Shown here: piece by piece, positions 1 through 64,000 of the stretch
Numbering within the stretch: the first letter of the stretch is position 1
Layout of the letters: each line of letters begins with the position of its first letter
Origin: Tillus elongatus
Lineage: Eukaryota > Arthropoda > Insecta > Coleoptera > Cleridae
Direction of reading: 5' to 3'
Assembly: GCA_964006375.1 (NCBI GenBank)
Contig: OZ023264.1
Coordinates: forward strand, 178,257,131 to 178,321,130
Length of the DNA stretch: 64,000 nucleotides
Notes under the pieces: model-generated
Database searches by the model: none
What the model was told of the DNA's origin: nothing
What the model saw: the letters and a program-made list of their open reading frames with translations, nothing else
Program-made: the position numbers and the translations under genes

Positions 1-1648
1 TATTCGATAAAACTCATATATAATATGAAGTAACGTTAATGGATAAAAATCAAATAATCTGTAACTCGATATCCGCAATAGTTTTAGAATTGTGATAGTT
101 TTTGTAAAAAAATATTTTTGTTTTTTTGGAAGTCTTCAAACCTCTCTAAATTGAAAAATTCTTGAGTTACATAAGAACTGATTTTACTCCGACATTTAGC
201 TAAGTTTAAAGTATGTGCAAACACAATTTGAGCTTAATCTCAGACCAAAAAAATTTTGGCTCAAAAAAGAACACGACTTATAGTATGGAAAAATTGCGAA
301 AAAATGAAAGTCCGCCAAATTCGATAAAACTCATATATAATATGAAGGGACGTTAATGGATAAAAATCAAATAGTCTGTAACTCGATATCCGCAATAGTT
401 TTAGAATTGTGATAGTTTTTGTAAAAAAATATTTTTGTTTTTTTGGAACAGTCTTCAAACCTCTCTGAATTGAAAAATTCTTGAGTTACATAAGAACTGA
501 TTTTACTCCGACATTTAACTAAGTTTAAAGTATGTGCAAACACAATTTGAGCCTAATCTCAGACCAAAAAAATTTTGGCTCAAAAAAGAACACGACTTAT
601 AATAGTATCGAAAAATTGCGAAAAAATGAAAGTCCGCCAAATTCGATAAAACTCATATATAATATGAAGGGACGTTAATGGATAAAAATCAAATAATCTG
701 TAACTCGATATGTGCAATAGTTTTTAGAATTGTGATAGTTTTTGTAAAAAAATATTTTTGTTTTTTTGGAAGTCTTCAAACCTCTCTAAATTGAAAAATT
801 CTTGAGTTACATAAGAACTGATTTTACTCCGACATTTAGCTAAGTTTAAAGTATGTGCAAACACAATTTGAGCTTAATCTCAGACCAAAAAAATTTTGGC
901 TCAAAAAAGAACACGACTTATAGTATGGAAAAATTGCGAAAAAATGAAAGTCCACCAAATTCGATAAAACTCATATATAATATGAAGGGACGTTAATGGA
1001 TAAAAATCAAATAATCTGTAACTCGATATGTGCAATAGTTTTTAGAATTGTGATAGTTTTTGTAGAAAATTATTTTTGTTTTTTGGGACAGTCTTCAAAC
1101 CTCTCTGAATTGAAAAATTCTTGAGTTACATAAGAACTGATTTTATTCCGACATTTAACTAAGTTTAAAGTATGGGCGGACACAATTTGAGCTTAATCTC
1201 AGACCAAAAAAATTTTGGCTCAAAAAAGAACACGACTTATAAGTATGGAAAAATTGTGAAAAAATGAAAGTCCACCATATTCGATAAAACTCATATATAA
1301 TATGAAGTAGCGTTAATGGATAAAAATCAAATAATCTGTAACTCGATATCCGCAATAGTTTTAGAATTGTGATAGTTTTTGTAAAAAAATATTTTTGTTT
1401 TTTTGGAAGTCTTCAAACCTCTCTAAATTGAAAAATTCTTGAGTTACATAAGAACTGATTTTACTCCGACATTTAGCTTAGTTTAAAGTATGTGCAAACA
1501 CAATTTGAGCTTAATCTCAGACCAAAAAAATTTTGGCTCAAAAAAGAACACGACTTATAGTATGGAAAAATTGTGAAAAAATGAAAGTCCGCCATATTCG
1601 ATAAAACTCATAATTAATATGAAGTAACGTTAATGGATAAAAATCAAC
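1..1648. repeat. 318-bp satellite array, about 5.2 copies
   Basis: Head-to-tail monomers start at about 4, 321, 643, 961, 1281 and 1598 (period 317-322 bp). Monomers differ by point changes and 1-5 bp indels (for example ggaagtct versus ggacagtct). The last unit stops after about 50 bp, where a LINE begins at 1649. The short minus-strand frames inside it recur with the monomer and are not genes. The array continues off the left edge. Confidence 0.93.
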
Positions 1649-1649
1649 G

Positions 1650-2640
1650 ACACGTCGGTAGGCAAGGGATAACAGCCTTTGGGTGAGGGTAGGGTCACCG
1701 ATGAGACGTATAGCTCTCTTCTGAATAAAGTCCAGGACAGCGAGTGTAGAAGCGGCAGCGGCACCCCAGATGTGGGAGCACTATCAGAGGTTTGGCCTTA
1801 TTTGTGAAGTATATAAGGTATAGAGATTAGCTGGTGAAAAGTATTTGCGAGCCCGGAAGAGAAAACCTAATTTCTTAGCAGCCGCTTCTGCAATTGATGT
1901 GACATGTTGGTGCCAATTGAGATTTAGATCCACAGAAATACCAACAAGTGAAAAGGACTCATTACCTTGAATAACTTGTTGTTCATTGTGATGGGTCTAG
2001 GGATGGTGTATCTCTTATGAGATAGAAAGCAAGACTGAGATTTGGTGGGGTTGAATTGTACAAGATTTCTACTTCCCCAGTCTAATATTTTTTGGAGATC
2101 CACGGAGACAGAACCCTCCATGAGTCTGCGATCCTCATCTAATTGGGCTAAAGAGACAGGCTTAGAATATTGTATATTTGAGTGGAGGATGCTGTCGTCC
2201 ACGCAACTGTGAACTGGGTTGGAGGTGCTAGAGAGGACGTTATTGATGTGGAGAAGAAACAAAGTAGGGGCTAAACCTGAACCTTGAGGAACTCCTGCAT
2301 TAATTGGATACAGTTACAGAAATGCTCCGGTTGGAGAGGAAATTTGCTGTCCAGGTACAGCGTGCTAGACCTGGTCGAATGCTTTGGATATGTCTAGAGC
2401 GACAATAATCTGGGATTCACCGTGTAGTTCCATAGACTTGTTCCAAGAATGGGTGACAAAGAGGTCGGCAGTTGATCTGCGCTGACGGAATCCGTACTAC
2501 CGTAGATTAAACTGTGTTTTTCAAGAAATTTTAGTAATTCGGTGTTTATATACTTTTCCATCACTGTAGAGACGACTGAAAGGAGAGAAATAGGCCTGTA
2601 GTTGCTAAGAAGCGCTTGGGATCCTTTCTTGGGGCCGGGT
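1650..2640 (-). pseudogene. LINE reverse transcriptase remnants (copy A)
   Basis: Pieces of an RT open frame in several phases. A motif-A-like ALDISKAFDQV lies near 2370-2400 and is followed at once by a stop. After a gap, APTLFLLHINNVLSS and a VDD-type motif C lie near 2200-2262, then the conserved LQKILDWG segment. The catalytic motif reads CVDD rather than the YADD seen in copy B. Stops and frame changes make it inactive. Confidence 0.82.
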
Positions 2641-2847
2641 TGTAATCGAGCAGTTTTCCAGTTACTATGGAAACAGACGAGTCAGGACAGGAGCAAGGTC
2701 TGCTACGCATTTTTTGAAAACAATTGCTGGGATCTCGTCAAGGCCAGAGGCTTTTCTGGTATTAAGAGAAGAGATAATCTTTCGTACCCTTTTAGTTTTG
2801 AAAATGATATCAGTCATTTTATGCGCGACATTGGGGACTGTTGATGG

Positions 2848-3609
2848 TTAAACATTTGGAAGTGGGTTGAGAGTAGAATTGCCGTCGAACAACGAGGCAA
2901 AAAGTTTAGCCTTACCTAGGGCGGTAGAAACAATTTCATCCCCTGAAACAAGAGGTGGGAACGTGCTCTTGCAGAAATTATTCCCAATAGATTTAGCAAG
3001 AGTCCAGAACGGTTTGCTGCCGTTGGAGCTTGAGAGGACTTTGTTTTTGATGTGGTTATTAAACGAGTTTTTTGCCACAGAAAGAATGCGGACATAGCGG
3101 TTTCTTGCGTCGTTAAATGCTTGACGGTTTTTTTGACTGGGATTGTGTAGAAGCGTTTTGTAACCTTTGACCTTTTCAAGTCTGGCCTTGTCACAGGATT
3201 TAGAGAACCAGGGCTTTTGAGGAGGTTTTCTGTGTACGTGGAATAAATAATTCCATTTCAGCTTAGATAATTTCGGTGACGTTTTGTGAGATATCACAGG
3301 AGTCAGAATGAGAGAAGCAGACAGACGCCCATGGAAATGAGGAAAAGTAATCCCGCATTTCGTCCCAGTTTGCGGAGTTGTAGTGCCAAACGATACGTGG
3401 GTGTGATGACTATGTGACCTCGGGTTGCATTGCGCAGGAAGCAGTGTCCATGCCGTGGTCTGAGCGACCAAGGGTGGCGGTGACTGATGTCTTATAGTAT
3501 TCAGGTATTGTAGTAAGAAGGAGATCCAAGGGATTTGACCTGTGTGTTGGGATGTGAGGAAAGTAAGTAGGTTGTTGAACCATATTGGCTGAAGAATTTC
3601 TGGCTGCAA
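2848..3609 (-). pseudogene. LINE region between endonuclease and RT (copy A)
   Basis: A 253-residue open stretch, basic and Lys/Arg-rich in its second half (PWFSKSCDKARLEK, then AFNDARNRYVRIL and FWTLAKSIGNN). This is the usual spacer between endonuclease and RT in Jockey/CR1-type ORF2, where a W...C..A...K...Y pattern precedes the RT. The first 70 residues look frameshifted. The order on the strand (endonuclease, this, RT) supports one ancestral ORF2. Confidence 0.75.
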
Positions 3610-3622
3610 AGGCCTCCGCTGC

Positions 3623-3913
3623 TCATCCTTGTGGATCGGTTTTTGAAAACCCTAGCCATTCCTTATTATGGACATTGAAGTCACCAAGAATAGTGACATC
3701 AGAGGAAGGATATTCAGAAATCAGATGGTCGGTTTTTTCAGAAAGGTATGCGAAGAACTGGACTAAGTTGTTGTCAGAAGGTGACCGGTAAATGCAACAG
3801 ATGAATTTAGTTGCAGCCCTGAGAGAGAGTTTCATCCAAAGTATGTCTTTTCTTCCAGCTTCTAAATTGGGGAGTCTGGTGCAGGGTAGATTGCTACAGA
3901 CGTATGCGCACAC
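3623..3913 (-). pseudogene. LINE endonuclease domain fragment (copy A)
   Basis: The 96-residue frame carries the AP-endonuclease signature of non-LTR elements: CIYRSPS followed by TILGDFNVHNKEWLG, which contains the GDFN metal-binding motif. The domain normally spans about 220 residues, so the N-terminal part with the first catalytic Glu is missing or lies in another frame. It is upstream of the linker and RT regions of the same element. It is a fossil, not a functional gene. Confidence 0.85.
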
Positions 3914-3954
3914 GCCTTAAATACGGTCCTGTATTTTAAGAGTTGTATTTCGAG

Positions 3955-4045
3955 GCATAGAGAGGTATCAATGGTGAGTTTTGGAAAATTTCTTCAAATG
4001 AGCGCGAATTAGGGTCCCTAGAACCCAAATCTAATGTCAGTAAAA

Positions 4046-4049
<4 letters not shown>
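3955..4049. repeat. Fragment of the dispersed LFR repeat family
   Basis: Contains the family's landmark words (tttcttcaaatgagcgcg, then agggtccctagaacccaaat) immediately before a (TA)n tract. The same arrangement is seen at 58.2 and 61.2 kb. LFR is used here for the host repeat family described at 47299-49110. Confidence 0.75.

Positions 4050-4124
<75 letters not shown>
4050..4124. repeat. (TA)n microsatellite
   Basis: About 37 perfect TA units, directly following a fragment of the dispersed LFR repeat. Confidence 0.97.
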
Positions 4125-4127
<3 letters not shown>

Positions 4128-4429
4128 TCAATTTGTTTAAAAGCAATGTAGAACTCCGTTTTATTATATTATATTTATATTAAACATATAAATATTATGA
4201 TTCCTATTTTTACGGTATTTAAAAGCCATCTCCATCTCTCTAGTTTAAACTGACAACACCACTATTGGTCATTTATTAACTGACAGGAGTCATGAGAGAA
4301 ACGTGTACGTTCTGCGAATAACCACGAATTCGACTCCGCTAATACCTTAAAATCTCGGAATATAAAACAACTACCTATATTCAAAGAGTAGGTAAATAAT
4401 AACCCAACTTTTAATTTTAACATAACTTT
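4125..4429. other. Non-coding spacer
   Basis: AT-rich sequence; no gene, RNA or repeat structure recognised. Confidence 0.5.
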
Positions 4430-4965
4430 AACAAATGCCTTATGACGTCTTATATTTAAGTTTAAAAATAAAAGAAATTATTTTAGAATCATTTTTAGAG
4501 AGACTTGGCTTGATTTTGTTTAAATTTCTGCTACATTTTAATGCGACCGCATAACATTTCTATGCTGCGCTAAAACTGTGTTTGAGGCCGTTAATAAAGC
4601 TACAAATATAGTGTACTTTAATAATTGATTGATTAGCCCAGTTAAATAACAATCGCTTGGCAAATTTTTTATTTCATGTTGTGTGTCAATTTTCATAACC
4701 GCGGCCGAGATTTCACGATTGTGGATTCGGGTATTATGTTTTCTGGCTGGTATATATGCAGTTTGGTTACCGTTGCTGTATGGTTTATTCCTGTTGTATG
4801 AATTAATCTACGCGTGGCATTAACTACTCTATCTCTCAGGCATTAGACTTTAACCACTAATTCGTTTCAACCCATGTATTTGGGGTTTTATTTTTAATTA
4901 GGAAAAATCTCTAAATATTGTGAACCAAATTACTTAAAATTCACAACATATGTTTATTTGTACTA
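4430..4965 (+). repeat. Dispersed repeat, inverted copy at 31.5-32.0 kb
   Basis: About 535 bp shared in opposite orientation with 31465-31975 at perhaps 75-80 % identity by eye. Shared landmarks include ggccgttaataaagctacaa, ctacgcgtggcattaacta and cactaattcgtttcaaccc. Both copies lie next to LFR-family repeats with (TA)n cores. No coding potential seen; it could be part of a longer non-autonomous element. Confidence 0.75.
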
Positions 4966-4984
4966 TTTATAGCCACATGGAAAG

Positions 4985-5345
<361 letters not shown>

Positions 5346-6353
5346 GAAAATTCGCTAAAAACAGAAAAATAAATTAATTTACAAACAACTTGACAGAACG
5401 TCAAAACGTTTGCAGTAACTTTTTGGTAAAGACTTCTCATGACAACGCTCTATTTCATGGCTAGATAAATTTCACTTCATCTTCCCTCGTATGTTCTTTG
5501 AAAATCATCGCGGCATATCTTGATACATGGAAACAATTTTTATATAAAATTATCATCCCTACATATAAAAGTTTGAAATAACATTACAAGAAAACCGTTT
5601 TCTAAGATACCCATTTTGCCATCGCTCTTACGTAGTTTAATAACGCTCGGTTCAGAGAGGCCCGAAACTTAGCATTATCCATTCTCCATTTAATTGCAGC
5701 AGAATGAGGCCATCAAGAGGCAAATTAGCCCAATATGCGGCAGCCTCTATTTCACTTAATAATTAATGAACCAATATTCCCATTATATAAGTGAATTGAG
5801 TGGCTCACTTGCTACATAACGCCTCCTTGATTATGGGCAATTCGTGCAACCTAATTGAAACTGTGCATGTATATCATCTTTCACGTACGCTTGGATAAAA
5901 CTGACGGCTTGTGTTATAATTTGATTTGTTTCCAGAAAGCGATTAGTTACAAACATGTTTTATATTCTAGCGTAATACGCTCTAAAAGTAAACAGACATA
6001 TTTGCTTTTATGGCACTGTAACCCTTATGGGTTCTTTTTAGTTTTTATGTCAAAAAAGTTTTTTAAAGCTTGACCCTAGGTGAGTAGACCTTTGTTCTTT
6101 CTATAGCTGTCAGACGCTTTGTTAACTTATTTCGTACTTAGATGCTACCTACCGTAAACCTAGTTTCTGACATAACCAACTTTAATAGTCTAGCTTATAA
6201 CCTCTGAGGATGGCTCGAGGAAGCCGAAACGCATAGAATTTATGTAATTAAAATCTGCCTGTACTTTAATTGTACTTATTTATGCAAACACAACTATGTA
6301 ACTTATTTATGTTGAGTACATTGTATAATAAATATGCGAAATAAATAAATAAA

Positions 6354-6355
<2 letters not shown>
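5346..6355. other. Non-coding spacer
   Basis: No convincing gene. The 72-residue open frame at 5855-6073 has no recognisable domain and no promoter context. A hammerhead-like motif is listed separately at 6203-6231. Confidence 0.45.
6203..6231 (+). ncRNA. Hammerhead-like core (Penelope pLTR relic?)
   Basis: CTGAGGA fits the CUGANGA core, followed by a 4-bp stem (GGCT/AGCC) closed by GAAAC. The layout, including one extra base after the CUGANGA box, matches the clearer motif of the Penelope-like element at 42322-42366. The closing stem III and cleavage triplet are not evident, so this is probably a dead remnant. Similar words can occur by chance. Confidence 0.35.

Positions 6356-6414
<59 letters not shown>
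6356..6414. repeat. (TA)n microsatellite
   Basis: About 29 TA units. A second tract (6461-6489) follows and borders the mariner insertion. Confidence 0.97.
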
Positions 6415-6417
<3 letters not shown>

Positions 6418-6458
6418 TATATATTTATGTGTCACACCGATAACTCAAAAAATAATGC

Positions 6459-6489
<31 letters not shown>

Positions 6490-6493
<4 letters not shown>

Positions 6494-8405
6494 GGCGCAT
6501 TAAAAAGGAAACAGGCCGGTTTGCCTCCAAAGAAATTTTTATTTAAGAAACGCTGTAACACGTCAAGTTTAATGTTGAGGGGGGCATGTTTTTACATAAA
6601 ACTCAACTTTGTCACATCAACCCTTAAGGGTGGTGATAACAACCCTTATATTTTAAATAGGGAACATGGGTCGAGTGTTACATCATTTTAAAGCCCTTTC
6701 TTTTCTGAATTCAGCACATTAATTTTTTTGGAAGCTTTATCAACTCGTTTAAAAATTATTCACAGTTGGAGTTGCAAGAGCGTATTTCATTCATGTGATA
6801 ATAAATGCACTAATTAGTCAATTTTTCGTTAAAAAAAACTAAAAAACAAAACCAAACGTTCAAAAATGTTTATTCACTTAAGTAAGTGTTCAAATTGTTG
6901 GCCACCAGCTTCCATACAAAAGTACAAATTTTGTTCAAAACGAGCTCTGAGAGTCTGGAGCATTTGTGGATTTATCAGATGGCATTCTTCAACAATGCGT
7001 CGTCGTAATTCTTCCAGAGACTCCAGTTCTGTTGCGTAAATTCTACTCTTTAAATGGCCCCAAAGAAAGAAGTCTAAAGGAGTTAAATCCGGTGATCTAG
7101 GGGGCCACTCAATAGCACCTCTACGCCCAATCCATTGCTCTGGCAACTCTCTGTTCAAAAACTCCCTAACACGTTGTGAAAAATGCGGAGGAGCTCCATC
7201 TTGTTGAAACACTAATTGATTTTCATGATAGCGATCATCATTTTCAACAATGGCAATTAGTAGAGGGTGAACGATATCTTCTAGTAACTCCAAATACGTT
7301 TCGACACTCAAATTTCCATCAAGAAAAGTTGGTCCGATTAAACGGTCTCCAAAAATGCCAGTCCAAACACTCAATTTCTGTGGAGTTTGAGTGTATATTA
7401 ATGAAAATTTCTTGGATTATTATCTGCCCAATAACGACAATTATAAAGATCGACTGTAGGGTTTAATAAAAACGTACACTCGTCTGAAAAAAAGATATTG
7501 AACAGAGAGTTCCCGTTATCAGCTATTCGTGCAGTCATAGCTTCACAAAACTCCAGCCGCCGATCAAAATCATCTTCATTCAGTTGTTGTACAAGATGAA
7601 TTTTATACGGGTGAAATTTATGATGCTTCAATATTCGCTGAATAGTTCTTCTTTTGATGTTTGAAACAGTGGCCAATTTTCTCGTGCTCAAAGTTGGGTC
7701 TGCAGCAATTTGTCCTAAAACTTCCATCTCAGTAGTCTTATTTCTAAGCGTAAATTCACGTTCAGGATCCCGTTTTTTGTTGGCTACTGAACCACTTTGT
7801 CGAAACTTTGCAACTAACTCCAAAATGTATTTTCTGTTAACATGTCTGTTCGGATGTCGTTCATGAAACAAATTTGCGGTACGGTTGGCACAGTCATCGT
7901 TTTTGAAAAAAAAAGAAATTATTTCAACTCTTTCTTCTACAGAATACACCATTGTGAAATTAATTTTCGGTAGTACTATCAAGTATGAAACCGACCGATC
8001 AACTGAAATAATAAACCGCATTTCTCTCATTCCGATAAAAAATGTTCTGATAGTCAATTTTTTGTTTACAAATCAACAAAACTATCAGCACATTTCTTAT
8101 CGGAATTAGTGAAATGCGTTTTTGCATCTTCAACTGTGAATAATTTTTAAACCAGTTGATAGAACTTCCAAAAAAATTTGTGTGCTGAATTCAGAAAAGA
8201 AAGAGCTTTTAAATGATGTAACACTCGACCCATGTTCCCTATTTAAAATATAAGGGTTGTTATCACCACCCCTAAGGGGTTGATGTGACAAAGTTGAGTT
8301 TTAGGTCAAAACACGCCCCCCTCAATATTAAAATTGACGTCTTTCAGCGTTTTAAAAAAAAATATTCGCTGGACGCAAATCGGTCTGTTTCGTTTTCAAT
8401 GCGCC

Positions 8406-8409
<4 letters not shown>
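6490..8409 (-). mobile_element. DD41D mariner-like element 1 (dead, full length)
   Basis: Begins GGGTGGCGCAT and ends with its complement ATGCGCCACCC, flanked by TA on both sides (6488-6489, 8410-8411), the standard Tc1/mariner target. Inverted repeats run about 310-330 bp with roughly 85-90 % identity by eye. The related copy at 62278 starts CAGGGTGGCGCA, so this copy probably lost a terminal CA in the TA tract. The single transposase gene is on the minus strand and broken. Confidence 0.93.
6874..8057 (-). pseudogene. DD41D transposase, frameshifted
   Basis: Two collinear pieces: 8057-7398 (N-terminal helix-turn-helix domains, then FSDECTFLLN with the first catalytic Asp) and 7374-6874 (VFQQDG with the second Asp, WIGRRG, then SPDLTPLDFFLWG with the third). 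Counting from the Asp of QQDG to that of PLD gives 41 intervening residues, the spacing of the DD41D (rosa-type) branch of Tc1/mariner. Compared with the copy at 63 kb, a 1-nt deletion and a stop fall at about 7375-7397. The likely initiator is the Met of MVYSVEERV, with the preceding codons lying outside the family's usual protein. Confidence 0.9.

Positions 8410-8487
<78 letters not shown>
8410..8487. repeat. (TA)n microsatellite
   Basis: About 39 TA units immediately after the mariner's right end; the insertion landed inside or at the edge of a TA tract. Confidence 0.97.
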
Positions 8488-8490
<3 letters not shown>

Positions 8491-8939
8491 TTATTTATAT
8501 ATGTCTATGTAGGCCGATTCTTAGCCTTTCCGATATTGATTAATTCTGTACCTTAAAAGTAGACCCATTGTAGTACATCTGTAAATCTTCTTTAATGAAA
8601 GTGCTGTAGAAACGAACTTGAAGGGATGCAGGATCTTTATCCGCTTTGCAAAGAGAGAATGGTTCTTACCAACATGCGAAGCGAACTGCCGGATGTGAAA
8701 TAAGACCTAGAGAGAATGAATTAAAGTACATTGCTAGTGATTCCCTCTTTATACGACGAAATGAAACTCTAAGCTACGGTCAAAGGATCGTCCAATGAAA
8801 AGTAGGTTTTAAGTTAACCTTGGAAAAATCTAATTTCGTTACTAGATTGCAATTCGCCGAACACTCTTCTCTAAACATATTACCGCTTATTACTAACAGG
8901 AAATGTATCAAAATAGATTAAGCACATCTTAATAATGCA
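8488..8939. other. Non-coding spacer
   Basis: No gene or repeat recognised. Confidence 0.5.
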
Positions 8940-10401
8940 GAAGCTATCTGTATGTCACAATGTTAAAAAAATTCTGGACGCAGCAAGTGCGTTATGGTGG
9001 CGAATTTTTGTAAAAACGTTTTTAATGGCGAATATGTCTTGTTTTTAAAAGAAGGGCATATGGTTGGCAGTATAACCTATATAGTACTAACAATATACCA
9101 TATTTCATTAAAATAGCTTTCAAAATAGTTTCAAAAAGTATAAGCATTTTCCGAAAATAAACTTTAAAAGTTGCAGAAAAAACTGGTCCAATTTTCCTGG
9201 CCAACGAACCTCTTTAAGCTATTTACACACCTTCCAAGATATAATTATTCACAAACAGCTGTATGGCCAAAATTGAAAAAAAAAATGAAAATTTGCAAAC
9301 ATTTTTTTTTACAAAAATTCACCATTTTTGATATAGAAATGCCTTCAGTAATGTTCCACTAAATTATTTTTTCACAATAAGTTAAAAACATTTATTATTA
9401 ATTATCAACATATCACAAAAATCTTACAAAAATATATTTCTGCGGAAACAAGAAAAACATTTAAAATTCAGTCACTATTTGAGCGTGCCTGTATACTACA
9501 GCTCGATTTTTTGACGAGTAATACAACAAAAAAAGCCTTCTGAATGCGTCATTTCCATGGGGCTCCGCTATCTATTGATAAAAACGACGTTTCACAATTT
9601 GTGATATGTGTTTAAAATATGTGCCAAAAACGTAAAAATTTGCAAAACAATTGAAATAACTAAAAAATGATGAAGGATATCATTTTTTTTTCTTACAAGC
9701 ATGGATTATAATTCGCTGGAAAATACAGAAATGCAATAAAATAAGGGAGTGTTCTATTAAAAAAAAGTGTATCACCAACGACTTATGGGCCACTCTGTGA
9801 TTGTCAAAAAAAGTTTATAAGATGCATCTCGAGATACCCTATAATTAACGTATATACTTTTTTGTCATATCTTGTATAATAACGGATATATTAAGCTTTG
9901 CCGTAGAAAAGCGTCACCCTGTATATGTGTAAACAGACAAAAACTGAAACTGACCCCGTATATGGGTTTTCGGGGTTTTAGTTCGCGCTCATTTAAAGAA
10001 AAATTTTTAAAATTCATAAGTCGCGGTCTTCTCAATAACGAATTTTTTCTACGAAAATTTGCTAAAATATAGACTATTAAACCATAAACTCTATAGCTGA
10101 AACTACTGCCGAGGCATCAGAAAGAGGGTCTATTTGAAATGGATTTTCTGAAAATATTTTAGTAAAATGAAGGACAGAGATGGTTGAAGCTGAAACTTAA
10201 GGCTTTATAAAACACACTTCTTAAGACATATCGTCTACAGAATCGGTATTTGTTACAAATACGTTGTCTGAGAATTGCAAATTTTGACATTCGAAATCGC
10301 GACTTTGACGTTTGAAGAAGAAAAATTATAAAATTTAAAAAAAAATTTTTTTCTGATACTTCTTGACGTTTTTGCGTCAAGAAAACTTAACCGGTGGATG
10401 T
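8940..10401 (+). repeat. LFR-family repeat, left half (interrupted)
   Basis: Reverse-complement match of about 47.65-49.11 kb over its whole length: the ggacgcagcaagtgcgtt start, the block with cctatatagtactaacaata, and the block with gtcaccctgtatatgtgtaa. The right half of the same copy resumes at 28772 after the 18.4-kb insertion. Not coding. Confidence 0.88.
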
Positions 10402-10407
10402 AATATT
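10402..10407. repeat. Target-site duplication, left copy (AATATT)
   Basis: AATATT directly left of the element tip, repeated at 28766-28771. The uninterrupted paralogue has one AATATT (47648-47653) between the same flanks. A 6-bp duplication is what Polinton/Maverick integrases produce. Confidence 0.93.
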
Positions 10408-10437
10408 AGTAGGTAATGCGGCACTTTGAGCAGACAG

Positions 10438-10460
10438 TGACGTCACAGGAAGTGACGTCA
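10438..10460. promoter_or_regulatory. Paired TGACGTCA (CRE-type) palindromes at left tip
   Basis: TGACGTCA occurs at 10438-10445 and 10453-10460, and again at 10748-10755 and 10845-10852. The right repeat has it at 28713-28720, 28728-28735 and 28439-28446. This is the consensus for CREB/ATF bZIP dimers. The 15-bp paired spacing is kept at both tips. A role in transcription, replication or transposase binding is inference. Confidence 0.6.
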
Positions 10461-10690
10461 CGGCGCCGGCGCCACGCCCTGGCGCCGGCGCCACGCCCTG
10501 GCGCCTGCCCTGGCGCCGGCGCCACGCCCTGGCGCCTAGCCACGCCCTGGCGCCTAGCCACGCCCTGGCGCCTGCCCTGGCGCCTGCCCTGGCGCCTGCC
10601 CTGGCGCCTGCCCCGGCGCCTGCCCCGGGCCCGGCGCCTAGCCACGCCCCGGGCGCCAGCCCCGGCGCCGGCGCCCAGCCACGCCCTGGG
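10457..10690. repeat. GC-rich GGCGCC tandem array, left
   Basis: Roughly 12-14 bp units of the type gccctggcgcct, with GGCGCC palindromes recurring about every unit, at about 80 % G+C in an otherwise about 30 % G+C region. Open frames here (Arg/Ala/Pro-rich) are artefacts of the repeat. Confidence 0.93.
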
Positions 10691-10939
10691 CCAGACAGTC
10701 ACATCCGTGTTATTCCTAAGGTCATTGACCTGTCTTTGGCCAGACAGTGACGTCACATGACTTGTGCCAGACAATCACATCCAGACAGTCACATTTACAT
10801 TTAGCCGTGTTATTCCTAAGGCCATTGACCTGTCTAGGAAACTGTGACGTCACACGACTTGGGCCAGACAGTCACATGCAAACATTCCAAAGTGTCTAAC
10901 CTATTACTTCAAATTATTATATTTTGAAAAAAACCATTT

Positions 10940-11011
10940 GGTGCAGGTGAGTTTCGAACCCGGGGCATTCAGATGGGAGGCAACGATGCTACCCGTTGAG
11001 CTAAGCAGACG
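10940..11011 (-). other. tRNA-like sequence in left TIR (points outward)
   Basis: On the minus strand a box A-like TAGCTCAACGG is followed about 37 nt later by a box B-like GGTTCGAAACT, and the 3' end reads CTCCA. The acceptor and anticodon stems do not pair well, so it is not a credible functional tRNA. It is more likely a pol III promoter relic or a tRNA-derived segment. The mirrored copy at 28281-28352 is almost identical. Confidence 0.5.
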
Positions 11012-11582
11012 CTTGTTAATTTATTGTTTTAGGCTGGTATATATATATACGACTACAAACAAACCATACATGTAACATAATTAAAGTTTATTATTAGACA
11101 AATGGATGATTTACAAAATAATGTTTAATATTAGAGGCTGCTGAACCAAAACGGAGGAAAATGGCGGAATGAAAGATGGAAGCCTGTGATACCTTACAAA
11201 CCATACATGTAACATAATTAAAGTTTATTATTAGACAAATGGATGATTTACAAAATAATGTTTAATATTAGAGGCGGAACCAAAACGGAGGAACCAAAAT
11301 GGCGGAAAATGGCGGAATGAAAGATGGAAGCCTGTGATACCTTAAGTTGACATCCCTGACATTATAAAAATGGCGGCTTTCGCTGATAAAGAATGGCGGC
11401 TTTCGTTCTTAAAGATGGTGCCTTTTGTTGATAAAGATGGTTGAAGACTCCATTATTTAAAGATACGTCACCCCAACCTAGCCGACAAATGAGAGTGAGG
11501 TTGATAAGCGAGAATAATGGTATTGCCGACAAATGAGAGTGAAGGTTGATAAGCGAGAATAATGGTATTGGTCGAAGACTCG

Positions 11583-12890
11583 GAAGATCCGTGAGATGTA
11601 CGCTGGAACCAACACATGCACGGTGTTAAGGAGGCCAAATCAAATTGGAATATACAATAAAATGGCCACTTCCGGTCTAAACTTTAAATCCTTGTATCTT
11701 TTCAACGACAAGTGATAGAAATGAACCGACTTTAAAAATATATCGTTTCGTAACAAGGTCTACAAGAAACCGAGATAAAAAACTTTAAACCCTTATCGCG
11801 GAAGATCCGTGAGATGTACGAGAGAACCAACACATGCACGGTGTTAAGGAGGCCAAATCAAATTGGAATATACAATAAAATGGCCACTTCCGGTCTAAAC
11901 TTTAAATCCTTGTATCTTTTCAACGACAAGTGATAGAAATGAACTGACTTTAAAAATATATCGTTTCGTAACAAGGTCTACAAGAAAATGAGATAAAAAA
12001 CTTTAAACCCTTATCGCGGAAGATCCGTGAGATGTACGCTGGAACCAACACATGCACGGTGTTAAGGAGGCCAAATCAAATTGGAATATACAATAAAATG
12101 ACCACTTCCGGTCTAAACTTTAAATCCTTGTATCTTTTCAATGGAAAGTGATAGAAATGAACTGACTTTAAAAATGTATCGTTTCGTAACAAGCTCTACA
12201 AGAAAATGAGATAAAAAACTTTAAACCCTTATCGCGGAAGATCCGTGAGATGTACGAGAGAACCAACACATGCACGGTGTTAAGGAGGCCAAATCAAATT
12301 GGAATATACAATAAAATGGCCACTTCCGGTCTAAACTTTAAATCCTTGTATCTTTTCAACGACAAGTGATAGAAATGAACTGACTTTAAAAATATATCGT
12401 TTCGTAACAAGGTCTACAAGAAAATGAGATAAAAAACTTTAAACCCTTATCGCGGAAGATCCGTGAGATGTACGAGAGAATCAACACATGCACGGTGTTA
12501 AGGAGGCCAAATCAAATTGGAATATACAATAAAATGGCCACTTCCGGTCTAAACTTTAAATCCTTGTATCTTTTCAACGACAAGTGATAGAAAGGAACCG
12601 ACTTCAAAAATGTATCGTTTCGTAACAAGCTCTACAAGAAAATGAGATAAAAAAACTTTAAACCCTTATCGTGGAAGATCCGTGAGATGTACGCTGGAAC
12701 CAACACATGCACGGTGTTCAGGAGGCCAAATCAAATTGGAATATACAATAAAATGACCACTTCCGGTCTAAACTTTAAATCGTTATATCTTTTCAATGGA
12801 AAGTGATAGAAATGAACTGACTTTTAAAAATATATCGTTTCGTAACAAGCTCTACAAGAAAATGAGATAAAATGATTTAAAGTTACGTCC
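11583..12890. repeat. 218-bp tandem repeat, six units (left TIR)
   Basis: The gaagatccgtgagatgtac landmark occurs at 11583, 11801, 12019, 12237, 12455 and 12674 (period 218-219). Units alternate in a few diagnostic positions (cgctggaacc versus cgagagaacc; tggccac versus tgaccac), suggesting amplification of higher-order blocks. A partial seventh copy lies at 13146-13220. Not coding. Confidence 0.95.
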
Positions 12891-13680
12891 CCCATTAAAA
12901 CAAACCATTCATAAAGCTTTTGTTATTAGACATAAGACATAATAATTAATATGTTTAATATTAGACTATTAGATTTCGCATGAAGTTCAGAAACATACTG
13001 TAGGGGGCCCCTTGATGGGTAAATGGTATTCGTGTTTGAGCTTGTCTAGAATACAGCCGTTAGAAGTATGACATCATCCACAAACCTGTTCCACAAACCT
13101 GTTTGAGCTTTGTCTGTACGGTCGTTATCTAGTGTAATTTCCGTTAGATCCGTGAGATGTACGCTGGAACCAACACATGCACGGTGTTAAGGAGGCCAAA
13201 TCAAATTGGAATATACAATTTTAGTACACCCTCTTAGACTTATTGAAGTTGACGGTACAGGCAGTTGTCAAGCGTAGGCAACGTCCACAAACTATAATGA
13301 GTTTAATCTAAAGTGAATAGATATTTTTATTATTTGAATCCATTGGAGGCTAGGGTCTTATAAAACGTATATAAAATTAGTAGATATCATGGGTTATTAC
13401 AAATGGAAAGTTTATTCTACGTGACACTCATCAGACGTAGGTAATAGCTTATATTTGTTAAACGTAAAAATTAAAAACTCTAATATAAAAAACTAAACAC
13501 AACCTAACCAAACCCAGTTGAAAAGCTTGATATTAACCTGAGATACCAGTGATATACACTTAACCTGAAGCTAAACAAATACGACATACAAGTGCATTCA
13601 AAGAAAGAATAGTCTCCTTAATATTTTACCCATCAACTCAGGACAACCTAGAACAAACTTCTCTGCTGGTGAGAAATCAA

Positions 13681-13929
13681 ATGGTAGATGCACTCATGAA
13701 TGAGGTGAAACGTTTAGGTAAAATTAAAGTTAGTCTACAAGTCAAAATGGAAAGCATCTACGCTGGAGATTATGAAAATGAATTTTCTGTGCATCCTAGG
13801 AATATGACTGAAAAACAAAATGGATTCGATGTTTTTGATGAAATGGTTTGTGCACTCATTGAAAAAGTAGAAACAGATGAAGGATATTATGTCATGGAGT
13901 TTGAGATAAATATTTGTAAAATTCACTAA
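13681..13929 (+). CDS. 82-residue protein, weakly like a viral PolB N-terminal module
   Basis: The first in-frame ATG is taken as start. The frame lies 92 bp inside the end of the left inverted repeat, and poly(A) signals follow near 13995. The pattern is amphipathic helix (VDALMNEVKRLG), beta strand (KIKVSLQVKME), acidic loop, helix (FDVFDEMVCALIEKVE), strand (YVMEFEINICKI). This order resembles the small alpha/beta module at the N-terminus of the large arthropod virus-like DNA polymerase proteins, also suggested for the ORF at 22.5 kb. That similarity is from memory and weak. It may be a remnant or a free-standing accessory protein. No TATA box is clear upstream. Confidence 0.5.
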   Translation: MVDALMNEVKRLGKIKVSLQVKMESIYAGDYENEFSVHPRNMTEKQNGFDVFDEMVCALIEKVETDEGYYVMEFEINICKIH

Positions 13930-14332
13930 TGTTTTCGAATTATTTGTAAAAAAAAAAAATACATAGAATTTCGAATTGATTATATGTGTATGAAATAAAT
14001 AAAATATGTAAAGAATTACCAACTATTTTTTTGTTAATGGAACGAGTTATTAATTTCATTACAGCTATCAAAATATTTCAGTGGTTTGTGTTATCTGAGT
14101 AAAATTATTAGTCATGCATTGCTGCTATCAATTAAGTGGTTTGTGAATAGAAACATAATGTCGCAATTTCTCATTATTTATTTCATAAATTATCAACTGA
14201 GTAAAATTACACAATGTTAAATATGTTGTTATTTAGTTTTTCAACAATATTACATTTTCCTATGAAACAGTTATTTTTAAACAATTCAGAATTCTTCAAT
14301 TAATAGAACACAAATGATAATTGAATTTAAGC
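13930..14332. other. Intergenic spacer
   Basis: Very AT-rich; holds the poly(A) signals of the flanking convergent genes. No other structure recognised. Confidence 0.6.
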
Positions 14333-15415
14333 TTATTTTTCTAACAAATCAAGTAGTTTTTGCACAGAATCATAAGTTTCTAATTCTGAAAGTTGTGGGA
14401 AACTGTTCAAAGAATTTATTTCTGTTAATAGCTCATTACCGGTCCAAGGGGAATCATCAACATCTAATGTTCGGAGAATCTCTCCGACTGGGTCGACATC
14501 TCGTTGGGTTTTACAGTCGTCTTCCAAAAACCCAACAATATTCATATTTTCACTAGCTAGGGACTTATTATCGAAATCATCAGTGGTCCACGGGGAATCA
14601 TCAACATCTAATGTTCGGAGAATCTCTCCGACTGGTTCGACATCTCGTTGGGTTTTACAGTCGTCTTCTAAAAACCCATCAATATTCATATTTTCACTAG
14701 CTAGGGACTTATTATCGAAATCATCAGTGGTCCACAGGGGATCATCAACATCTAATGTTCGGAGAATCTCTCCGACTGGGTCGACATCTCGTTGGGTTTT
14801 ACAGTCGTCTTCTAAAAACCCATCAATATTCATATTTTCACTAGCTAGGGCCTTATTATCGAACTCATCAGTGGTCCACGGGGAATCATCAACATCTAAT
14901 GTTCGGAGAATCTCTCCGACTGGTTCGACATCTCGTTGGGGGTTTCCTTTCACTTTATTCGAAACAACAATAGCTTTCATAATTTCTTCTTCACTGGATA
15001 TGCTGAGTGCATTATTTTCAAATTTACAAACGACACTGTTTTCAGAGGTAGCTTTCAACATAAAAATGTTATCACCAACATTGTATATGTCTTTGACACC
15101 TTTAACCATCAGAAAAACCCCATTATCTTGAGCAAACTCTTCTGTATTATTTTCAAGAAATCGCATTTCTTGGTTAAATTTTTCATTTATATTATTTAGA
15201 ATTTCCAAACTGTTCGCCCATTCTATTAGATTTCTTGATTTTTTCTTGACCAAACCACACTGATGGAGGACTGTAACAATTTCATTTACTCTTCTCTTTG
15301 GTATATTTAGTAAGTGACAAGCTTCGTTTATATCAACACTTTGCTTTTTCTTGAAGTACTCAATGAATTTGTTCGTTCGCACTGTCAGAAAACGTTGACG
15401 TCTAGGCTTGTACAT
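14333..15415 (-). CDS. E2F-like transcription factor with 48-residue acidic repeats
   Basis: 360 residues, intronless. Residues about 27-67 form an E2F-type winged helix: DINEACHLLNIPKRR, then NEIVTVLHQCGLVKKKSRN and IEW, aligning with the cellular hallmark of KRR, a recognition helix and K-K-S-N-I-W. The RRxYD DNA-contact motif reads RRVNE, so Tyr-Asp became Asn-Glu. Residues about 70-92 could be a coiled coil and about 98-131 (GVFLMVKGVKDIYNVGDNIFMLKA) resemble the marked-box dimerisation fold. From about 159 to 330 lie four near-identical acidic repeats with a DDSPWT core, a plausible activation region. A DP-like partner is not present. Cellular E2Fs bind with DP to S-phase gene promoters; here the likely role is inducing a replication-competent state. 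Minus-strand TATAAAT at 15460-15454; divergent with the gene at 15873. Confidence 0.82.
   Translation of the reverse strand: MYKPRRQRFLTVRTNKFIEYFKKKQSVDINEACHLLNIPKRRVNEIVTVLHQCGLVKKKSRNLIEWANSLEILNNINEKFNQEMRFLENNTEEFAQDNGVFLMVKGVKDIYNVGDNIFMLKATSENSVVCKFENNALSISSEEEIMKAIVVSNKVKGNPQRDVEPVGEILRTLDVDDSPWTTDEFDNKALASENMNIDGFLEDDCKTQRDVDPVGEILRTLDVDDPLWTTDDFDNKSLASENMNIDGFLEDDCKTQRDVEPVGEILRTLDVDDSPWTTDDFDNKSLASENMNIVGFLEDDCKTQRDVDPVGEILRTLDVDDSPWTGNELLTEINSLNSFPQLSELETYDSVQKLLDLLEK
14441..14940. repeat. 144-bp in-frame tandem repeat inside the E2F-like gene
   Basis: The ggtcca landmark recurs at 14441, 14585, 14729 and 14873, exactly 144 bp apart, giving four copies of a 48-residue unit. Copies differ at only a few bases, so the amplification is young relative to the rest of the element. 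Confidence 0.95.
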
Positions 15416-15872
15416 GATTGAAACAAACTAACAGAAAAACACAGACAGATAGAATTTATAACCAAATAAAAAAGATGTTCAACCTTCGAAAATATGTTAT
15501 TCTCAGGAAATGCCAAGAAAAATAACTAATTGCGAATGTGTTTTTCAAAAAATTAATTATCTAGGGAAATGGCCCCAAATATGTTTTTGTTATCCTTAGG
15601 AAACGGTCAAAAAAAAAGATTAAGCCAAACGATAAGCTGAGTTCCTAGTAACCACAATTATATTTTCGAAAATATATTATCTTAGGAAAATGGTCAAAGA
15701 TTGTACCAAACAAGTAGATGACCTTATCTAATGCCCACTAACATGTTTTTCGAAAATATGTTTACAAAATTATACAAAACAACTGATTAGCTGTGAAGGG
15801 GTAAGTATATAAGGCTGTATTGTAGAAAAGAGATTTATATCAACATCGTAGTTAAGCCTTGTAGTAACAAAA
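15416..15872. promoter_or_regulatory. Divergent promoter with iterated TTCGAAAATAT motif
   Basis: The 457-bp gap separates the E2F-like gene (minus; TATAAAT at 15460-15454) and the OB-like gene (plus; TATATAAG at 15806-15813). Between the TATA boxes an approximately 30-bp motif (ttcgaaaatatgttat plus aggaaatgg) recurs in varying form near 15485, 15541, 15583, 15664 and 15746. The shared array suggests co-regulation of the two genes. It is not a canonical E2F site (TTTSSCGC), so E2F autoregulation is not supported by eye. Confidence 0.65.
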
Positions 15873-16172
15873 ATGGCTCAAGTTAACTTTTTAAATAATT
15901 TAGCTTCTCTTCCTGAAACGATCAAGTTTAGTGAATTAGAAGTGAATAAAAAATATAAAATTTTCAACATTTCACGAATGGATACAAAATTTGGACAGGC
16001 AGTATTGGTGCATCTGGAACATGGACGAGTTTTCTTGCCAAAAAGGGTGTCTGATGCCATCACGGAAAATACGATGAAGGAATTGAGTGATGGATATGCA
16101 GTCATTTTCCATGGTATGAAAGAGATAAATGGACTCAAAGCAACACCAGATTTCACGTTTGAAAAGTTGTAA
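15873..16172 (+). CDS. 99-residue OB-fold-like protein, putative ssDNA-binding
   Basis: Starts at the first ATG, about 60 nt after TATATAAG (15806), with AATAAA at 16225. The core runs KYKIFNISRMDTKFGQAVLV, then HLEHGRVFLPKRV, then a helix (ITENTMKELSDG), then AVIFHGMKEINGLKATPDF. The K-Y-x-I...T-K-F-G...L...LP-x-R pattern recurs in many uncharacterised arthropod proteins encoded by virus-like repeats, and the strand layout fits an OB-type barrel. Single-stranded DNA binding in replication is an inference. It is divergently paired with the E2F-like gene. Complete and intronless. Confidence 0.75.
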   Translation: MAQVNFLNNLASLPETIKFSELEVNKKYKIFNISRMDTKFGQAVLVHLEHGRVFLPKRVSDAITENTMKELSDGYAVIFHGMKEINGLKATPDFTFEKL

Positions 16173-16230
16173 TTGTATTTTATTGAAAATGTAATTTGAA
16201 ATATTATAAGCATTTTGTTTGCAAAATAAA

Positions 16231-16879
16231 AGACATTATTTAAATTTCTGTGTTTTACCATACAATTTACCTGCTGCATATATATTCCCAAAATTTTTGA
16301 GTCATTAGGGTCTTCAAAGAATAGGCCATAGAGAAATACAATTATATGTTGGTTTCTGAATCAAAGGAATAAAAACAGACAATTCTAACAGAGGTTGCAT
16401 TTTTTTTTAATAGTATTTCTACAAAAGTAATCTCACCAAAATCTAGAAATATCCAACAAAAATAAAATTACAATAAAAATCACAGACATTTGAATTTACT
16501 AGGATTGGCGTAATGACTAATTATTGAAGGTATCGTACGTTTCTGAAAAGCAATTTATGTTAAGAGATATAAGAGAGAATATTTTGGATTCTGCGTTAAG
16601 TGTTCTATGAAAACAAATAGGATAGGATATTCATTACAAATCGATTGAATCAAGACAAGTGATGATTATATAGAGATAAAAGGAAATATTTTAATTGAAA
16701 ATCGTGCAAGTAGCTGAATCTTTTTATGGGATTGCTCTATACTTTGCATTTATGATTTTTACAAAAGTTTTTAAAATAAAAATTAATTATTTCTTTTTAA
16801 ATATACTTTTAAAATAAATGTTTTTATGAATAGTAAGAAAAAAACAAAAAATCATCGAAATAGAGTTTTATTAAATTGT
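16231..16879. other. Intergenic, AT-rich
   Basis: No open frame of note and no structured repeat recognised. Confidence 0.5.
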
Positions 16880-17265
16880 TACAAATAATACATCATACAA
16901 TCAGCTTATTATATTGTTACAAATAATACATCATACAATCAGTTAAAGGATGAACAACTGAAAACAGGTCAGATACATAGAGCAGTTTTTCAGCAAAAAA
17001 CCAGTCATAGAGCAATTTTTCAGCTGAAAAACAGATCAGATACATAGAGCCGTTTGAACAGCTGAAAAACCAGTCATAGAGCAGTTTTTCAGCTAAAAAA
17101 CAGATCAGATACATAGAGCCGTTTGAACAGCTGAAAAACCAGTCATAGAGCCGCTTTCAGATGGAAAAAACAGGTCAGATACATAGAGCCTTTTTTCAGC
17201 AAAAACCAGGTCATATACATAGAGCCGTTTGAATCAACTGAAAAAACAGACAGATACATATATAA
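16880..17265. repeat. Degenerate tandem repeat (cagatcagatacatagagc type)
   Basis: Irregular units of about 35-75 bp built from agatacatagagccgttt and cagctgaaaaaccagtcata. At least five occurrences of atacatagagc or tcatagagc lie between 16970 and 17225. The 65-residue minus-strand frame over it repeats with the unit (LICF.AEKLLYDWFF) and is probably not a gene. Confidence 0.8.
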
Positions 17266-17519
17266 CGGGGGGTATATAAGATACCCTACAATTTTCTATT
17301 TCCATTAACCGTAAAAAAAATGTTAATAAACTATATAACTAGAAAGCAAATTGAACAGATTAGTATGTTTCCATCAAAAAATTAACATAAATACAGCACT
17401 TATTTATATAACTAGATTCTAACAGATTAAAATTAAATTAAACATGTAAATTATTATTTTATTACTAGAAGAAAATCGAACAGACATTAGTATGTTTTCT
17501 TGAAAAATTACATAATTCA

Positions 17520-17936
17520 TCACTTCTTACCAAGCCAATTTAAGGTATGCACCCAAAGACCAAAGTCATCAATAAAGAGTTTGACTGGAAACATATTGAT
17601 TAATTTTCTGCAGCAGACATCATCCACGAAAGTTTCAATTTTGAACCATAAATTGAAAGGAATTCTGAAAATCTGCCCATCAGTAGCAATCACTATAGGT
17701 GGATTCACAGATAGCTCGTCGTCCAGACTCACGGAAAATTCTTCGGGGTTTATTTGTTTGAAATGTTTGAGTTTTAAGCCAAATTGACAACCAATTCTTC
17801 TGATAAAAACATTTTGTTTAGTAGGCAACAGCTGTTTGTTCATGTAGTCTTGAGCTCTCTCAAACTCAGACATTTGTGAGAGTCTACAATGCTCTTGATA
17901 CTCTGTATGTGACAACAGTATGATTTTTTTAGACAT
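17520..17936 (-). CDS. Unknown 138-residue protein
   Basis: Starts at ATG 17936. Upstream on the same strand TATAAATAC (about 17983-17975) and an arthropod initiator TCAGT (17952-17948) sit about 31 nt apart, a textbook core promoter, so the gene is probably real. The sequence is soluble-looking with a basic N-terminus (MSKKIILLS), a central acidic stretch (INPEEFSVSLDDELSV) and an aromatic C-terminal half (FRIPFNLWFKIETFVDD, then LFIDDFGLWVHTLNWLG). No transmembrane segment or signal peptide. I do not recognise the family. It is convergent with the OB-like gene across the repeat at 16.9 kb. Confidence 0.72.
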   Translation of the reverse strand: MSKKIILLSHTEYQEHCRLSQMSEFERAQDYMNKQLLPTKQNVFIRRIGCQFGLKLKHFKQINPEEFSVSLDDELSVNPPIVIATDGQIFRIPFNLWFKIETFVDDVCCRKLINMFPVKLFIDDFGLWVHTLNWLGKK

Positions 17937-17947
17937 GGTAAATAACT

Positions 17948-17983
17948 ACTGATACAAAAGAAGAAAACCCTAGCGTATTTATA
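17948..17983 (-). promoter_or_regulatory. TATA plus TCAGT core promoter
   Basis: Minus-strand TATAAATAC with TCAGT about 31 nt downstream and the ATG 12 nt after that. Confidence 0.7.
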
Positions 17984-17984
17984 G

Positions 17985-18787
17985 TAGAAGTTGTTATTAT
18001 TTTTACGACACAAACAAGATAAGGATATGACACTCAGGGGAGGGTTTCACGACAAATAGTAAACGTCAATGTTACTGCCTTTTTTCACAGTGAAAATGGA
18101 AGAGTACGGTGATATTTGCTTAATTAAGAATTTTCCAGTGTGCGTATGATTTTTAATTACAGATTATCTGATGGAAATTTCACATATATTGCAGAACTAT
18201 TTTATGCCTGTGAGTATTTTTCTGAGAGAAAGGCGCAACATTTTAAATATTTCTATACGTTACGCCGACGTTGCTGTGTTGGTGAGCCTACCGTTTAAGA
18301 AAAAAAAAGAAGAGAAGAAAAACATAAGTAAAGTACACCAACTGAAGCTCACAAGTCATTTAGATATACGGGATATCAAGATGATTTTCAAATCTCAGCT
18401 ACTTGTAGGTATATAAATGATTGATTTTATGTAATTTCAGAGGCTACAAGACTGAGTCCTATTTTTAAAAGCTTATAAAATAAAAGACCGAGACATAAAC
18501 TTACAAAAACATATGGCAGAACGCCTCAATAAAATATTCAACCAACTCTTAATCTGAAAAACACAAAACTTTCACATATGAACTTCAATATATCTTAGCA
18601 TTCGTGTAAATATGATCAAATTTTCATAGGACCGAAAACGGGCCGATGAAAATATAAGCCTATTCTATTTTTTTTTTTTTTTTTTTTTGAAGCTTTAAAG
18701 TACTACGAGCATTATGTAAACTGTTCCATTGATAAATTATATGTACGTGACTGTAGAGATGTTTATCAACGGTTCATTCTGCGAATG
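17985..18787. other. Intergenic, AT-rich
   Basis: An 81-codon frame at 18171-18416 has no recognisable domain and no promoter; not called. A poly-T run lies at 18670-18688. Confidence 0.5.
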
Positions 18788-19048
18788 AGAGCATAAATTT
18801 ATGAAGAAAAAATATTCTCAGCCTCAGCAATGGGTACCGCAATAAATTAAACCTTTTTCACGTATTTTATAATATAAACTGCTGTTTTATTTTTTTTTTT
18901 TTTTTTTTTTTTTTTGCAACATTCATATGAGAGCATAAATTTATGAAGAAAAATATTCTCAGCCTCAGCAATGGGTACCGCAATAAATTAAACCTTTTCA
19001 CGTATTTTTATAATATAAACTGCTGTTTTATTTTTTGCAACATTCATC
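18788..19048. repeat. Tandem duplication, about 140-bp unit
   Basis: The block from gagagcataaatttatgaag to ttttgcaacattcat occurs twice in tandem (about 18788-18927 and 18929-19048). The first copy carries a longer poly-T run. Confidence 0.9.
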
Positions 19049-20099
19049 GTAAATGTAATCGTGTCTCAAATTTTATAGAATTCATTTAAGCATTTAACAA
19101 TAGATTTACCTCTCTATCGAGAAAGGAAGTTAAAAACCACCGTAAAACATGACTAATATATACAATTTATTACTAAATTCATTTATTACGTATTTTACTG
19201 TCGTTGCATAATGTCGTGGATACTTTCTCGTGATACATATCCAGGGGCCGACTGTGATTTCCGAATTACTTTACTGTGCGACTGTGCGGGATACGGTTTT
19301 TGATGAGTGAATTTGTTTGAGAGGTAAAAAAAATCAAACAAAGCTAGAAGATGTGAAAATATAATTAGTGTACATTAAAATAGAATGACGGATGTTGTGC
19401 CATCGACTTGTTCTGTGCAGACCCAAAGCGATATGAAAGTGTTGTTCACCAAGCCCGTGAAGAATAATCTATATTTGAATGGTGGCGTAAAATCTGGAGG
19501 CATTTCGATTACCCTGAGATTATCCTGGAAATGTTAACTTAGTGAAACAGCGTTTTTATGTATCCAGCATCTACATACCTCATCAGACATAAACCCGGTG
19601 AGTCTTTGCCTACAAATTGATATAATTTGTTGTTGGAATTCTGTAAAAATATTTATTGCAAATTCCGAGTGTAAAAAAACTAAGAATCAAGAGCTTACCC
19701 ATGTTGCAAGAGCCTTATGTTGAATCGTGATCTCCGAACTTCAATAATTTTATCTGATGACAACTTTTTCCAACAGACTAAATATTTTTGTAAACGAGAA
19801 TTTCACTTTTCGAATTAATAGCTAGAATTTACCGTATTATTTTCTATGATGTAATATCAAAAAAAAAATATGTTTTCGTAAGTTACACCAGTTTATTATC
19901 AGTTTATGTTGTGGTTTGATACACACAACTCAGTCTATTTCTAAAAAGCAAAATATTATTGAGGCTTTATTTTTCTTTAATTTATTGTCAGGATGTTATG
20001 GACTTGTTTTATTTTCTTTGAATAGCTTATCTATTTGCCAAACAATAGTAAGAGATTAACCTATTTTTCTGTTTGCTTAATAGTTTTGTAAATTTGAAC
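19049..20099. other. Intergenic apart from a 50-codon ORF
   Basis: A locally less AT-rich stretch at about 19200-19620 holds a 50-codon frame (listed separately) and a splice-donor-like GGTGAGT near 19598. The rest is AT-rich with no recognised feature. Confidence 0.45.
19385..19537 (+). CDS. Possible 50-residue ORF (unknown)
   Basis: ATG 19385 to TAA 19537 in a patch richer in G+C than its surroundings. The predicted peptide has Ser/Thr-rich and Gly-rich parts (MTDVVPSTCSVQTQSD; LNGGVKSGGISITLRLSW) and two Cys. About 60 nt downstream is CCGGTGAGT, a strong 5' splice-site match, so the stretch may instead be a transcript leader or captured exon. No homology recognised; could be chance. Confidence 0.3.
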   Translation: MTDVVPSTCSVQTQSDMKVLFTKPVKNNLYLNGGVKSGGISITLRLSWKC

Positions 20100-20400
20100 A
20101 TAGGATGTGGTTATTATTGTCTTACTTATTTTTTCTAGTTTTTATTTTTTATGAACAGTGGTTAATTTGATTTACAAATCAGCATATCTCTCAAAGAAAA
20201 ATATCATTCAGGATATTGTGGTTAGTGCCTTACTTATTTTTTTTCTCGTATTTTATTTTTCTAAACACGCTAGCGGTTATTTTGATTTTGCAAATATCTC
20301 TCAAGAAAATATTATTCAGGATATCGTGGTAGTTTTATTTTTTCCTTTGATTTATCAAGCAAAAATATTTTCAGGAAAGAGGGCACCTTATTTTCTTTGA
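20100..20400. repeat. Imperfect direct repeats upstream of the 20.46-kb gene
   Basis: Units of about 100 bp built from atatctctcaaagaaaaata, attcaggatattgtgg and cttacttattttt recur two to three times. The 80-residue hydrophobic frame over them repeats along with the units and looks like an artefact. Confidence 0.65.
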
Positions 20401-20421
20401 TTCAATATTTTTCTGTGAGCT

Positions 20422-20455
20422 TATAAAAAGGGTACACAGAGCTATAATATTCAGT
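20422..20455 (+). promoter_or_regulatory. TATA plus TCAGT core promoter
   Basis: TATAAAAAG at 20422-20430 and TCAGT at 20451-20455, 29 nt apart, with the ATG only 8 nt after the initiator. A very short 5' leader is implied. Confidence 0.75.
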
Positions 20456-20462
20456 GAAAAAT

Positions 20463-20771
20463 ATGATTTGCTACCTATATAATTATACATGTTACAAAGA
20501 ATACTGTGAACGGGTGTTTTGTAATCAAATTGGTCATTACGACTTTTTTACGGGTGAACGTAAACGTCATTATTACACGAGGTTTCTGTGTTTTGAGTGT
20601 GTTCAAAAATTCCCTTGTTCAACGTTTTTCATGGACGAAATGATGGTAATTATTAAGGCCCAAGAATTTTCGAAGAGATTTACATTTTATCATAGACGCT
20701 GCAGCGAGTGCGGAATAAATTTATATTATATCAAAAAGGTAACAACACTGAGAAGTTTGATTTTTCAATAA
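20463..20771 (+). CDS. 102-residue Cys-rich protein, likely zinc-binding
   Basis: Start at ATG 20463, just after a strong core promoter. Eleven Cys in total. Pairs such as CFEC and CSEC, with CYKEYC and His residues near the N- and C-terminal pairs, suggest two zinc knuckles or ribbons (CYKEYCERVFC, then LCFECVQKFPC, then HRRCSECG). The fold is unassigned. The stop lies 14 nt before the next ATG, so the two frames may be read from one transcript. A GTAACA donor-like site near 20740 would also allow a spliced fusion. Confidence 0.65.
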   Translation: MICYLYNYTCYKEYCERVFCNQIGHYDFFTGERKRHYYTRFLCFECVQKFPCSTFFMDEMMVIIKAQEFSKRFTFYHRRCSECGINLYYIKKVTTLRSLIFQ

Positions 20772-20785
20772 ATTTCCAAACCACA

Positions 20786-21268
20786 ATGAAGTTTGTAGTA
20801 ATCGACATCCAAGGGTTCTGCATCCCAGAGTTTGTCCCTAAGGAATTGGTTATATATGATGGGAACAAGACACGTTATTTTCTGTTCAGGCCATCAATCC
20901 CTTTATACAATTTGGCTTCACACACTTTAAGACACGTGGAATTTGTTCAAAAATTTCACCATGGTCTGGACTACAACATAGGAAACAGCAGATTAAGTGA
21001 ATTACCGTTCATTTTCAAAAAATACATTCTTGACGAAGGAATCGACAGAATTTATGTCAAAGGTGCCAATAAACATAAGTTCGTTGAAGATCAGCTCAGA
21101 GTAATTGGTAAGGCCGTTGCCATAATAAATGTAGAACAATCATCGGAGTGCCCAAAATTTGTAAGAGGATTCCCCAGTTGTCCGAGTCACAAAAACAAAA
21201 AATCTATGTGCAGTATCAATAATTGTATCGCATTGTATAATTGGCTTTTGAACTTGTTACCAAAATAA
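20786..21268 (+). CDS. 160-residue DIQGF-type protein, RNase H-fold-like
   Basis: Start chosen at ATG 20786. An in-frame extension upstream overlaps the Cys-rich gene and has no ATG. N-terminus MKFVVIDIQGF is followed by FVPKELVIYDG. The centre has HVEFVQKFHHGLDY and IDRIYVKGANKHKFVED. The C-terminus has CPSHKNKKSMCSINNCIALYNWLL. The conserved VDIQGF start, a KG-x-x-K element and a CxxH...C...N...W tail recur in a large uncharacterised arthropod family linked to virus-like repeats. The beta strand with Asp at the N-terminus recalls RNase H-fold nucleases, but catalytic competence is unproven. Poly(A) signals lie at 21264 and about 21275. Confidence 0.72.
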   Translation: MKFVVIDIQGFCIPEFVPKELVIYDGNKTRYFLFRPSIPLYNLASHTLRHVEFVQKFHHGLDYNIGNSRLSELPFIFKKYILDEGIDRIYVKGANKHKFVEDQLRVIGKAVAIINVEQSSECPKFVRGFPSCPSHKNKKSMCSINNCIALYNWLLNLLPK

Positions 21269-21294
21269 ATAGAAATAAATTCATAATTGTAGAA

Positions 21295-22300
21295 ACTCTT
21301 TGATTTTTAAGATAGTTGAAACGTAAAATATTTTAAGAAGTTACAGAGTTTTTTAACAAAACCTCCAGTTGGATACAGTTTAATCATTATGAATAACTTA
21401 ATATGTGGAGATTTAATTGTTTGCTTTTAACTACTTATATGCCATACCGCAGCCAGTGGAATCTGACGTCACACACACACACACACAATTACTTATATAA
21501 ACCGCGGCAGCTGTTAAAGTCGAGATAAGCTATTGTTAGATCGTCCGGACGTAAATAGTAAACAAAACTAAAGCAGATAAAGGTAATACTGGTAGCGAAT
21601 TTTTATAGAAATAATATGACATAAAAACATTTTTATTTTAAGGAGTAAATATACATTTTTGCTCTATAGTCTCCTCTTAATATCATAAACTTACCAAATT
21701 TGTTTATCATAGATTTTCCTAAATTAATTTTCTGGCTAACACACAATCGATTCATTATGGTTCATATATAAAACCAACCTCGCGCTCATTTGAGATTTTT
21801 TTTTTAAACCAAAAGTCAGGATCTCCTATTAGTGAGTTTTTCTAAGAAAGTTCACCAAAAACGCTACAGTTAAATTATGTTGCAATAGATGTCGTAACTT
21901 TACGTGTTGATAAACATGGACAAAAATTATTTTGTTTAGCAATTAAAAATAGATCTGGCACCTTATAAACTCCCAATTTAAACTTATATACTTTTAGCAT
22001 GTCCAAATATAATAAATCTCAACACAAAGTCTCAAACTATACAAATGATATCTTATAAAGCTTCTAAGTGCGTGTTAATTATCAAGTCATTTAACTTTAA
22101 AACACTGATTTTCTAAGATTGTACCAGGTATGAAAAAGTATATGTTTTCCTAATTTCTATCGAATTGTTTTTCATATTTATCTACAGGTGTACATTTAAA
22201 ATCCAAATATGAAAAATTCTTTAAATGTACACATATCAAAAACCCTGTTATATTAAGTTTTTAGATAATTTCACTACGTTCAGCAGTGGCTCCACTCTAC
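21295..22300. other. Intergenic with a (CA)n run and an LFR fragment
   Basis: (CA)n at about 21470-21487. TATATAAACC near 21495 and a GC-richer leader follow, but no open frame is attached. About 21770-21865 is a degraded fragment of the host LFR repeat (cgcgctcatttgag, then caggatctcctattagtgag), showing that host repeats have invaded the element. Confidence 0.6.
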
Positions 22301-22304
22301 ATGT

Positions 22305-22420
22305 AACTTAACCATTTTATGTAAGAAAAAAAAAATCCGTGTTTGCGTATATAAGCTCGGAATTTACCAGTTTTTCCTATTGATTTCATTCTTTCCCCCT
22401 AAACTGTATTCTCGTTGTAA
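22305..22420 (+). promoter_or_regulatory. Duplicated promoter, copy 1
   Basis: TATATAAG at 22348-22355 within a block (aagctcggaatttaccag and ttttcctattg) that recurs at 22775-22890. It lies upstream of the ORF at 22528. Confidence 0.7.
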
Positions 22421-22527
22421 GATGAGATACAGTGAATCGTGCTCGTTACAAGTGAAAAAAGAGTGCTTTACGTAGTGAAATTCACAAATCTAAAGTGTGT
22501 GAACCGTGGGAAGTTGAACAAGTTTAT

Positions 22528-22779
22528 ATGTTAACTCAAGCTTTTAAAAACAGAATGGCTACCTATCGTATTAGTATGGATGGTAGTGATATACGTCTTG
22601 CCATGGAAAGTGTAAAGCATAAATTGTTTCATTTGATGGAAGCTGCTTTAGTCAAACACGATACAGTTAAAATGAATCTAGAATTGGTTGGTTTGTATGT
22701 GCTCCAAAGTCAAAATAAAAATAAAGTCACTAAAAATAAAAAATACAGGATGGTGCGCAGTAGCGTTACCTTCATGTAA
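22528..22779 (+). CDS. 83-residue ORF resembling the N-terminal module of virus-like PolB proteins
   Basis: First in-frame ATG is 22528; the frame is open back to 22456. Features: an aromatic/basic start (MLTQAFKNRMATYRI), helix (AMESVKHKLFHLMEAALVKH), then TVKMNLELVGLYVLQS. A helix followed by (I/V)KxNxEL is the usual opening of the large family B polymerase-like proteins of arthropod virus-like elements, judged from memory. The natural proteins are over 1,000 residues, so this is a truncated relic or a free module. Its stop leads straight into a duplicated promoter block, so the polymerase body may have been replaced by that duplication. Confidence 0.5.
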   Translation: MLTQAFKNRMATYRISMDGSDIRLAMESVKHKLFHLMEAALVKHDTVKMNLELVGLYVLQSQNKNKVTKNKKYRMVRSSVTFM

Positions 22780-22890
22780 GTTAAGCATTTTATGTAAGAA
22801 AAAATCTTGTTTGTGCATATAAGCTCGGAATTTACCAGTTTTTTCCTATTGTTTTTTTTCATTTATTTCCCTAAAAACTATATTCTCATT
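22775..22890 (+). promoter_or_regulatory. Duplicated promoter, copy 2
   Basis: CATATAAG at 22817-22823 in a block about 90 % identical by eye to 22305-22420, 470 bp further on. The sequence after it holds only short frames (one of 93 codons with no recognisable domain). Confidence 0.65.
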
Positions 22891-23540
22891 GTATAATGTA
22901 TAATGTATATATTAACAATGAAACAGGCCAATGTCACCTGAATGACACAGGGATGTTCATGTACGTCAAAAAATTACCAATAAGAACGACAATAGCACAC
23001 ACAATAAGCATAACAATTAAGGAAAATTTTTCCTTAAATAATACAAAACAAAAGATACTTATAAAACACACTTATAACGTCTATAACGTTCAAAAGATAA
23101 GAGCTGTAGAATCCATATCCAATTCCAATGTAAACTGTTTACTAACGCTTTGGGGCCTGTCGACTGCCCCACTATAATTCAATTGTTTTAATTAAATATC
23201 CTGGCCAAATTAAAAACAACTTAAGAAGTTATGACTTTAGATATGATATTTCTGAGGTTTCAAATGGAGCTTCGAATGTAGACCGCAAGCAAAATATTGT
23301 GCCTTTTCAAAACGATAACCCTGAGGATACGAGCAAGATAACCACTGAAAAATAAGATCTTGGAAACGACAAAAATAAATGATAGTCTGACCACTGAGAA
23401 TAAACTTTGACAGGCTGTTTTCGAAAATTTAAACCGCAAGCAATTGTGCACTTTTGATAATCTAACCACTGAGGATGTTTTTCGAAATAGATATCGCATT
23501 GCCCTTTAGCAAACTTAATCTAGACAACAGGAAAAATTTA
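22891..23540. other. MMP upstream region with iterated motif
   Basis: No gene called. An ACCACTGAGgAT-like word recurs near 23322, 23339, 23390 and 23464, each within a larger imperfect repeat (accgcaagcaa...attgtgc). These may be upstream regulatory repeats of the metalloproteinase gene. Confidence 0.45.
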
Positions 23541-23547
23541 CTTACCG

Positions 23548-23630
23548 TATAAAAGAGGGGTGGACGGTTTTGCGACAGTAGTCATCTAGATACAGACGTG
23601 GCTGGTATAAATACAGGGGAAGTGATCAGT
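23548..23630 (+). promoter_or_regulatory. Tandemly duplicated core promoter of the MMP gene
   Basis: TATAAAAG at 23548-23555 and TATAAATA at 23606-23613 lie in a roughly 60-bp imperfect duplication that also repeats gttttgcgacagtagt (about 23567 and 23630). TCAGT occurs at 23626-23630. Confidence 0.65.
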
Positions 23631-23693
23631 TTTGCGACAGTAGTTGTGGAGAATCCTATAGAAGTTCTTGATAGAGACAATAGCCAATCAGTT

Positions 23694-25376
23694 ATGTTCA
23701 AGTTACTGTTAATTATATGTGTGCTAAGTGTCTCCTTTGGGGAACATATAAGTGAAAAAGACAGAGAATTGGCTCTCAAGTATCTCGTCAGATATGGGTA
23801 CTTAAGAAATGGTGCCTTTAACAATAGTCAATCATCAATGTTGCAAAATACACAGCCTTTCAAGGATGCTTTGAACATGTTTCGCGTGCTTTACAATTTA
23901 ACCGAAAGTGAGAACCTGACTATTTCAGACATTAACCTGATGAAACGTAATCGATGTGGTGAAAAAGATATAGGCAACATTTTCATAACTTCACAACCTA
24001 TATGGAAAAAGAAAACATTAAAGTGGTACATACATCATTCAGATCCTTTGATACGTCTGATAACACAAAAAGCATTTAAACAATGGGAGCAGTATATTGA
24101 TTTGAATTTTGTAAGAACAAACATTTATTCTGAAGCTGATATAGGGATAAGTTTTTGCGACAACAACCATCGTTACTTGTTAAAAGATCAACCATGTGGA
24201 TATCCATTTGGTGATTCCGTTTTAGGACATACTTATTTTCCGAACGCTGCCAACACTCCAATTGAAATCCATCTAAGTAGTAATAAATCATGGAACTATC
24301 AAACATATACATCGGAAGGCAATGACACGTCGTACTATTTAGTGCTTTTACATGAACTAGGACACGGTTTAGGACTCACCCATGCTTACGACACAAACTC
24401 TCTTATGTTCGCTTATTATGGAAACAGCATGTCTAATGACGATATTCAACGGATTCAAGAATTATATGGACAACGTTCTACTACAACTACAGCGAAGACA
24501 ACAGAGACTACAACGAGGGTGGCAAAGACTACCACAAGGTCGACACCAAAGACGCCCACACCAGCGAAGACAACAGAGTCTACAACGAGGGTGGCAAAGA
24601 CTACCACAAGGTCGACACCAAAGACGACCACAACAGTACCTAAAACAATAACCAAATCAAATATGGACTTGTGCGATTATATAGACAAGATCAGGCCTTT
24701 AGTTATTATTAACCATAACATGTATCTGTTTTATAAGAAATGGGTCTGGGTTGTACCATTAGATAATATGAAAGGTCCCTATACAGAGCCAAAACTTCTT
24801 ACAGATTGGTTTCCATATTTGAAGGGTTCTTTTAAAGAAATTAGACATGTTTACCAACGACCTAGTGGAGAAGTGGTTATGTTTACCAACGATGGAACCT
24901 TCGCCCTTGTTGATTTTCCCAGCATACAAACAAAACACATTGCCAAGTTCCGTAATGTCAACTATTTAGGTGCTTTACAGTTTGACAAGATAAATGCGAT
25001 CGTAAATACGTATACAGGAAAAACCATAATATTTCACTCGGATAACATGTACGAAATCGTTAGTGAGTCTAGAGCTCTGTTTTATAGGCAAGAAGAAGGC
25101 TATATACACTCCTTTTCTCCCGAATTCCCTGCTAAAATAGATGGAGTATTTAGGTATACAAATGGTAGATTGTATGTGTTTCGGAAAAATAAATATTACG
25201 AATTTGATGAGTTTTCCAATCAGGTAGTTAGCATAGGCCAAAAGGATTTATCGATATTTGGTATCCAATGCCCGAGCCGTAGTCTGTACGAACAACTGAG
25301 ACTCCTATTACAGAAGATTGTCAACTATACAGAGAACGATCAACAATCAGATGTTGAAGATTATGATTATATATAG
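23694..25376 (+). CDS. Secreted matrix metalloproteinase (matrixin) with hemopexin domain
   Basis: 560 residues from ATG 23694. The 32 codons upstream in frame cover the TATA box and are not used. Order: signal peptide (MFKLLLIICVLSVSFG); propeptide with cysteine switch RCGEKD (Cys about 88); catalytic domain with HELGHGLGLTH (zinc ligands about His220, 224, 230; catalytic Glu221) and Met-turn SLMF; Thr/Lys-rich linker with two in-frame repeats (about 261-322); hemopexin-like propeller (about 325-525) closed by Cys at both ends; acidic tail. It is complete and intact, cleaving extracellular matrix proteins after propeptide removal. No RxKR furin site is evident before the catalytic domain and no membrane anchor is seen. 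Intronless, unlike host MMP genes, suggesting capture as cDNA or a viral gene. AATAAA at 25399-25404. Confidence 0.95.
   Translation: MFKLLLIICVLSVSFGEHISEKDRELALKYLVRYGYLRNGAFNNSQSSMLQNTQPFKDALNMFRVLYNLTESENLTISDINLMKRNRCGEKDIGNIFITSQPIWKKKTLKWYIHHSDPLIRLITQKAFKQWEQYIDLNFVRTNIYSEADIGISFCDNNHRYLLKDQPCGYPFGDSVLGHTYFPNAANTPIEIHLSSNKSWNYQTYTSEGNDTSYYLVLLHELGHGLGLTHAYDTNSLMFAYYGNSMSNDDIQRIQELYGQRSTTTTAKTTETTTRVAKTTTRSTPKTPTPAKTTESTTRVAKTTTRSTPKTTTTVPKTITKSNMDLCDYIDKIRPLVIINHNMYLFYKKWVWVVPLDNMKGPYTEPKLLTDWFPYLKGSFKEIRHVYQRPSGEVVMFTNDGTFALVDFPSIQTKHIAKFRNVNYLGALQFDKINAIVNTYTGKTIIFHSDNMYEIVSESRALFYRQEEGYIHSFSPEFPAKIDGVFRYTNGRLYVFRKNKYYEFDEFSNQVVSIGQKDLSIFGIQCPSRSLYEQLRLLLQKIVNYTENDQQSDVEDYDYI
24480..24650. 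repeat. In-frame Thr-rich minisatellite in the MMP linker
   Basis: A unit of about 78 bp (acaacgagggtggcaaagac to ccagcgaagacaacagag) is repeated twice with a partial third copy, encoding TTRVAKTTTRSTPKT-type units. Such O-glycosylation-prone linkers are usual between catalytic and hemopexin domains. Confidence 0.85.
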
Positions 25377-25404
25377 AGCACAATAAGTATAACCTATTAA
25401 TAAA

Positions 25405-26454
25405 TATTATTTTGGCATTAACGATGTTTTCATTGTACCCTTAAGTTTCTAATATCACCCTTTTCCTATGAAATATTTTTCACATCATTTTATACAAAAT
25501 AAAATATAGCATGTGTAATCAAAGCTTTGTTTGCGATGTTTGTATCTTTTTTCGTATGACTTTAAGGTCATTCAACGGAAAATAAAACCGCTAACGGAGC
25601 ATTGAGACCAACTCACAAGGTTATTTCAACAGCTGTGAGCAAAATATGTTGGCTAACAAGGTTAATTTCGGGAAGTGCTAAGTATAGCCGTAGTTGGAAG
25701 CGATATCGCTGTTACCACTAGAGGTATTGTTGCCAGCTCTACTTTCAACAGATTCTTTAAATTAAACCGATTTCAATAAGACTTAAGAATATAGATATTT
25801 TATTGTACGCATGTACATTTGTTAAATTTGGTTTCTGCTTACCTAGACCAGTGATATGACACCAAACATGTAGGACTTTAACCAACAAAAAAAAAAAAAT
25901 AAAAACTGATTAAGAGCATGCGCCTCACAATATATTTAAATTGTAGGCATCAAGACGTTTTAAGTAAGATCACGTGGAGATTGAGTCATTAAAGAAAAAA
26001 AATTTATTGGGCGCCTGCATCCCCCACAATATTTTAAAAATTCTAGATGCTAAGACGATTTAAATAAGGCCAATACTGGTGTTTCTATACGCTTACTGCT
26101 ATTTAAAATTCTAGGTAACACAGCTGTAATAAATATATATTTAACCAGCAATCATAAAGGCTAATTTTTTTAATTCGTCCATATCAGCGTGTAATATCAT
26201 AAATTGTTGAAATCGTTATATAGACACCGAATGTTAAATAAATATTTATGGGATTACACAGATTTTTCTCACTGTCGAACGTCTTGTCAATATTAAAGAT
26301 GTTATTGTTGTCTATTTTTAAAATTAGTTAAGGAGTTTGTATAAGAAAATTTGCTACAAGATATATTTTAAGATTTGTCTTAAAACGGTCCTCTCTGGTT
26401 TGTTTATAGCTATACATTTTTCTTGACGTATTGCACTAAAAAAACAGACGTTTG
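25405..26454. other. Non-coding, possibly decayed polymerase body
   Basis: No open frame above background. By position it could hold further decayed polymerase sequence upstream of 26354, but I could not recognise any motif. Confidence 0.4.
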
Positions 26455-26595
26455 CACACACCTTACACGCACGCTCATAATTAGACTGCATGATGTGTTC
26501 ACCTCTTAGATTATCATAAAATCCAGACTGTGATGGAAGCTTAGTCTCATTTAATTTATCAAAGGAGTCTACATACGAATATGGAGAAAAATTAT
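26455..26595 (-). pseudogene. Family B (protein-primed type) DNA polymerase fragment
   Basis: Within the minus-strand frame 26710-26354, about 46 residues read NFSPYSYVDSFDKLNETKLP, then FYDNLRGEHI, then YERACKV. This follows the conserved stretch of Polinton/adintovirus-type DNA polymerase B (F-P-Y-x-Y-x-D-S...L.ET.LP...FY..L....I...Y..A..VW) that precedes the palm. The sequence on each side loses similarity at once, and the expected DLYL...DVLLLADVFE block is absent. It is a relic 250 bp inside the right inverted repeat. The motif comparison is from memory; a profile search would decide. Confidence 0.68.
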
Positions 26596-28280
26596 GAATT
26601 AACTGCTTACTACTTTGAAATAACCCCGTTAAAATTTTGTTGACAGCGCCCAGAATAATTGTAAAACTAACTTTGTATCCTGAACTAGGCCAGTAAATTC
26701 TGATTATCAATCCGACATCCGTTCTATGCGAGACAGCGTTGTCAGTTTGGGGTTAAAACCGTTTATCTTAGCTTGAGCAATGTTGACATATTTTTCCTTC
26801 TTTTACTCGGATATATATTATTAACAGACTTGTCTAAATGTTATGTCGTATTTGTTTAGCTTCAGGTTAAGTGTATATCACTGGTATCTCAGGTTAATAT
26901 CTAAGCTTTTCAACTGGGTTTGGTTAGGTTGTGTTTAGTTTTTTATATTAGAGTTTTTAATTTTTACGTTTAACAAATATAAGCTATTACCTGATGATCA
27001 TTCAGAATAAACTTTCCATTTGTAATAACCCATGATATCTACTAATTTTATATACGTTTTATAAGACCCTAGCCTCCAATGGATTCAAATAATAAAAATA
27101 TCTATTCACTTTAGATTAAACTCATTATAGTTTGTGGACGTTGCCTACGCTTGACAACTGCCTGTACCGTCAACTTCAATAAGTCTAAGAGGGTGTACTA
27201 AAATTGTATATTCCAATTTGATTTGGCCTCCTTAACACCGTGCATGTGTTGGTTCTATCGTACATCTCACGGATCTTCCGCGATAAGGGTTTAAAGTTTT
27301 TTATCTCAGTTTCTTGTAGAGCTTGTTATGAAACATACATTTTTGAAGTCAGTTCATTTCTATCACTTGTCGTTGAAAAGATACAAGGATTTAAAGTTTA
27401 GACCGGAAGTGGCCATTTTATTGTATATTCCAATTTGATTTGGCCTCCTTAACACCGTGCATGTGTTGGTTCCAGCGTACATCTCACGGATCTTCCGCGA
27501 TAAGGGTTTAAAGTTTTTTATCTCATTTTCTTGTAGACCTTGTTACGAAACGATATATTTTTAAAGTCGGTTCATTTCTATCACTTGTCGTTGAAAAGAT
27601 ACAAGGATTTAAAGTTTAGACCGGAAGTGGCCATTTTATTGTATATTCCAATTTGATTTGGCCTCCTTAACACCGTGCATGTGTTGGTTCCAGCGTACAT
27701 CTCACGGATCTTCCGAGTCTTCGACCAATACCATTATTCTCGCTTATCAACCTTCACTCTCATTTGTCGGCAATACCATTATTCTCGCTTATCAACCTCA
27801 CTCTCATTTGTCGGCTAGGTTGGGGTGACGTATCTTTAAATAATGGAGTCTTCAACCATCTTCATCAGCGCACCATCTTTAAGAACGAAAGCCGCCATTC
27901 TTTATCAGCGAAAGCCGCCATTTTTATAATGTCAGGGATGTCAGCTTAAGGTATCACAGGCTTCCATCTTTCATTCCGCCATTTTCCGCCATTTTGGTTC
28001 CTCCGTTTTGGTTCCGCCTCTAATATTAAACATTATTTTGTAAATCATCCATTTGTCTAATAATAAACTTTAATTATGTTACATGTATGGTTTGTAAGGT
28101 ATCACAGGCTTCCATCTTTCATTCCGCCATTTTCCTCCGTTTTGGTTCAGCAGCCTCTAATATTAAACATTATTTTGTAAATCATCCATTTGTCTAATAA
28201 TAAACTTTAATTATGTTACATGTATTGTTTGTTTGTAGTCGTATATATATATACCAACCTAAAACAATAAATTAATAAGC

Positions 28281-28352
28281 GTCTGCTTAGCTCAACGGGT
28301 AGCATCGTTGCCTCCCATCTGAATGCCCCGGGTTCGAAACTCACCTGCTCCA
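28281..28352 (+). other. tRNA-like sequence in right TIR (points outward)
   Basis: Mirror of 10940-11011 with box A-like TAGCTCAACGG and box B-like GGTTCGAAACT. Both copies would be transcribed toward the element tips. Confidence 0.5.
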
Positions 28353-28497
28353 AATGGTTTTTTTCAAAATATAATAATTTGAAGTAATAGGTTAGACACT
28401 TTGGAATGTTTGCATGTGACTGTCTGGCCCAAGTCGTGTGACGTCACAGTTTCCTAGACAGGTCAATGACCTTAGGAATAACACGGATGTGACTGTC

Positions 28498-28712
28498 TGG
28501 CCCAGGGCGTGGCTGGGCGCCGGCGCCGGGGCTGGCGCCCGGGGCGTGGCTAGGCGCCGGGCCCGGGGCAGGCGCCGGGGCAGGCGCCAGGGCAGGCGCC
28601 AGGGCAGGCGCCAGGGCAGGCGCCAGGGCGTGGCTAGGCGCCAGGGCGTGGCGCCGGCGCCAGGGCAGGCGCCAGGGCGTGGCGCCGGCGCCAGGGCGTG
28701 GCGCCGGCGCCG
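28498..28712. repeat. GC-rich GGCGCC tandem array, right
   Basis: Counterpart of 10457-10690 with a different unit order and about one to two fewer units. Bounded by TGACGTCA palindromes at 28439 and 28713. Confidence 0.93.
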
Positions 28713-28765
28713 TGACGTCACTTCCTGTGACGTCACTGTCTGCTCAAAGTGCCGCATTACCTACT

Positions 28766-28771
28766 AATATT
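28766..28771. repeat. Target-site duplication, right copy (AATATT)
   Basis: Follows the terminal CT of the element directly; pairs with 10402-10407. Confidence 0.93.
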
Positions 28772-29035
28772 CAATTGGTTTTATTAATCACACAAAATAT
28801 TGTGTTCCTGTGCTTTCCTCTGGTCACCAGTGGCAGCCAAAATGTTTTTCTTTAAATGCCTATAACTTTTTTTCCTTTTAACTTAGAGATTTGAGTTTTA
28901 GCATGTAGGGTAAGTTGGGATAGTCGAAACGTATATGCCAAAATTGGTTGTCATAGCTCTGCTATTTTCGGAGATACGAAAAATTTTCGAAGGAAAACCC
29001 AAAATTTTCTCGGAAAAACTGTGCTACCTCTTTCA
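28772..29035 (+). repeat. LFR-family repeat, right half (interrupted)
   Basis: Continues the copy split at 10401. Reverse-complement match to about 47.35-47.647 kb, including cacaaaatattgtgttcctg and tctggtcaccagtggcagcc. Confidence 0.88.
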
Positions 29036-31069
29036 AAGAAAAGCTTTAGTGAACGAGAACCGTGGTATGTGTGATTGACCTCAGGTGGATATAGATCTGC
29101 TCAATGGTGAGGTCACAATTGCCTATAACACCCTACCCTAAAGTAGCTATCTATCAGATTATCAAATTTATTAAGATTAGCAGCACTTTTTAGGGGGCTG
29201 ACAGATGTGGATATAGTTTGATACTCACGTTCTCTTCCTTTGCTTGCTTCGCACTGCCCAGAGTCCTAGATTTGTGGGCTCTCCAGACTAGTGCTAGGTT
29301 ACATAGAAATTTAGATATCTAGAGAATAGTTAGTAAGAAATAATTGTTTGCGCTGATGCCAAAAGGAAGGAGAAGTTATGGAGGAATTTCTCTTCAATTA
29401 AACAGATATTTTAATATAACAAAATATATAAATTTATTCATATAAATTAAATTTTGAATAGCAAACAAAATGAAATAAAAATGGTTGGTGAGTCTCAGAT
29501 AAACATTAATTGCACACAAATAACAATAAGATAAACAGCAAGAATTTCAAGAGCAAGAAATTATTAATTTACATACATGTGTCAACATAATAAGATAAAG
29601 ATAGTTGCATATTACAAAAATGTTATTGTTGGTTACTTAGGGTATTGCTCAAAATAAACACAAATGATTAGGTAAATTATTTGACGTTTGTCAATCAAAT
29701 GCTAGGTTTCTAGTGAATTACTGGCCAGTTCTTGAGTGGGGCTCCAAAGAAAGAAAATCTATTAGTATTTCCTACGTGAAATTTATATATTAATTATGAA
29801 AGCTAAGAGATATTAAAGAGAATATATATATTAGATATTTTACAGACAAAATTTATGCATTTGAATTAACAAAAAAAGAAATTGACAAAATCTTTGAGAT
29901 TAAACAGGAAATATATAGTTGTGCTGACAGCACCTCTCTGACGTAGTGTTTAAGCTCAAATTTGATTACGTGATTTTGAAAGTTCAGGTTATTAAAACTT
30001 CAGATGTCAGATTTCGGCATGATAATTCTGCTGATTCAGAGAAAATATTTGTTCAGACTCACCAACCTTCCGGTACTAAGTTACCTGATGGCCCTGTGAA
30101 GGTGCTTTCCAGGTGGAATCAATTATGAGTGCCTGACATAGATTCCACGCTCCAACAAGAGCGAAAAAACTGGGGGAAACGACTGGGACTTCCCATCAGA
30201 GATTATTGGGCCGGTCGGTGTTACTGCTCCAATATTACATGACCATTTGACACCCATGTCGATGTTCCGACTTAAGTAAAATTCACTACCAATTGACTTA
30301 AGGTATAAGGTACGATAATAACCAGGAATTATTTCTGACCACGACAAGAAATCAACAATTCGAAACAAGGAACCACAACTTAACTCCCGTTTTTAGGCTG
30401 AATACTATGTTTACTTAAACTCGAAAATCGTTTAAGTTACTTTAAATAATCACTGACAATATCATTAGGTAGTACAGAAAGAACATTACTACCCCGTTTT
30501 AAGATAATTCAATAGCCACCGAAGCTGACGGTGTTCACTCTAATAAGGCTCAGCAGATACTCTCCTTCCAATGTATCGGGTTTGGCAACTGTTTTCTCCC
30601 TGCACGCAAAAGTTTCTACTCTGACTGTTACTGGCTGTGCTCGAGCTCTTTCTAACCTCCATTCTTCGAATGAGATAAAACGAGACCTACAATCGGTGGC
30701 TTTGCCGGGAATTCTCTGCCACGCTTCCAAACATCTTTCTTGGGTGACGTCACCGGAAAATTACAGATAAACAATATTTTGTTCTCGAATATTCCTAACG
30801 TATGTTTTAAATGCTTATTTCATTCCTGGAAATATTTGTTCAGTAATTATGCGAGGTAGTTCCGTGGCAAACATATAATGAATTTTAACGTACAAATTGG
30901 AAATGCAGTGAGGTGTTCAGGGTAGTTGAACATTGGCGACTTTTCATAAAATAATTTTTGAAATCGAAACATTGATTGCCTTACAGATATTGGATTGTAG
31001 GCTATTAATCAAGTCTCTTACGGGTTTATCCTGAATAATTAATGCATTAATGAAATGTAATCCTTACAA
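29036..31069. other. Non-coding region
   Basis: Several short frames (60-81 codons at 29.9-30.8 kb) overlap on both strands without recognisable domains. No repeat or RNA identified. A degraded retroelement cannot be excluded. Confidence 0.4.
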
Positions 31070-31172
31070 CTGATCCGATTTTCTTGGCTAACGAACCTAT
31101 CCAAGCCACTTACAAAAGGAAGGTACGTATCCAGTTTAATTAAAATCGGTGAATTTTTTTTTGAGTTATCGA

Positions 31173-31255
<83 letters not shown>

Positions 31256-31445
31256 AAACACAGATCTCCCCATTAGTGAATTTTTCGTTTTACGCAACGT
31301 TTCTGCACGTTATTTCACTCTACTCACCTGCACCAATCTAAAAGCAACTCACTTCCTGAACTTTTGCAATTTAATGGTTATCACATATTAGCGAATTTTC
31401 ATTAAGGAAATTTGGGTCCCTAGAACCCAAAACCAAGGTCTGTTA
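31070..31445 (+). repeat. LFR-family repeat with (TA)n core
   Basis: Landmarks: ttggctaacgaacctatcca, caagccacttacaaaaggaa, gagttatcgata, TA tract, agatctccccattagtgaat, then gggtccctagaaccc. Confidence 0.8.
31175..31253. repeat. (TA)n microsatellite
   Basis: About 39 TA units in the LFR repeat. Confidence 0.97.
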
Positions 31446-31464
31446 AAATTTTTATATGTTATAA

Positions 31465-31975
31465 ACCTATGTTGTGAATTTTAAGTAATTTGGTACACAA
31501 CACAATTTTTTTTGCAAATTAAAAATAAAATCCCAAAGACATGCGTTGAAACGACTTAGTGGTTAAAGTCTAATGCCTGACAGACAGAGTAGTTAACTGC
31601 CACGCGTGGATTGATTCATACAAGTATAAACGCTACATCAACTCTAACTAAACTAAATATATATCAGGCATAAAACATAATACCCGAACCAACAATCGTG
31701 AAAACTCTGCCGCAATTATGCAAAGTGACAGACGACATTAAATTTAAAAATTGCCAAGTAATTGTTATTTAACTGGGGGCTTCAATCAATTATTAACAGA
31801 CACTATATTTGTAGCTTTATGAACGGCCTTAAATGTAGTTTTAGCGCAGTATATATAAACTATTGTGTCGTAAGATATACCTACTAGAAATGTAAACAAA
31901 ATCAAGCCAAGTCTCTATAAAAAATGATTCTAAAATAATTTCTTGTATCTTAAAACTTAAACATAAAACTTCATC
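31465..31975 (-). repeat. Dispersed repeat, inverted copy of 4.43-4.97 kb
   Basis: Same family as 4430-4965 in opposite orientation. Carries about 90 bp of extra AT-rich sequence near 31840-31900. Confidence 0.75.
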
Positions 31976-33546
31976 TAAGAACGAAACAGTCGTGGGATGT
32001 GTTTAAATGGTAATTTTACTAATTCTGTAATTAATTACGTATACTTTGAATATAATATCCCAGACAGAAAGCCGATCTTAGGTATCACGCAAATAAAACG
32101 TTAGTTGAAGTATACTCAGATAGCGCCGGGGACATCCCCGTTGCCTCCTAAGCAGAAGGTTACAGAGTCGAATTCAGCTTGATGGATGTATGTTTTATAT
32201 GTGTTATTTTGACATTTGGAGAAACAATAGTGCACAGATTTCATACGTTTTGAACAAGATCTTATTTTGATATTGAAAAAACCGATTTTATTAGGCTGAT
32301 TAAAACGAAATCATACTAGCGACTGATAAAGAAAAATAACTGCTACGTTTATAATTTGGCAGATACTTTACTTTTCTAAATATTAATTAAGTTCTGGAAA
32401 TTTTTTGTATAAGTCTAATGAAATTTGTAATACATGTTTCTTTTGAAGAGACTTACACTATCTATAGATGTAGCAAAATTTAGTTCTTGAGCTTCGTAGA
32501 AAATTGATAATTATTATTTCTAGTGTTGACATATATTTCTTAGATAACTTCCTTTTCTATTTAAATTTCTAGTTAATATATGGTTCTATTTATTTTCCTG
32601 CTCGTTACACTACCCTATCCATATTCGCTTAATTCATTTTTATCACCTTATTTTGTTTCATTTCACTCTCAATACATATTTTTCTAGCAACTATTGTGCA
32701 CATTATTATCTATTCATCTTCATTTTTTTTAACTTTCCCGCAATGGGTTTAACTATATACTGGTTAGATTCTCCATCAATAAATACTTTTCTTATTATTC
32801 GCTCCCATGTACAATTAACTTTTTTATACATTTTTCGATTTAGAAGTTAATTGCTTCCATTACTTTGCTTTCTTCCACACTAAATGTTCAATAACTTTTA
32901 AAACTTCAATAAACGGCCTTCGTATCCTTTCACGTTATGTTACGTTATGCTTTCTCTGTCTGTCGGCAGCTCTGCTCCTTGATCTCACCCCTCTGTTGCT
33001 TCCAGCCTTCTTATAATTTCATACGCTTGTTTTCCTAGTCTTTTGAAATGTCTTGGGTTTAAATTTGTCCCCGCTACTTCGTTGGTTTCCGATTTTGGCG
33101 TAAGATCCTTCCCCACGCTTGGCTGATTAATAATCTTAGCTCAATTTTTTTCTCAAAGTGAGTCAGAACGCAAGATTTTTTTGATAATAGAGAGGTGTCG
33201 ATGGTAACACTTTCAAAATAATTCTGCAATATGCGCGTACTAGGACCTCTAAAATCGATCTTCAAGGTCTGTGTAAGTTTAAAGTATTAATTTTACTAAT
33301 ATGCCGTATAATAATAGTGTCCAAATCTTATGAAAATTTGCTACTATCACGCACTTGCTTCGTCTCGAATTTTTTTTCCTTGCTGCTTTAGTAATATAGA
33401 AAAATGTTTCCACTATCAGTGTTCACCACAGGTGCTAATCTTCACCTAGTTGAAATGTCAAATTTATATATGATGTCACGAAATGTCGCAGCAACCTTAT
33501 AGAAAATGCTTACGAACATTAATTTATCTAATCTCCTAATTTTAGG
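31976..33546. other. Non-coding region
   Basis: A small LFR fragment lies at about 33175-33260 (gatagagaggtgtcgatggt, gaccttgaagatc side). Otherwise no gene or repeat recognised. Confidence 0.4.
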
Positions 33547-33900
33547 AACCTCGGTGGTTCAAGGGTAAGAACGTGTGCTTCTGAACAGAAGGGTACTGGG
33601 TTCGATACTAGGGTACTCCTTTCACTTTTTCATTACAAACTATAACATTAACATCAACCGAGGTTTTGGCATTGTATTTGAGCAAGTTGAAGGTCTGCAC
33701 GTTCAGCCCTTCGGAGGGGGCGTAAAGCCGTCGGTCTCGTGTCTCTGTGATGTTGGGCACGTTAAATATCCCTACCCTCCGTACATAAAGGCAGGGGTTT
33801 GGCAAAATTTCTAGGATAGTGAGGTGAAACTGCTCCCTGGCGTCGGTGATTGGCCATAGTCGCGGAAATAGGCCGACGTTAAAGAAAAAACACACACACA
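33547..33900 (+). repeat. tRNA-derived SINE, copy 1
   Basis: The 5' tRNA-like head has box A-like tggttcaagggtaagaac and box B-like gggttcgatac. It is followed by a body shared with 55305-55645 (gaggttttggcattgtattt, gatgttgggcacgttaaa, gaaataggccgacgttaaa). The tail is (CA)n after an A-rich stretch. Copy 1 has a damaged box B compared with copy 2. Confidence 0.9.
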
Positions 33901-34429
33901 CAATCTCCTAATTTTGTATTAGAATCTAACAACCTAACCTTAATAAGTTATTTTGTCTACAGATTTCACGATACAGTCTTGTCTGTTTTGTAATAAAAAG
34001 TCTATTGAAAATTAAATTATAACCAAGATATATATCTTGTGTTAGAAATGCGGAACAGGGGAGCATTTATTTATTAACATCAAAATCCGTTTTCAACAGA
34101 AGTCAGAAGTGACGTATGTTAAATTTAGGTGTACCAACTTCTATTGATTTTAGATTACATTGTTTGTGTTGCTTTGTTTCGGAGAACTGTGCCGTAAAGA
34201 GGCTGCGAAGTAGAAAATAAAAACTTTTATACGTAATTGAAAGAGGCCTTCTGAGGCCTGGAATATTCTCCTTCAGATTCATTCTGGTAAAAAGCTTAAA
34301 GTTTATTATAAGGTTTCGGTTATTTTGAGACCATCTGCAGCTGGCATGTAAAAATATAAAAACAAACCCATCTCAGAGCCGTAGCAGACATCAGATATCA
34401 AATTATATTTATATAAAAAAAGGGTTATA
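33901..34429. other. Non-coding spacer
   Basis: Nothing recognised. Confidence 0.5.
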
Positions 34430-35990
34430 CAGGGTGATTCATAAGTGGTGACCAAAAATGAAACCCCATGTTCTTTGAACAATTTTAGAGAGGGTATGTC
34501 CTATAAAAAATTTTCATATAATACTTCATCAAAAAGATACAGGGTGTTGAAGTTGAATTTCAAAAAATAAAATTTCCCAATTTTTTAAAAAGTAGCACAT
34601 ATATTTTGCTGAAACTTCGCATGTGTAGACTGCTATGGAAGGTGCGTATTCTACCATAACAATTGAATCGGCTAATCCAGCAGTGGCGCGCGTACCCACA
34701 TGTCATTGGTTTTCCCTCAAGAAAAAAACGGGTAAGCCAATGATATTTTTTTATATTTTTAATTTCTTCAATCTGACTTTCATTCGTGAACAAAATGACT
34801 CTCTTGATAATTTTCTGTACGACGCCTATTTTACGAGTAAGCAATAAATCAGGTAAGTGTTTTAGAGCACAGTTCATGATTTTTAACCAGTCGTTGTTTG
34901 GTAGAAAATCGCAATGATACACTTTTATCAGGCTTATAGTAATTTATGTATTACAATAGATGTTTAAAAATGCCTCCATTGGCCTGAATACACGCACGAC
35001 ATCTTTTTAATATGGAAAATTTAATGTCTTGAGGATTCATTGTTGCTTGAATATGACGAAAAGCATTATTTGTTAGTTGTTGTAGATGCTTTGGTGTATT
35101 TATTTGTTCACTGTAGACCAGTCACTTAAAATCACCCCAAAGATAGAAGTCAAGTGGGTTTAAGTCCGGTGATTTTGCAGGCCAATGTATTGGTCCAGTT
35201 CTGCCAATCCATCTTTCATTATAATGTTCATGTAGCCATGTAACAACGTTTCTACTATGATACGCTGGTGCACCGTCATCTTGTTGCTAGTGGAATGTCA
35301 TCTAGAATGTTTTCTACACGGTTTTCTAGGAGCGCTAAGTACGAAGATCCATTTAAACGTTGTGGCACGACTTACATGAAAAGTGAGCCGTTAAAAATAC
35401 CACACCATAAATTAATGGAAGATCTATGTTGAAAGGTGCGAGTCCTTGTTGCATGTGAGAATTATAAATACCATTTCTTGTAAATGTTGATTCGTCAGAC
35501 CAGAAGATTAGATTAGGGAATAAGATATTTTGATTGTTCATTTCCAACATCCATTCACAAAAGACTCGTCGATGCACATTATCTCCAGGTAGAAGGCAAT
35601 GAACATTCTGTCGATGATATGGATGTAAGGCTTCTCGATGTAAAGTTCTTCAAACAAAGCTTTGAGAATATTGTAACTGGGTGGCAATCCTCCGAGTACT
35701 TGTAGAAGGTTGATCCATCACTGCATCCACCACTCTCTCTTCGTCTTCAAGTTGATGTTGTCTTCTACCATTAGCTCTAGCGTCAGGACGTTGTCCAATA
35801 GCGCACTGCCGAAGTCTTGAAAACGATCGAGAAAAAAACCTCGGTGTAGGTTGACGGCGAGTGGGAAACCTACGTTGATATTCCCGACAAGCAGCTAGAG
35901 CATTTCCATCAGCATATCCGTAGATAAAAATTATATCTGCATACTCTTCTGAGGTGTACTCCATTATAAGAAGTAAAAGAGTTGAAAATT
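34430..35990 (-). mobile_element. DD41D mariner-like element 4 (5'-truncated on its coding strand)
   Basis: The left end CAGGGTGATTCATAAGTGG follows TA (34428-34429). No matching right end is found, so the terminal repeat beyond the transposase start is lost; the boundary near 35990 is approximate. It is a different subfamily from the copies at 6.5, 45 and 62 kb. Confidence 0.82.
35000..35964 (-). pseudogene. Tc1/mariner-type transposase, frameshifted
   Basis: The N-terminal piece (35964-35650) begins MEYTSEEYADIIFIYGYADG with an RRFPTRR segment, typical of an insect transposase group. The second piece (35577-35353) carries LIFWSDESTF with the first catalytic Asp. A third, in another frame near 35290-35120, has QQDDGAPA and SPDLNPLDFYLWG, again giving 41 residues between the last two Asp. 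Frame changes between pieces make it inactive. Confidence 0.82.
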
Positions 35991-38336
35991 TTGCAATTTT
36001 ATAAAGTTTACCACTTACACCTATTCAAAATAATAACTTATTAACCTAAACGTCACGCCCCCTCACGCAAAAACACCACGGGTTCTCCTTCCCCTTGTGC
36101 ATGCATACGCAACTACCTGCAAAGCATAAAGCACAAGAAAAATTTCTTCTGAGCAACCCCCAAGAAAGTTACTGGACCTGGGCGAATATGGATGCTGTGC
36201 GGGGTAGACAGGGTTTAAAGGAAGTATTGCTGCAAAATGTGAAAAACGCATATTTTCAAAGTCCGGCTAAATATATTTTAGCATTCATTCCGCTCATATT
36301 TCCTTCCCACCCAGCTCCCCTATTCATTCTTGGCCCCATAACTTTTATTAGGGGTTGTTTGCAACAAATTTGTCTTGTCGATTGTGCATCCAAGGATGGT
36401 TCTAAGCATGTTTCTGAAACAAAAATTAAATTCTAAAAACCCCCATGTAGTAAACTGTAAATTTATCGAAATTACATCCCACCACGTCGGCTATAATGCC
36501 TTTTTTAGATAATATCGAATACAGTACTAAAGTAAATAAATTCACTTGCTGTTGCACTTCTTTTTGTATGTTTATGTCACATATATAAGCACAAGATAAG
36601 TAAGTATAATAAAGGGTGGCCCCTAATTAACATCAAGGCTACACAACCTTAAAAGTAGAGAAGACATTTAGGTCGTGTGTTAAGAGCCATAAGTTTGATT
36701 AAAAATCACTTTTAACTGTATGCACAGAAAAATTAGTAAAACACATTTATAAAATCTAATAAAAAACAACAGTTTTACGATGTTATTTTGGGTAAACCAA
36801 TAGGTATACGTTTTAAGGCGATTTCGCAATTCGCGAGTGTATGAACCTCGCTTTTATCCAATACTACACTGTACTACCAGGTCTTGATACTTGCAAAAAA
36901 CATTGATGCTCGTGGTACTAAATTTAGCACACCGAACCAAACAAATATTGTCTTTCGCACAGAGACAACTATAAAAAGTCTCACCGTCGATACCTCTCTA
37001 TTAGTGACTTTTCTTAATGAAAATTCACTAAAATGCCGACACTCTTGCTATTACTAGATAATGCATTAGCTATTTCCCCCGGTTATACAATAATAATGGT
37101 GTCTAGAGGGTCCTGTCGTGGCTCAATTAAGAAACATTAAAAACCACGTGTTAACACTGCTCTAAGAATATGATTTAGTGATATACAGATTTTCTATTTT
37201 ACGGAAAATTGTATTGTTTTAAGTCATTACCTCACAATTTTCATTTATAACCAACGTCCAATATTTGTTTTTCATATTTATATCCATGTTTTAAATATGT
37301 TAGGTTAATTAAAAGTCAGTTGTAAAATATCATACGTTGTACACGTCTCCATCTATAATATGTTGTGTTAACTAGAGCAGTCGTGACAACATACTACCTG
37401 GTGCCGCACCGAGATGGCGTCGCTGTCGTAAACCTCTCAATGTTCTACATGCGGACATGTTCCAATAATGTAACTTCCATTGTTTTCTATCTACGATTTA
37501 TTTAAATAGCATAGCAGTACAGGTAACGTCATCTGTCTTTGTCTAACATTTTAGATATTGCATTACTGAAGTGATGTCGAGGATTATTTTAATATTAATT
37601 TAGAACAACTTTATTTTTCTTTGATCAAAAGACTTTAAAATTGTTACACAGCCACGTCTGTCTATGTTCTTTTAAGCTGTATATTTTCATTTCAATCACT
37701 TAAACAATTTAACAATTTGAGAGATATTGCGTATAAAAAAGTTTTTAAATTTTTTGTATAATTTTCTTAATGAAAATTCACTAAAAATTCTGAACGCAGC
37801 AACTGCATTATACTAGTGAATTTTTGTAAGAATCGTAAGGTATATTATTAAAACTAACTCTTTAAATTTAAGTGGAACTTGGAGATCTGTTTTAGAGGTC
37901 CCAGTTAGCGATTAGTTGAAGAAATTCCTGTTTTCTATAATTAGATTAATTTTGTATAGTAATTGTGACGAGGTCTTGGCTTGCATACCGTTTTTAGGTG
38001 ACACGGATTGACGGTTACTATCTGATGATCTCGGGCGCCAGATATTAAAGGGTTTACTCCCTGTTGAGAATGTCCGCGACCTCTTCACTTAACTTTGACC
38101 GAGATAACGATCAAAGTACCTGGGTAACTCTGTGGAGAAGGGTTCGGGCACCTTTAGGTAATACAGGCTAAATTTACTGACCCCTAAGTGAGCGGTCTTT
38201 AATCGCTGACTCGGCGTGATCCGACCACTTCTATTTTAACAAAAGGTATAGCAGATTTTGTATGTTAAGAAGTTAGATAAGAATTAATCAAGGTCTTTAA
38301 TTTACACAACCCTATATTTCATATTTGAAACCATTT

Positions 38337-38339
<3 letters not shown>
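35991..38339. other. Mostly non-coding, with small repeat fragments
   Basis: 36060-36300 contains words shared with the 59-60 kb array (agaaaaatttcttctgagca, cccccaagaaagttactgga). 36975-37035 and 37740-37830 are LFR-type hairpin fragments (attcactaaaa). No gene recognised. Confidence 0.4.

Positions 38340-38422
<83 letters not shown>
38340..38422. repeat. (TA)n microsatellite
   Basis: About 41 TA units. Confidence 0.97.
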
Positions 38423-38427
<5 letters not shown>

Positions 38428-38683
38428 CAATATTTACAAAATATGTACAAATAAAATATGCGGGTACTAACATCAATCGAAACGTGGCCCTCGCTAAAGC
38501 GGTAAAGATTAGTGCGTGACGAAGCGTACGGATTCGGTCAGGTGTATATGACACGAGCGGTATTTCACTCAAGCGAGTATACGGCAGGCAGGCAGCACAC
38601 CGCGATACTAGCTATAACTTCTCCGTCGAAGCAGGGGACAAAAAGGTGCAGACTGGAGTGACGGGATGACAGTTCCCGGAGGC

Positions 38684-38975
38684 CTATGCAGACTGTGAAT
38701 CCTCAGCATCTCCGCTAAGGCCAAACCGGGACGAAAACATCTTGATTACTTTAGCGAGCTGTGAATCCTCAGCGTCCTCACTAAAACAAGAGCTTATACT
38801 GTATGGGGCAAAAATCCGGGAGCCCGATGAAGGGTACAGGGCCAATTGGGAAGGACGTCTTACTTGGAGTAACCTAGATAGGCTGTGAATCCTCAGCGTC
38901 CCTATCGGGATCAATCCAAGATGAATGAATCTCGATTATTTAAGTGAGTTGTTAATCCTCAGCATCCCAAAAAAA
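38684..38975. repeat. Spaced GC-rich repeat (ctgtgaatcctcagcgtc)
   Basis: The 18-bp word recurs at about 38693, 38759, 38883 and (degenerate) 38948, each followed by a short variable segment. The local G+C is well above background. The minus-strand frame repeating GDAEDSQ is a by-product of this repeat. Confidence 0.7.
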
Positions 38976-39789
38976 AAAAATAATGCAAGACAATCTAACA
39001 TACGGGAATCGTTTAGGAAGGACCGAAATACTTCGCTTTCGTAGATTTGGGCTGAAAGGAGTGATAATTTAAAAATATGAAAATTTACTACAAAATATGG
39101 ATTAATTAAAACGGACAATTTCCCACCTATAACAATATTTGCGGATACGGAAATCTGTCGGAACAGGTGCGGTCGGACGGCAAACTTAAGCGAACTTGGT
39201 GCGGACCGGTGGCCACTCACTATGCTCGGCTTATTAGCTGAATTACCAATACTGCATCTGTCCCGTGTTGCTTCTTCTTTTATATGAATTTCACAGCCGG
39301 CCAAAAACTCCGCGATGCTTGGAATTTAATCAGCTTATCACAACCAGATAAGATAATAAGTATGAAATAACTGTTGAATTAAATATAAATCGCCTTAAAA
39401 TATTTCATGGTGAAAAATATTTTAGCAAATATTTATATAGTTTGTATTTAATTATTTTCGTATTTAATTACTTACTTCGTAGTTATGCATTTTGTACCAC
39501 AGACCGATAGAAAATATTACTTTATCACATAATTAAAGAGCGCAATCACATACACATGTATATGAAAGATTGTATTTGTATTACAAGGTTTTGCTTTTAC
39601 GCTAATAATTGAATATTTGCACAAGATACCAATTCTGTGTACAATAGAGAAATCTTAATATTAGATAATCATAATTATATTAATTTAATAATCTAATCTA
39701 AAATATTACACTCGAACTAAAATAAGCTTTGGAGTGGTAACAATTATGTCATTATATTACATGCAATGTTAAGTTAGTAGTGCCAAAAC
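38976..39789. other. Non-coding spacer
   Basis: The 122-codon minus-strand frame (38936-39304) has no recognisable domain. The rest is AT-rich. Confidence 0.4.
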
Positions 39790-40963
39790 AATAGAAAAAA
39801 GTTCGGGACGCAGCAAGTGCGTTATGGAAGTGAATTTTCATTAAAAAAATTTAATTACAAATATATAGCTCTAATGCGAGCAGGCATCAATTTGGTTACC
39901 GGTATAGCCTATATAGTAGGAACAATGTACCATATTTTATCAAAATAATTATTTGAAAATGTACAAAAATTTTCGGAAAATAAACTTTAAATGTTTCTGA
40001 GAAAACTGGTCTCCTAGCCAATGAACCTTAGGTTAATAGCAAATTGAGTTATTGAAATTTGAAACATTTAATGAAAATTCGCAACCAAAACGCCCTTGCT
40101 GCGTTCATACAAAAATTTTCCAAAAATACAGTTAAATGTTGGTTTCCTAACCAACAAAACTTACGTTAATAGCAAATGAGTTATTGAAATTTGGAGGATT
40201 TAATGAAAATTTGCTACCAAAACGCACTTACTGCGTCCAGATTTTTTCTTACAAACATGCATCATATTTCGATAAAAAATGCTAAAATGCAGTAACGAAT
40301 TTGTTCTGCGAAAATTAGCTAAAAATTATAGACCGGTAAACCATAAAGTTCACTAAACCTACAGCGAAAGCATCAACTTAACTAAACCGACAGCCAAAGC
40401 ATCAGAGAAAGGGCCTATTTGAAATGCATTTTCTGTAAATATTTTAGTAAAATGAAGGGCAATGACGGTTGAATCTGAAACTTAAGGGTTCGCAGAACAC
40501 TCTTCTTGCAACATTTTCTTTTCACAATCCGTATTTGTTTCACATTCTTTGCCTAAACATTGGCAATTTTGACATTTCAAATTGTGAGTTTGACGTTTTG
40601 AGGAAAAGTCCAAACTTTGTTTCTTTAGCTACCCACAACTTTTTGCCCTTAAACTTAGAGACCTAAATTTTGGTACATGGTTCACTCTTTATAACACAAA
40701 TACGCGTACCAAATTTGGTTGCCCTCACTTTGTCATTTCCGGAGATATAATTTTTTTTAGAATAAAACACAACATTTTCCGCGAAAACCTGGTCCGATTT
40801 TCCCTGGCCAACGAACTTATCCAAGCCACTTGCAAAAGGAAGATACTCTGTGTGTGTGTTGCATCCTGGGATGGTTTTGAATATTTAATTCATCAACCAC
40901 AGACTTTTATCCTAAAATTTCGTTTCGAATCATAACCACACCCAGCGCGGCAAAAGAAAGGTA

Positions 40964-41038
<75 letters not shown>

Positions 41039-41905
41039 CACGGATCTCCCAATTAGTGAGTTTTTTAAAGAAAATTCACTAAAAAAGAAAACTTGAATCA
41101 CCAACGACTTATGGGCCAGCCTGTAATAATTGTATAAATATTTTTTAAGATGTAGCTCAAGACACCCCATAATTAATGTATACAATTTTTTTCGTATCGT
41201 GCATAATAACGGATATATTGAACTTTAAAGATTTTTTACGAAAATTCGACAAAAATCATATACCTTTAACCGCTAAACTCTATAGCTAAGGCTCCTGCCA
41301 AATCATCAGAAAAAGGGTCTATTTAAAATGAATTTTCTGGGAATATTTTAGTAAAATGAAGGACAATGACGATTGAAACTAAAACTTCAGGCTTTGTAAA
41401 ACATTCTTTTTGAGACATTTTCCTTCCATAGCTCATATTAGTTTCAGGTTCATTGCCTAAATATTACCAATTTTGACGTTTAAAATCGCGACTTTGACGT
41501 TTTGAGGAAAACCCAAATTTATTTTTCTTTAAATGCCTGTAACTTTTGTGTCCTTTAACCCACAGAGCTCAATTTTGGTGGGTAACTTACCTATGATGAT
41601 GAAGTTTGGTTGCCCTTACTTTGTTAATTACGGAGATATAAATTTTTTTCGATTTTTTTCGAAAGAAAACACAAAATTTTCCGGGAAAACTTCGGCGGAT
41701 TTTTCTGGCTAACGAACTTATCCAAGCCACTTGCGAAAGGAAGGTACTCACCAAGTTTTATCAAAATCTGTCCATTATTATTTATATAAAGTTAGAAACC
41801 GACCTTAGATTTGGGTTCCAGGGGTCCTAAATAGCGCTCATTTGAAGAAATTTTTTCAAAATTCAAAAGTCGGGATCTCCTCATTGGTGAAATTGTTTTT
41901 AAGAA
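39790..41905. repeat. Two or more LFR-family copies with (TA)n core
   Basis: Start word gggacgcagcaagtgcgtt at 39806, and repeated paragraphs (ggtctccta/gccaatgaacctta at about 40010 and 40145). The block agcatcagagaaagggtcta occurs at about 40400 and, in variant form, 41300. The ending is gcgctcatttgaagaaattt near 41840. Partial internal duplication indicates nested or tandem copies. Confidence 0.8.
40967..41037. repeat. (TA)n microsatellite
   Basis: About 35 TA units within the LFR block. Confidence 0.97.
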
Positions 41906-42276
41906 AATTCACTAAAAAGGGTCGTCATTTAAACGCATGCAATACAACAAAAGTCTTATATTGTCTGTTTCAGAGGAAAATTAAGCTAAACCTGAGTGTG
42001 GCCGCTGTGAAGCGAATTGAGTAAAGTTTGTTGAATAAACAGTGTTATCCCTGCGCTGCCACCATTTGTCGCGCTAATAAAAATACTCCCTCTGTTCATA
42101 CAGACAAGTTTTTTTAACTAAAATGTTTGTCGAATAGCACATATACGAGTTTGTTTTCAGTTAGAGTTATATCTCTAATCGATATACTGATCAAAATAAA
42201 ACTAGTTTGTTCCATCTAGAAGTCGGACTCAAAATCTTTTACTCTGTAGGGTCCTTAGCAATATAAGAACATACAA
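41906..42276. other. Non-coding spacer
   Basis: Nothing recognised. Confidence 0.5.
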
Positions 42277-42321
42277 TAAGTACACTTGGAGAACACAAAT
42301 CACCACAACACATTTTAAAAG

Positions 42322-42366
42322 ACCTGACGATCGTTTCACTAACCAAGTTAGCGTCATCAGAGGATG
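42322..42366 (-). ncRNA. Hammerhead ribozyme-like motif (left pLTR)
   Basis: Minus strand, in order: CCT (stem I), CTGATGA core, one extra C, 6-bp stem II (GCTAAC/GTTAGT, one G-T) with TTG loop, GAAA, 3-bp stem III (ACG/CGT) with AT loop, cleavage triplet GTC, then AGG closing stem I. All catalytic-core positions of a type I hammerhead are present except for the extra C. Hammerheads are known in Penelope-like pLTRs. Activity is untested. Confidence 0.65.
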
Positions 42367-42644
42367 AAAACTTTCAACTACTTTAAAAACTAACATCACC
42401 TTATATACCAGATCTTAGGTAAAGATACCGAACTGAGATGGGAATCCAGTCGCGGGCAAATTCCACAGTGTATTGTATTTTTCTCGCCAGACGAGGTCTT
42501 TGCACTGTCCCTACTAACCTATCTAAAACGTGTCCATCACTAAATTTTGGGAAGGTTCAACGACAACTAAACTAACATAGTTTCCTTTAGCGGAAATATC
42601 TGTATTCGTATGTTATTTTTAGGACGTGTTGAAACTTGGGAATT

Positions 42645-42727
42645 TTATTTAACAAAGCAATCGATCAGGTGACTCGTAATCGGCGGTGGTGAAACGTTCA
42701 TACATTTTTTGTTGTAACTATATTTCG

Positions 42728-42811
<84 letters not shown>

Positions 42812-43043
42812 TTTCGAACGCGTTTAGCTGTCCTGGTTGTCTAACATTTTTTATTAATTTTAGATTATCTTTATTAACGTGATAATTAATATTCCAAATA
42901 TGCTGGGCGACGGAAGATATATCTATAGTACAGTAACGTAATTGGGCTAAGTGTTCTTTAAATCTAATTCCAATCGATCTTTTTGTTTGTCCGACGTACT
43001 TAAGATTACAATCTTTAGAACTTATGTCATAAATTCCCGACAT
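42645..43043 (-). pseudogene. GIY-YIG endonuclease domain of the Penelope-like element
   Basis: Reads MSGIYDISSKDCNLKYVGQT, then KRSIGIRFKEHL: GIY and YVG of the GIY-YIG core and the catalytic Arg segment (RFKEH). The normal C-terminal part is interrupted by the (TA)n tract, which appears as a Tyr/Ile run; the frame then continues (MNVSPPPITSHLIDCF). The domain in such elements nicks target DNA to prime reverse transcription. Confidence 0.88.
42731..42810. repeat. (TA)n microsatellite
   Basis: 40 TA units expanded inside the GIY-YIG coding end. The inverted pLTR copy has only about 6 TA units at the same place (44141-44152). Confidence 0.97.
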
Positions 43044-43132
43044 TTTGTCCGTGCTATCCTTGTCTTTTGGGTTAGTTAGAAAGTTTTTTAAGGTATTGTT
43101 TGTCGAAAATGTTAGCTGTAAATTGTCTTTTT

Positions 43133-44060
43133 TTAAATGCTATGTAGACCACTCGTGATTCTAGGTTCAAATAGTAAGCAAACAAAGTTTTTTTCGGGTT
43201 TATCTCTTCTAAACGTCGTTGATTCCATCAACATTGCCTTTGTTTTCTGTTTGTTGATTAATTTTTCCACTAGGCAATCAGTGTATCTGTTATATTCGGC
43301 CACGTTCTTAATATAATTTAATTCTTTGGTATATCTACTTTTGTTTAAAGGAAAATTAATTAACCGATTTACTAAAAAATTCAGACTGGCCATTTTTTGT
43401 GCGTACGTATGATGTGAGTCGTTCGGAATGTAGCTTAGAGTGGTGGCTTCCTTTCTATAGACATGGAATTGTAAAGTGTCTTTATTATTGATAACTAGTA
43501 CATCTAGAAAAGGAAATGCATTATTAATTTCTAATTCGTGGGTAAATTTTATAGAATCAAATTTATTGTTTAAGTTGGCAATAAAATCTTTTATTCTGCT
43601 AATGTTTGTGTTAAACACTGCTAAAATATCATCCACCTAACGATACCACACTTTCTACTACTTTCACTTTCATGATCTGTTTCAAATATGCTCATGAAAA
43701 GGTCTGCAATAAATGGCGATAGCGGATTGCCCTTGGGTTTGTTGAAAAAAATTCATTGTTGAATTGAAAATATTTTGTTGGATACAAAGGTTTGTTCAAG
43801 TTAAATATTCTTTGCAGACATTTTCATTTATGTTATACATTTTTAACAACTGCTCTAAATACGTTAAAGTTTGCTCCGTGGGAACGATAGGAAACAATTA
43901 AGTTACATCGAATGAAATTAAAGCCTCGCCTTCAGTCAATTTAACATCTTTAATCTTATTAATAATCTCAAGTCATTTTGTTGCTGAAAAACTTTTCTGT
44001 TTGACGCGCAAGCCTTTAAACTCATTTGTCAACCACTTTGCTAAATTATATATCGTGGGA
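43133..44060 (-). pseudogene. Penelope-type reverse transcriptase, broken at YVDD
   Basis: The frame 43636-43133 starts at VDDILAVF and continues with NAFPFLDVLVI, RKEATTLSYIP and H..H.YAQKM, typical of Penelope RT after motif C. Just upstream, WYR is followed by TAG (43637-43639) exactly where the Tyr of YVDD should be. Earlier RT motifs lie in 43640-44060 in more than one frame. Confidence 0.88.
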
Positions 44061-44515
44061 TCTATTATCTAATTTTTAATTAATGTTAACGTTAATAAAG
44101 ATAATCTGTAATTAATAAAAAATGTTAGACAACCAGGACATATATATATATTGCGAAATATAGTTACAACAAAAAATGTATGAACCTTTCACAAACGCCG
44201 ATTACGTGTCACCTGATCGATTGTTTTGTTAAATAAAATTCCCAGTTTCAACACGTCCTAAAGATAACATAAGAATACAGATATTTCCGCCAAAGGAAAC
44301 TATATTAATTTAGTTGTCGCTGAACCTTCCGAAAATTATTAGAGATGGACACCTTTTAGATAGGTTAGTAGGGACAGTGCAAAGACCGCGTCCGGCGAGA
44401 AAAATACAATACACTGTGGAATTTGCCTGCGACTAGTTTCCCATCTCGGTTCGGTCTCTTTATCTAAGATCCGGTATATAAGGTGATGTTATTTTTTAAA
44501 GTAGTTAGAATATTT

Positions 44516-44561
44516 CATCCTCTGATGACGCTAACTTGGTTAGTGAAACAATGCTCAGGTC
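44516..44561 (+). ncRNA. Decayed hammerhead-like motif (right pLTR)
   Basis: Inverted counterpart of 42322-42366. The CTGATGA core and stem II are intact, but stem III and the cleavage triplet are mutated (AAACAATGCTC), so cleavage is not expected. Confidence 0.6.
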
Positions 44562-44606
44562 TTTCAAAATGTAATGTGGTGATTTGGGGTCTCCAAGTGT
44601 ACTTAT

Positions 44607-45244
44607 CAGAGCTCATCACAGGTTCCAATCTTCACTTAGTAAGACTATAAAAATAATTTTGTAAAAATTTAAAGCTTATAATAAAAGCTTGTTTTCACTT
44701 TTTGCTAAATTTCACTCATTCGCTATATTTCCTACAAGAAAAATAATTAAGTTATTTTCCATCAACAGCAGTTTAATTTATAGGATTTGCAATCACTAGT
44801 AAAGCGTAGATTTAAATAAAGTCTAATGCATTTATGAACAAAATTCATGTTTTATAACGATATAAGTTTTTTAATAGTGTAGAATATACAATACATAAAA
44901 TGTAGCAAGGTACAAGCAAACACGTAACAGCTTGCGTACTACCTTTTAAGTTAATTAAGCTACCTGAGCGAGGTTGTCTGGGGCAATAAAATTTTAATAT
45001 CTTTAACAGAAATAGTAAGCAAAGAAATAGTACTCGTATTACGAGATTCTCTCGGGCACCATTGCATATTTTATAGCTGGATCAATAAAAGGGAATACAG
45101 TAACATATTCAATGCAACTGTTTTCTGGTTCCTAGCAACGTAGGGATCGTTTATTATTTATAGAACCAGAGTGAATAATATTACGAAAGGCAATTTGTCG
45201 ACTGTACAGATGATCCAAATAAGATTTACATATCCAAACTTATA
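44607..45244. other. Non-coding spacer
   Basis: Nothing recognised. Confidence 0.5.
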
Positions 45245-45293
45245 TAATTTTTAGCGAATTTTTCGTGAAACGAAAAATTCACTAATAGGGAGA

Positions 45294-45381
<88 letters not shown>
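45245..45381. repeat. LFR hairpin fragment plus (TA)n
   Basis: Inverted repeat ttagcgaattttt/aaaaattcactaa followed by agggagatct and about 42 TA units (45296-45381), into which mariner 2 is inserted. Confidence 0.9.
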
Positions 45382-45384
<3 letters not shown>

Positions 45385-47234
45385 TGTGGAACAGCCAAAT
45401 GGAATAAATTCGATAACGGATAAATGAGGACGTGTTGGGAAAAACGCTTGGACACGTCGATTTGTATTTTTAACTGCGCATCTTTTTCAAGAAAAAAAAT
45501 TATTTAGGGTGCGTCATGTGACAGTGGCCAATACCAACTTTCTTATTTTAAATACAAGCCCCTGTATATTATTAATTTTTTGGATTCTTCAGAAAATTCT
45601 AGACATAATTCATGTACAATGTCCTATACCTATCTTCAACTGTTTCGGAAATATTAAGTATTTTCAGATTTATTACAAAAATTAACATTAAAAATAGAAA
45701 ATTATTTTATTTCACAAATTCTAATAAGAAATACTGATTATTTCTTAATAATTTAAAAAAACAAAAAAAATTAATGTCAATGTAGTAAATGTTCAAAATG
45801 CTCGCCACGAACATCTTGACAACATGCTAATCTGGTATAGAAATGTCTTCAAACATTACTCAACATCTCAGGCGTGACTGATCTAATCGCAAGCGTGATT
45901 CGTCTTTTTAAGTCATCTAAGTTGAGGGGCTTAGTTTTGTATACAATACTTTTGACATATCCCCACAAAAAGTAGTCTAATAGCGACAGATCAGGAGATC
46001 GTGCTGGCCATTCTATCGATCCGCGCCTTCCTATCCACCGATTTGGAAAAATTTGGTACGACATTATTTTGGAGCAGTTCTAAATATTTATCCCCATTCA
46101 AGTTGCCATCAATGAAAAAGGGACCTACGATATGATTTCCAACAATTCCTGCCCAAACATTAACTTTTTCAGGATATTGCGTATGTTCCTCTCTCATCCA
46201 ATGAGGATTCTCATTAGACCAATAGCGGCAATTTTGACGATTAACATGACCGTGAAGTGTAAATGTGCTCTCATCAGAAAACAAAACATCTTCTAATTGG
46301 ATCACATTGTTATCTAACATTGCCATCATTTGTTCACAAAAATACGTTCTCCTATCGAAATCGTCCTCCATGAGCTCCTGAGTTGGTATCATTTTATAGG
46401 GATGCATTTTACTTTCCTTTAATGTTCGAAAAATTGCTGTGTGGCTAACGTTGAATAGTTGGGCTGCTTGTCGACCAGAAGTATGTGGGTTTTCTTGAAA
46501 CTTTTCTATTTTGCTAATTGTTCCTTGGGATACAGGCGGCAAATTTGGAAATTTTTCGTGAAATAAGCGAGACACTTCCATCTGTGTCCGTGTGTTATCT
46601 CCATAACCAATCATTTGTAGAATGGTTATTTTGTGCATTTCTGTTAAATGAACCATTTTTCTGATATTATTACGTACAGTTAACGAAATTCAAACGACAA
46701 TAGCACTGACACTAATCACTACTGTCATGCAGGCAGACAACAAGTTGCTAAGGCTACGAGTTTTATACGAACAGAAAGAAAACTGTTTTTGTTTTTGTTT
46801 CATTTCATATCAGTAAAAAGAAACGCAGGAATGGTTTTTGTTTACTTTCTCATTATCAAGAGCTGAATGGGAAATAAGTATTGAATGCAATGTAGCGAAT
46901 TTGTGAAATAAAATAATTTTCTATTTTTAATGTTAATTTTTGTAATAAATCTGAAAATACTTAATATTTCCGAAACAGTTGAAGATAGGTATAGAACATT
47001 GTACATGAATTATGTCTAGAATTTTCTGAAGAATCCAAAAAATTAATAATATACAGGGGCTTGTATTTAAAATAAGAAAGTTGGTATTGGCCACTGTCAC
47101 ATGACGCACCCTATATAATTTTTTTTTCTTGAAAAAGATGCGCAGTTAAAAATACAAATCGACGTCTCCAAGCGTTTTTCCCAACACGCCCTCATTTATC
47201 CGTTATCGAATTTATTCCATTTGGCTGTTCCACA

Positions 47235-47237
<3 letters not shown>
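45382..47237 (-). mobile_element. DD41D-group mariner-like element 2, 340-bp TIRs (dead)
   Basis: Starts CAGTGTGGAACAGCC and ends with the complement. TA target duplication at 45380-45381 and 47238-47239. Inverted repeats 45382-45721 and 46897-47237 are about 98 % identical by eye. Length 1,856 bp, inserted in a (TA)n tract. Confidence 0.95.
45849..46656 (-). pseudogene. Transposase of mariner 2, internal deletion
   Basis: 46656-45991 encodes MVHLTEMHKITILQM, the helix-turn-helix region and VLFSDESTFTLHG with the first catalytic Asp. The other piece (46064-45849) resumes with FPNRWIGRRGSIEWP and SPDLSLLDYFLWG. The segment between, which should contain the second catalytic Asp (QxDGAPPH), is deleted with a frameshift at about 46055. 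The first piece is otherwise well preserved, so the deletion is probably the inactivating event. Confidence 0.9.

Positions 47238-47298
<61 letters not shown>
47238..47298. repeat. (TA)n microsatellite
   Basis: About 30 TA units; the other side of the mariner 2 target tract. Confidence 0.97.
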
Positions 47299-47300
<2 letters not shown>

Positions 47301-49110
47301 TATCGATAACTCAAAAAATAATGGGCCGATTTTAATAAAATTTGGTACTGCCTTCCTTTTGTGAGTGTCTTAGATTAGTGCATTAGCCAAGAAAATCGGA
47401 GCGCAGTTTTTCCGGGGATATTTTGAGTTTTCCTTCTGAAAATATTCACCGAAATTAACAAATCTATGACAACCAAATTTGGTACGTACGTTTCCACTAT
47501 CTAACTTACTCTACACGCCAAAATTCAGATCTCTAAGTTGCAAGGAAAAAAAGTTATAGGCATTTAAAGAGAAAAACTTTGGATGCCACTGGTGATCAGA
47601 GGAAAGCACAAGGACAAAATATTTTGTGTGATTAACAAGACCAATTGAATATTACATCCAACGGTTAGGTTTTCTTGACGCAAAAACGTCTAGAAGTAGC
47701 AGAAAAAAGATTTTGAAAATTTGATAATTTTTCTTCTTCAAACGTCAAAGTCGCGATTTAAAACGTCAAAATTTGTAATTTTCAGACAAAGAATTTGAAG
47801 CAAATACGAACTACGTACACGATATGTCGTAAGAAGTGTGTTTTACAAAGCCTTAGTATTCAGCTTCAACCATCATTTTCCCCCATTTTACCAAAATATT
47901 TTCAGAAAATCCATTTGAAATAGAACCTCTTTCTGATGCTTCGGTAGTAGTTTCCGCTATAGAGTTTATGGTTTAATAGTCTATATTTTAGCAAATTTTC
48001 CTACAAAAAATTCGTTATTGAGAAGACCGCGACTTATGAATTTTAAAAGGATTTCTTCAAATGAGCGCGAACTAGAACCCCAAAAACCCATATGCGGGGT
48101 CAGTTTCAGTTTTTGTCTGTTTACACATATACAGGGTGACGCTTTTCTACGGCAAAGCGTAATATATCCGTTCTTATACCAGATATAACAAAAAAGCATA
48201 TTCGTTAATTATAGGGTATCTTGAGCTGCATCTTATAAACTGATCTTGACAATCACAGGCTGGCCCATAAGTCGTTGGTGATACACACTTTCTTTTTTTA
48301 ATAGAACACCCCCTTATTTTATTGCATTTTTGTGTTTTCCAGCGAATTATAATGCATGTTTGTAAGAAAAAAAATTGATGTTCAAAGTTTTTGAGTTATT
48401 TTAATTGTATTGCAACTTTTCACGTTTTTGGCACATATTTTAAACACATATCACAAATTATGAAACGGCGTTTTTTTCAATAGATAGCGGAGCCCCATGG
48501 AAATGACGCATTCAGAGAGCTTTTTGTTTCTATTACTCGTCGAAAAAATAAGGCTACCGTATATGGGCACGCTCAAATAGTGGCTGAATTTAAAAAGTTT
48601 TCGCACAAATGTTTTTAGTGTTTCTGTGGAACTTATTTTTGTAAAATTTTTGTGATATTTTGGTAGTTAATAGTAAATGTTTAGTAAGTTATTGTAAAAA
48701 AAAGTGGTCGAATTTTTGTGAAAAATATAATTTAGTGTACCATTACTGAAGGCAATTTCTGTAAAAAAAATAGTGATTTTCTGTAAAATAAATTTTTAGC
48801 AAATTTTCATAATTTTTTTTCAATTTTGGTCCTAAAGCTGTTTGTGAATAATTATATCCTGACAGGTGTGTAAACGGGCCAGGAAAATCGAACCAGTTTT
48901 TTTCTGGAACTTTTAAAGTTTATTTTCGGAAGATGTGTGTACTTTTTGAAACGACAAAGCTATTTTAATGAAATACGGTATATTGTTACTAATATATAGA
49001 TTATACTGCCAACCAAATGCCATTCTTTTAAAAACAAGACATATTTGCCATTAAAAGCATTTTCACGAAAATTAGCTACTATAACGCACTTGCTGCGTCC
49101 AGACTTTTGG
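47299..49110 (-). repeat. Dispersed host repeat, LFR family (intact empty-site copy)
   Basis: Reads from gataactcaaaaaataatggg through the atgacaaccaaatttggtac block, the ccagtggcatcc-side block and the accaattgaatattacatcc junction, to gcacttgctgcgtcc at the far end. It is the uninterrupted counterpart of 8940-10401 plus 28772-29035. Copies and fragments occur throughout the window, usually beside a (TA)n tract and a short inverted repeat of the form ttagtgaattttc/gaaaattcactaa. No ORF; a non-autonomous mobile family is likely. Confidence 0.85.
47648..47653. other. Unoccupied AATATT target (paralogous empty site)
   Basis: Single AATATT flanked by ccaattg and acatccaacgg, equivalent to the joined flanks of the 18.4-kb element. 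Confidence 0.9.
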
Positions 49111-49156
49111 TTAGGATAAAATATTAAAGTTATAGGGAACCTGTATCTAGTTTATG

Positions 49157-49290
<134 letters not shown>

Positions 49291-49829
49291 TGCCGGTCCC
49301 AAGCCCAGGTGAGAAAGGAGGAGGGGCTGGAGTAACAACCACGTTAAAAAACCAGGGTCCATCTGGCCCGGACGGTAGCACCCTGTAAGGGCCGCTGGCT
49401 AGAGTGACAGGTCTGTCTGGCCGTTGGATGTACTGCTTCCAGCAGTGTGCTCATCGCTACTCGTAACGACGTAGACGGTACAGCCAGCGACGCCAGCTGT
49501 CCGCTGTTCTATTTACCCTCTTTTTCCTTAACCGTTTCTACCTGGGCCACCAGGTATAATTGGTGGCACACCCATGGAAATGGAGCAAAGCCTCGGAAAA
49601 ATGCTGCTGTCTGGGGTTTTCCAAGGCAGTTCTAGTGCCGGCGCTGGACATGACAGCATGCGGGACGCGGTGGCGGAGTGCTGATAAGGCGGGCCCCTGT
49701 CATGAAAGAAATTAGAGCCCAAAGTCAACAGCATGGGAGCCTAGTAACATCAACAGCTCCACCCACTGAGGATGATGCGCAGGAAAATCAGCCAGCGCTC
49801 ACCCAGATGGGATTACCAAGACGGCGCAT

Positions 49830-50289
49830 GAAATGAGCTATGGATATGAATGAAACCATTATGCGCATTTACTACAAAGTAACACAACTCGGACGACAGA
49901 CGACAGACAGACCGGATATAGGCAACACCTTCACACCGACTTTCTCAGAATATTCCCTCACATACAAGTGAATCAACGTAGAGTAGCGGATCAGTATCGT
50001 GTCATACTTAGGAATAACCTTATTCCACAAACGAGATTGAATACCATCAGACAGGAAGTTGAATATGAAATTACTAACATAGCAGTTACTGAAAATAACA
50101 AGATGATGGTAGTAATCTGCAACTTGTACATACTGAACCAGAAGAACACGTCGAGGGTACGCAACAAAATGAGGAGCTCATCAACAAATTGTCCACAGAA
50201 ATGAGTCGTGCAGTCGCGGAATATGAAGGAACAAATCCTCTTAATAGACCACCATTACCTAGGCTAAGATCATCTAGAAAGCTGGCAAT

Positions 50290-50290
<1 letters not shown>
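49830..50290 (+). pseudogene. Dong-like ORF, N-terminal part
   Basis: Broken frames reading MDMNETIMRIYYKVTQLG, then DIGNTFTPTFSEYS, then NQRRVADQYRVILRNNLIPQ and LNTIRQEVEYEI. This alpha-helical N-terminal region before RT is familiar from R4/Dong-type elements. Stops and a frame change occur near 49970. Confidence 0.65.
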
Positions 50291-50372
<82 letters not shown>

Positions 50373-51358
50373 TTTTTAATTTCAACAACACACCTCGAGG
50401 GCTTACAGCCTAAATACTATCGTACCGTGGGTGTTGACAAGGAGGAAAGAGGCAGCTTCTTAATTCTGGACTTGAAAGTTTGGAGGTTCGGAGGAGAAGG
50501 AAAAACATGTGGCGGCAAGGAATTCCACAACTTGGAAGTCGTCGGGACAAAAGAGCGGGCATAACAAGATGTTCTAAGTCTGGTGACCTGGACAGTAAAA
50601 GGGTGCATTCGCTCTGTTCCCCTGGTAGATCTGTTGGGTGCAGCAGGTGGGGGAACTATGGAGGAAAGCTCCTCTGAGCACTGTCCGTGCAGATATCTAT
50701 AAAAGAAAGAGAGAGGTCACCAACGGCACGTCAGTGGGCAAGGGATGGCAGCCTTTGGGTGAGGGTAGGGTCACCGATGAGACGTATAGCTCTCTTTTGA
50801 ATGGAGTCCAGGATAGCGAGTGTAGAAGCGGCAGCGGCACCCCAGATGTGGGAGCAGTATTCGAGGTTTGGCCTTATTTGTGAAGTATATAAGGTATAGA
50901 GATTAGCTGGTGAAAAGTATTTGGGAGCCCGGAAGAGGAAACCTAATTTCTTAGCAGCCGCTTCTGCAATTGATGTGACATGTTGGTGCCAATTGAGATT
51001 TCGATCCACAGAAATGCCAACAAGAGAAAAGGACTCATTACTTTGAATAACTTGGTTGTGCATTGTGATGGGTCTAGGGCTGGTGTATCTCTTGTGAGAA
51101 AGAAAGCAAGACTTAGTTTTGGTGGGGTTGAATTGTACAAGATTTCTATTTCCCCAGTCTAATATTTTTTGGAGATCCACGGAGACAGAACCCTCCATGA
51201 GTCTGCGATCCTCATTTTATTGGGCTAAAGAGACAGGCTTAGAATATTGTATATTTGAATGGAGGGTGCTGTCGTCCGCGTAGCTGTGAACTGGGTTGGA
51301 TGTGCTAGAGAGGAGGTCATTGATGTGGAGAAGAAACAAAGTAGGGGCTAAAGCTGAA
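50290..51358 (-). mobile_element. Jockey/CR1-like LINE, 5'-truncated copy B
   Basis: Minus strand. The RT end has a motif-C-like YADDSTLHSN (51426-51217 frame), then KILDWGNRNLVQFNPTKT and a C-terminal VPTTSKLWNSLPPHVF segment (50608-50417), ending at a (TA)n/T-rich tail (50292-50369). It overlaps copy A at 1649-2290 with high identity. The 5' truncation is at about 51358, where Dong-like sequence resumes. Some frames continue a few codons across the junction. Confidence 0.88.
50292..50369. repeat. (TA)n microsatellite at LINE copy B 3' end
   Basis: About 38 TA units beside the LINE 3' terminus, perhaps grown from its tail. Confidence 0.95.
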
Positions 51359-51779
51359 ACATTGGAACTTTTGAACAGAATAATTTTGCCATCGCACCTT
51401 CTAAAGATCAACACATTGAAGCACATGAAGCACTGTTTTATGGTGCAGCAACTGCAACAATTAAAACTTTAGGCATTAAGATTTCTGATCGAGGGTCCAA
51501 TCACAAAGACTCGCGTCAAAGAGTGCCCCTGTGAGAAAAAAGGTTGATAAGCAGAGTGGAAACACTTCCAAAAGAAATTGGGCAACTGACGCAATACATT
51601 GGGGGAGTATAGACAAGAAAATTGCAGAAAGGAGTAGAGGAAATCATAGGCCGAGTTCGAGCACAAAACCAAGTCAACCACACTGCACAAGAATAGTTAG
51701 ACACCTCAAACCAAAAGCCTCTGTATAGGCAGAACGGTTGAGTAGATATAAAGGGAGCAAGAATAGAAATTGCGACAAT

Positions 51780-53556
51780 ACAATGCTTCAACGCTCTGAA
51801 AGGAATTTCTACCGTCAGCTTAATTCAGCTAGGAATGCAGCCACCGATACTTTTCCAAGTAAGGAATAAACTGAAGCGTTCTGGCAAAGTCAACTAGCCA
51901 CAACAGCCTCCTGCAATATTGGCGCCAGCTGGGTTAACGAAGAACACAGAGCTCGTCAGAGTTATGAGCCGATGCATCATGACCCGTTCACCACAGATGA
52001 AGTCTCCGAGGTTATTAAAGAGCTTAGAAATTGGAAGGCACCCGGGCTTGACGGCATCCAAACCTTTTGGTTGGAGAAATTTGGGTGTGCAGATGCTGAC
52101 CAATAACTTGTCTTTCGACCCCTATATAAGTTGATCACATCCTGCCTTGAGAAACGCATATATGCGCACTGCGAACGAAACAACATAATTGCGAGGCAGC
52201 AAAAAGGGTGTGCCAAAGGATCTGTGGGATGCAAAGAACAGCTGATAATGGACTCGGTTGTGTGGAATCAAGCCTACAATGAACGAAGAAATCTCTTTGC
52301 TGCCTATGTGGATTATCAAAAAGCGTTTGATTCCATTCCTCAAGAATGGCTCATAAGTGTGCTGAAGATATATAAAATCGATACTTGCATCCTGAGGTTC
52401 CTTGAACACACAATGTCTACCTGGAGAACAAAGATTCAGTTGCGGGTACAAACTGGTGATAACATCGTAACCAGCACGATACCAATTGAGAGAGGTATAT
52501 TTCAAGATGACTCGCTAAGCCAATTGTGGTTCTGCCTCGAATTGAATCCACTATCAAATCGCCTGAACTCCACCAGATATGGCTGCAGTATCAAAACCAA
52601 TGGCAGGAAGCAAATGATGCTAAATCATCTGCTATATATGGATGATCCTGTTCATGCGATCCTACCTCTACTGCAGATCTGAATCACATATTCTTTAACT
52701 GCCAAAACCACCAAACAATAAGAACTAATTTTATCATCTCTCTACTCAATGCTCAGCAAAAATTACCACTAAATATAACAACATTATTAAGCACGCAAGA
52801 TAAAAATATATATGATATTATAATTAAATTCATTTACAGTGCAAAAATAACTATATAAAGATTCTTCCTTTCTTCTCTTGTAAATAACATTACCTGTGGC
52901 TAATAGATTCGTCTGAAGCCATACCAAAGCTGTTTTGTCACACACACACACACACACATATGGATGATCTCAAGCTGATGTCCTCCATAAAGAACCACCT
53001 GGAACAACTCCTTAAGATCGTGGAAGCGTTTTCCAGAGATATTGACATATAGTTTGGGCTCGACAAATGTCGCACCTTATGTGTAGTCAGAGGAAAAATA
53101 CAACCAAGTGTATATGAAATGCAGAACGGCCAGCAAATTGCCTCGATGGATGTAAAAGGGTGTTATAGCTACCTGGGAATACAGCAAGCGAGGAAAATAA
53201 ACCACTCGATAATGAAGAAGGATCTGACAAATGAATTTACGAAACGAGTAAAACAGGTGGTGCGATCACATCTTAACAGCAAGAACCTGACTAAAGCTCT
53301 GAATACATATGCATGTTCTGCACTTAGCTACTCATTTGGGATTGTGAACTGGAGTAAAACGGACATCGAAAATCTAGAACGGAAGGTGCGAACACTCCTA
53401 ACAAGATCCAAAAAACATAACTCCCGTAGTGCTGTCGAGCGAGTAACCGTACCTAGACACCAAGGTGGAAGAGGAGTGTTGGATATTGGTAAACAGTTGG
53501 ATCAGCAGATAGTGAACCTGCGTACATATTTCCATCAGCAGGCGCTTACTTCTTAA
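51780..53556 (+). pseudogene. Dong/R4-like reverse transcriptase and C-terminal domain, split
   Basis: 51780-52110: pre-RT segment (ERNFYRQLNSARNAA, then VIKELRNWKAPGLDGIQ with the KAPG-D motif). 52131-52646: palm with FAAYVDYQKAFDSIP (motif A), IPIERGIFQDDSLS (motif B; usual G changed to D) and LLYMDD (motif C). The frame is cut at YMDD by an insertion and resumes at 52958 with MDDLKLMSSI, then NGQQIASMDVKGCYSYLG and KTDIENLERKVRTLLT (RT thumb and linker). In-frame stops occur near 51870, 52107 and 53050. Confidence 0.88.
52647..52957 (+). mobile_element. 311-bp LINE 3' end inserted in the YMDD motif
   Basis: Encodes a LINE C-terminal tail (CDPTSTADLNHIFFNC type, ending IYDIIIKFIYSA), followed by a non-coding end and a (CA)n tail. 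Flanked by an 11-bp duplication, ATATGGATGAT, at 52636-52646 and 52958-52968. 5'-truncated insertion with a target-site duplication is the hallmark of LINE retrotransposition. Confidence 0.92.
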
Positions 53557-53777
53557 CAACACCGTGTCATATGCGAGGCAGATGATTCAACACCGCTGCA
53601 ACGAAAAGAAAGTGAAATACAAAATTACCATCGGACTGATCAGGACAAGCTGCAGTCTTGGATGCAGAAGCCTCTCCATGGGCAACATCTGAATGAGACC
53701 TCTCAGGCAAATGTCGACAAATTGGAGTCTTATATTTTTGAAACCAGAAGAAAATTGACTCCCATTCTAAACAATCG

Positions 53778-55304
<1,527 letters not shown>

Positions 55305-55645
55305 GCCTCGGTGGTTCAGTGGTAAGAACATGTGCCTCTCAACCGAAGCGTACTGGGTTCGATCCCAAGGTACTGCTTTCACTTTTTCAGTACATACTGT
55401 ACAATTAACATCGACCAAGGTTGTGGCATTGTATTTGAGCAAGTTGAATGTCTGCATGTTCCGACCTTCAGAAAGGTCGTAAAGCCGTCGGGTGTCCATG
55501 CGATGTTGGGCACGTTAAAGATCGCTACACTCCTTACAGAAAGACAGGAGTTCGGCAAAATTTCTAGGATAGTGAGGTAAAACTGCTCATTGGCGTCGGT
55601 GATTGTCCATAGTTGCGGAAATAGGCCGACGTTAAATAAATAAAA
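55305..55645 (+). repeat. tRNA-derived SINE, copy 2
   Basis: Better preserved head than copy 1: GCCTCGGTGGTTCAGTGG carries box A and GGGTTCGATCCC matches box B. The body is shared with 33547-33900 and the tail is (AAATAAATAA). The 82-89 codon frames inside are by-products. Confidence 0.92.
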
Positions 55646-55759
55646 CACACATATTTAAAATCAGGTAATTTTTACACTCCAATATAATGTTTACTGTAAA
55701 AGATTTTATTGTAATAACTCTTTCCGGGGGAATGAAAAATAGTTTAAGCACAAAATACA

Positions 55760-56731
55760 AATTTCGGGACGCAGCAAGTGCGTTATGGTAGTGAATTTTC
55801 ATTAAAATGTTTTTAATAGCAAATATGTGTATTTTTTTTTTCAGAAAGCAGGCATCAAATTTGATTACCTTAATATATATAGTAAAAACAATGTGCCATG
55901 TTTTAGCAAAATAACTTTATTGTTTGAAAACGTACAAAAATTTCCGGAAGTAAACTTAAAATGTAACCGAAAAAATCCGTTTCTTGGTCAACCTTATAGG
56001 TTAATAGCAAATTGAGCTTTTCAAATATGAAGCATTTAATCAAAATTCGCTACCATAACTCACTTGCTGCGTCCAGAATTTCTTTACTTATAAACATGCA
56101 TTATATTTCGATGGAAAATGCAAAAACATAAGGCGTTTTCGACTAAAAAAAATATACATATTTGTATCACCAACGACTTATGGGCCACCTGTAATTGTAG
56201 AAATATTTTTTTAAAAGTAGGTCAAGACACCCTATAATTAATGTATACAATTTTTTTTTTCATATCTTGTTGAATAACGGATATATTGAGCTATTGATTT
56301 TTTACGAAAATTCGACAAAAGTTATATACCATTAAACGATATAGCTAAGGCTACTGCCAAGCATCAGAGAAAGGGTCTATTTGAAATGAATTTTCTGGAA
56401 ACATTTTAGTAAAATAAAAGACAATGACGGTTGAAACTAAGACTTCAGGGTCTGTAAAACATTCTTCTTGAGACATTTTCTTTCCATTGCCCGTATTAGA
56501 TTCAAGTTCTTTGTCTAAATGTTGCGAATTTTGAGGTTTTAAATTGTCACTTTGACGTTTTGAGGAAAACCCCAATTTATTTTTCTTTAAATGCCCATAA
56601 TTTTTTTGTCTTTTGACCTATAGAGCTAAATTTTGGTAGATACCGATACCGATATAAAAAAATTTGGTTGCCCTTACTTTGTTATTTCCGGAAATATGAA
56701 TTTTTTTCTAAAGAAAACAGTTATTGGTGTG

Positions 56732-56830
<99 letters not shown>

Positions 56831-56955
56831 CATATTAAAATCGAAACTGACCCCGGATATGTGTTCTAGGGGGCCTAATTAGCGCTCATTTGAAGAAATT
56901 TTTTCAACATTCAAAAGTGGGATCTCCTCATTAGTGAATTTAAGAAAATTCACTA
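55760..56955. repeat. LFR-family repeat with (TA)n core
   Basis: Start gggacgcagcaagtgcgtta at 55765. Further landmarks are caccaacgacttatgggcc, catcagagaaagggtctatt, a TA tract, gcgctcatttgaagaaattt and an inverted repeat (agtgaatttaagaaaattcact). Confidence 0.85.
56735..56836. repeat. (TA)n microsatellite
   Basis: About 45 TA units with catata variants at the right end. Confidence 0.97.
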
Positions 56956-57035
56956 ATAATTAAAAAAAATTGTATATCAAAAAATAACAAACCTATTTTG
57001 GTGAAATTTAGCAGACATGTTTCCCTGATAGTGAC

Positions 57036-57094
<59 letters not shown>
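57036..57094. repeat. (TAA)n microsatellite
   Basis: About 19 TAA units. The following 200 bp are less AT-rich and could be a truncated retroelement end, but nothing specific is recognised. Confidence 0.95.
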
Positions 57095-57096
<2 letters not shown>

Positions 57097-58129
57097 CAGT
57101 AGACAAACTCTGCACCCAGAAGTCTTAGACTTGTACGGGTGGAGCTTACATACACATATAGACAAAGGACACCACCCATAACTCATCAGAAGCCGGCCTT
57201 TCCACATTCGAGTGAAAAATACCGACTGTCTGAGTACAGTACTCAAACTTGCGACATCCTATTCGGATTCTAGCGGTTACTTACCTAGCAAACCAAGATA
57301 TTCGGCCTGTGTGCCAAATCATATGCCAAAATTTCAGTTACTAACTTAACAAAAAATTGAGTTATAAAAATTTGAAGCATTCGCCACCTAAACGCACTTT
57401 CTGGGTCTCGTATTTTTTTGCTCTATTGTTTTTTAACGATAAACTTAACTCTGAAGAAAATGACGTACAACTTTTGTATTAACTACTTTATTCAAACTCT
57501 AAAAATATCAAAGTTTACGGGGCCAAGTTCATGCGAATCATTTTGGTTAGCACAGTTGATTCCCACCGAATGCCAGCCATTAAATTCAGCCGCTTTTAAT
57601 GTTTTAAAACTTTGCAAATTTAGCAACCAAACTTCTCTGCTAAAAAAAAGAAGCCATACAACTTTGCGAACAATTTTTAAACAAGGACCCTTACTCTGTT
57701 TGATAGCTCAATAAACAGGGACTGGTTTTAGTGTTGCTTTAACCCAATGCACCATTGTCCACTTAACGGTCAGATCGATATGGGAGAATAGGGTAATGTG
57801 TGCATTACTGCAGACTCTATAAAATAAGCAATGTAGAGTAGCTGCGAAATCAAGATTAGAGATTACAAATAGTATGGAAACTGGAAGGATACACTGTTCT
57901 TAACTTCCTAATCCCTAGCGATATCTACATATTCTAGCAAAGTAAACTCCCGGTTTTGTGAATTTCCACTTCAATGATTCCGTTATTGGTTCCGGTTGGA
58001 AAGTTTCCGGGTATAAATTAGACCGATAAAGCGGTTTCCAGGACAGCGGGGATATTGGACTTTTGATGGAAACACATTATATCGTGCAATGATGTATTTG
58101 ATGTTATTGTAGAAGTAAATATTTTAATT
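57095..58129. other. Non-coding region
   Basis: The 98-codon frame at 57418-57714 has no recognisable domain. Nothing else recognised. Confidence 0.4.
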
Positions 58130-59211
<1,082 letters not shown>

Positions 59212-60480
59212 AAGCTAATTTTCGTAGAACAAATTCGTTAATGCATTTTTCTATTTTTTATCGAAATATGATGCGTTTGTAAGAAAAAAATCTGAACGAC
59301 GTAAGTGCGTTTTGGTAGCGAATTTTCGGTAAATTTGCAGTTTAGCTCCCGAACGCTTTTCAAAAAACTGTTTTCAGAAACCTGCCTAGGGCCCCCCCTG
59401 GATCCACAAACCCCCAACAAAAATTTCTTGTTCACACCCCCCAAGGAAGTTACGGGACCAGGAGTGAGTAGGGGTGTATAGTTTTTTTTTTTAGCTAATT
59501 TTCGTAGAACAAATTCGTTAATGCATTTTTGCATTTTTGATCGAAATATTATGCATTCGTAAGAAAAAATCTGGACGCAATAAGTGCGTTTTGGTAGCAA
59601 ATTTTCGGTAAATTTGCAGTTTAGCTCCTCATCGCTTTTCAAAAAACTGTTTCCAGAAACCTGCGTAGGCTCCCCCCTGGATCCACAAACCCCAAGAAAA
59701 ATGTCTTGTTCACACCCCCCACGGAAGTTACGAGACCATTTGCAGTTTAGCTCCCGAACGCTTTTCAAAAAACTGTTTTCAGAAAGCCGACTATAGGCTC
59801 CCCCTTGGATCCACAAACCCCAAGAAAAATTTCTTGTTCACACTCCCCAAGGAAGTTACGGGACCAGGAGTGAGTAGTGGTGTATAATTTTCTTTAGCTA
59901 ATTTTCGCAGAACAAATTCGTTATTGCATTTTTGCATTTTTTATCGAAATATGATGCGTTTGTAAGAAAATATCTGGACGCAGTAAGTGCGTTTTGGTAG
60001 AGAATTTTCGGTAAATTTGCAGTTTCGCACTTAAACGCTTTTCAAAAAACTGTTTCCAGAAACCTGCCTAGGCTCCCCCCTGGATCCACAAACCCCAAGA
60101 AAAATGTCTTGTTCACACCCCCCAAGGAAGTTACGGGACCATTTGCAGTTTAGTTTCCGAACGCTTTTCAAAAAACTGTTTTCAGAAAGCTGCCTAGGCT
60201 CCCCCTTGGATCCACAAACCCCAAGAAAAATGTCTTGTTCACACTCCCCAAGGAAGTTACGGGACCAGGAGTGAGTAGGGGTGTATAATTTTTTTAGCTA
60301 ATTTTCGTAAAACAAATTCGTTAGTGCATTTTTGCATTTTTTATCGAAATATAATGCGTTTGTAAGAAAAAATCTGGACGCAGTAAGTGCGTTTTGGTAG
60401 CGAATTTTCGGTAAATTTGCAGTTTAGCTCCCGAAAGCTTTTCAAAAAACTGTTTTCAGAAACCTGCCTAGCCAAACATT
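59212..60480. repeat. Tandem array, roughly 400-bp units with internal duplication
   Basis: The gctaattttcgta landmark occurs at about 59213, 59494, 59896 and 60297. The first interval is about 280 bp, the next two about 402 bp. The longer units contain a second copy of a block of about 125 bp (atttgcagtttagctcc to ggaagttacgggacca). Edges share words with the LFR repeats (ggacgcagtaagtgcgtt). The 192-codon minus-strand frame repeats with the array. Confidence 0.88.
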
Positions 60481-61200
60481 TTTATGGAAATTCACTTCAA
60501 TCACACATTTGCTGCATCCAGACTTTTTTACATGTTTATATATTTTCAAACAATAAATTTATTTCGATGAAATATGGTACATTGTTTCTACTATATAAGC
60601 AACCAAGTTTGATGCCTGCTTTCATCAAAGAAAGAAATTTGGTATTAAAAATATTTTAAAGAAAATTCGCTACCATAACGCACTTGCTGAGTCCAGAGAA
60701 TTTTTTATTCAAATGAAACAGTAGCTGATTGATGGGTCGAATCACTGGAGACCTGAATTCTGAATACAACTACGTAACTTGTTTCATAATTTATTTGTCG
60801 AATCGATAGACAACTGAATCCTAAATGCAACGAGGTAACGCTGCTTCATCTAAGTGAAGGAAGTATGGCGTCACAACATTTTTAAATGTCGAACTTTTTT
60901 TTAAGTGTCTCGCACAAATAACTCTGCATTTATTGAAGATAATAACGTTGTTAGAACGCCACTTGGCATAAAAGCAAGTAAGGAATTCAAATCCAGCATC
61001 AGCGAAAGAATTGCGCACCCATCTTTGGAAAATCCAAGGCCGGCCTTGACGTTTTCTACTGGAACAGTGTCCAATTGAAGTGTCGAATCGATGGAAACCC
61101 TATTAGTGAATTTTCTTTAAAAAAGATTCACTAACGAGGAGATCCCGATTTTTGAATTTTGAAAAAATTTCTTCAAATGAGCGCTAATGAGGCTCCTTAG
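60481..61200. repeat. LFR fragments and spacer
   Basis: LFR words occur at 60510-60700 (gcacttgctgagtccag) and 61100-61200 (attagtgaattttctttaaa, gcgctaatgaggctcct). 60710-61090 is otherwise unrecognised. Confidence 0.65.
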
Positions 61201-61224
61201 AACACATATCCGATGTCATTTTAA

Positions 61225-61227
<3 letters not shown>

Positions 61228-61300
<73 letters not shown>
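61228..61300. repeat. (TA)n microsatellite
   Basis: About 36 TA units within LFR sequence. Confidence 0.97.
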
Positions 61301-61307
<7 letters not shown>

Positions 61308-62275
61308 CACACCGATAACTCAAAAAATAATAGGCTGATTTTGATTAATTTGGTGAATACCTTCCTTTTGCAAGTGGCTTGGATAAGTTCGTTATCCAGG
61401 AAAAGCGGACCAGGTATTTTCTTTAGAAAAAAATTTATATCTCCGGAAATAACAAAGTAAGGGCAACTAAATTTGGTACGCGGGTTTATATTATTATGGG
61501 TAAAACACGTAACAATTTAGCTCTGTAGATTAAAAGGCAAAAAAGTTATAGGCATTTAAGGAAAAATAAATTGGGGTTTTCCTCAAAACCTCAAAATCAC
61601 GATTTAAAACGTCAAAACTGGCAACATTTAGGCAAAGAACCTGATTCTAATACGGGCTATAAAAAGAAAATGTCTTAAAAATGAATGTTTTAGAAACCCT
61701 GAAGTCTTAGTTTCAACCGTCATTGTCCTTCACTTTACCCAAAATGTTTCCAGAAAAATCATTTCAAATAGATCCTTTCTCTGATGTTTGGTATATAATC
61801 TTTGTCGAACTTTCGTAAAAAATCAATAAAGCCCAATCGGATATATTGGGCTTTATTGATTTTTATTATTATTATGCAAGATAAGAAAAAAATTGTATAC
61901 ATTAATTATAGGGTGTCTTGAGCTACATCTTAAAAAATATTTCTACAATCACAGGCTGGCCCATAAGTTGTTGGTGATACAAATTTTCTTTTTTTTTTTT
62001 AGTCGAACACGCCTTAGGTTATTGCATTTTTGCATTTTTCATCGAAATATAATGCATGTTTGTAAGAAAAGAAATTCGGGGCGCCGCTAATGCGTTACGG
62101 TAGCAAATTTTGATTAAATGCTTCTTATTTGAATAGCTCAATTTGCTATTAACCTATAACGTTGACCAAGAAACGGTTTTTTTTTCGGCAACACTTTAAG
62201 TTTACTTTCGAAAATTTTTGTACATTTTCAAAAAATAAAGTTATTTTGATGAAACGTGGCACATGGTTTTTACTA
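61301..62275. repeat. LFR-family repeat, reverse arm
   Basis: Begins with the post-TA words (accgataactcaaaaaataa) and runs through aagttcgttatccaggaaaa, the aaaacgtcaaaactggcaac paragraph and ggctggcccataagttgttg to the mariner 3 insertion. Contains the palindrome at 61821-61861. Confidence 0.85.
61821..61861. repeat. 41-bp perfect hairpin
   Basis: 17-bp perfect arms (AATCAATAAAGCCCAAT and its complement) around a 7-nt spacer. Other LFR copies have only one arm here (for example near 41225 and 56285), so it arose by local inverted duplication. Confidence 0.9.
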
Positions 62276-62277
62276 TA

Positions 62278-64000
62278 CAGGGTGGCGCATTGAAAACGAA
62301 ACAGACGGATTTGCGTCCAGAGATTTTTTTTTTAAGAAACGCTGAAACACGTCAACTTTAATATTAAGGGGAACATATTTTGACATAAAACTCAATTTTA
62401 TCACATCAACCCCTTAAGGGTGGCGATAACAACCCTTATATTTTAAATAGGGAACATGGGTCGAGTGTTACGTCATTTGAAAGCTCTTTCTTTTCTTAAT
62501 TCAGCACACAAATTTTTTTGGAAATTTTATTAACTCGTTTAAAAATTATTCACAGTTGGAGTTGCAAGAACATATTTCATTCATTATGATAAGAAATGCA
62601 CTAATTAGTCAATTTTTCGTTAAAAAAAACTAAAAAACAAAACCAAACGTTCAAAAATGTTTATTCAGTTAAGTAAGTGTTCAAATTGCTGACCACCAGC
62701 TTCCATACAAAAGTACAAATTTTGTTCAAAACGAACTCTGACATTCTGGAGCATTTGTGGAGTTATTAGACAACATTCTTCAACAATACGTCGTCGTGAT
62801 TCTTCCAGAGACTCCGGTTCTGCTGCAAACCTTCTACTCTTTAAATGGCCCCATAGAAAGAAGTCTAAAGGAGTTAAATCAGGTGATCTAGGAGGCCACT
62901 CAATAGCACATCTACGCCCAATCCATTGCTCTGGAAACTCGCTGTTTAAAAACTCCATAACACGTTGTGAAAAATGCGGAGGGGCTCCGTCTTGTTAAAA
63001 CACTAATTGATTTTCTTGATGGCGATCATCATTTTCAACAATGTCAATTAGTAGAGGGTAAACGATATCTTCTAGTAACTCCAAATACGTTTCGCCACTC
63101 AAATTGCCATCAAGAAAAATTTGTCCGATTAAACGGTCTCCAAAACTGCCAGTCCAGACATTCAATTTCTGTGAAGGTTGAGTGTGGACTTCGTGAAAAT
63201 TTCTTGGATTATTATCTGCCCAATAACGACAATTATGACGATTGGTTGTAGAGTGTAATAAAAACGTACGCTCGTTTGAAAAACAGATATTGAACAGACA
63301 GTTCCAGTTATCAGCTATTCGTGCAGTCATAACTTCACAAAGCTCCAGCCGCCGATCAAAATCATCTTCATTCGGTTGTTGTACAAGATAAATTTTATAC
63401 GGGTGAAATTTATTATGCTTCAATATTCGCTGAATAGTTCTTCTTTTGATGTTTAAAACAGTGGCCAATTTTCTCGTGGTCAAAGTTGGGTCTGCAGCAA
63501 TTTGTCCTAAAACTTCAATCTCAGTAGTCTCATTTCTAACCGGAAATTCACGTTCAGGATCCCGTTTTTTCTTGGCTACTGAACCACTTTGTCGAAACTT
63601 TGCAACTAACTCCAAAATGTATTTTCTGTTAACATTTCTGTTCGGATGTCGTTCATTAAACAAATTTGCGGTACGGTTGGCACAGTCATCGTTTTTGAAA
63701 AAAAGAGTAATTATTTTAACTCTTTCTTCTACAGAATACACCATTGTGAAATTAATTTTCGGTAGTACTATCAAGTATCAAACCGACCGATAAACTGAAA
63801 TAATAAACCGCATTTCTCTCATTCCGATAAGAAATGTTCTGATAGTCAATTTTTTGTTTACAAACCAAGAAAACATCGACTATCAGCACATTTCTTATCG
63901 GAATGAGTGAAATGGGTTTTTGCATCTTTAACTGTGAACAATTTTTTGTTGAGTTTTATGTCAAAACATGCCCCCCTCAATATTAAAATTGACGTGTTTC
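62278..64000 (-). mobile_element. DD41D mariner-like element 3, cut by window end
   Basis: Starts CAGGGTGGCGCA after TA (62276-62277). Same family as 6490-8409 (about 90 % by eye). The right inverted repeat has lost about 170 bp near 63945 and runs off the window. Confidence 0.92.
62665..63774 (-). pseudogene. DD41D transposase, one nonsense codon and a lost catalytic Asp
   Basis: 63774-62995 and 62958-62665 form one frame interrupted at 62995-62997 by TAA in place of the Gln codon of VFQQDG. The first catalytic motif reads FSNERTF where the sister copy has FSDECTF, so Asp is replaced by Asn. The second and third Asp are intact (QDGAPPHF; SPDLTPLDFFLWG). The N-terminal MVYSVEERV and helix-turn-helix region are well preserved. 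Confidence 0.9.

What the first reader, a model, noticed from the sequence alone, without database searches (positions are those of the whole stretch)
10402..28771. Complete 18.4-kb virus-like element with boundaries proved by an empty-site paralogue in the same window
Seen directly: inverted tips (AGTAGGTAATGCGG...), AATATT on both sides, and a reverse-oriented paralogue of the flanks at 47.3-49.1 kb with a single AATATT at the join. Length, AG...CT ends and 6-bp duplication are Polinton/Maverick traits. Having both the occupied and the unoccupied state on one contig makes the boundary call unusually secure.
Basis: partly seen in the sequence, partly recalled or inferred. Interest (0 to 1): 0.88.

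Follow-up and report, generated by a model that had tools for sequence, protein, structure and literature searches.

The report
Polinton-like element carrying an E2F gene
An 18.4-kb virus-like mobile DNA sits cleanly inserted in what is probably an arthropod genome; it has the ends of a Polinton but no recognisable polymerase or integrase gene, and instead carries look-alikes of an animal cell-cycle switch (E2F), an animal tissue-degrading protease and perhaps a Maelstrom-type protein.

Summary
The element is 10408-28765 (AGTAGG...CCTACT), flanked by AATATT; a reverse paralogue of the flanks (49108-47400, 84.5%) reads through the join with one AATATT. The tips match perfectly inverted for 148 bp; TIRs are 3.2 kb (left) and 1.9 kb (right), differing mainly in the number of 218-bp tandem repeats. 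Size, long TIRs, 6-bp duplication and an AGT-type tip fit Polinton/Maverick. But a six-frame Pfam scan found no PolB, rve integrase, adenovirus-type protease or packaging ATPase. Only two ORFs hold Pfam domains above cut-off: a 360-aa protein with an E2F/DP winged helix and acidic repeats, and a 560-aa matrix metalloproteinase with cysteine switch, zinc site and hemopexin. A third ORF (160 aa) has a predicted DnaQ/Maelstrom-type fold; its best named viral structural matches are an uncharacterised protein of Drosophila-associated adintovirus 2 and ichnovirus proteins. Best reading: a Polinton/adintovirus-lineage element without its replication, integration and packaging genes, moved in trans and carrying host-manipulation genes. 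A "complete virus" is not shown. No other genomic copy could be examined: the genome search was unreachable in all 15 tries.

The parts
10402..10407 (.). left copy of target-site duplication AATATT
28766..28771 (.). right copy of target-site duplication AATATT
10408..13588 (+). left terminal inverted repeat, 3.2 kb: GC-rich GGCGCC array at the tip with TGACGTCA words, then 5.9 copies of a 218-bp tandem repeat (11581-12872)
26842..28765 (-). right terminal inverted repeat, 1.9 kb, with 2.4 copies of the 218-bp repeat (27203-27715); 98-99% identical to the left at aligned positions, gaps not counted
14333..15415 (-). 360-aa ORF: E2F/DP winged helix (aa 10-67), then a stretch that might be coiled coil and marked box (not proved), then four acidic repeats, three of them full 48-aa units and the last diverging after about 20 aa
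   Evidence: Pfam E2F_TDP 1.5e-12; PDB E2F-4 1cf7_A 5.5e-5; repeats
23694..25376 (+). 560-aa ORF, matrix metalloproteinase: signal-peptide-like start (by eye), RCGEKD cysteine switch at 87, HELGHGLGLTH at 220, Thr-rich linker, hemopexin
   Evidence: Pfam M10 1.4e-28, hemopexin 2.1e-5; PDB interstitial collagenase 1su3_A 2.5e-22; motifs
20786..21268 (+). 160-aa ORF, predicted DnaQ/Maelstrom-type RNase H fold with E20, C132, H135, C142 invariant in three homologues
   Evidence: two homologues 43/40%; AF2 pLDDT 83.6; fold searches
20463..20771 (+). 102-aa cysteine-rich ORF directly upstream, unknown; length alone within chance range
17520..17936 (-). 138-aa ORF, unknown
15873..16172 (+). 99-aa ORF, unknown; a 133-aa ORF lies antisense at 15878-16279, and which of the two is real (if either) is open
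22456..22779 (+). 107-aa stop-to-stop frame, unknown; length within chance range
13564..13929 (+). 121-aa stop-to-stop frame starting inside the left TIR, unknown; length within chance range
47400..49108 (-). empty-site paralogue of the joined flanks (8968-10407 + 28772-29025)

Best explanation
An element of the Polinton/Maverick (adintovirus) lineage that is non-autonomous for movement: it keeps the ends on which a Polinton-type integrase acts (long TIRs, AGT-type tip, 6-bp duplication) and a set of host-directed genes, but not the polymerase, integrase, protease or ATPase genes (capsid genes untested). Shown: precise insertion, uninterrupted ORFs, E2F winged helix, MMP architecture, no core-gene domain in the Pfam scan. 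Predicted: the fold of the 160-aa protein. Inferred: a related autonomous element or virus supplies integrase, and polymerase and capsid if needed; the E2F-like protein pushes the host cell towards S phase, supplying DNA-synthesis enzymes; the metalloproteinase helps spread through extracellular matrix such as the basal lamina; the Maelstrom-like protein binds RNA and may interfere with small-RNA silencing.
For: Empty site and duplication. The tip AGTAGG...CCTACT differs in one base of six from the (AGT)2//(ACT)2 motif that, with 6-bp duplications, was used to find vertebrate Mavericks (PMC8097293, passages); rve integrases typically give 6-bp duplications (PMC12220804, passages). The best named Foldseek match of the 160-aa model among viral proteins is an uncharacterised protein of Drosophila-associated adintovirus 2 (E 7e-8, 23% identity; rank 2 after an unnamed entry), a Polinton-type virus (PMC8363768, passages). 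E2F and MMP are single uninterrupted frames. In the unique part there are 7 ATG ORFs of 95 aa or more against a mean of 0.45 in 300 simulations (two of the 7 are an antisense pair). The core-gene scan saw E2F and MMP by the same procedure, so it could detect domains. TIR arms differ by 1-2% at aligned positions, so the copy looks young and the missing genes are not simply eroded (inference).
Against: No core Polinton gene links it to the family by sequence. Six-bp duplications and long repetitive TIRs also occur in other DNA transposons (recalled). No second copy or helper element was seen, because the genome search did not complete. No relatives of the E2F or the metalloproteinase were found in the protein search, and none of any of the six proteins tried in viral contigs. 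The fold search against solved structures gave no Foldseek match at E 0.001. The three full E2F repeats differ more at non-synonymous than synonymous sites (0:5, 1:3, 1:4 syn:nonsyn), which gives no sign of purifying selection on that part.
Confidence: 0.6

Rival explanations
1. A self-sufficient small DNA virus or transposon of a lineage other than Polinton, whose replication and integration proteins are among the unknown ORFs or too diverged for Pfam; it replicates with host polymerase in S phase induced by its own E2F.
For: Several ORFs have no assignment; an E2F gene makes sense for an element without a polymerase; ichnovirus proteins share the predicted fold of the 160-aa protein.
Against: No unassigned ATG ORF in the unique part is longer than 138 aa, small for an integrase; tip and duplication come close to the Maverick pattern.
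Confidence: 0.22
2. An ordinary foldback- or other TIR-type DNA transposon that captured E2F and MMP genes passively; the genes are cargo without function.
For: Long internally repetitive TIRs with variable tandem-repeat numbers, a structure described for foldback-like Galileo (PMC3573991, abstract start in the listing); no transposase domain found; E2F repeats show no constraint.
Against: Both genes are uninterrupted single frames and the 160-aa protein has viral structural relatives; size and tip fit Polinton.
Confidence: 0.13
3. Assembly artefact or chimaera: unrelated virus sequence joined into the host contig.
For: None seen.
Against: A duplication at both joins, and an empty-site paralogue that continues across them.
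Confidence: 0.02

Closest known systems
Polinton/Maverick elements (polintoviruses, Adintoviridae)
   Same: 15-20 kb size class, long TIRs, 6-bp duplication, near-(AGT)2 tip, single-frame genes; one protein whose predicted fold matches an adintovirus 2 protein
   Different: No PolB, rve integrase, protease or ATPase found; E2F and matrix metalloproteinase cargo, for which the searches showed me no Polinton precedent (limits of those searches in the Full report section)
Baculovirus and granulovirus matrix metalloproteinases
   Same: Insect DNA viruses carry an MMP (recalled; one search listed granulovirus genome papers, seen as titles and abstract starts only)
   Different: Here in an 18-kb integrated TIR element; relationship to viral or host MMPs not resolved
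Cellular E2F transcription factors
   Same: Winged-helix DNA-binding domain (Pfam 1.5e-12, PDB E2F-4 5.5e-5)
   Different: Repeated acidic C-terminus; marked box not proved; lies in a mobile element
Maelstrom domain and arenavirus nucleoprotein exonuclease
   Different: No sequence match; only 160 aa, so no room for the HMG domain of Maelstrom; other DnaQ exonucleases score as high or higher, so the Maelstrom link rests on the four residues

Membership tests
Polinton/Maverick | 6-bp target-site duplication | tested here: met
   AATATT both sides, once in the paralogue; strictly a 7-bp direct repeat is possible
Polinton/Maverick | terminal inverted repeats of hundreds to thousands of bp | tested here: met
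   1.9 and 3.2 kb, 148 bp exact at the tip
Polinton/Maverick | end motif (AGT)2 or (AG)3 | tested here: inconclusive
   AGTAGG, 5 of 6 to (AGT)2; the motif in PMC8097293 is for vertebrate elements
[quoted passage not shown]
   no DNA-polymerase B domain in the six-frame Pfam scan, E up to 0.01 for 10408-15000 and 0.1 for the rest
Polinton/Maverick | rve integrase | tested here: not met
   same scans
Polinton/Maverick | adenovirus-like protease and packaging ATPase | tested here: not met
   same scans; diverged forms could be missed
[quoted passage not shown]
   no Pfam hit, but these proteins are too diverged for that to be a test; no unassigned ATG ORF in the unique part exceeds 138 aa
E2F/DP | winged-helix DNA-binding domain | tested here: met
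   1.5e-12, 47.5 bits against a cut-off of 25.7
E2F/DP | coiled coil and marked box for dimerisation | tested here: inconclusive
   no Pfam hit and no PDB hit; the single-sequence model is too poor to use (pLDDT 39.6)
Matrix metalloproteinase | M10 catalytic domain with zinc site, cysteine switch and hemopexin | tested here: met
Maelstrom domain | DnaQ-type RNase H fold with ECHC tetrad instead of DEDD | tested here: inconclusive
   fold predicted; E20, C132, H135, C142 invariant in 3 of 3, position 9 is Q in 3 of 3; clustering in space not checked; no sequence match

The most novel reading that the evidence does not exclude
A Polinton-lineage element has exchanged its own replication and packaging genes for a host-manipulation kit: an element-borne E2F that drives cells into S phase, a basement-membrane protease, and a Maelstrom-like RNA-binding protein aimed at piRNA silencing. 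It would live as a satellite of autonomous Polintons, or replicate with the host's S-phase polymerases.
Probability: 0.25. Interest if true: 0.82.

Novelty: new variant of a known kind. Interest (0 to 1): 0.58.

Why it matters
DNA tumour viruses usually free host E2F by binding Rb (recalled); an element that carries its own E2F would be a direct route to the same end and a clear case of cell-cycle control captured by mobile DNA. It also suggests that Polinton-type ends can mobilise cargo that a core-gene search never finds, so such elements would be missed by surveys based on PolB or integrase. A Maelstrom-like gene shared with adintoviruses would be a testable candidate for interference with piRNA silencing.

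Tried and rejected
Own-genome search for other copies (genome search, same request each time): unanswered; so copy number, helper elements and duplications of other copies are untested.

Protein search for E2F: the 7998 candidates sharing most words were scored, none passed (the words were probably dominated by the repeats, an inference). For MMP residues 1-265: 643 candidates, none passed. Since the MMP clearly matches collagenase sequences in the PDB, I take these as limits of the word search or of the database, not as evidence of novelty.

Viral-contig scans with six proteins, a prokaryote genome-contig scan with the 160-aa protein and a tblastn of the MMP in phages found no relative; that these collections hold few arthropod viruses is my assumption.

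The E2F model has pLDDT 39.6: its helix and strand order looks E2F-like but is not evidence. Consensus E2F sites TTTSSCGC (recalled consensus): 0 inside the element, 3 in the window, so the idea that the element's own TIRs hold E2F sites is not supported. [LIF]xCxE Rb-binding words in frames of 60 aa or more: one, FLCFE at 20583, not the LxCxE form. tRNA in the TIR: ARAGORN and Rfam at gathering cut-off negative (in one search a relaxed ARAGORN run gave one implausible 95-base match). Regarded as chance: paramyxovirus-type fusion-protein matches of the 138-aa ORF (best E 0.021), PHROGs matches in the acidic repeats of the E2F protein (best 3.9e-7, no stretch passing alone) and of the 107-aa frame (0.007), DUF5771 (0.007). 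Solved-structure searches with the 99-aa ORF (best E 0.23) and with the alignment of the 160-aa protein (none) led nowhere. Foldseek against PDB: no match of the 160-aa model at E 0.001 (best 0.022, TREX1 homologue).

The adintovirus proposal paper (PMC8502044) is not held, so its gene list was not checked.

Full report
Boundaries. The element runs from 10408 to 28765. Its tips are perfect inverted copies for 148 bp, and AATATT stands on both sides. A reverse-oriented paralogue of the flanks lies at 49108-47400; with the flanks joined it aligns through the junction, 84.5% identical over 1744 BLAST columns, with no gap at the junction and one AATATT. In the left flank 1258 of 1412 aligned bases agree (77 gap columns), in the right flank 211 of 248 (6 gap columns). 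The flank belongs to a dispersed repeat family: five other clusters in the window match parts of it (pieces of 100 bp or more, 67-80%) but stop before and resume after about 160 bp around the junction (for four, for the resuming piece of the fifth, at 41 kb), so one match found in the window shows the empty site. AATATT is palindromic and preceded by T on both sides; a 7-bp direct repeat cannot be excluded, but the inverted symmetry of the tips favours 6 bp.

Repeats in the ends. The left TIR reaches 13588, the right one begins at 26842. Both start with a GC-rich array of GGCGCC units and hold TGACGTCA words, and both hold 218-bp tandem repeats, 5.9 copies left and 2.4 right. Of 9 TGACGTCA words in the window 8 lie in the element, 7 of them in the TIRs; of 39 GGCGCC words 36 lie in the element; a first-order Markov model of the window, 50 runs, gives means of 0.48 and 2.3 for the whole window. 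The copies are not independent, since TIRs and arrays repeat them. In the two blocks aligned, TIR arms agree at 1544 of 1563 positions (124 gap columns) and 426 of 434 (10 gap columns), so the insertion looks recent if the arms were identical at insertion.

Genes. In the unique inner part there are 7 ATG ORFs of 95 aa or more, against a mean of 0.45 in 300 simulated sequences; two of the 7 are an antisense pair (99 and 133 aa). The longest ORF in a simulated sequence had a median of 87 aa, a 95% point of 126 and a maximum of 167, so by length alone the 560- and 360-aa ORFs are beyond chance, the 160-, 138- and 133-aa ORFs are unusual, and the shorter ones are not. The two longest are identified: 14333-15415 (minus), 360 aa, E2F/DP winged helix (Pfam E 1.5e-12; E2F-4 chain E 5.5e-5) followed further on by four acidic repeats, three of them full 48-aa units; and 23694-25376 (plus), 560 aa, a matrix metalloproteinase with a signal-peptide-like start, cysteine switch, HELGHGLGLTH zinc site and hemopexin. 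Both are single uninterrupted frames.

What is missing. A six-frame Pfam scan in four overlapping chunks, stops as X, found E2F, matrixin and hemopexin and, apart from weak cross-matches at the same places (PafC, M66) and one sub-threshold DUF (E 0.007), nothing else (E limit 0.01 and 0.1 in the others). So no protein-primed polymerase, rve integrase, adenovirus-type protease or packaging ATPase is recognisable. Capsid proteins are too diverged for this to be a test.

Comparison. Polintons are 15-20 kb and encode PolB, rve integrase, ATPase and protease (PMC4028283, passages). Intact vertebrate Mavericks have TIRs, 6-bp duplications, intronless ORFs and (AGT)2 or (AG)3 end motifs (PMC8097293, passages). 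The present element meets the structural criteria, nearly meets the end motif, and fails each core gene that could be tested. It therefore looks as if it moves like a Polinton but is not filed as a Polinton; 'Polinton-like, non-autonomous' is the furthest the evidence goes. The shared predicted fold with an adintovirus protein is the only gene-level link.

Function. Inferred: E2F drives S phase; the protease helps spread through extracellular matrix (the basal lamina is described as a barrier to insect viruses in PMC11865517, passages; that paper does not concern a virus-borne metalloproteinase); the Maelstrom-like protein may bind RNA. No E2F consensus site lies inside the element (3 in the window), so its targets would more likely be host genes. 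Searches for a Polinton with E2F: five papers; in PMC2826372, pea aphid genome, passages show that E2F and Polinton stand in unrelated places; the other four seen as listing only; 97 papers hold two of the terms, 20 listed, none of the 20 with the word E2F; two papers; passages of PMC11464507, concern host promoters, and of PMC6418280, unrelated places. for phrases such as 'viral E2F' listed five papers, seen as listing only. Polinton with Maelstrom: two papers, listing only. The library lacks most subscription papers and the adintovirus proposal, so this is absence from these searches only.

Host. Unknown. DUF4817/Tc3-type transposase ORFs in the flanks (their arthropod association is recalled) and the insect-virus relatives of the 160-aa protein suggest an arthropod; this is inference.

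Noticed in passing
10938-11020 (minus) and 28277-28355 (plus): A tRNA-like stretch inside both TIRs, reading towards the tips, with A-box and B-box-like words (recalled consensus) and a T run downstream; ARAGORN by default and Rfam do not call it. It may be a Pol III promoter or a SINE relic.
   Followed up: partly
14376-15131 (plus): A 251-aa stop-to-stop frame antisense to the E2F repeats, probably a by-product of recent 144-bp repeat duplication.
   Followed up: no
8968-10407, 28772-29025, 39795-41917, 47400-49108, 55759-56941, 58134-59290, 60532-62232: A dispersed repeat family with several 67-85% copies in the window; two copies share a stretch of about 160 bp that five other clusters lack.
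   Followed up: partly
7398-8030 (minus), 62995-63744 (minus): DUF4817/Tc3-type transposase ORFs.
   Followed up: no
42645-43043 (minus); 52248-52682 (plus): A GIY-YIG match and a reverse-transcriptase match, both just below Pfam's cut-off, probably retroelement remnants.
   Followed up: no
20463-20771 (plus): Cysteine-rich 102-aa ORF just upstream of the Maelstrom-like ORF, containing FLCFE, a near miss of the Rb-binding LxCxE word.
   Followed up: no
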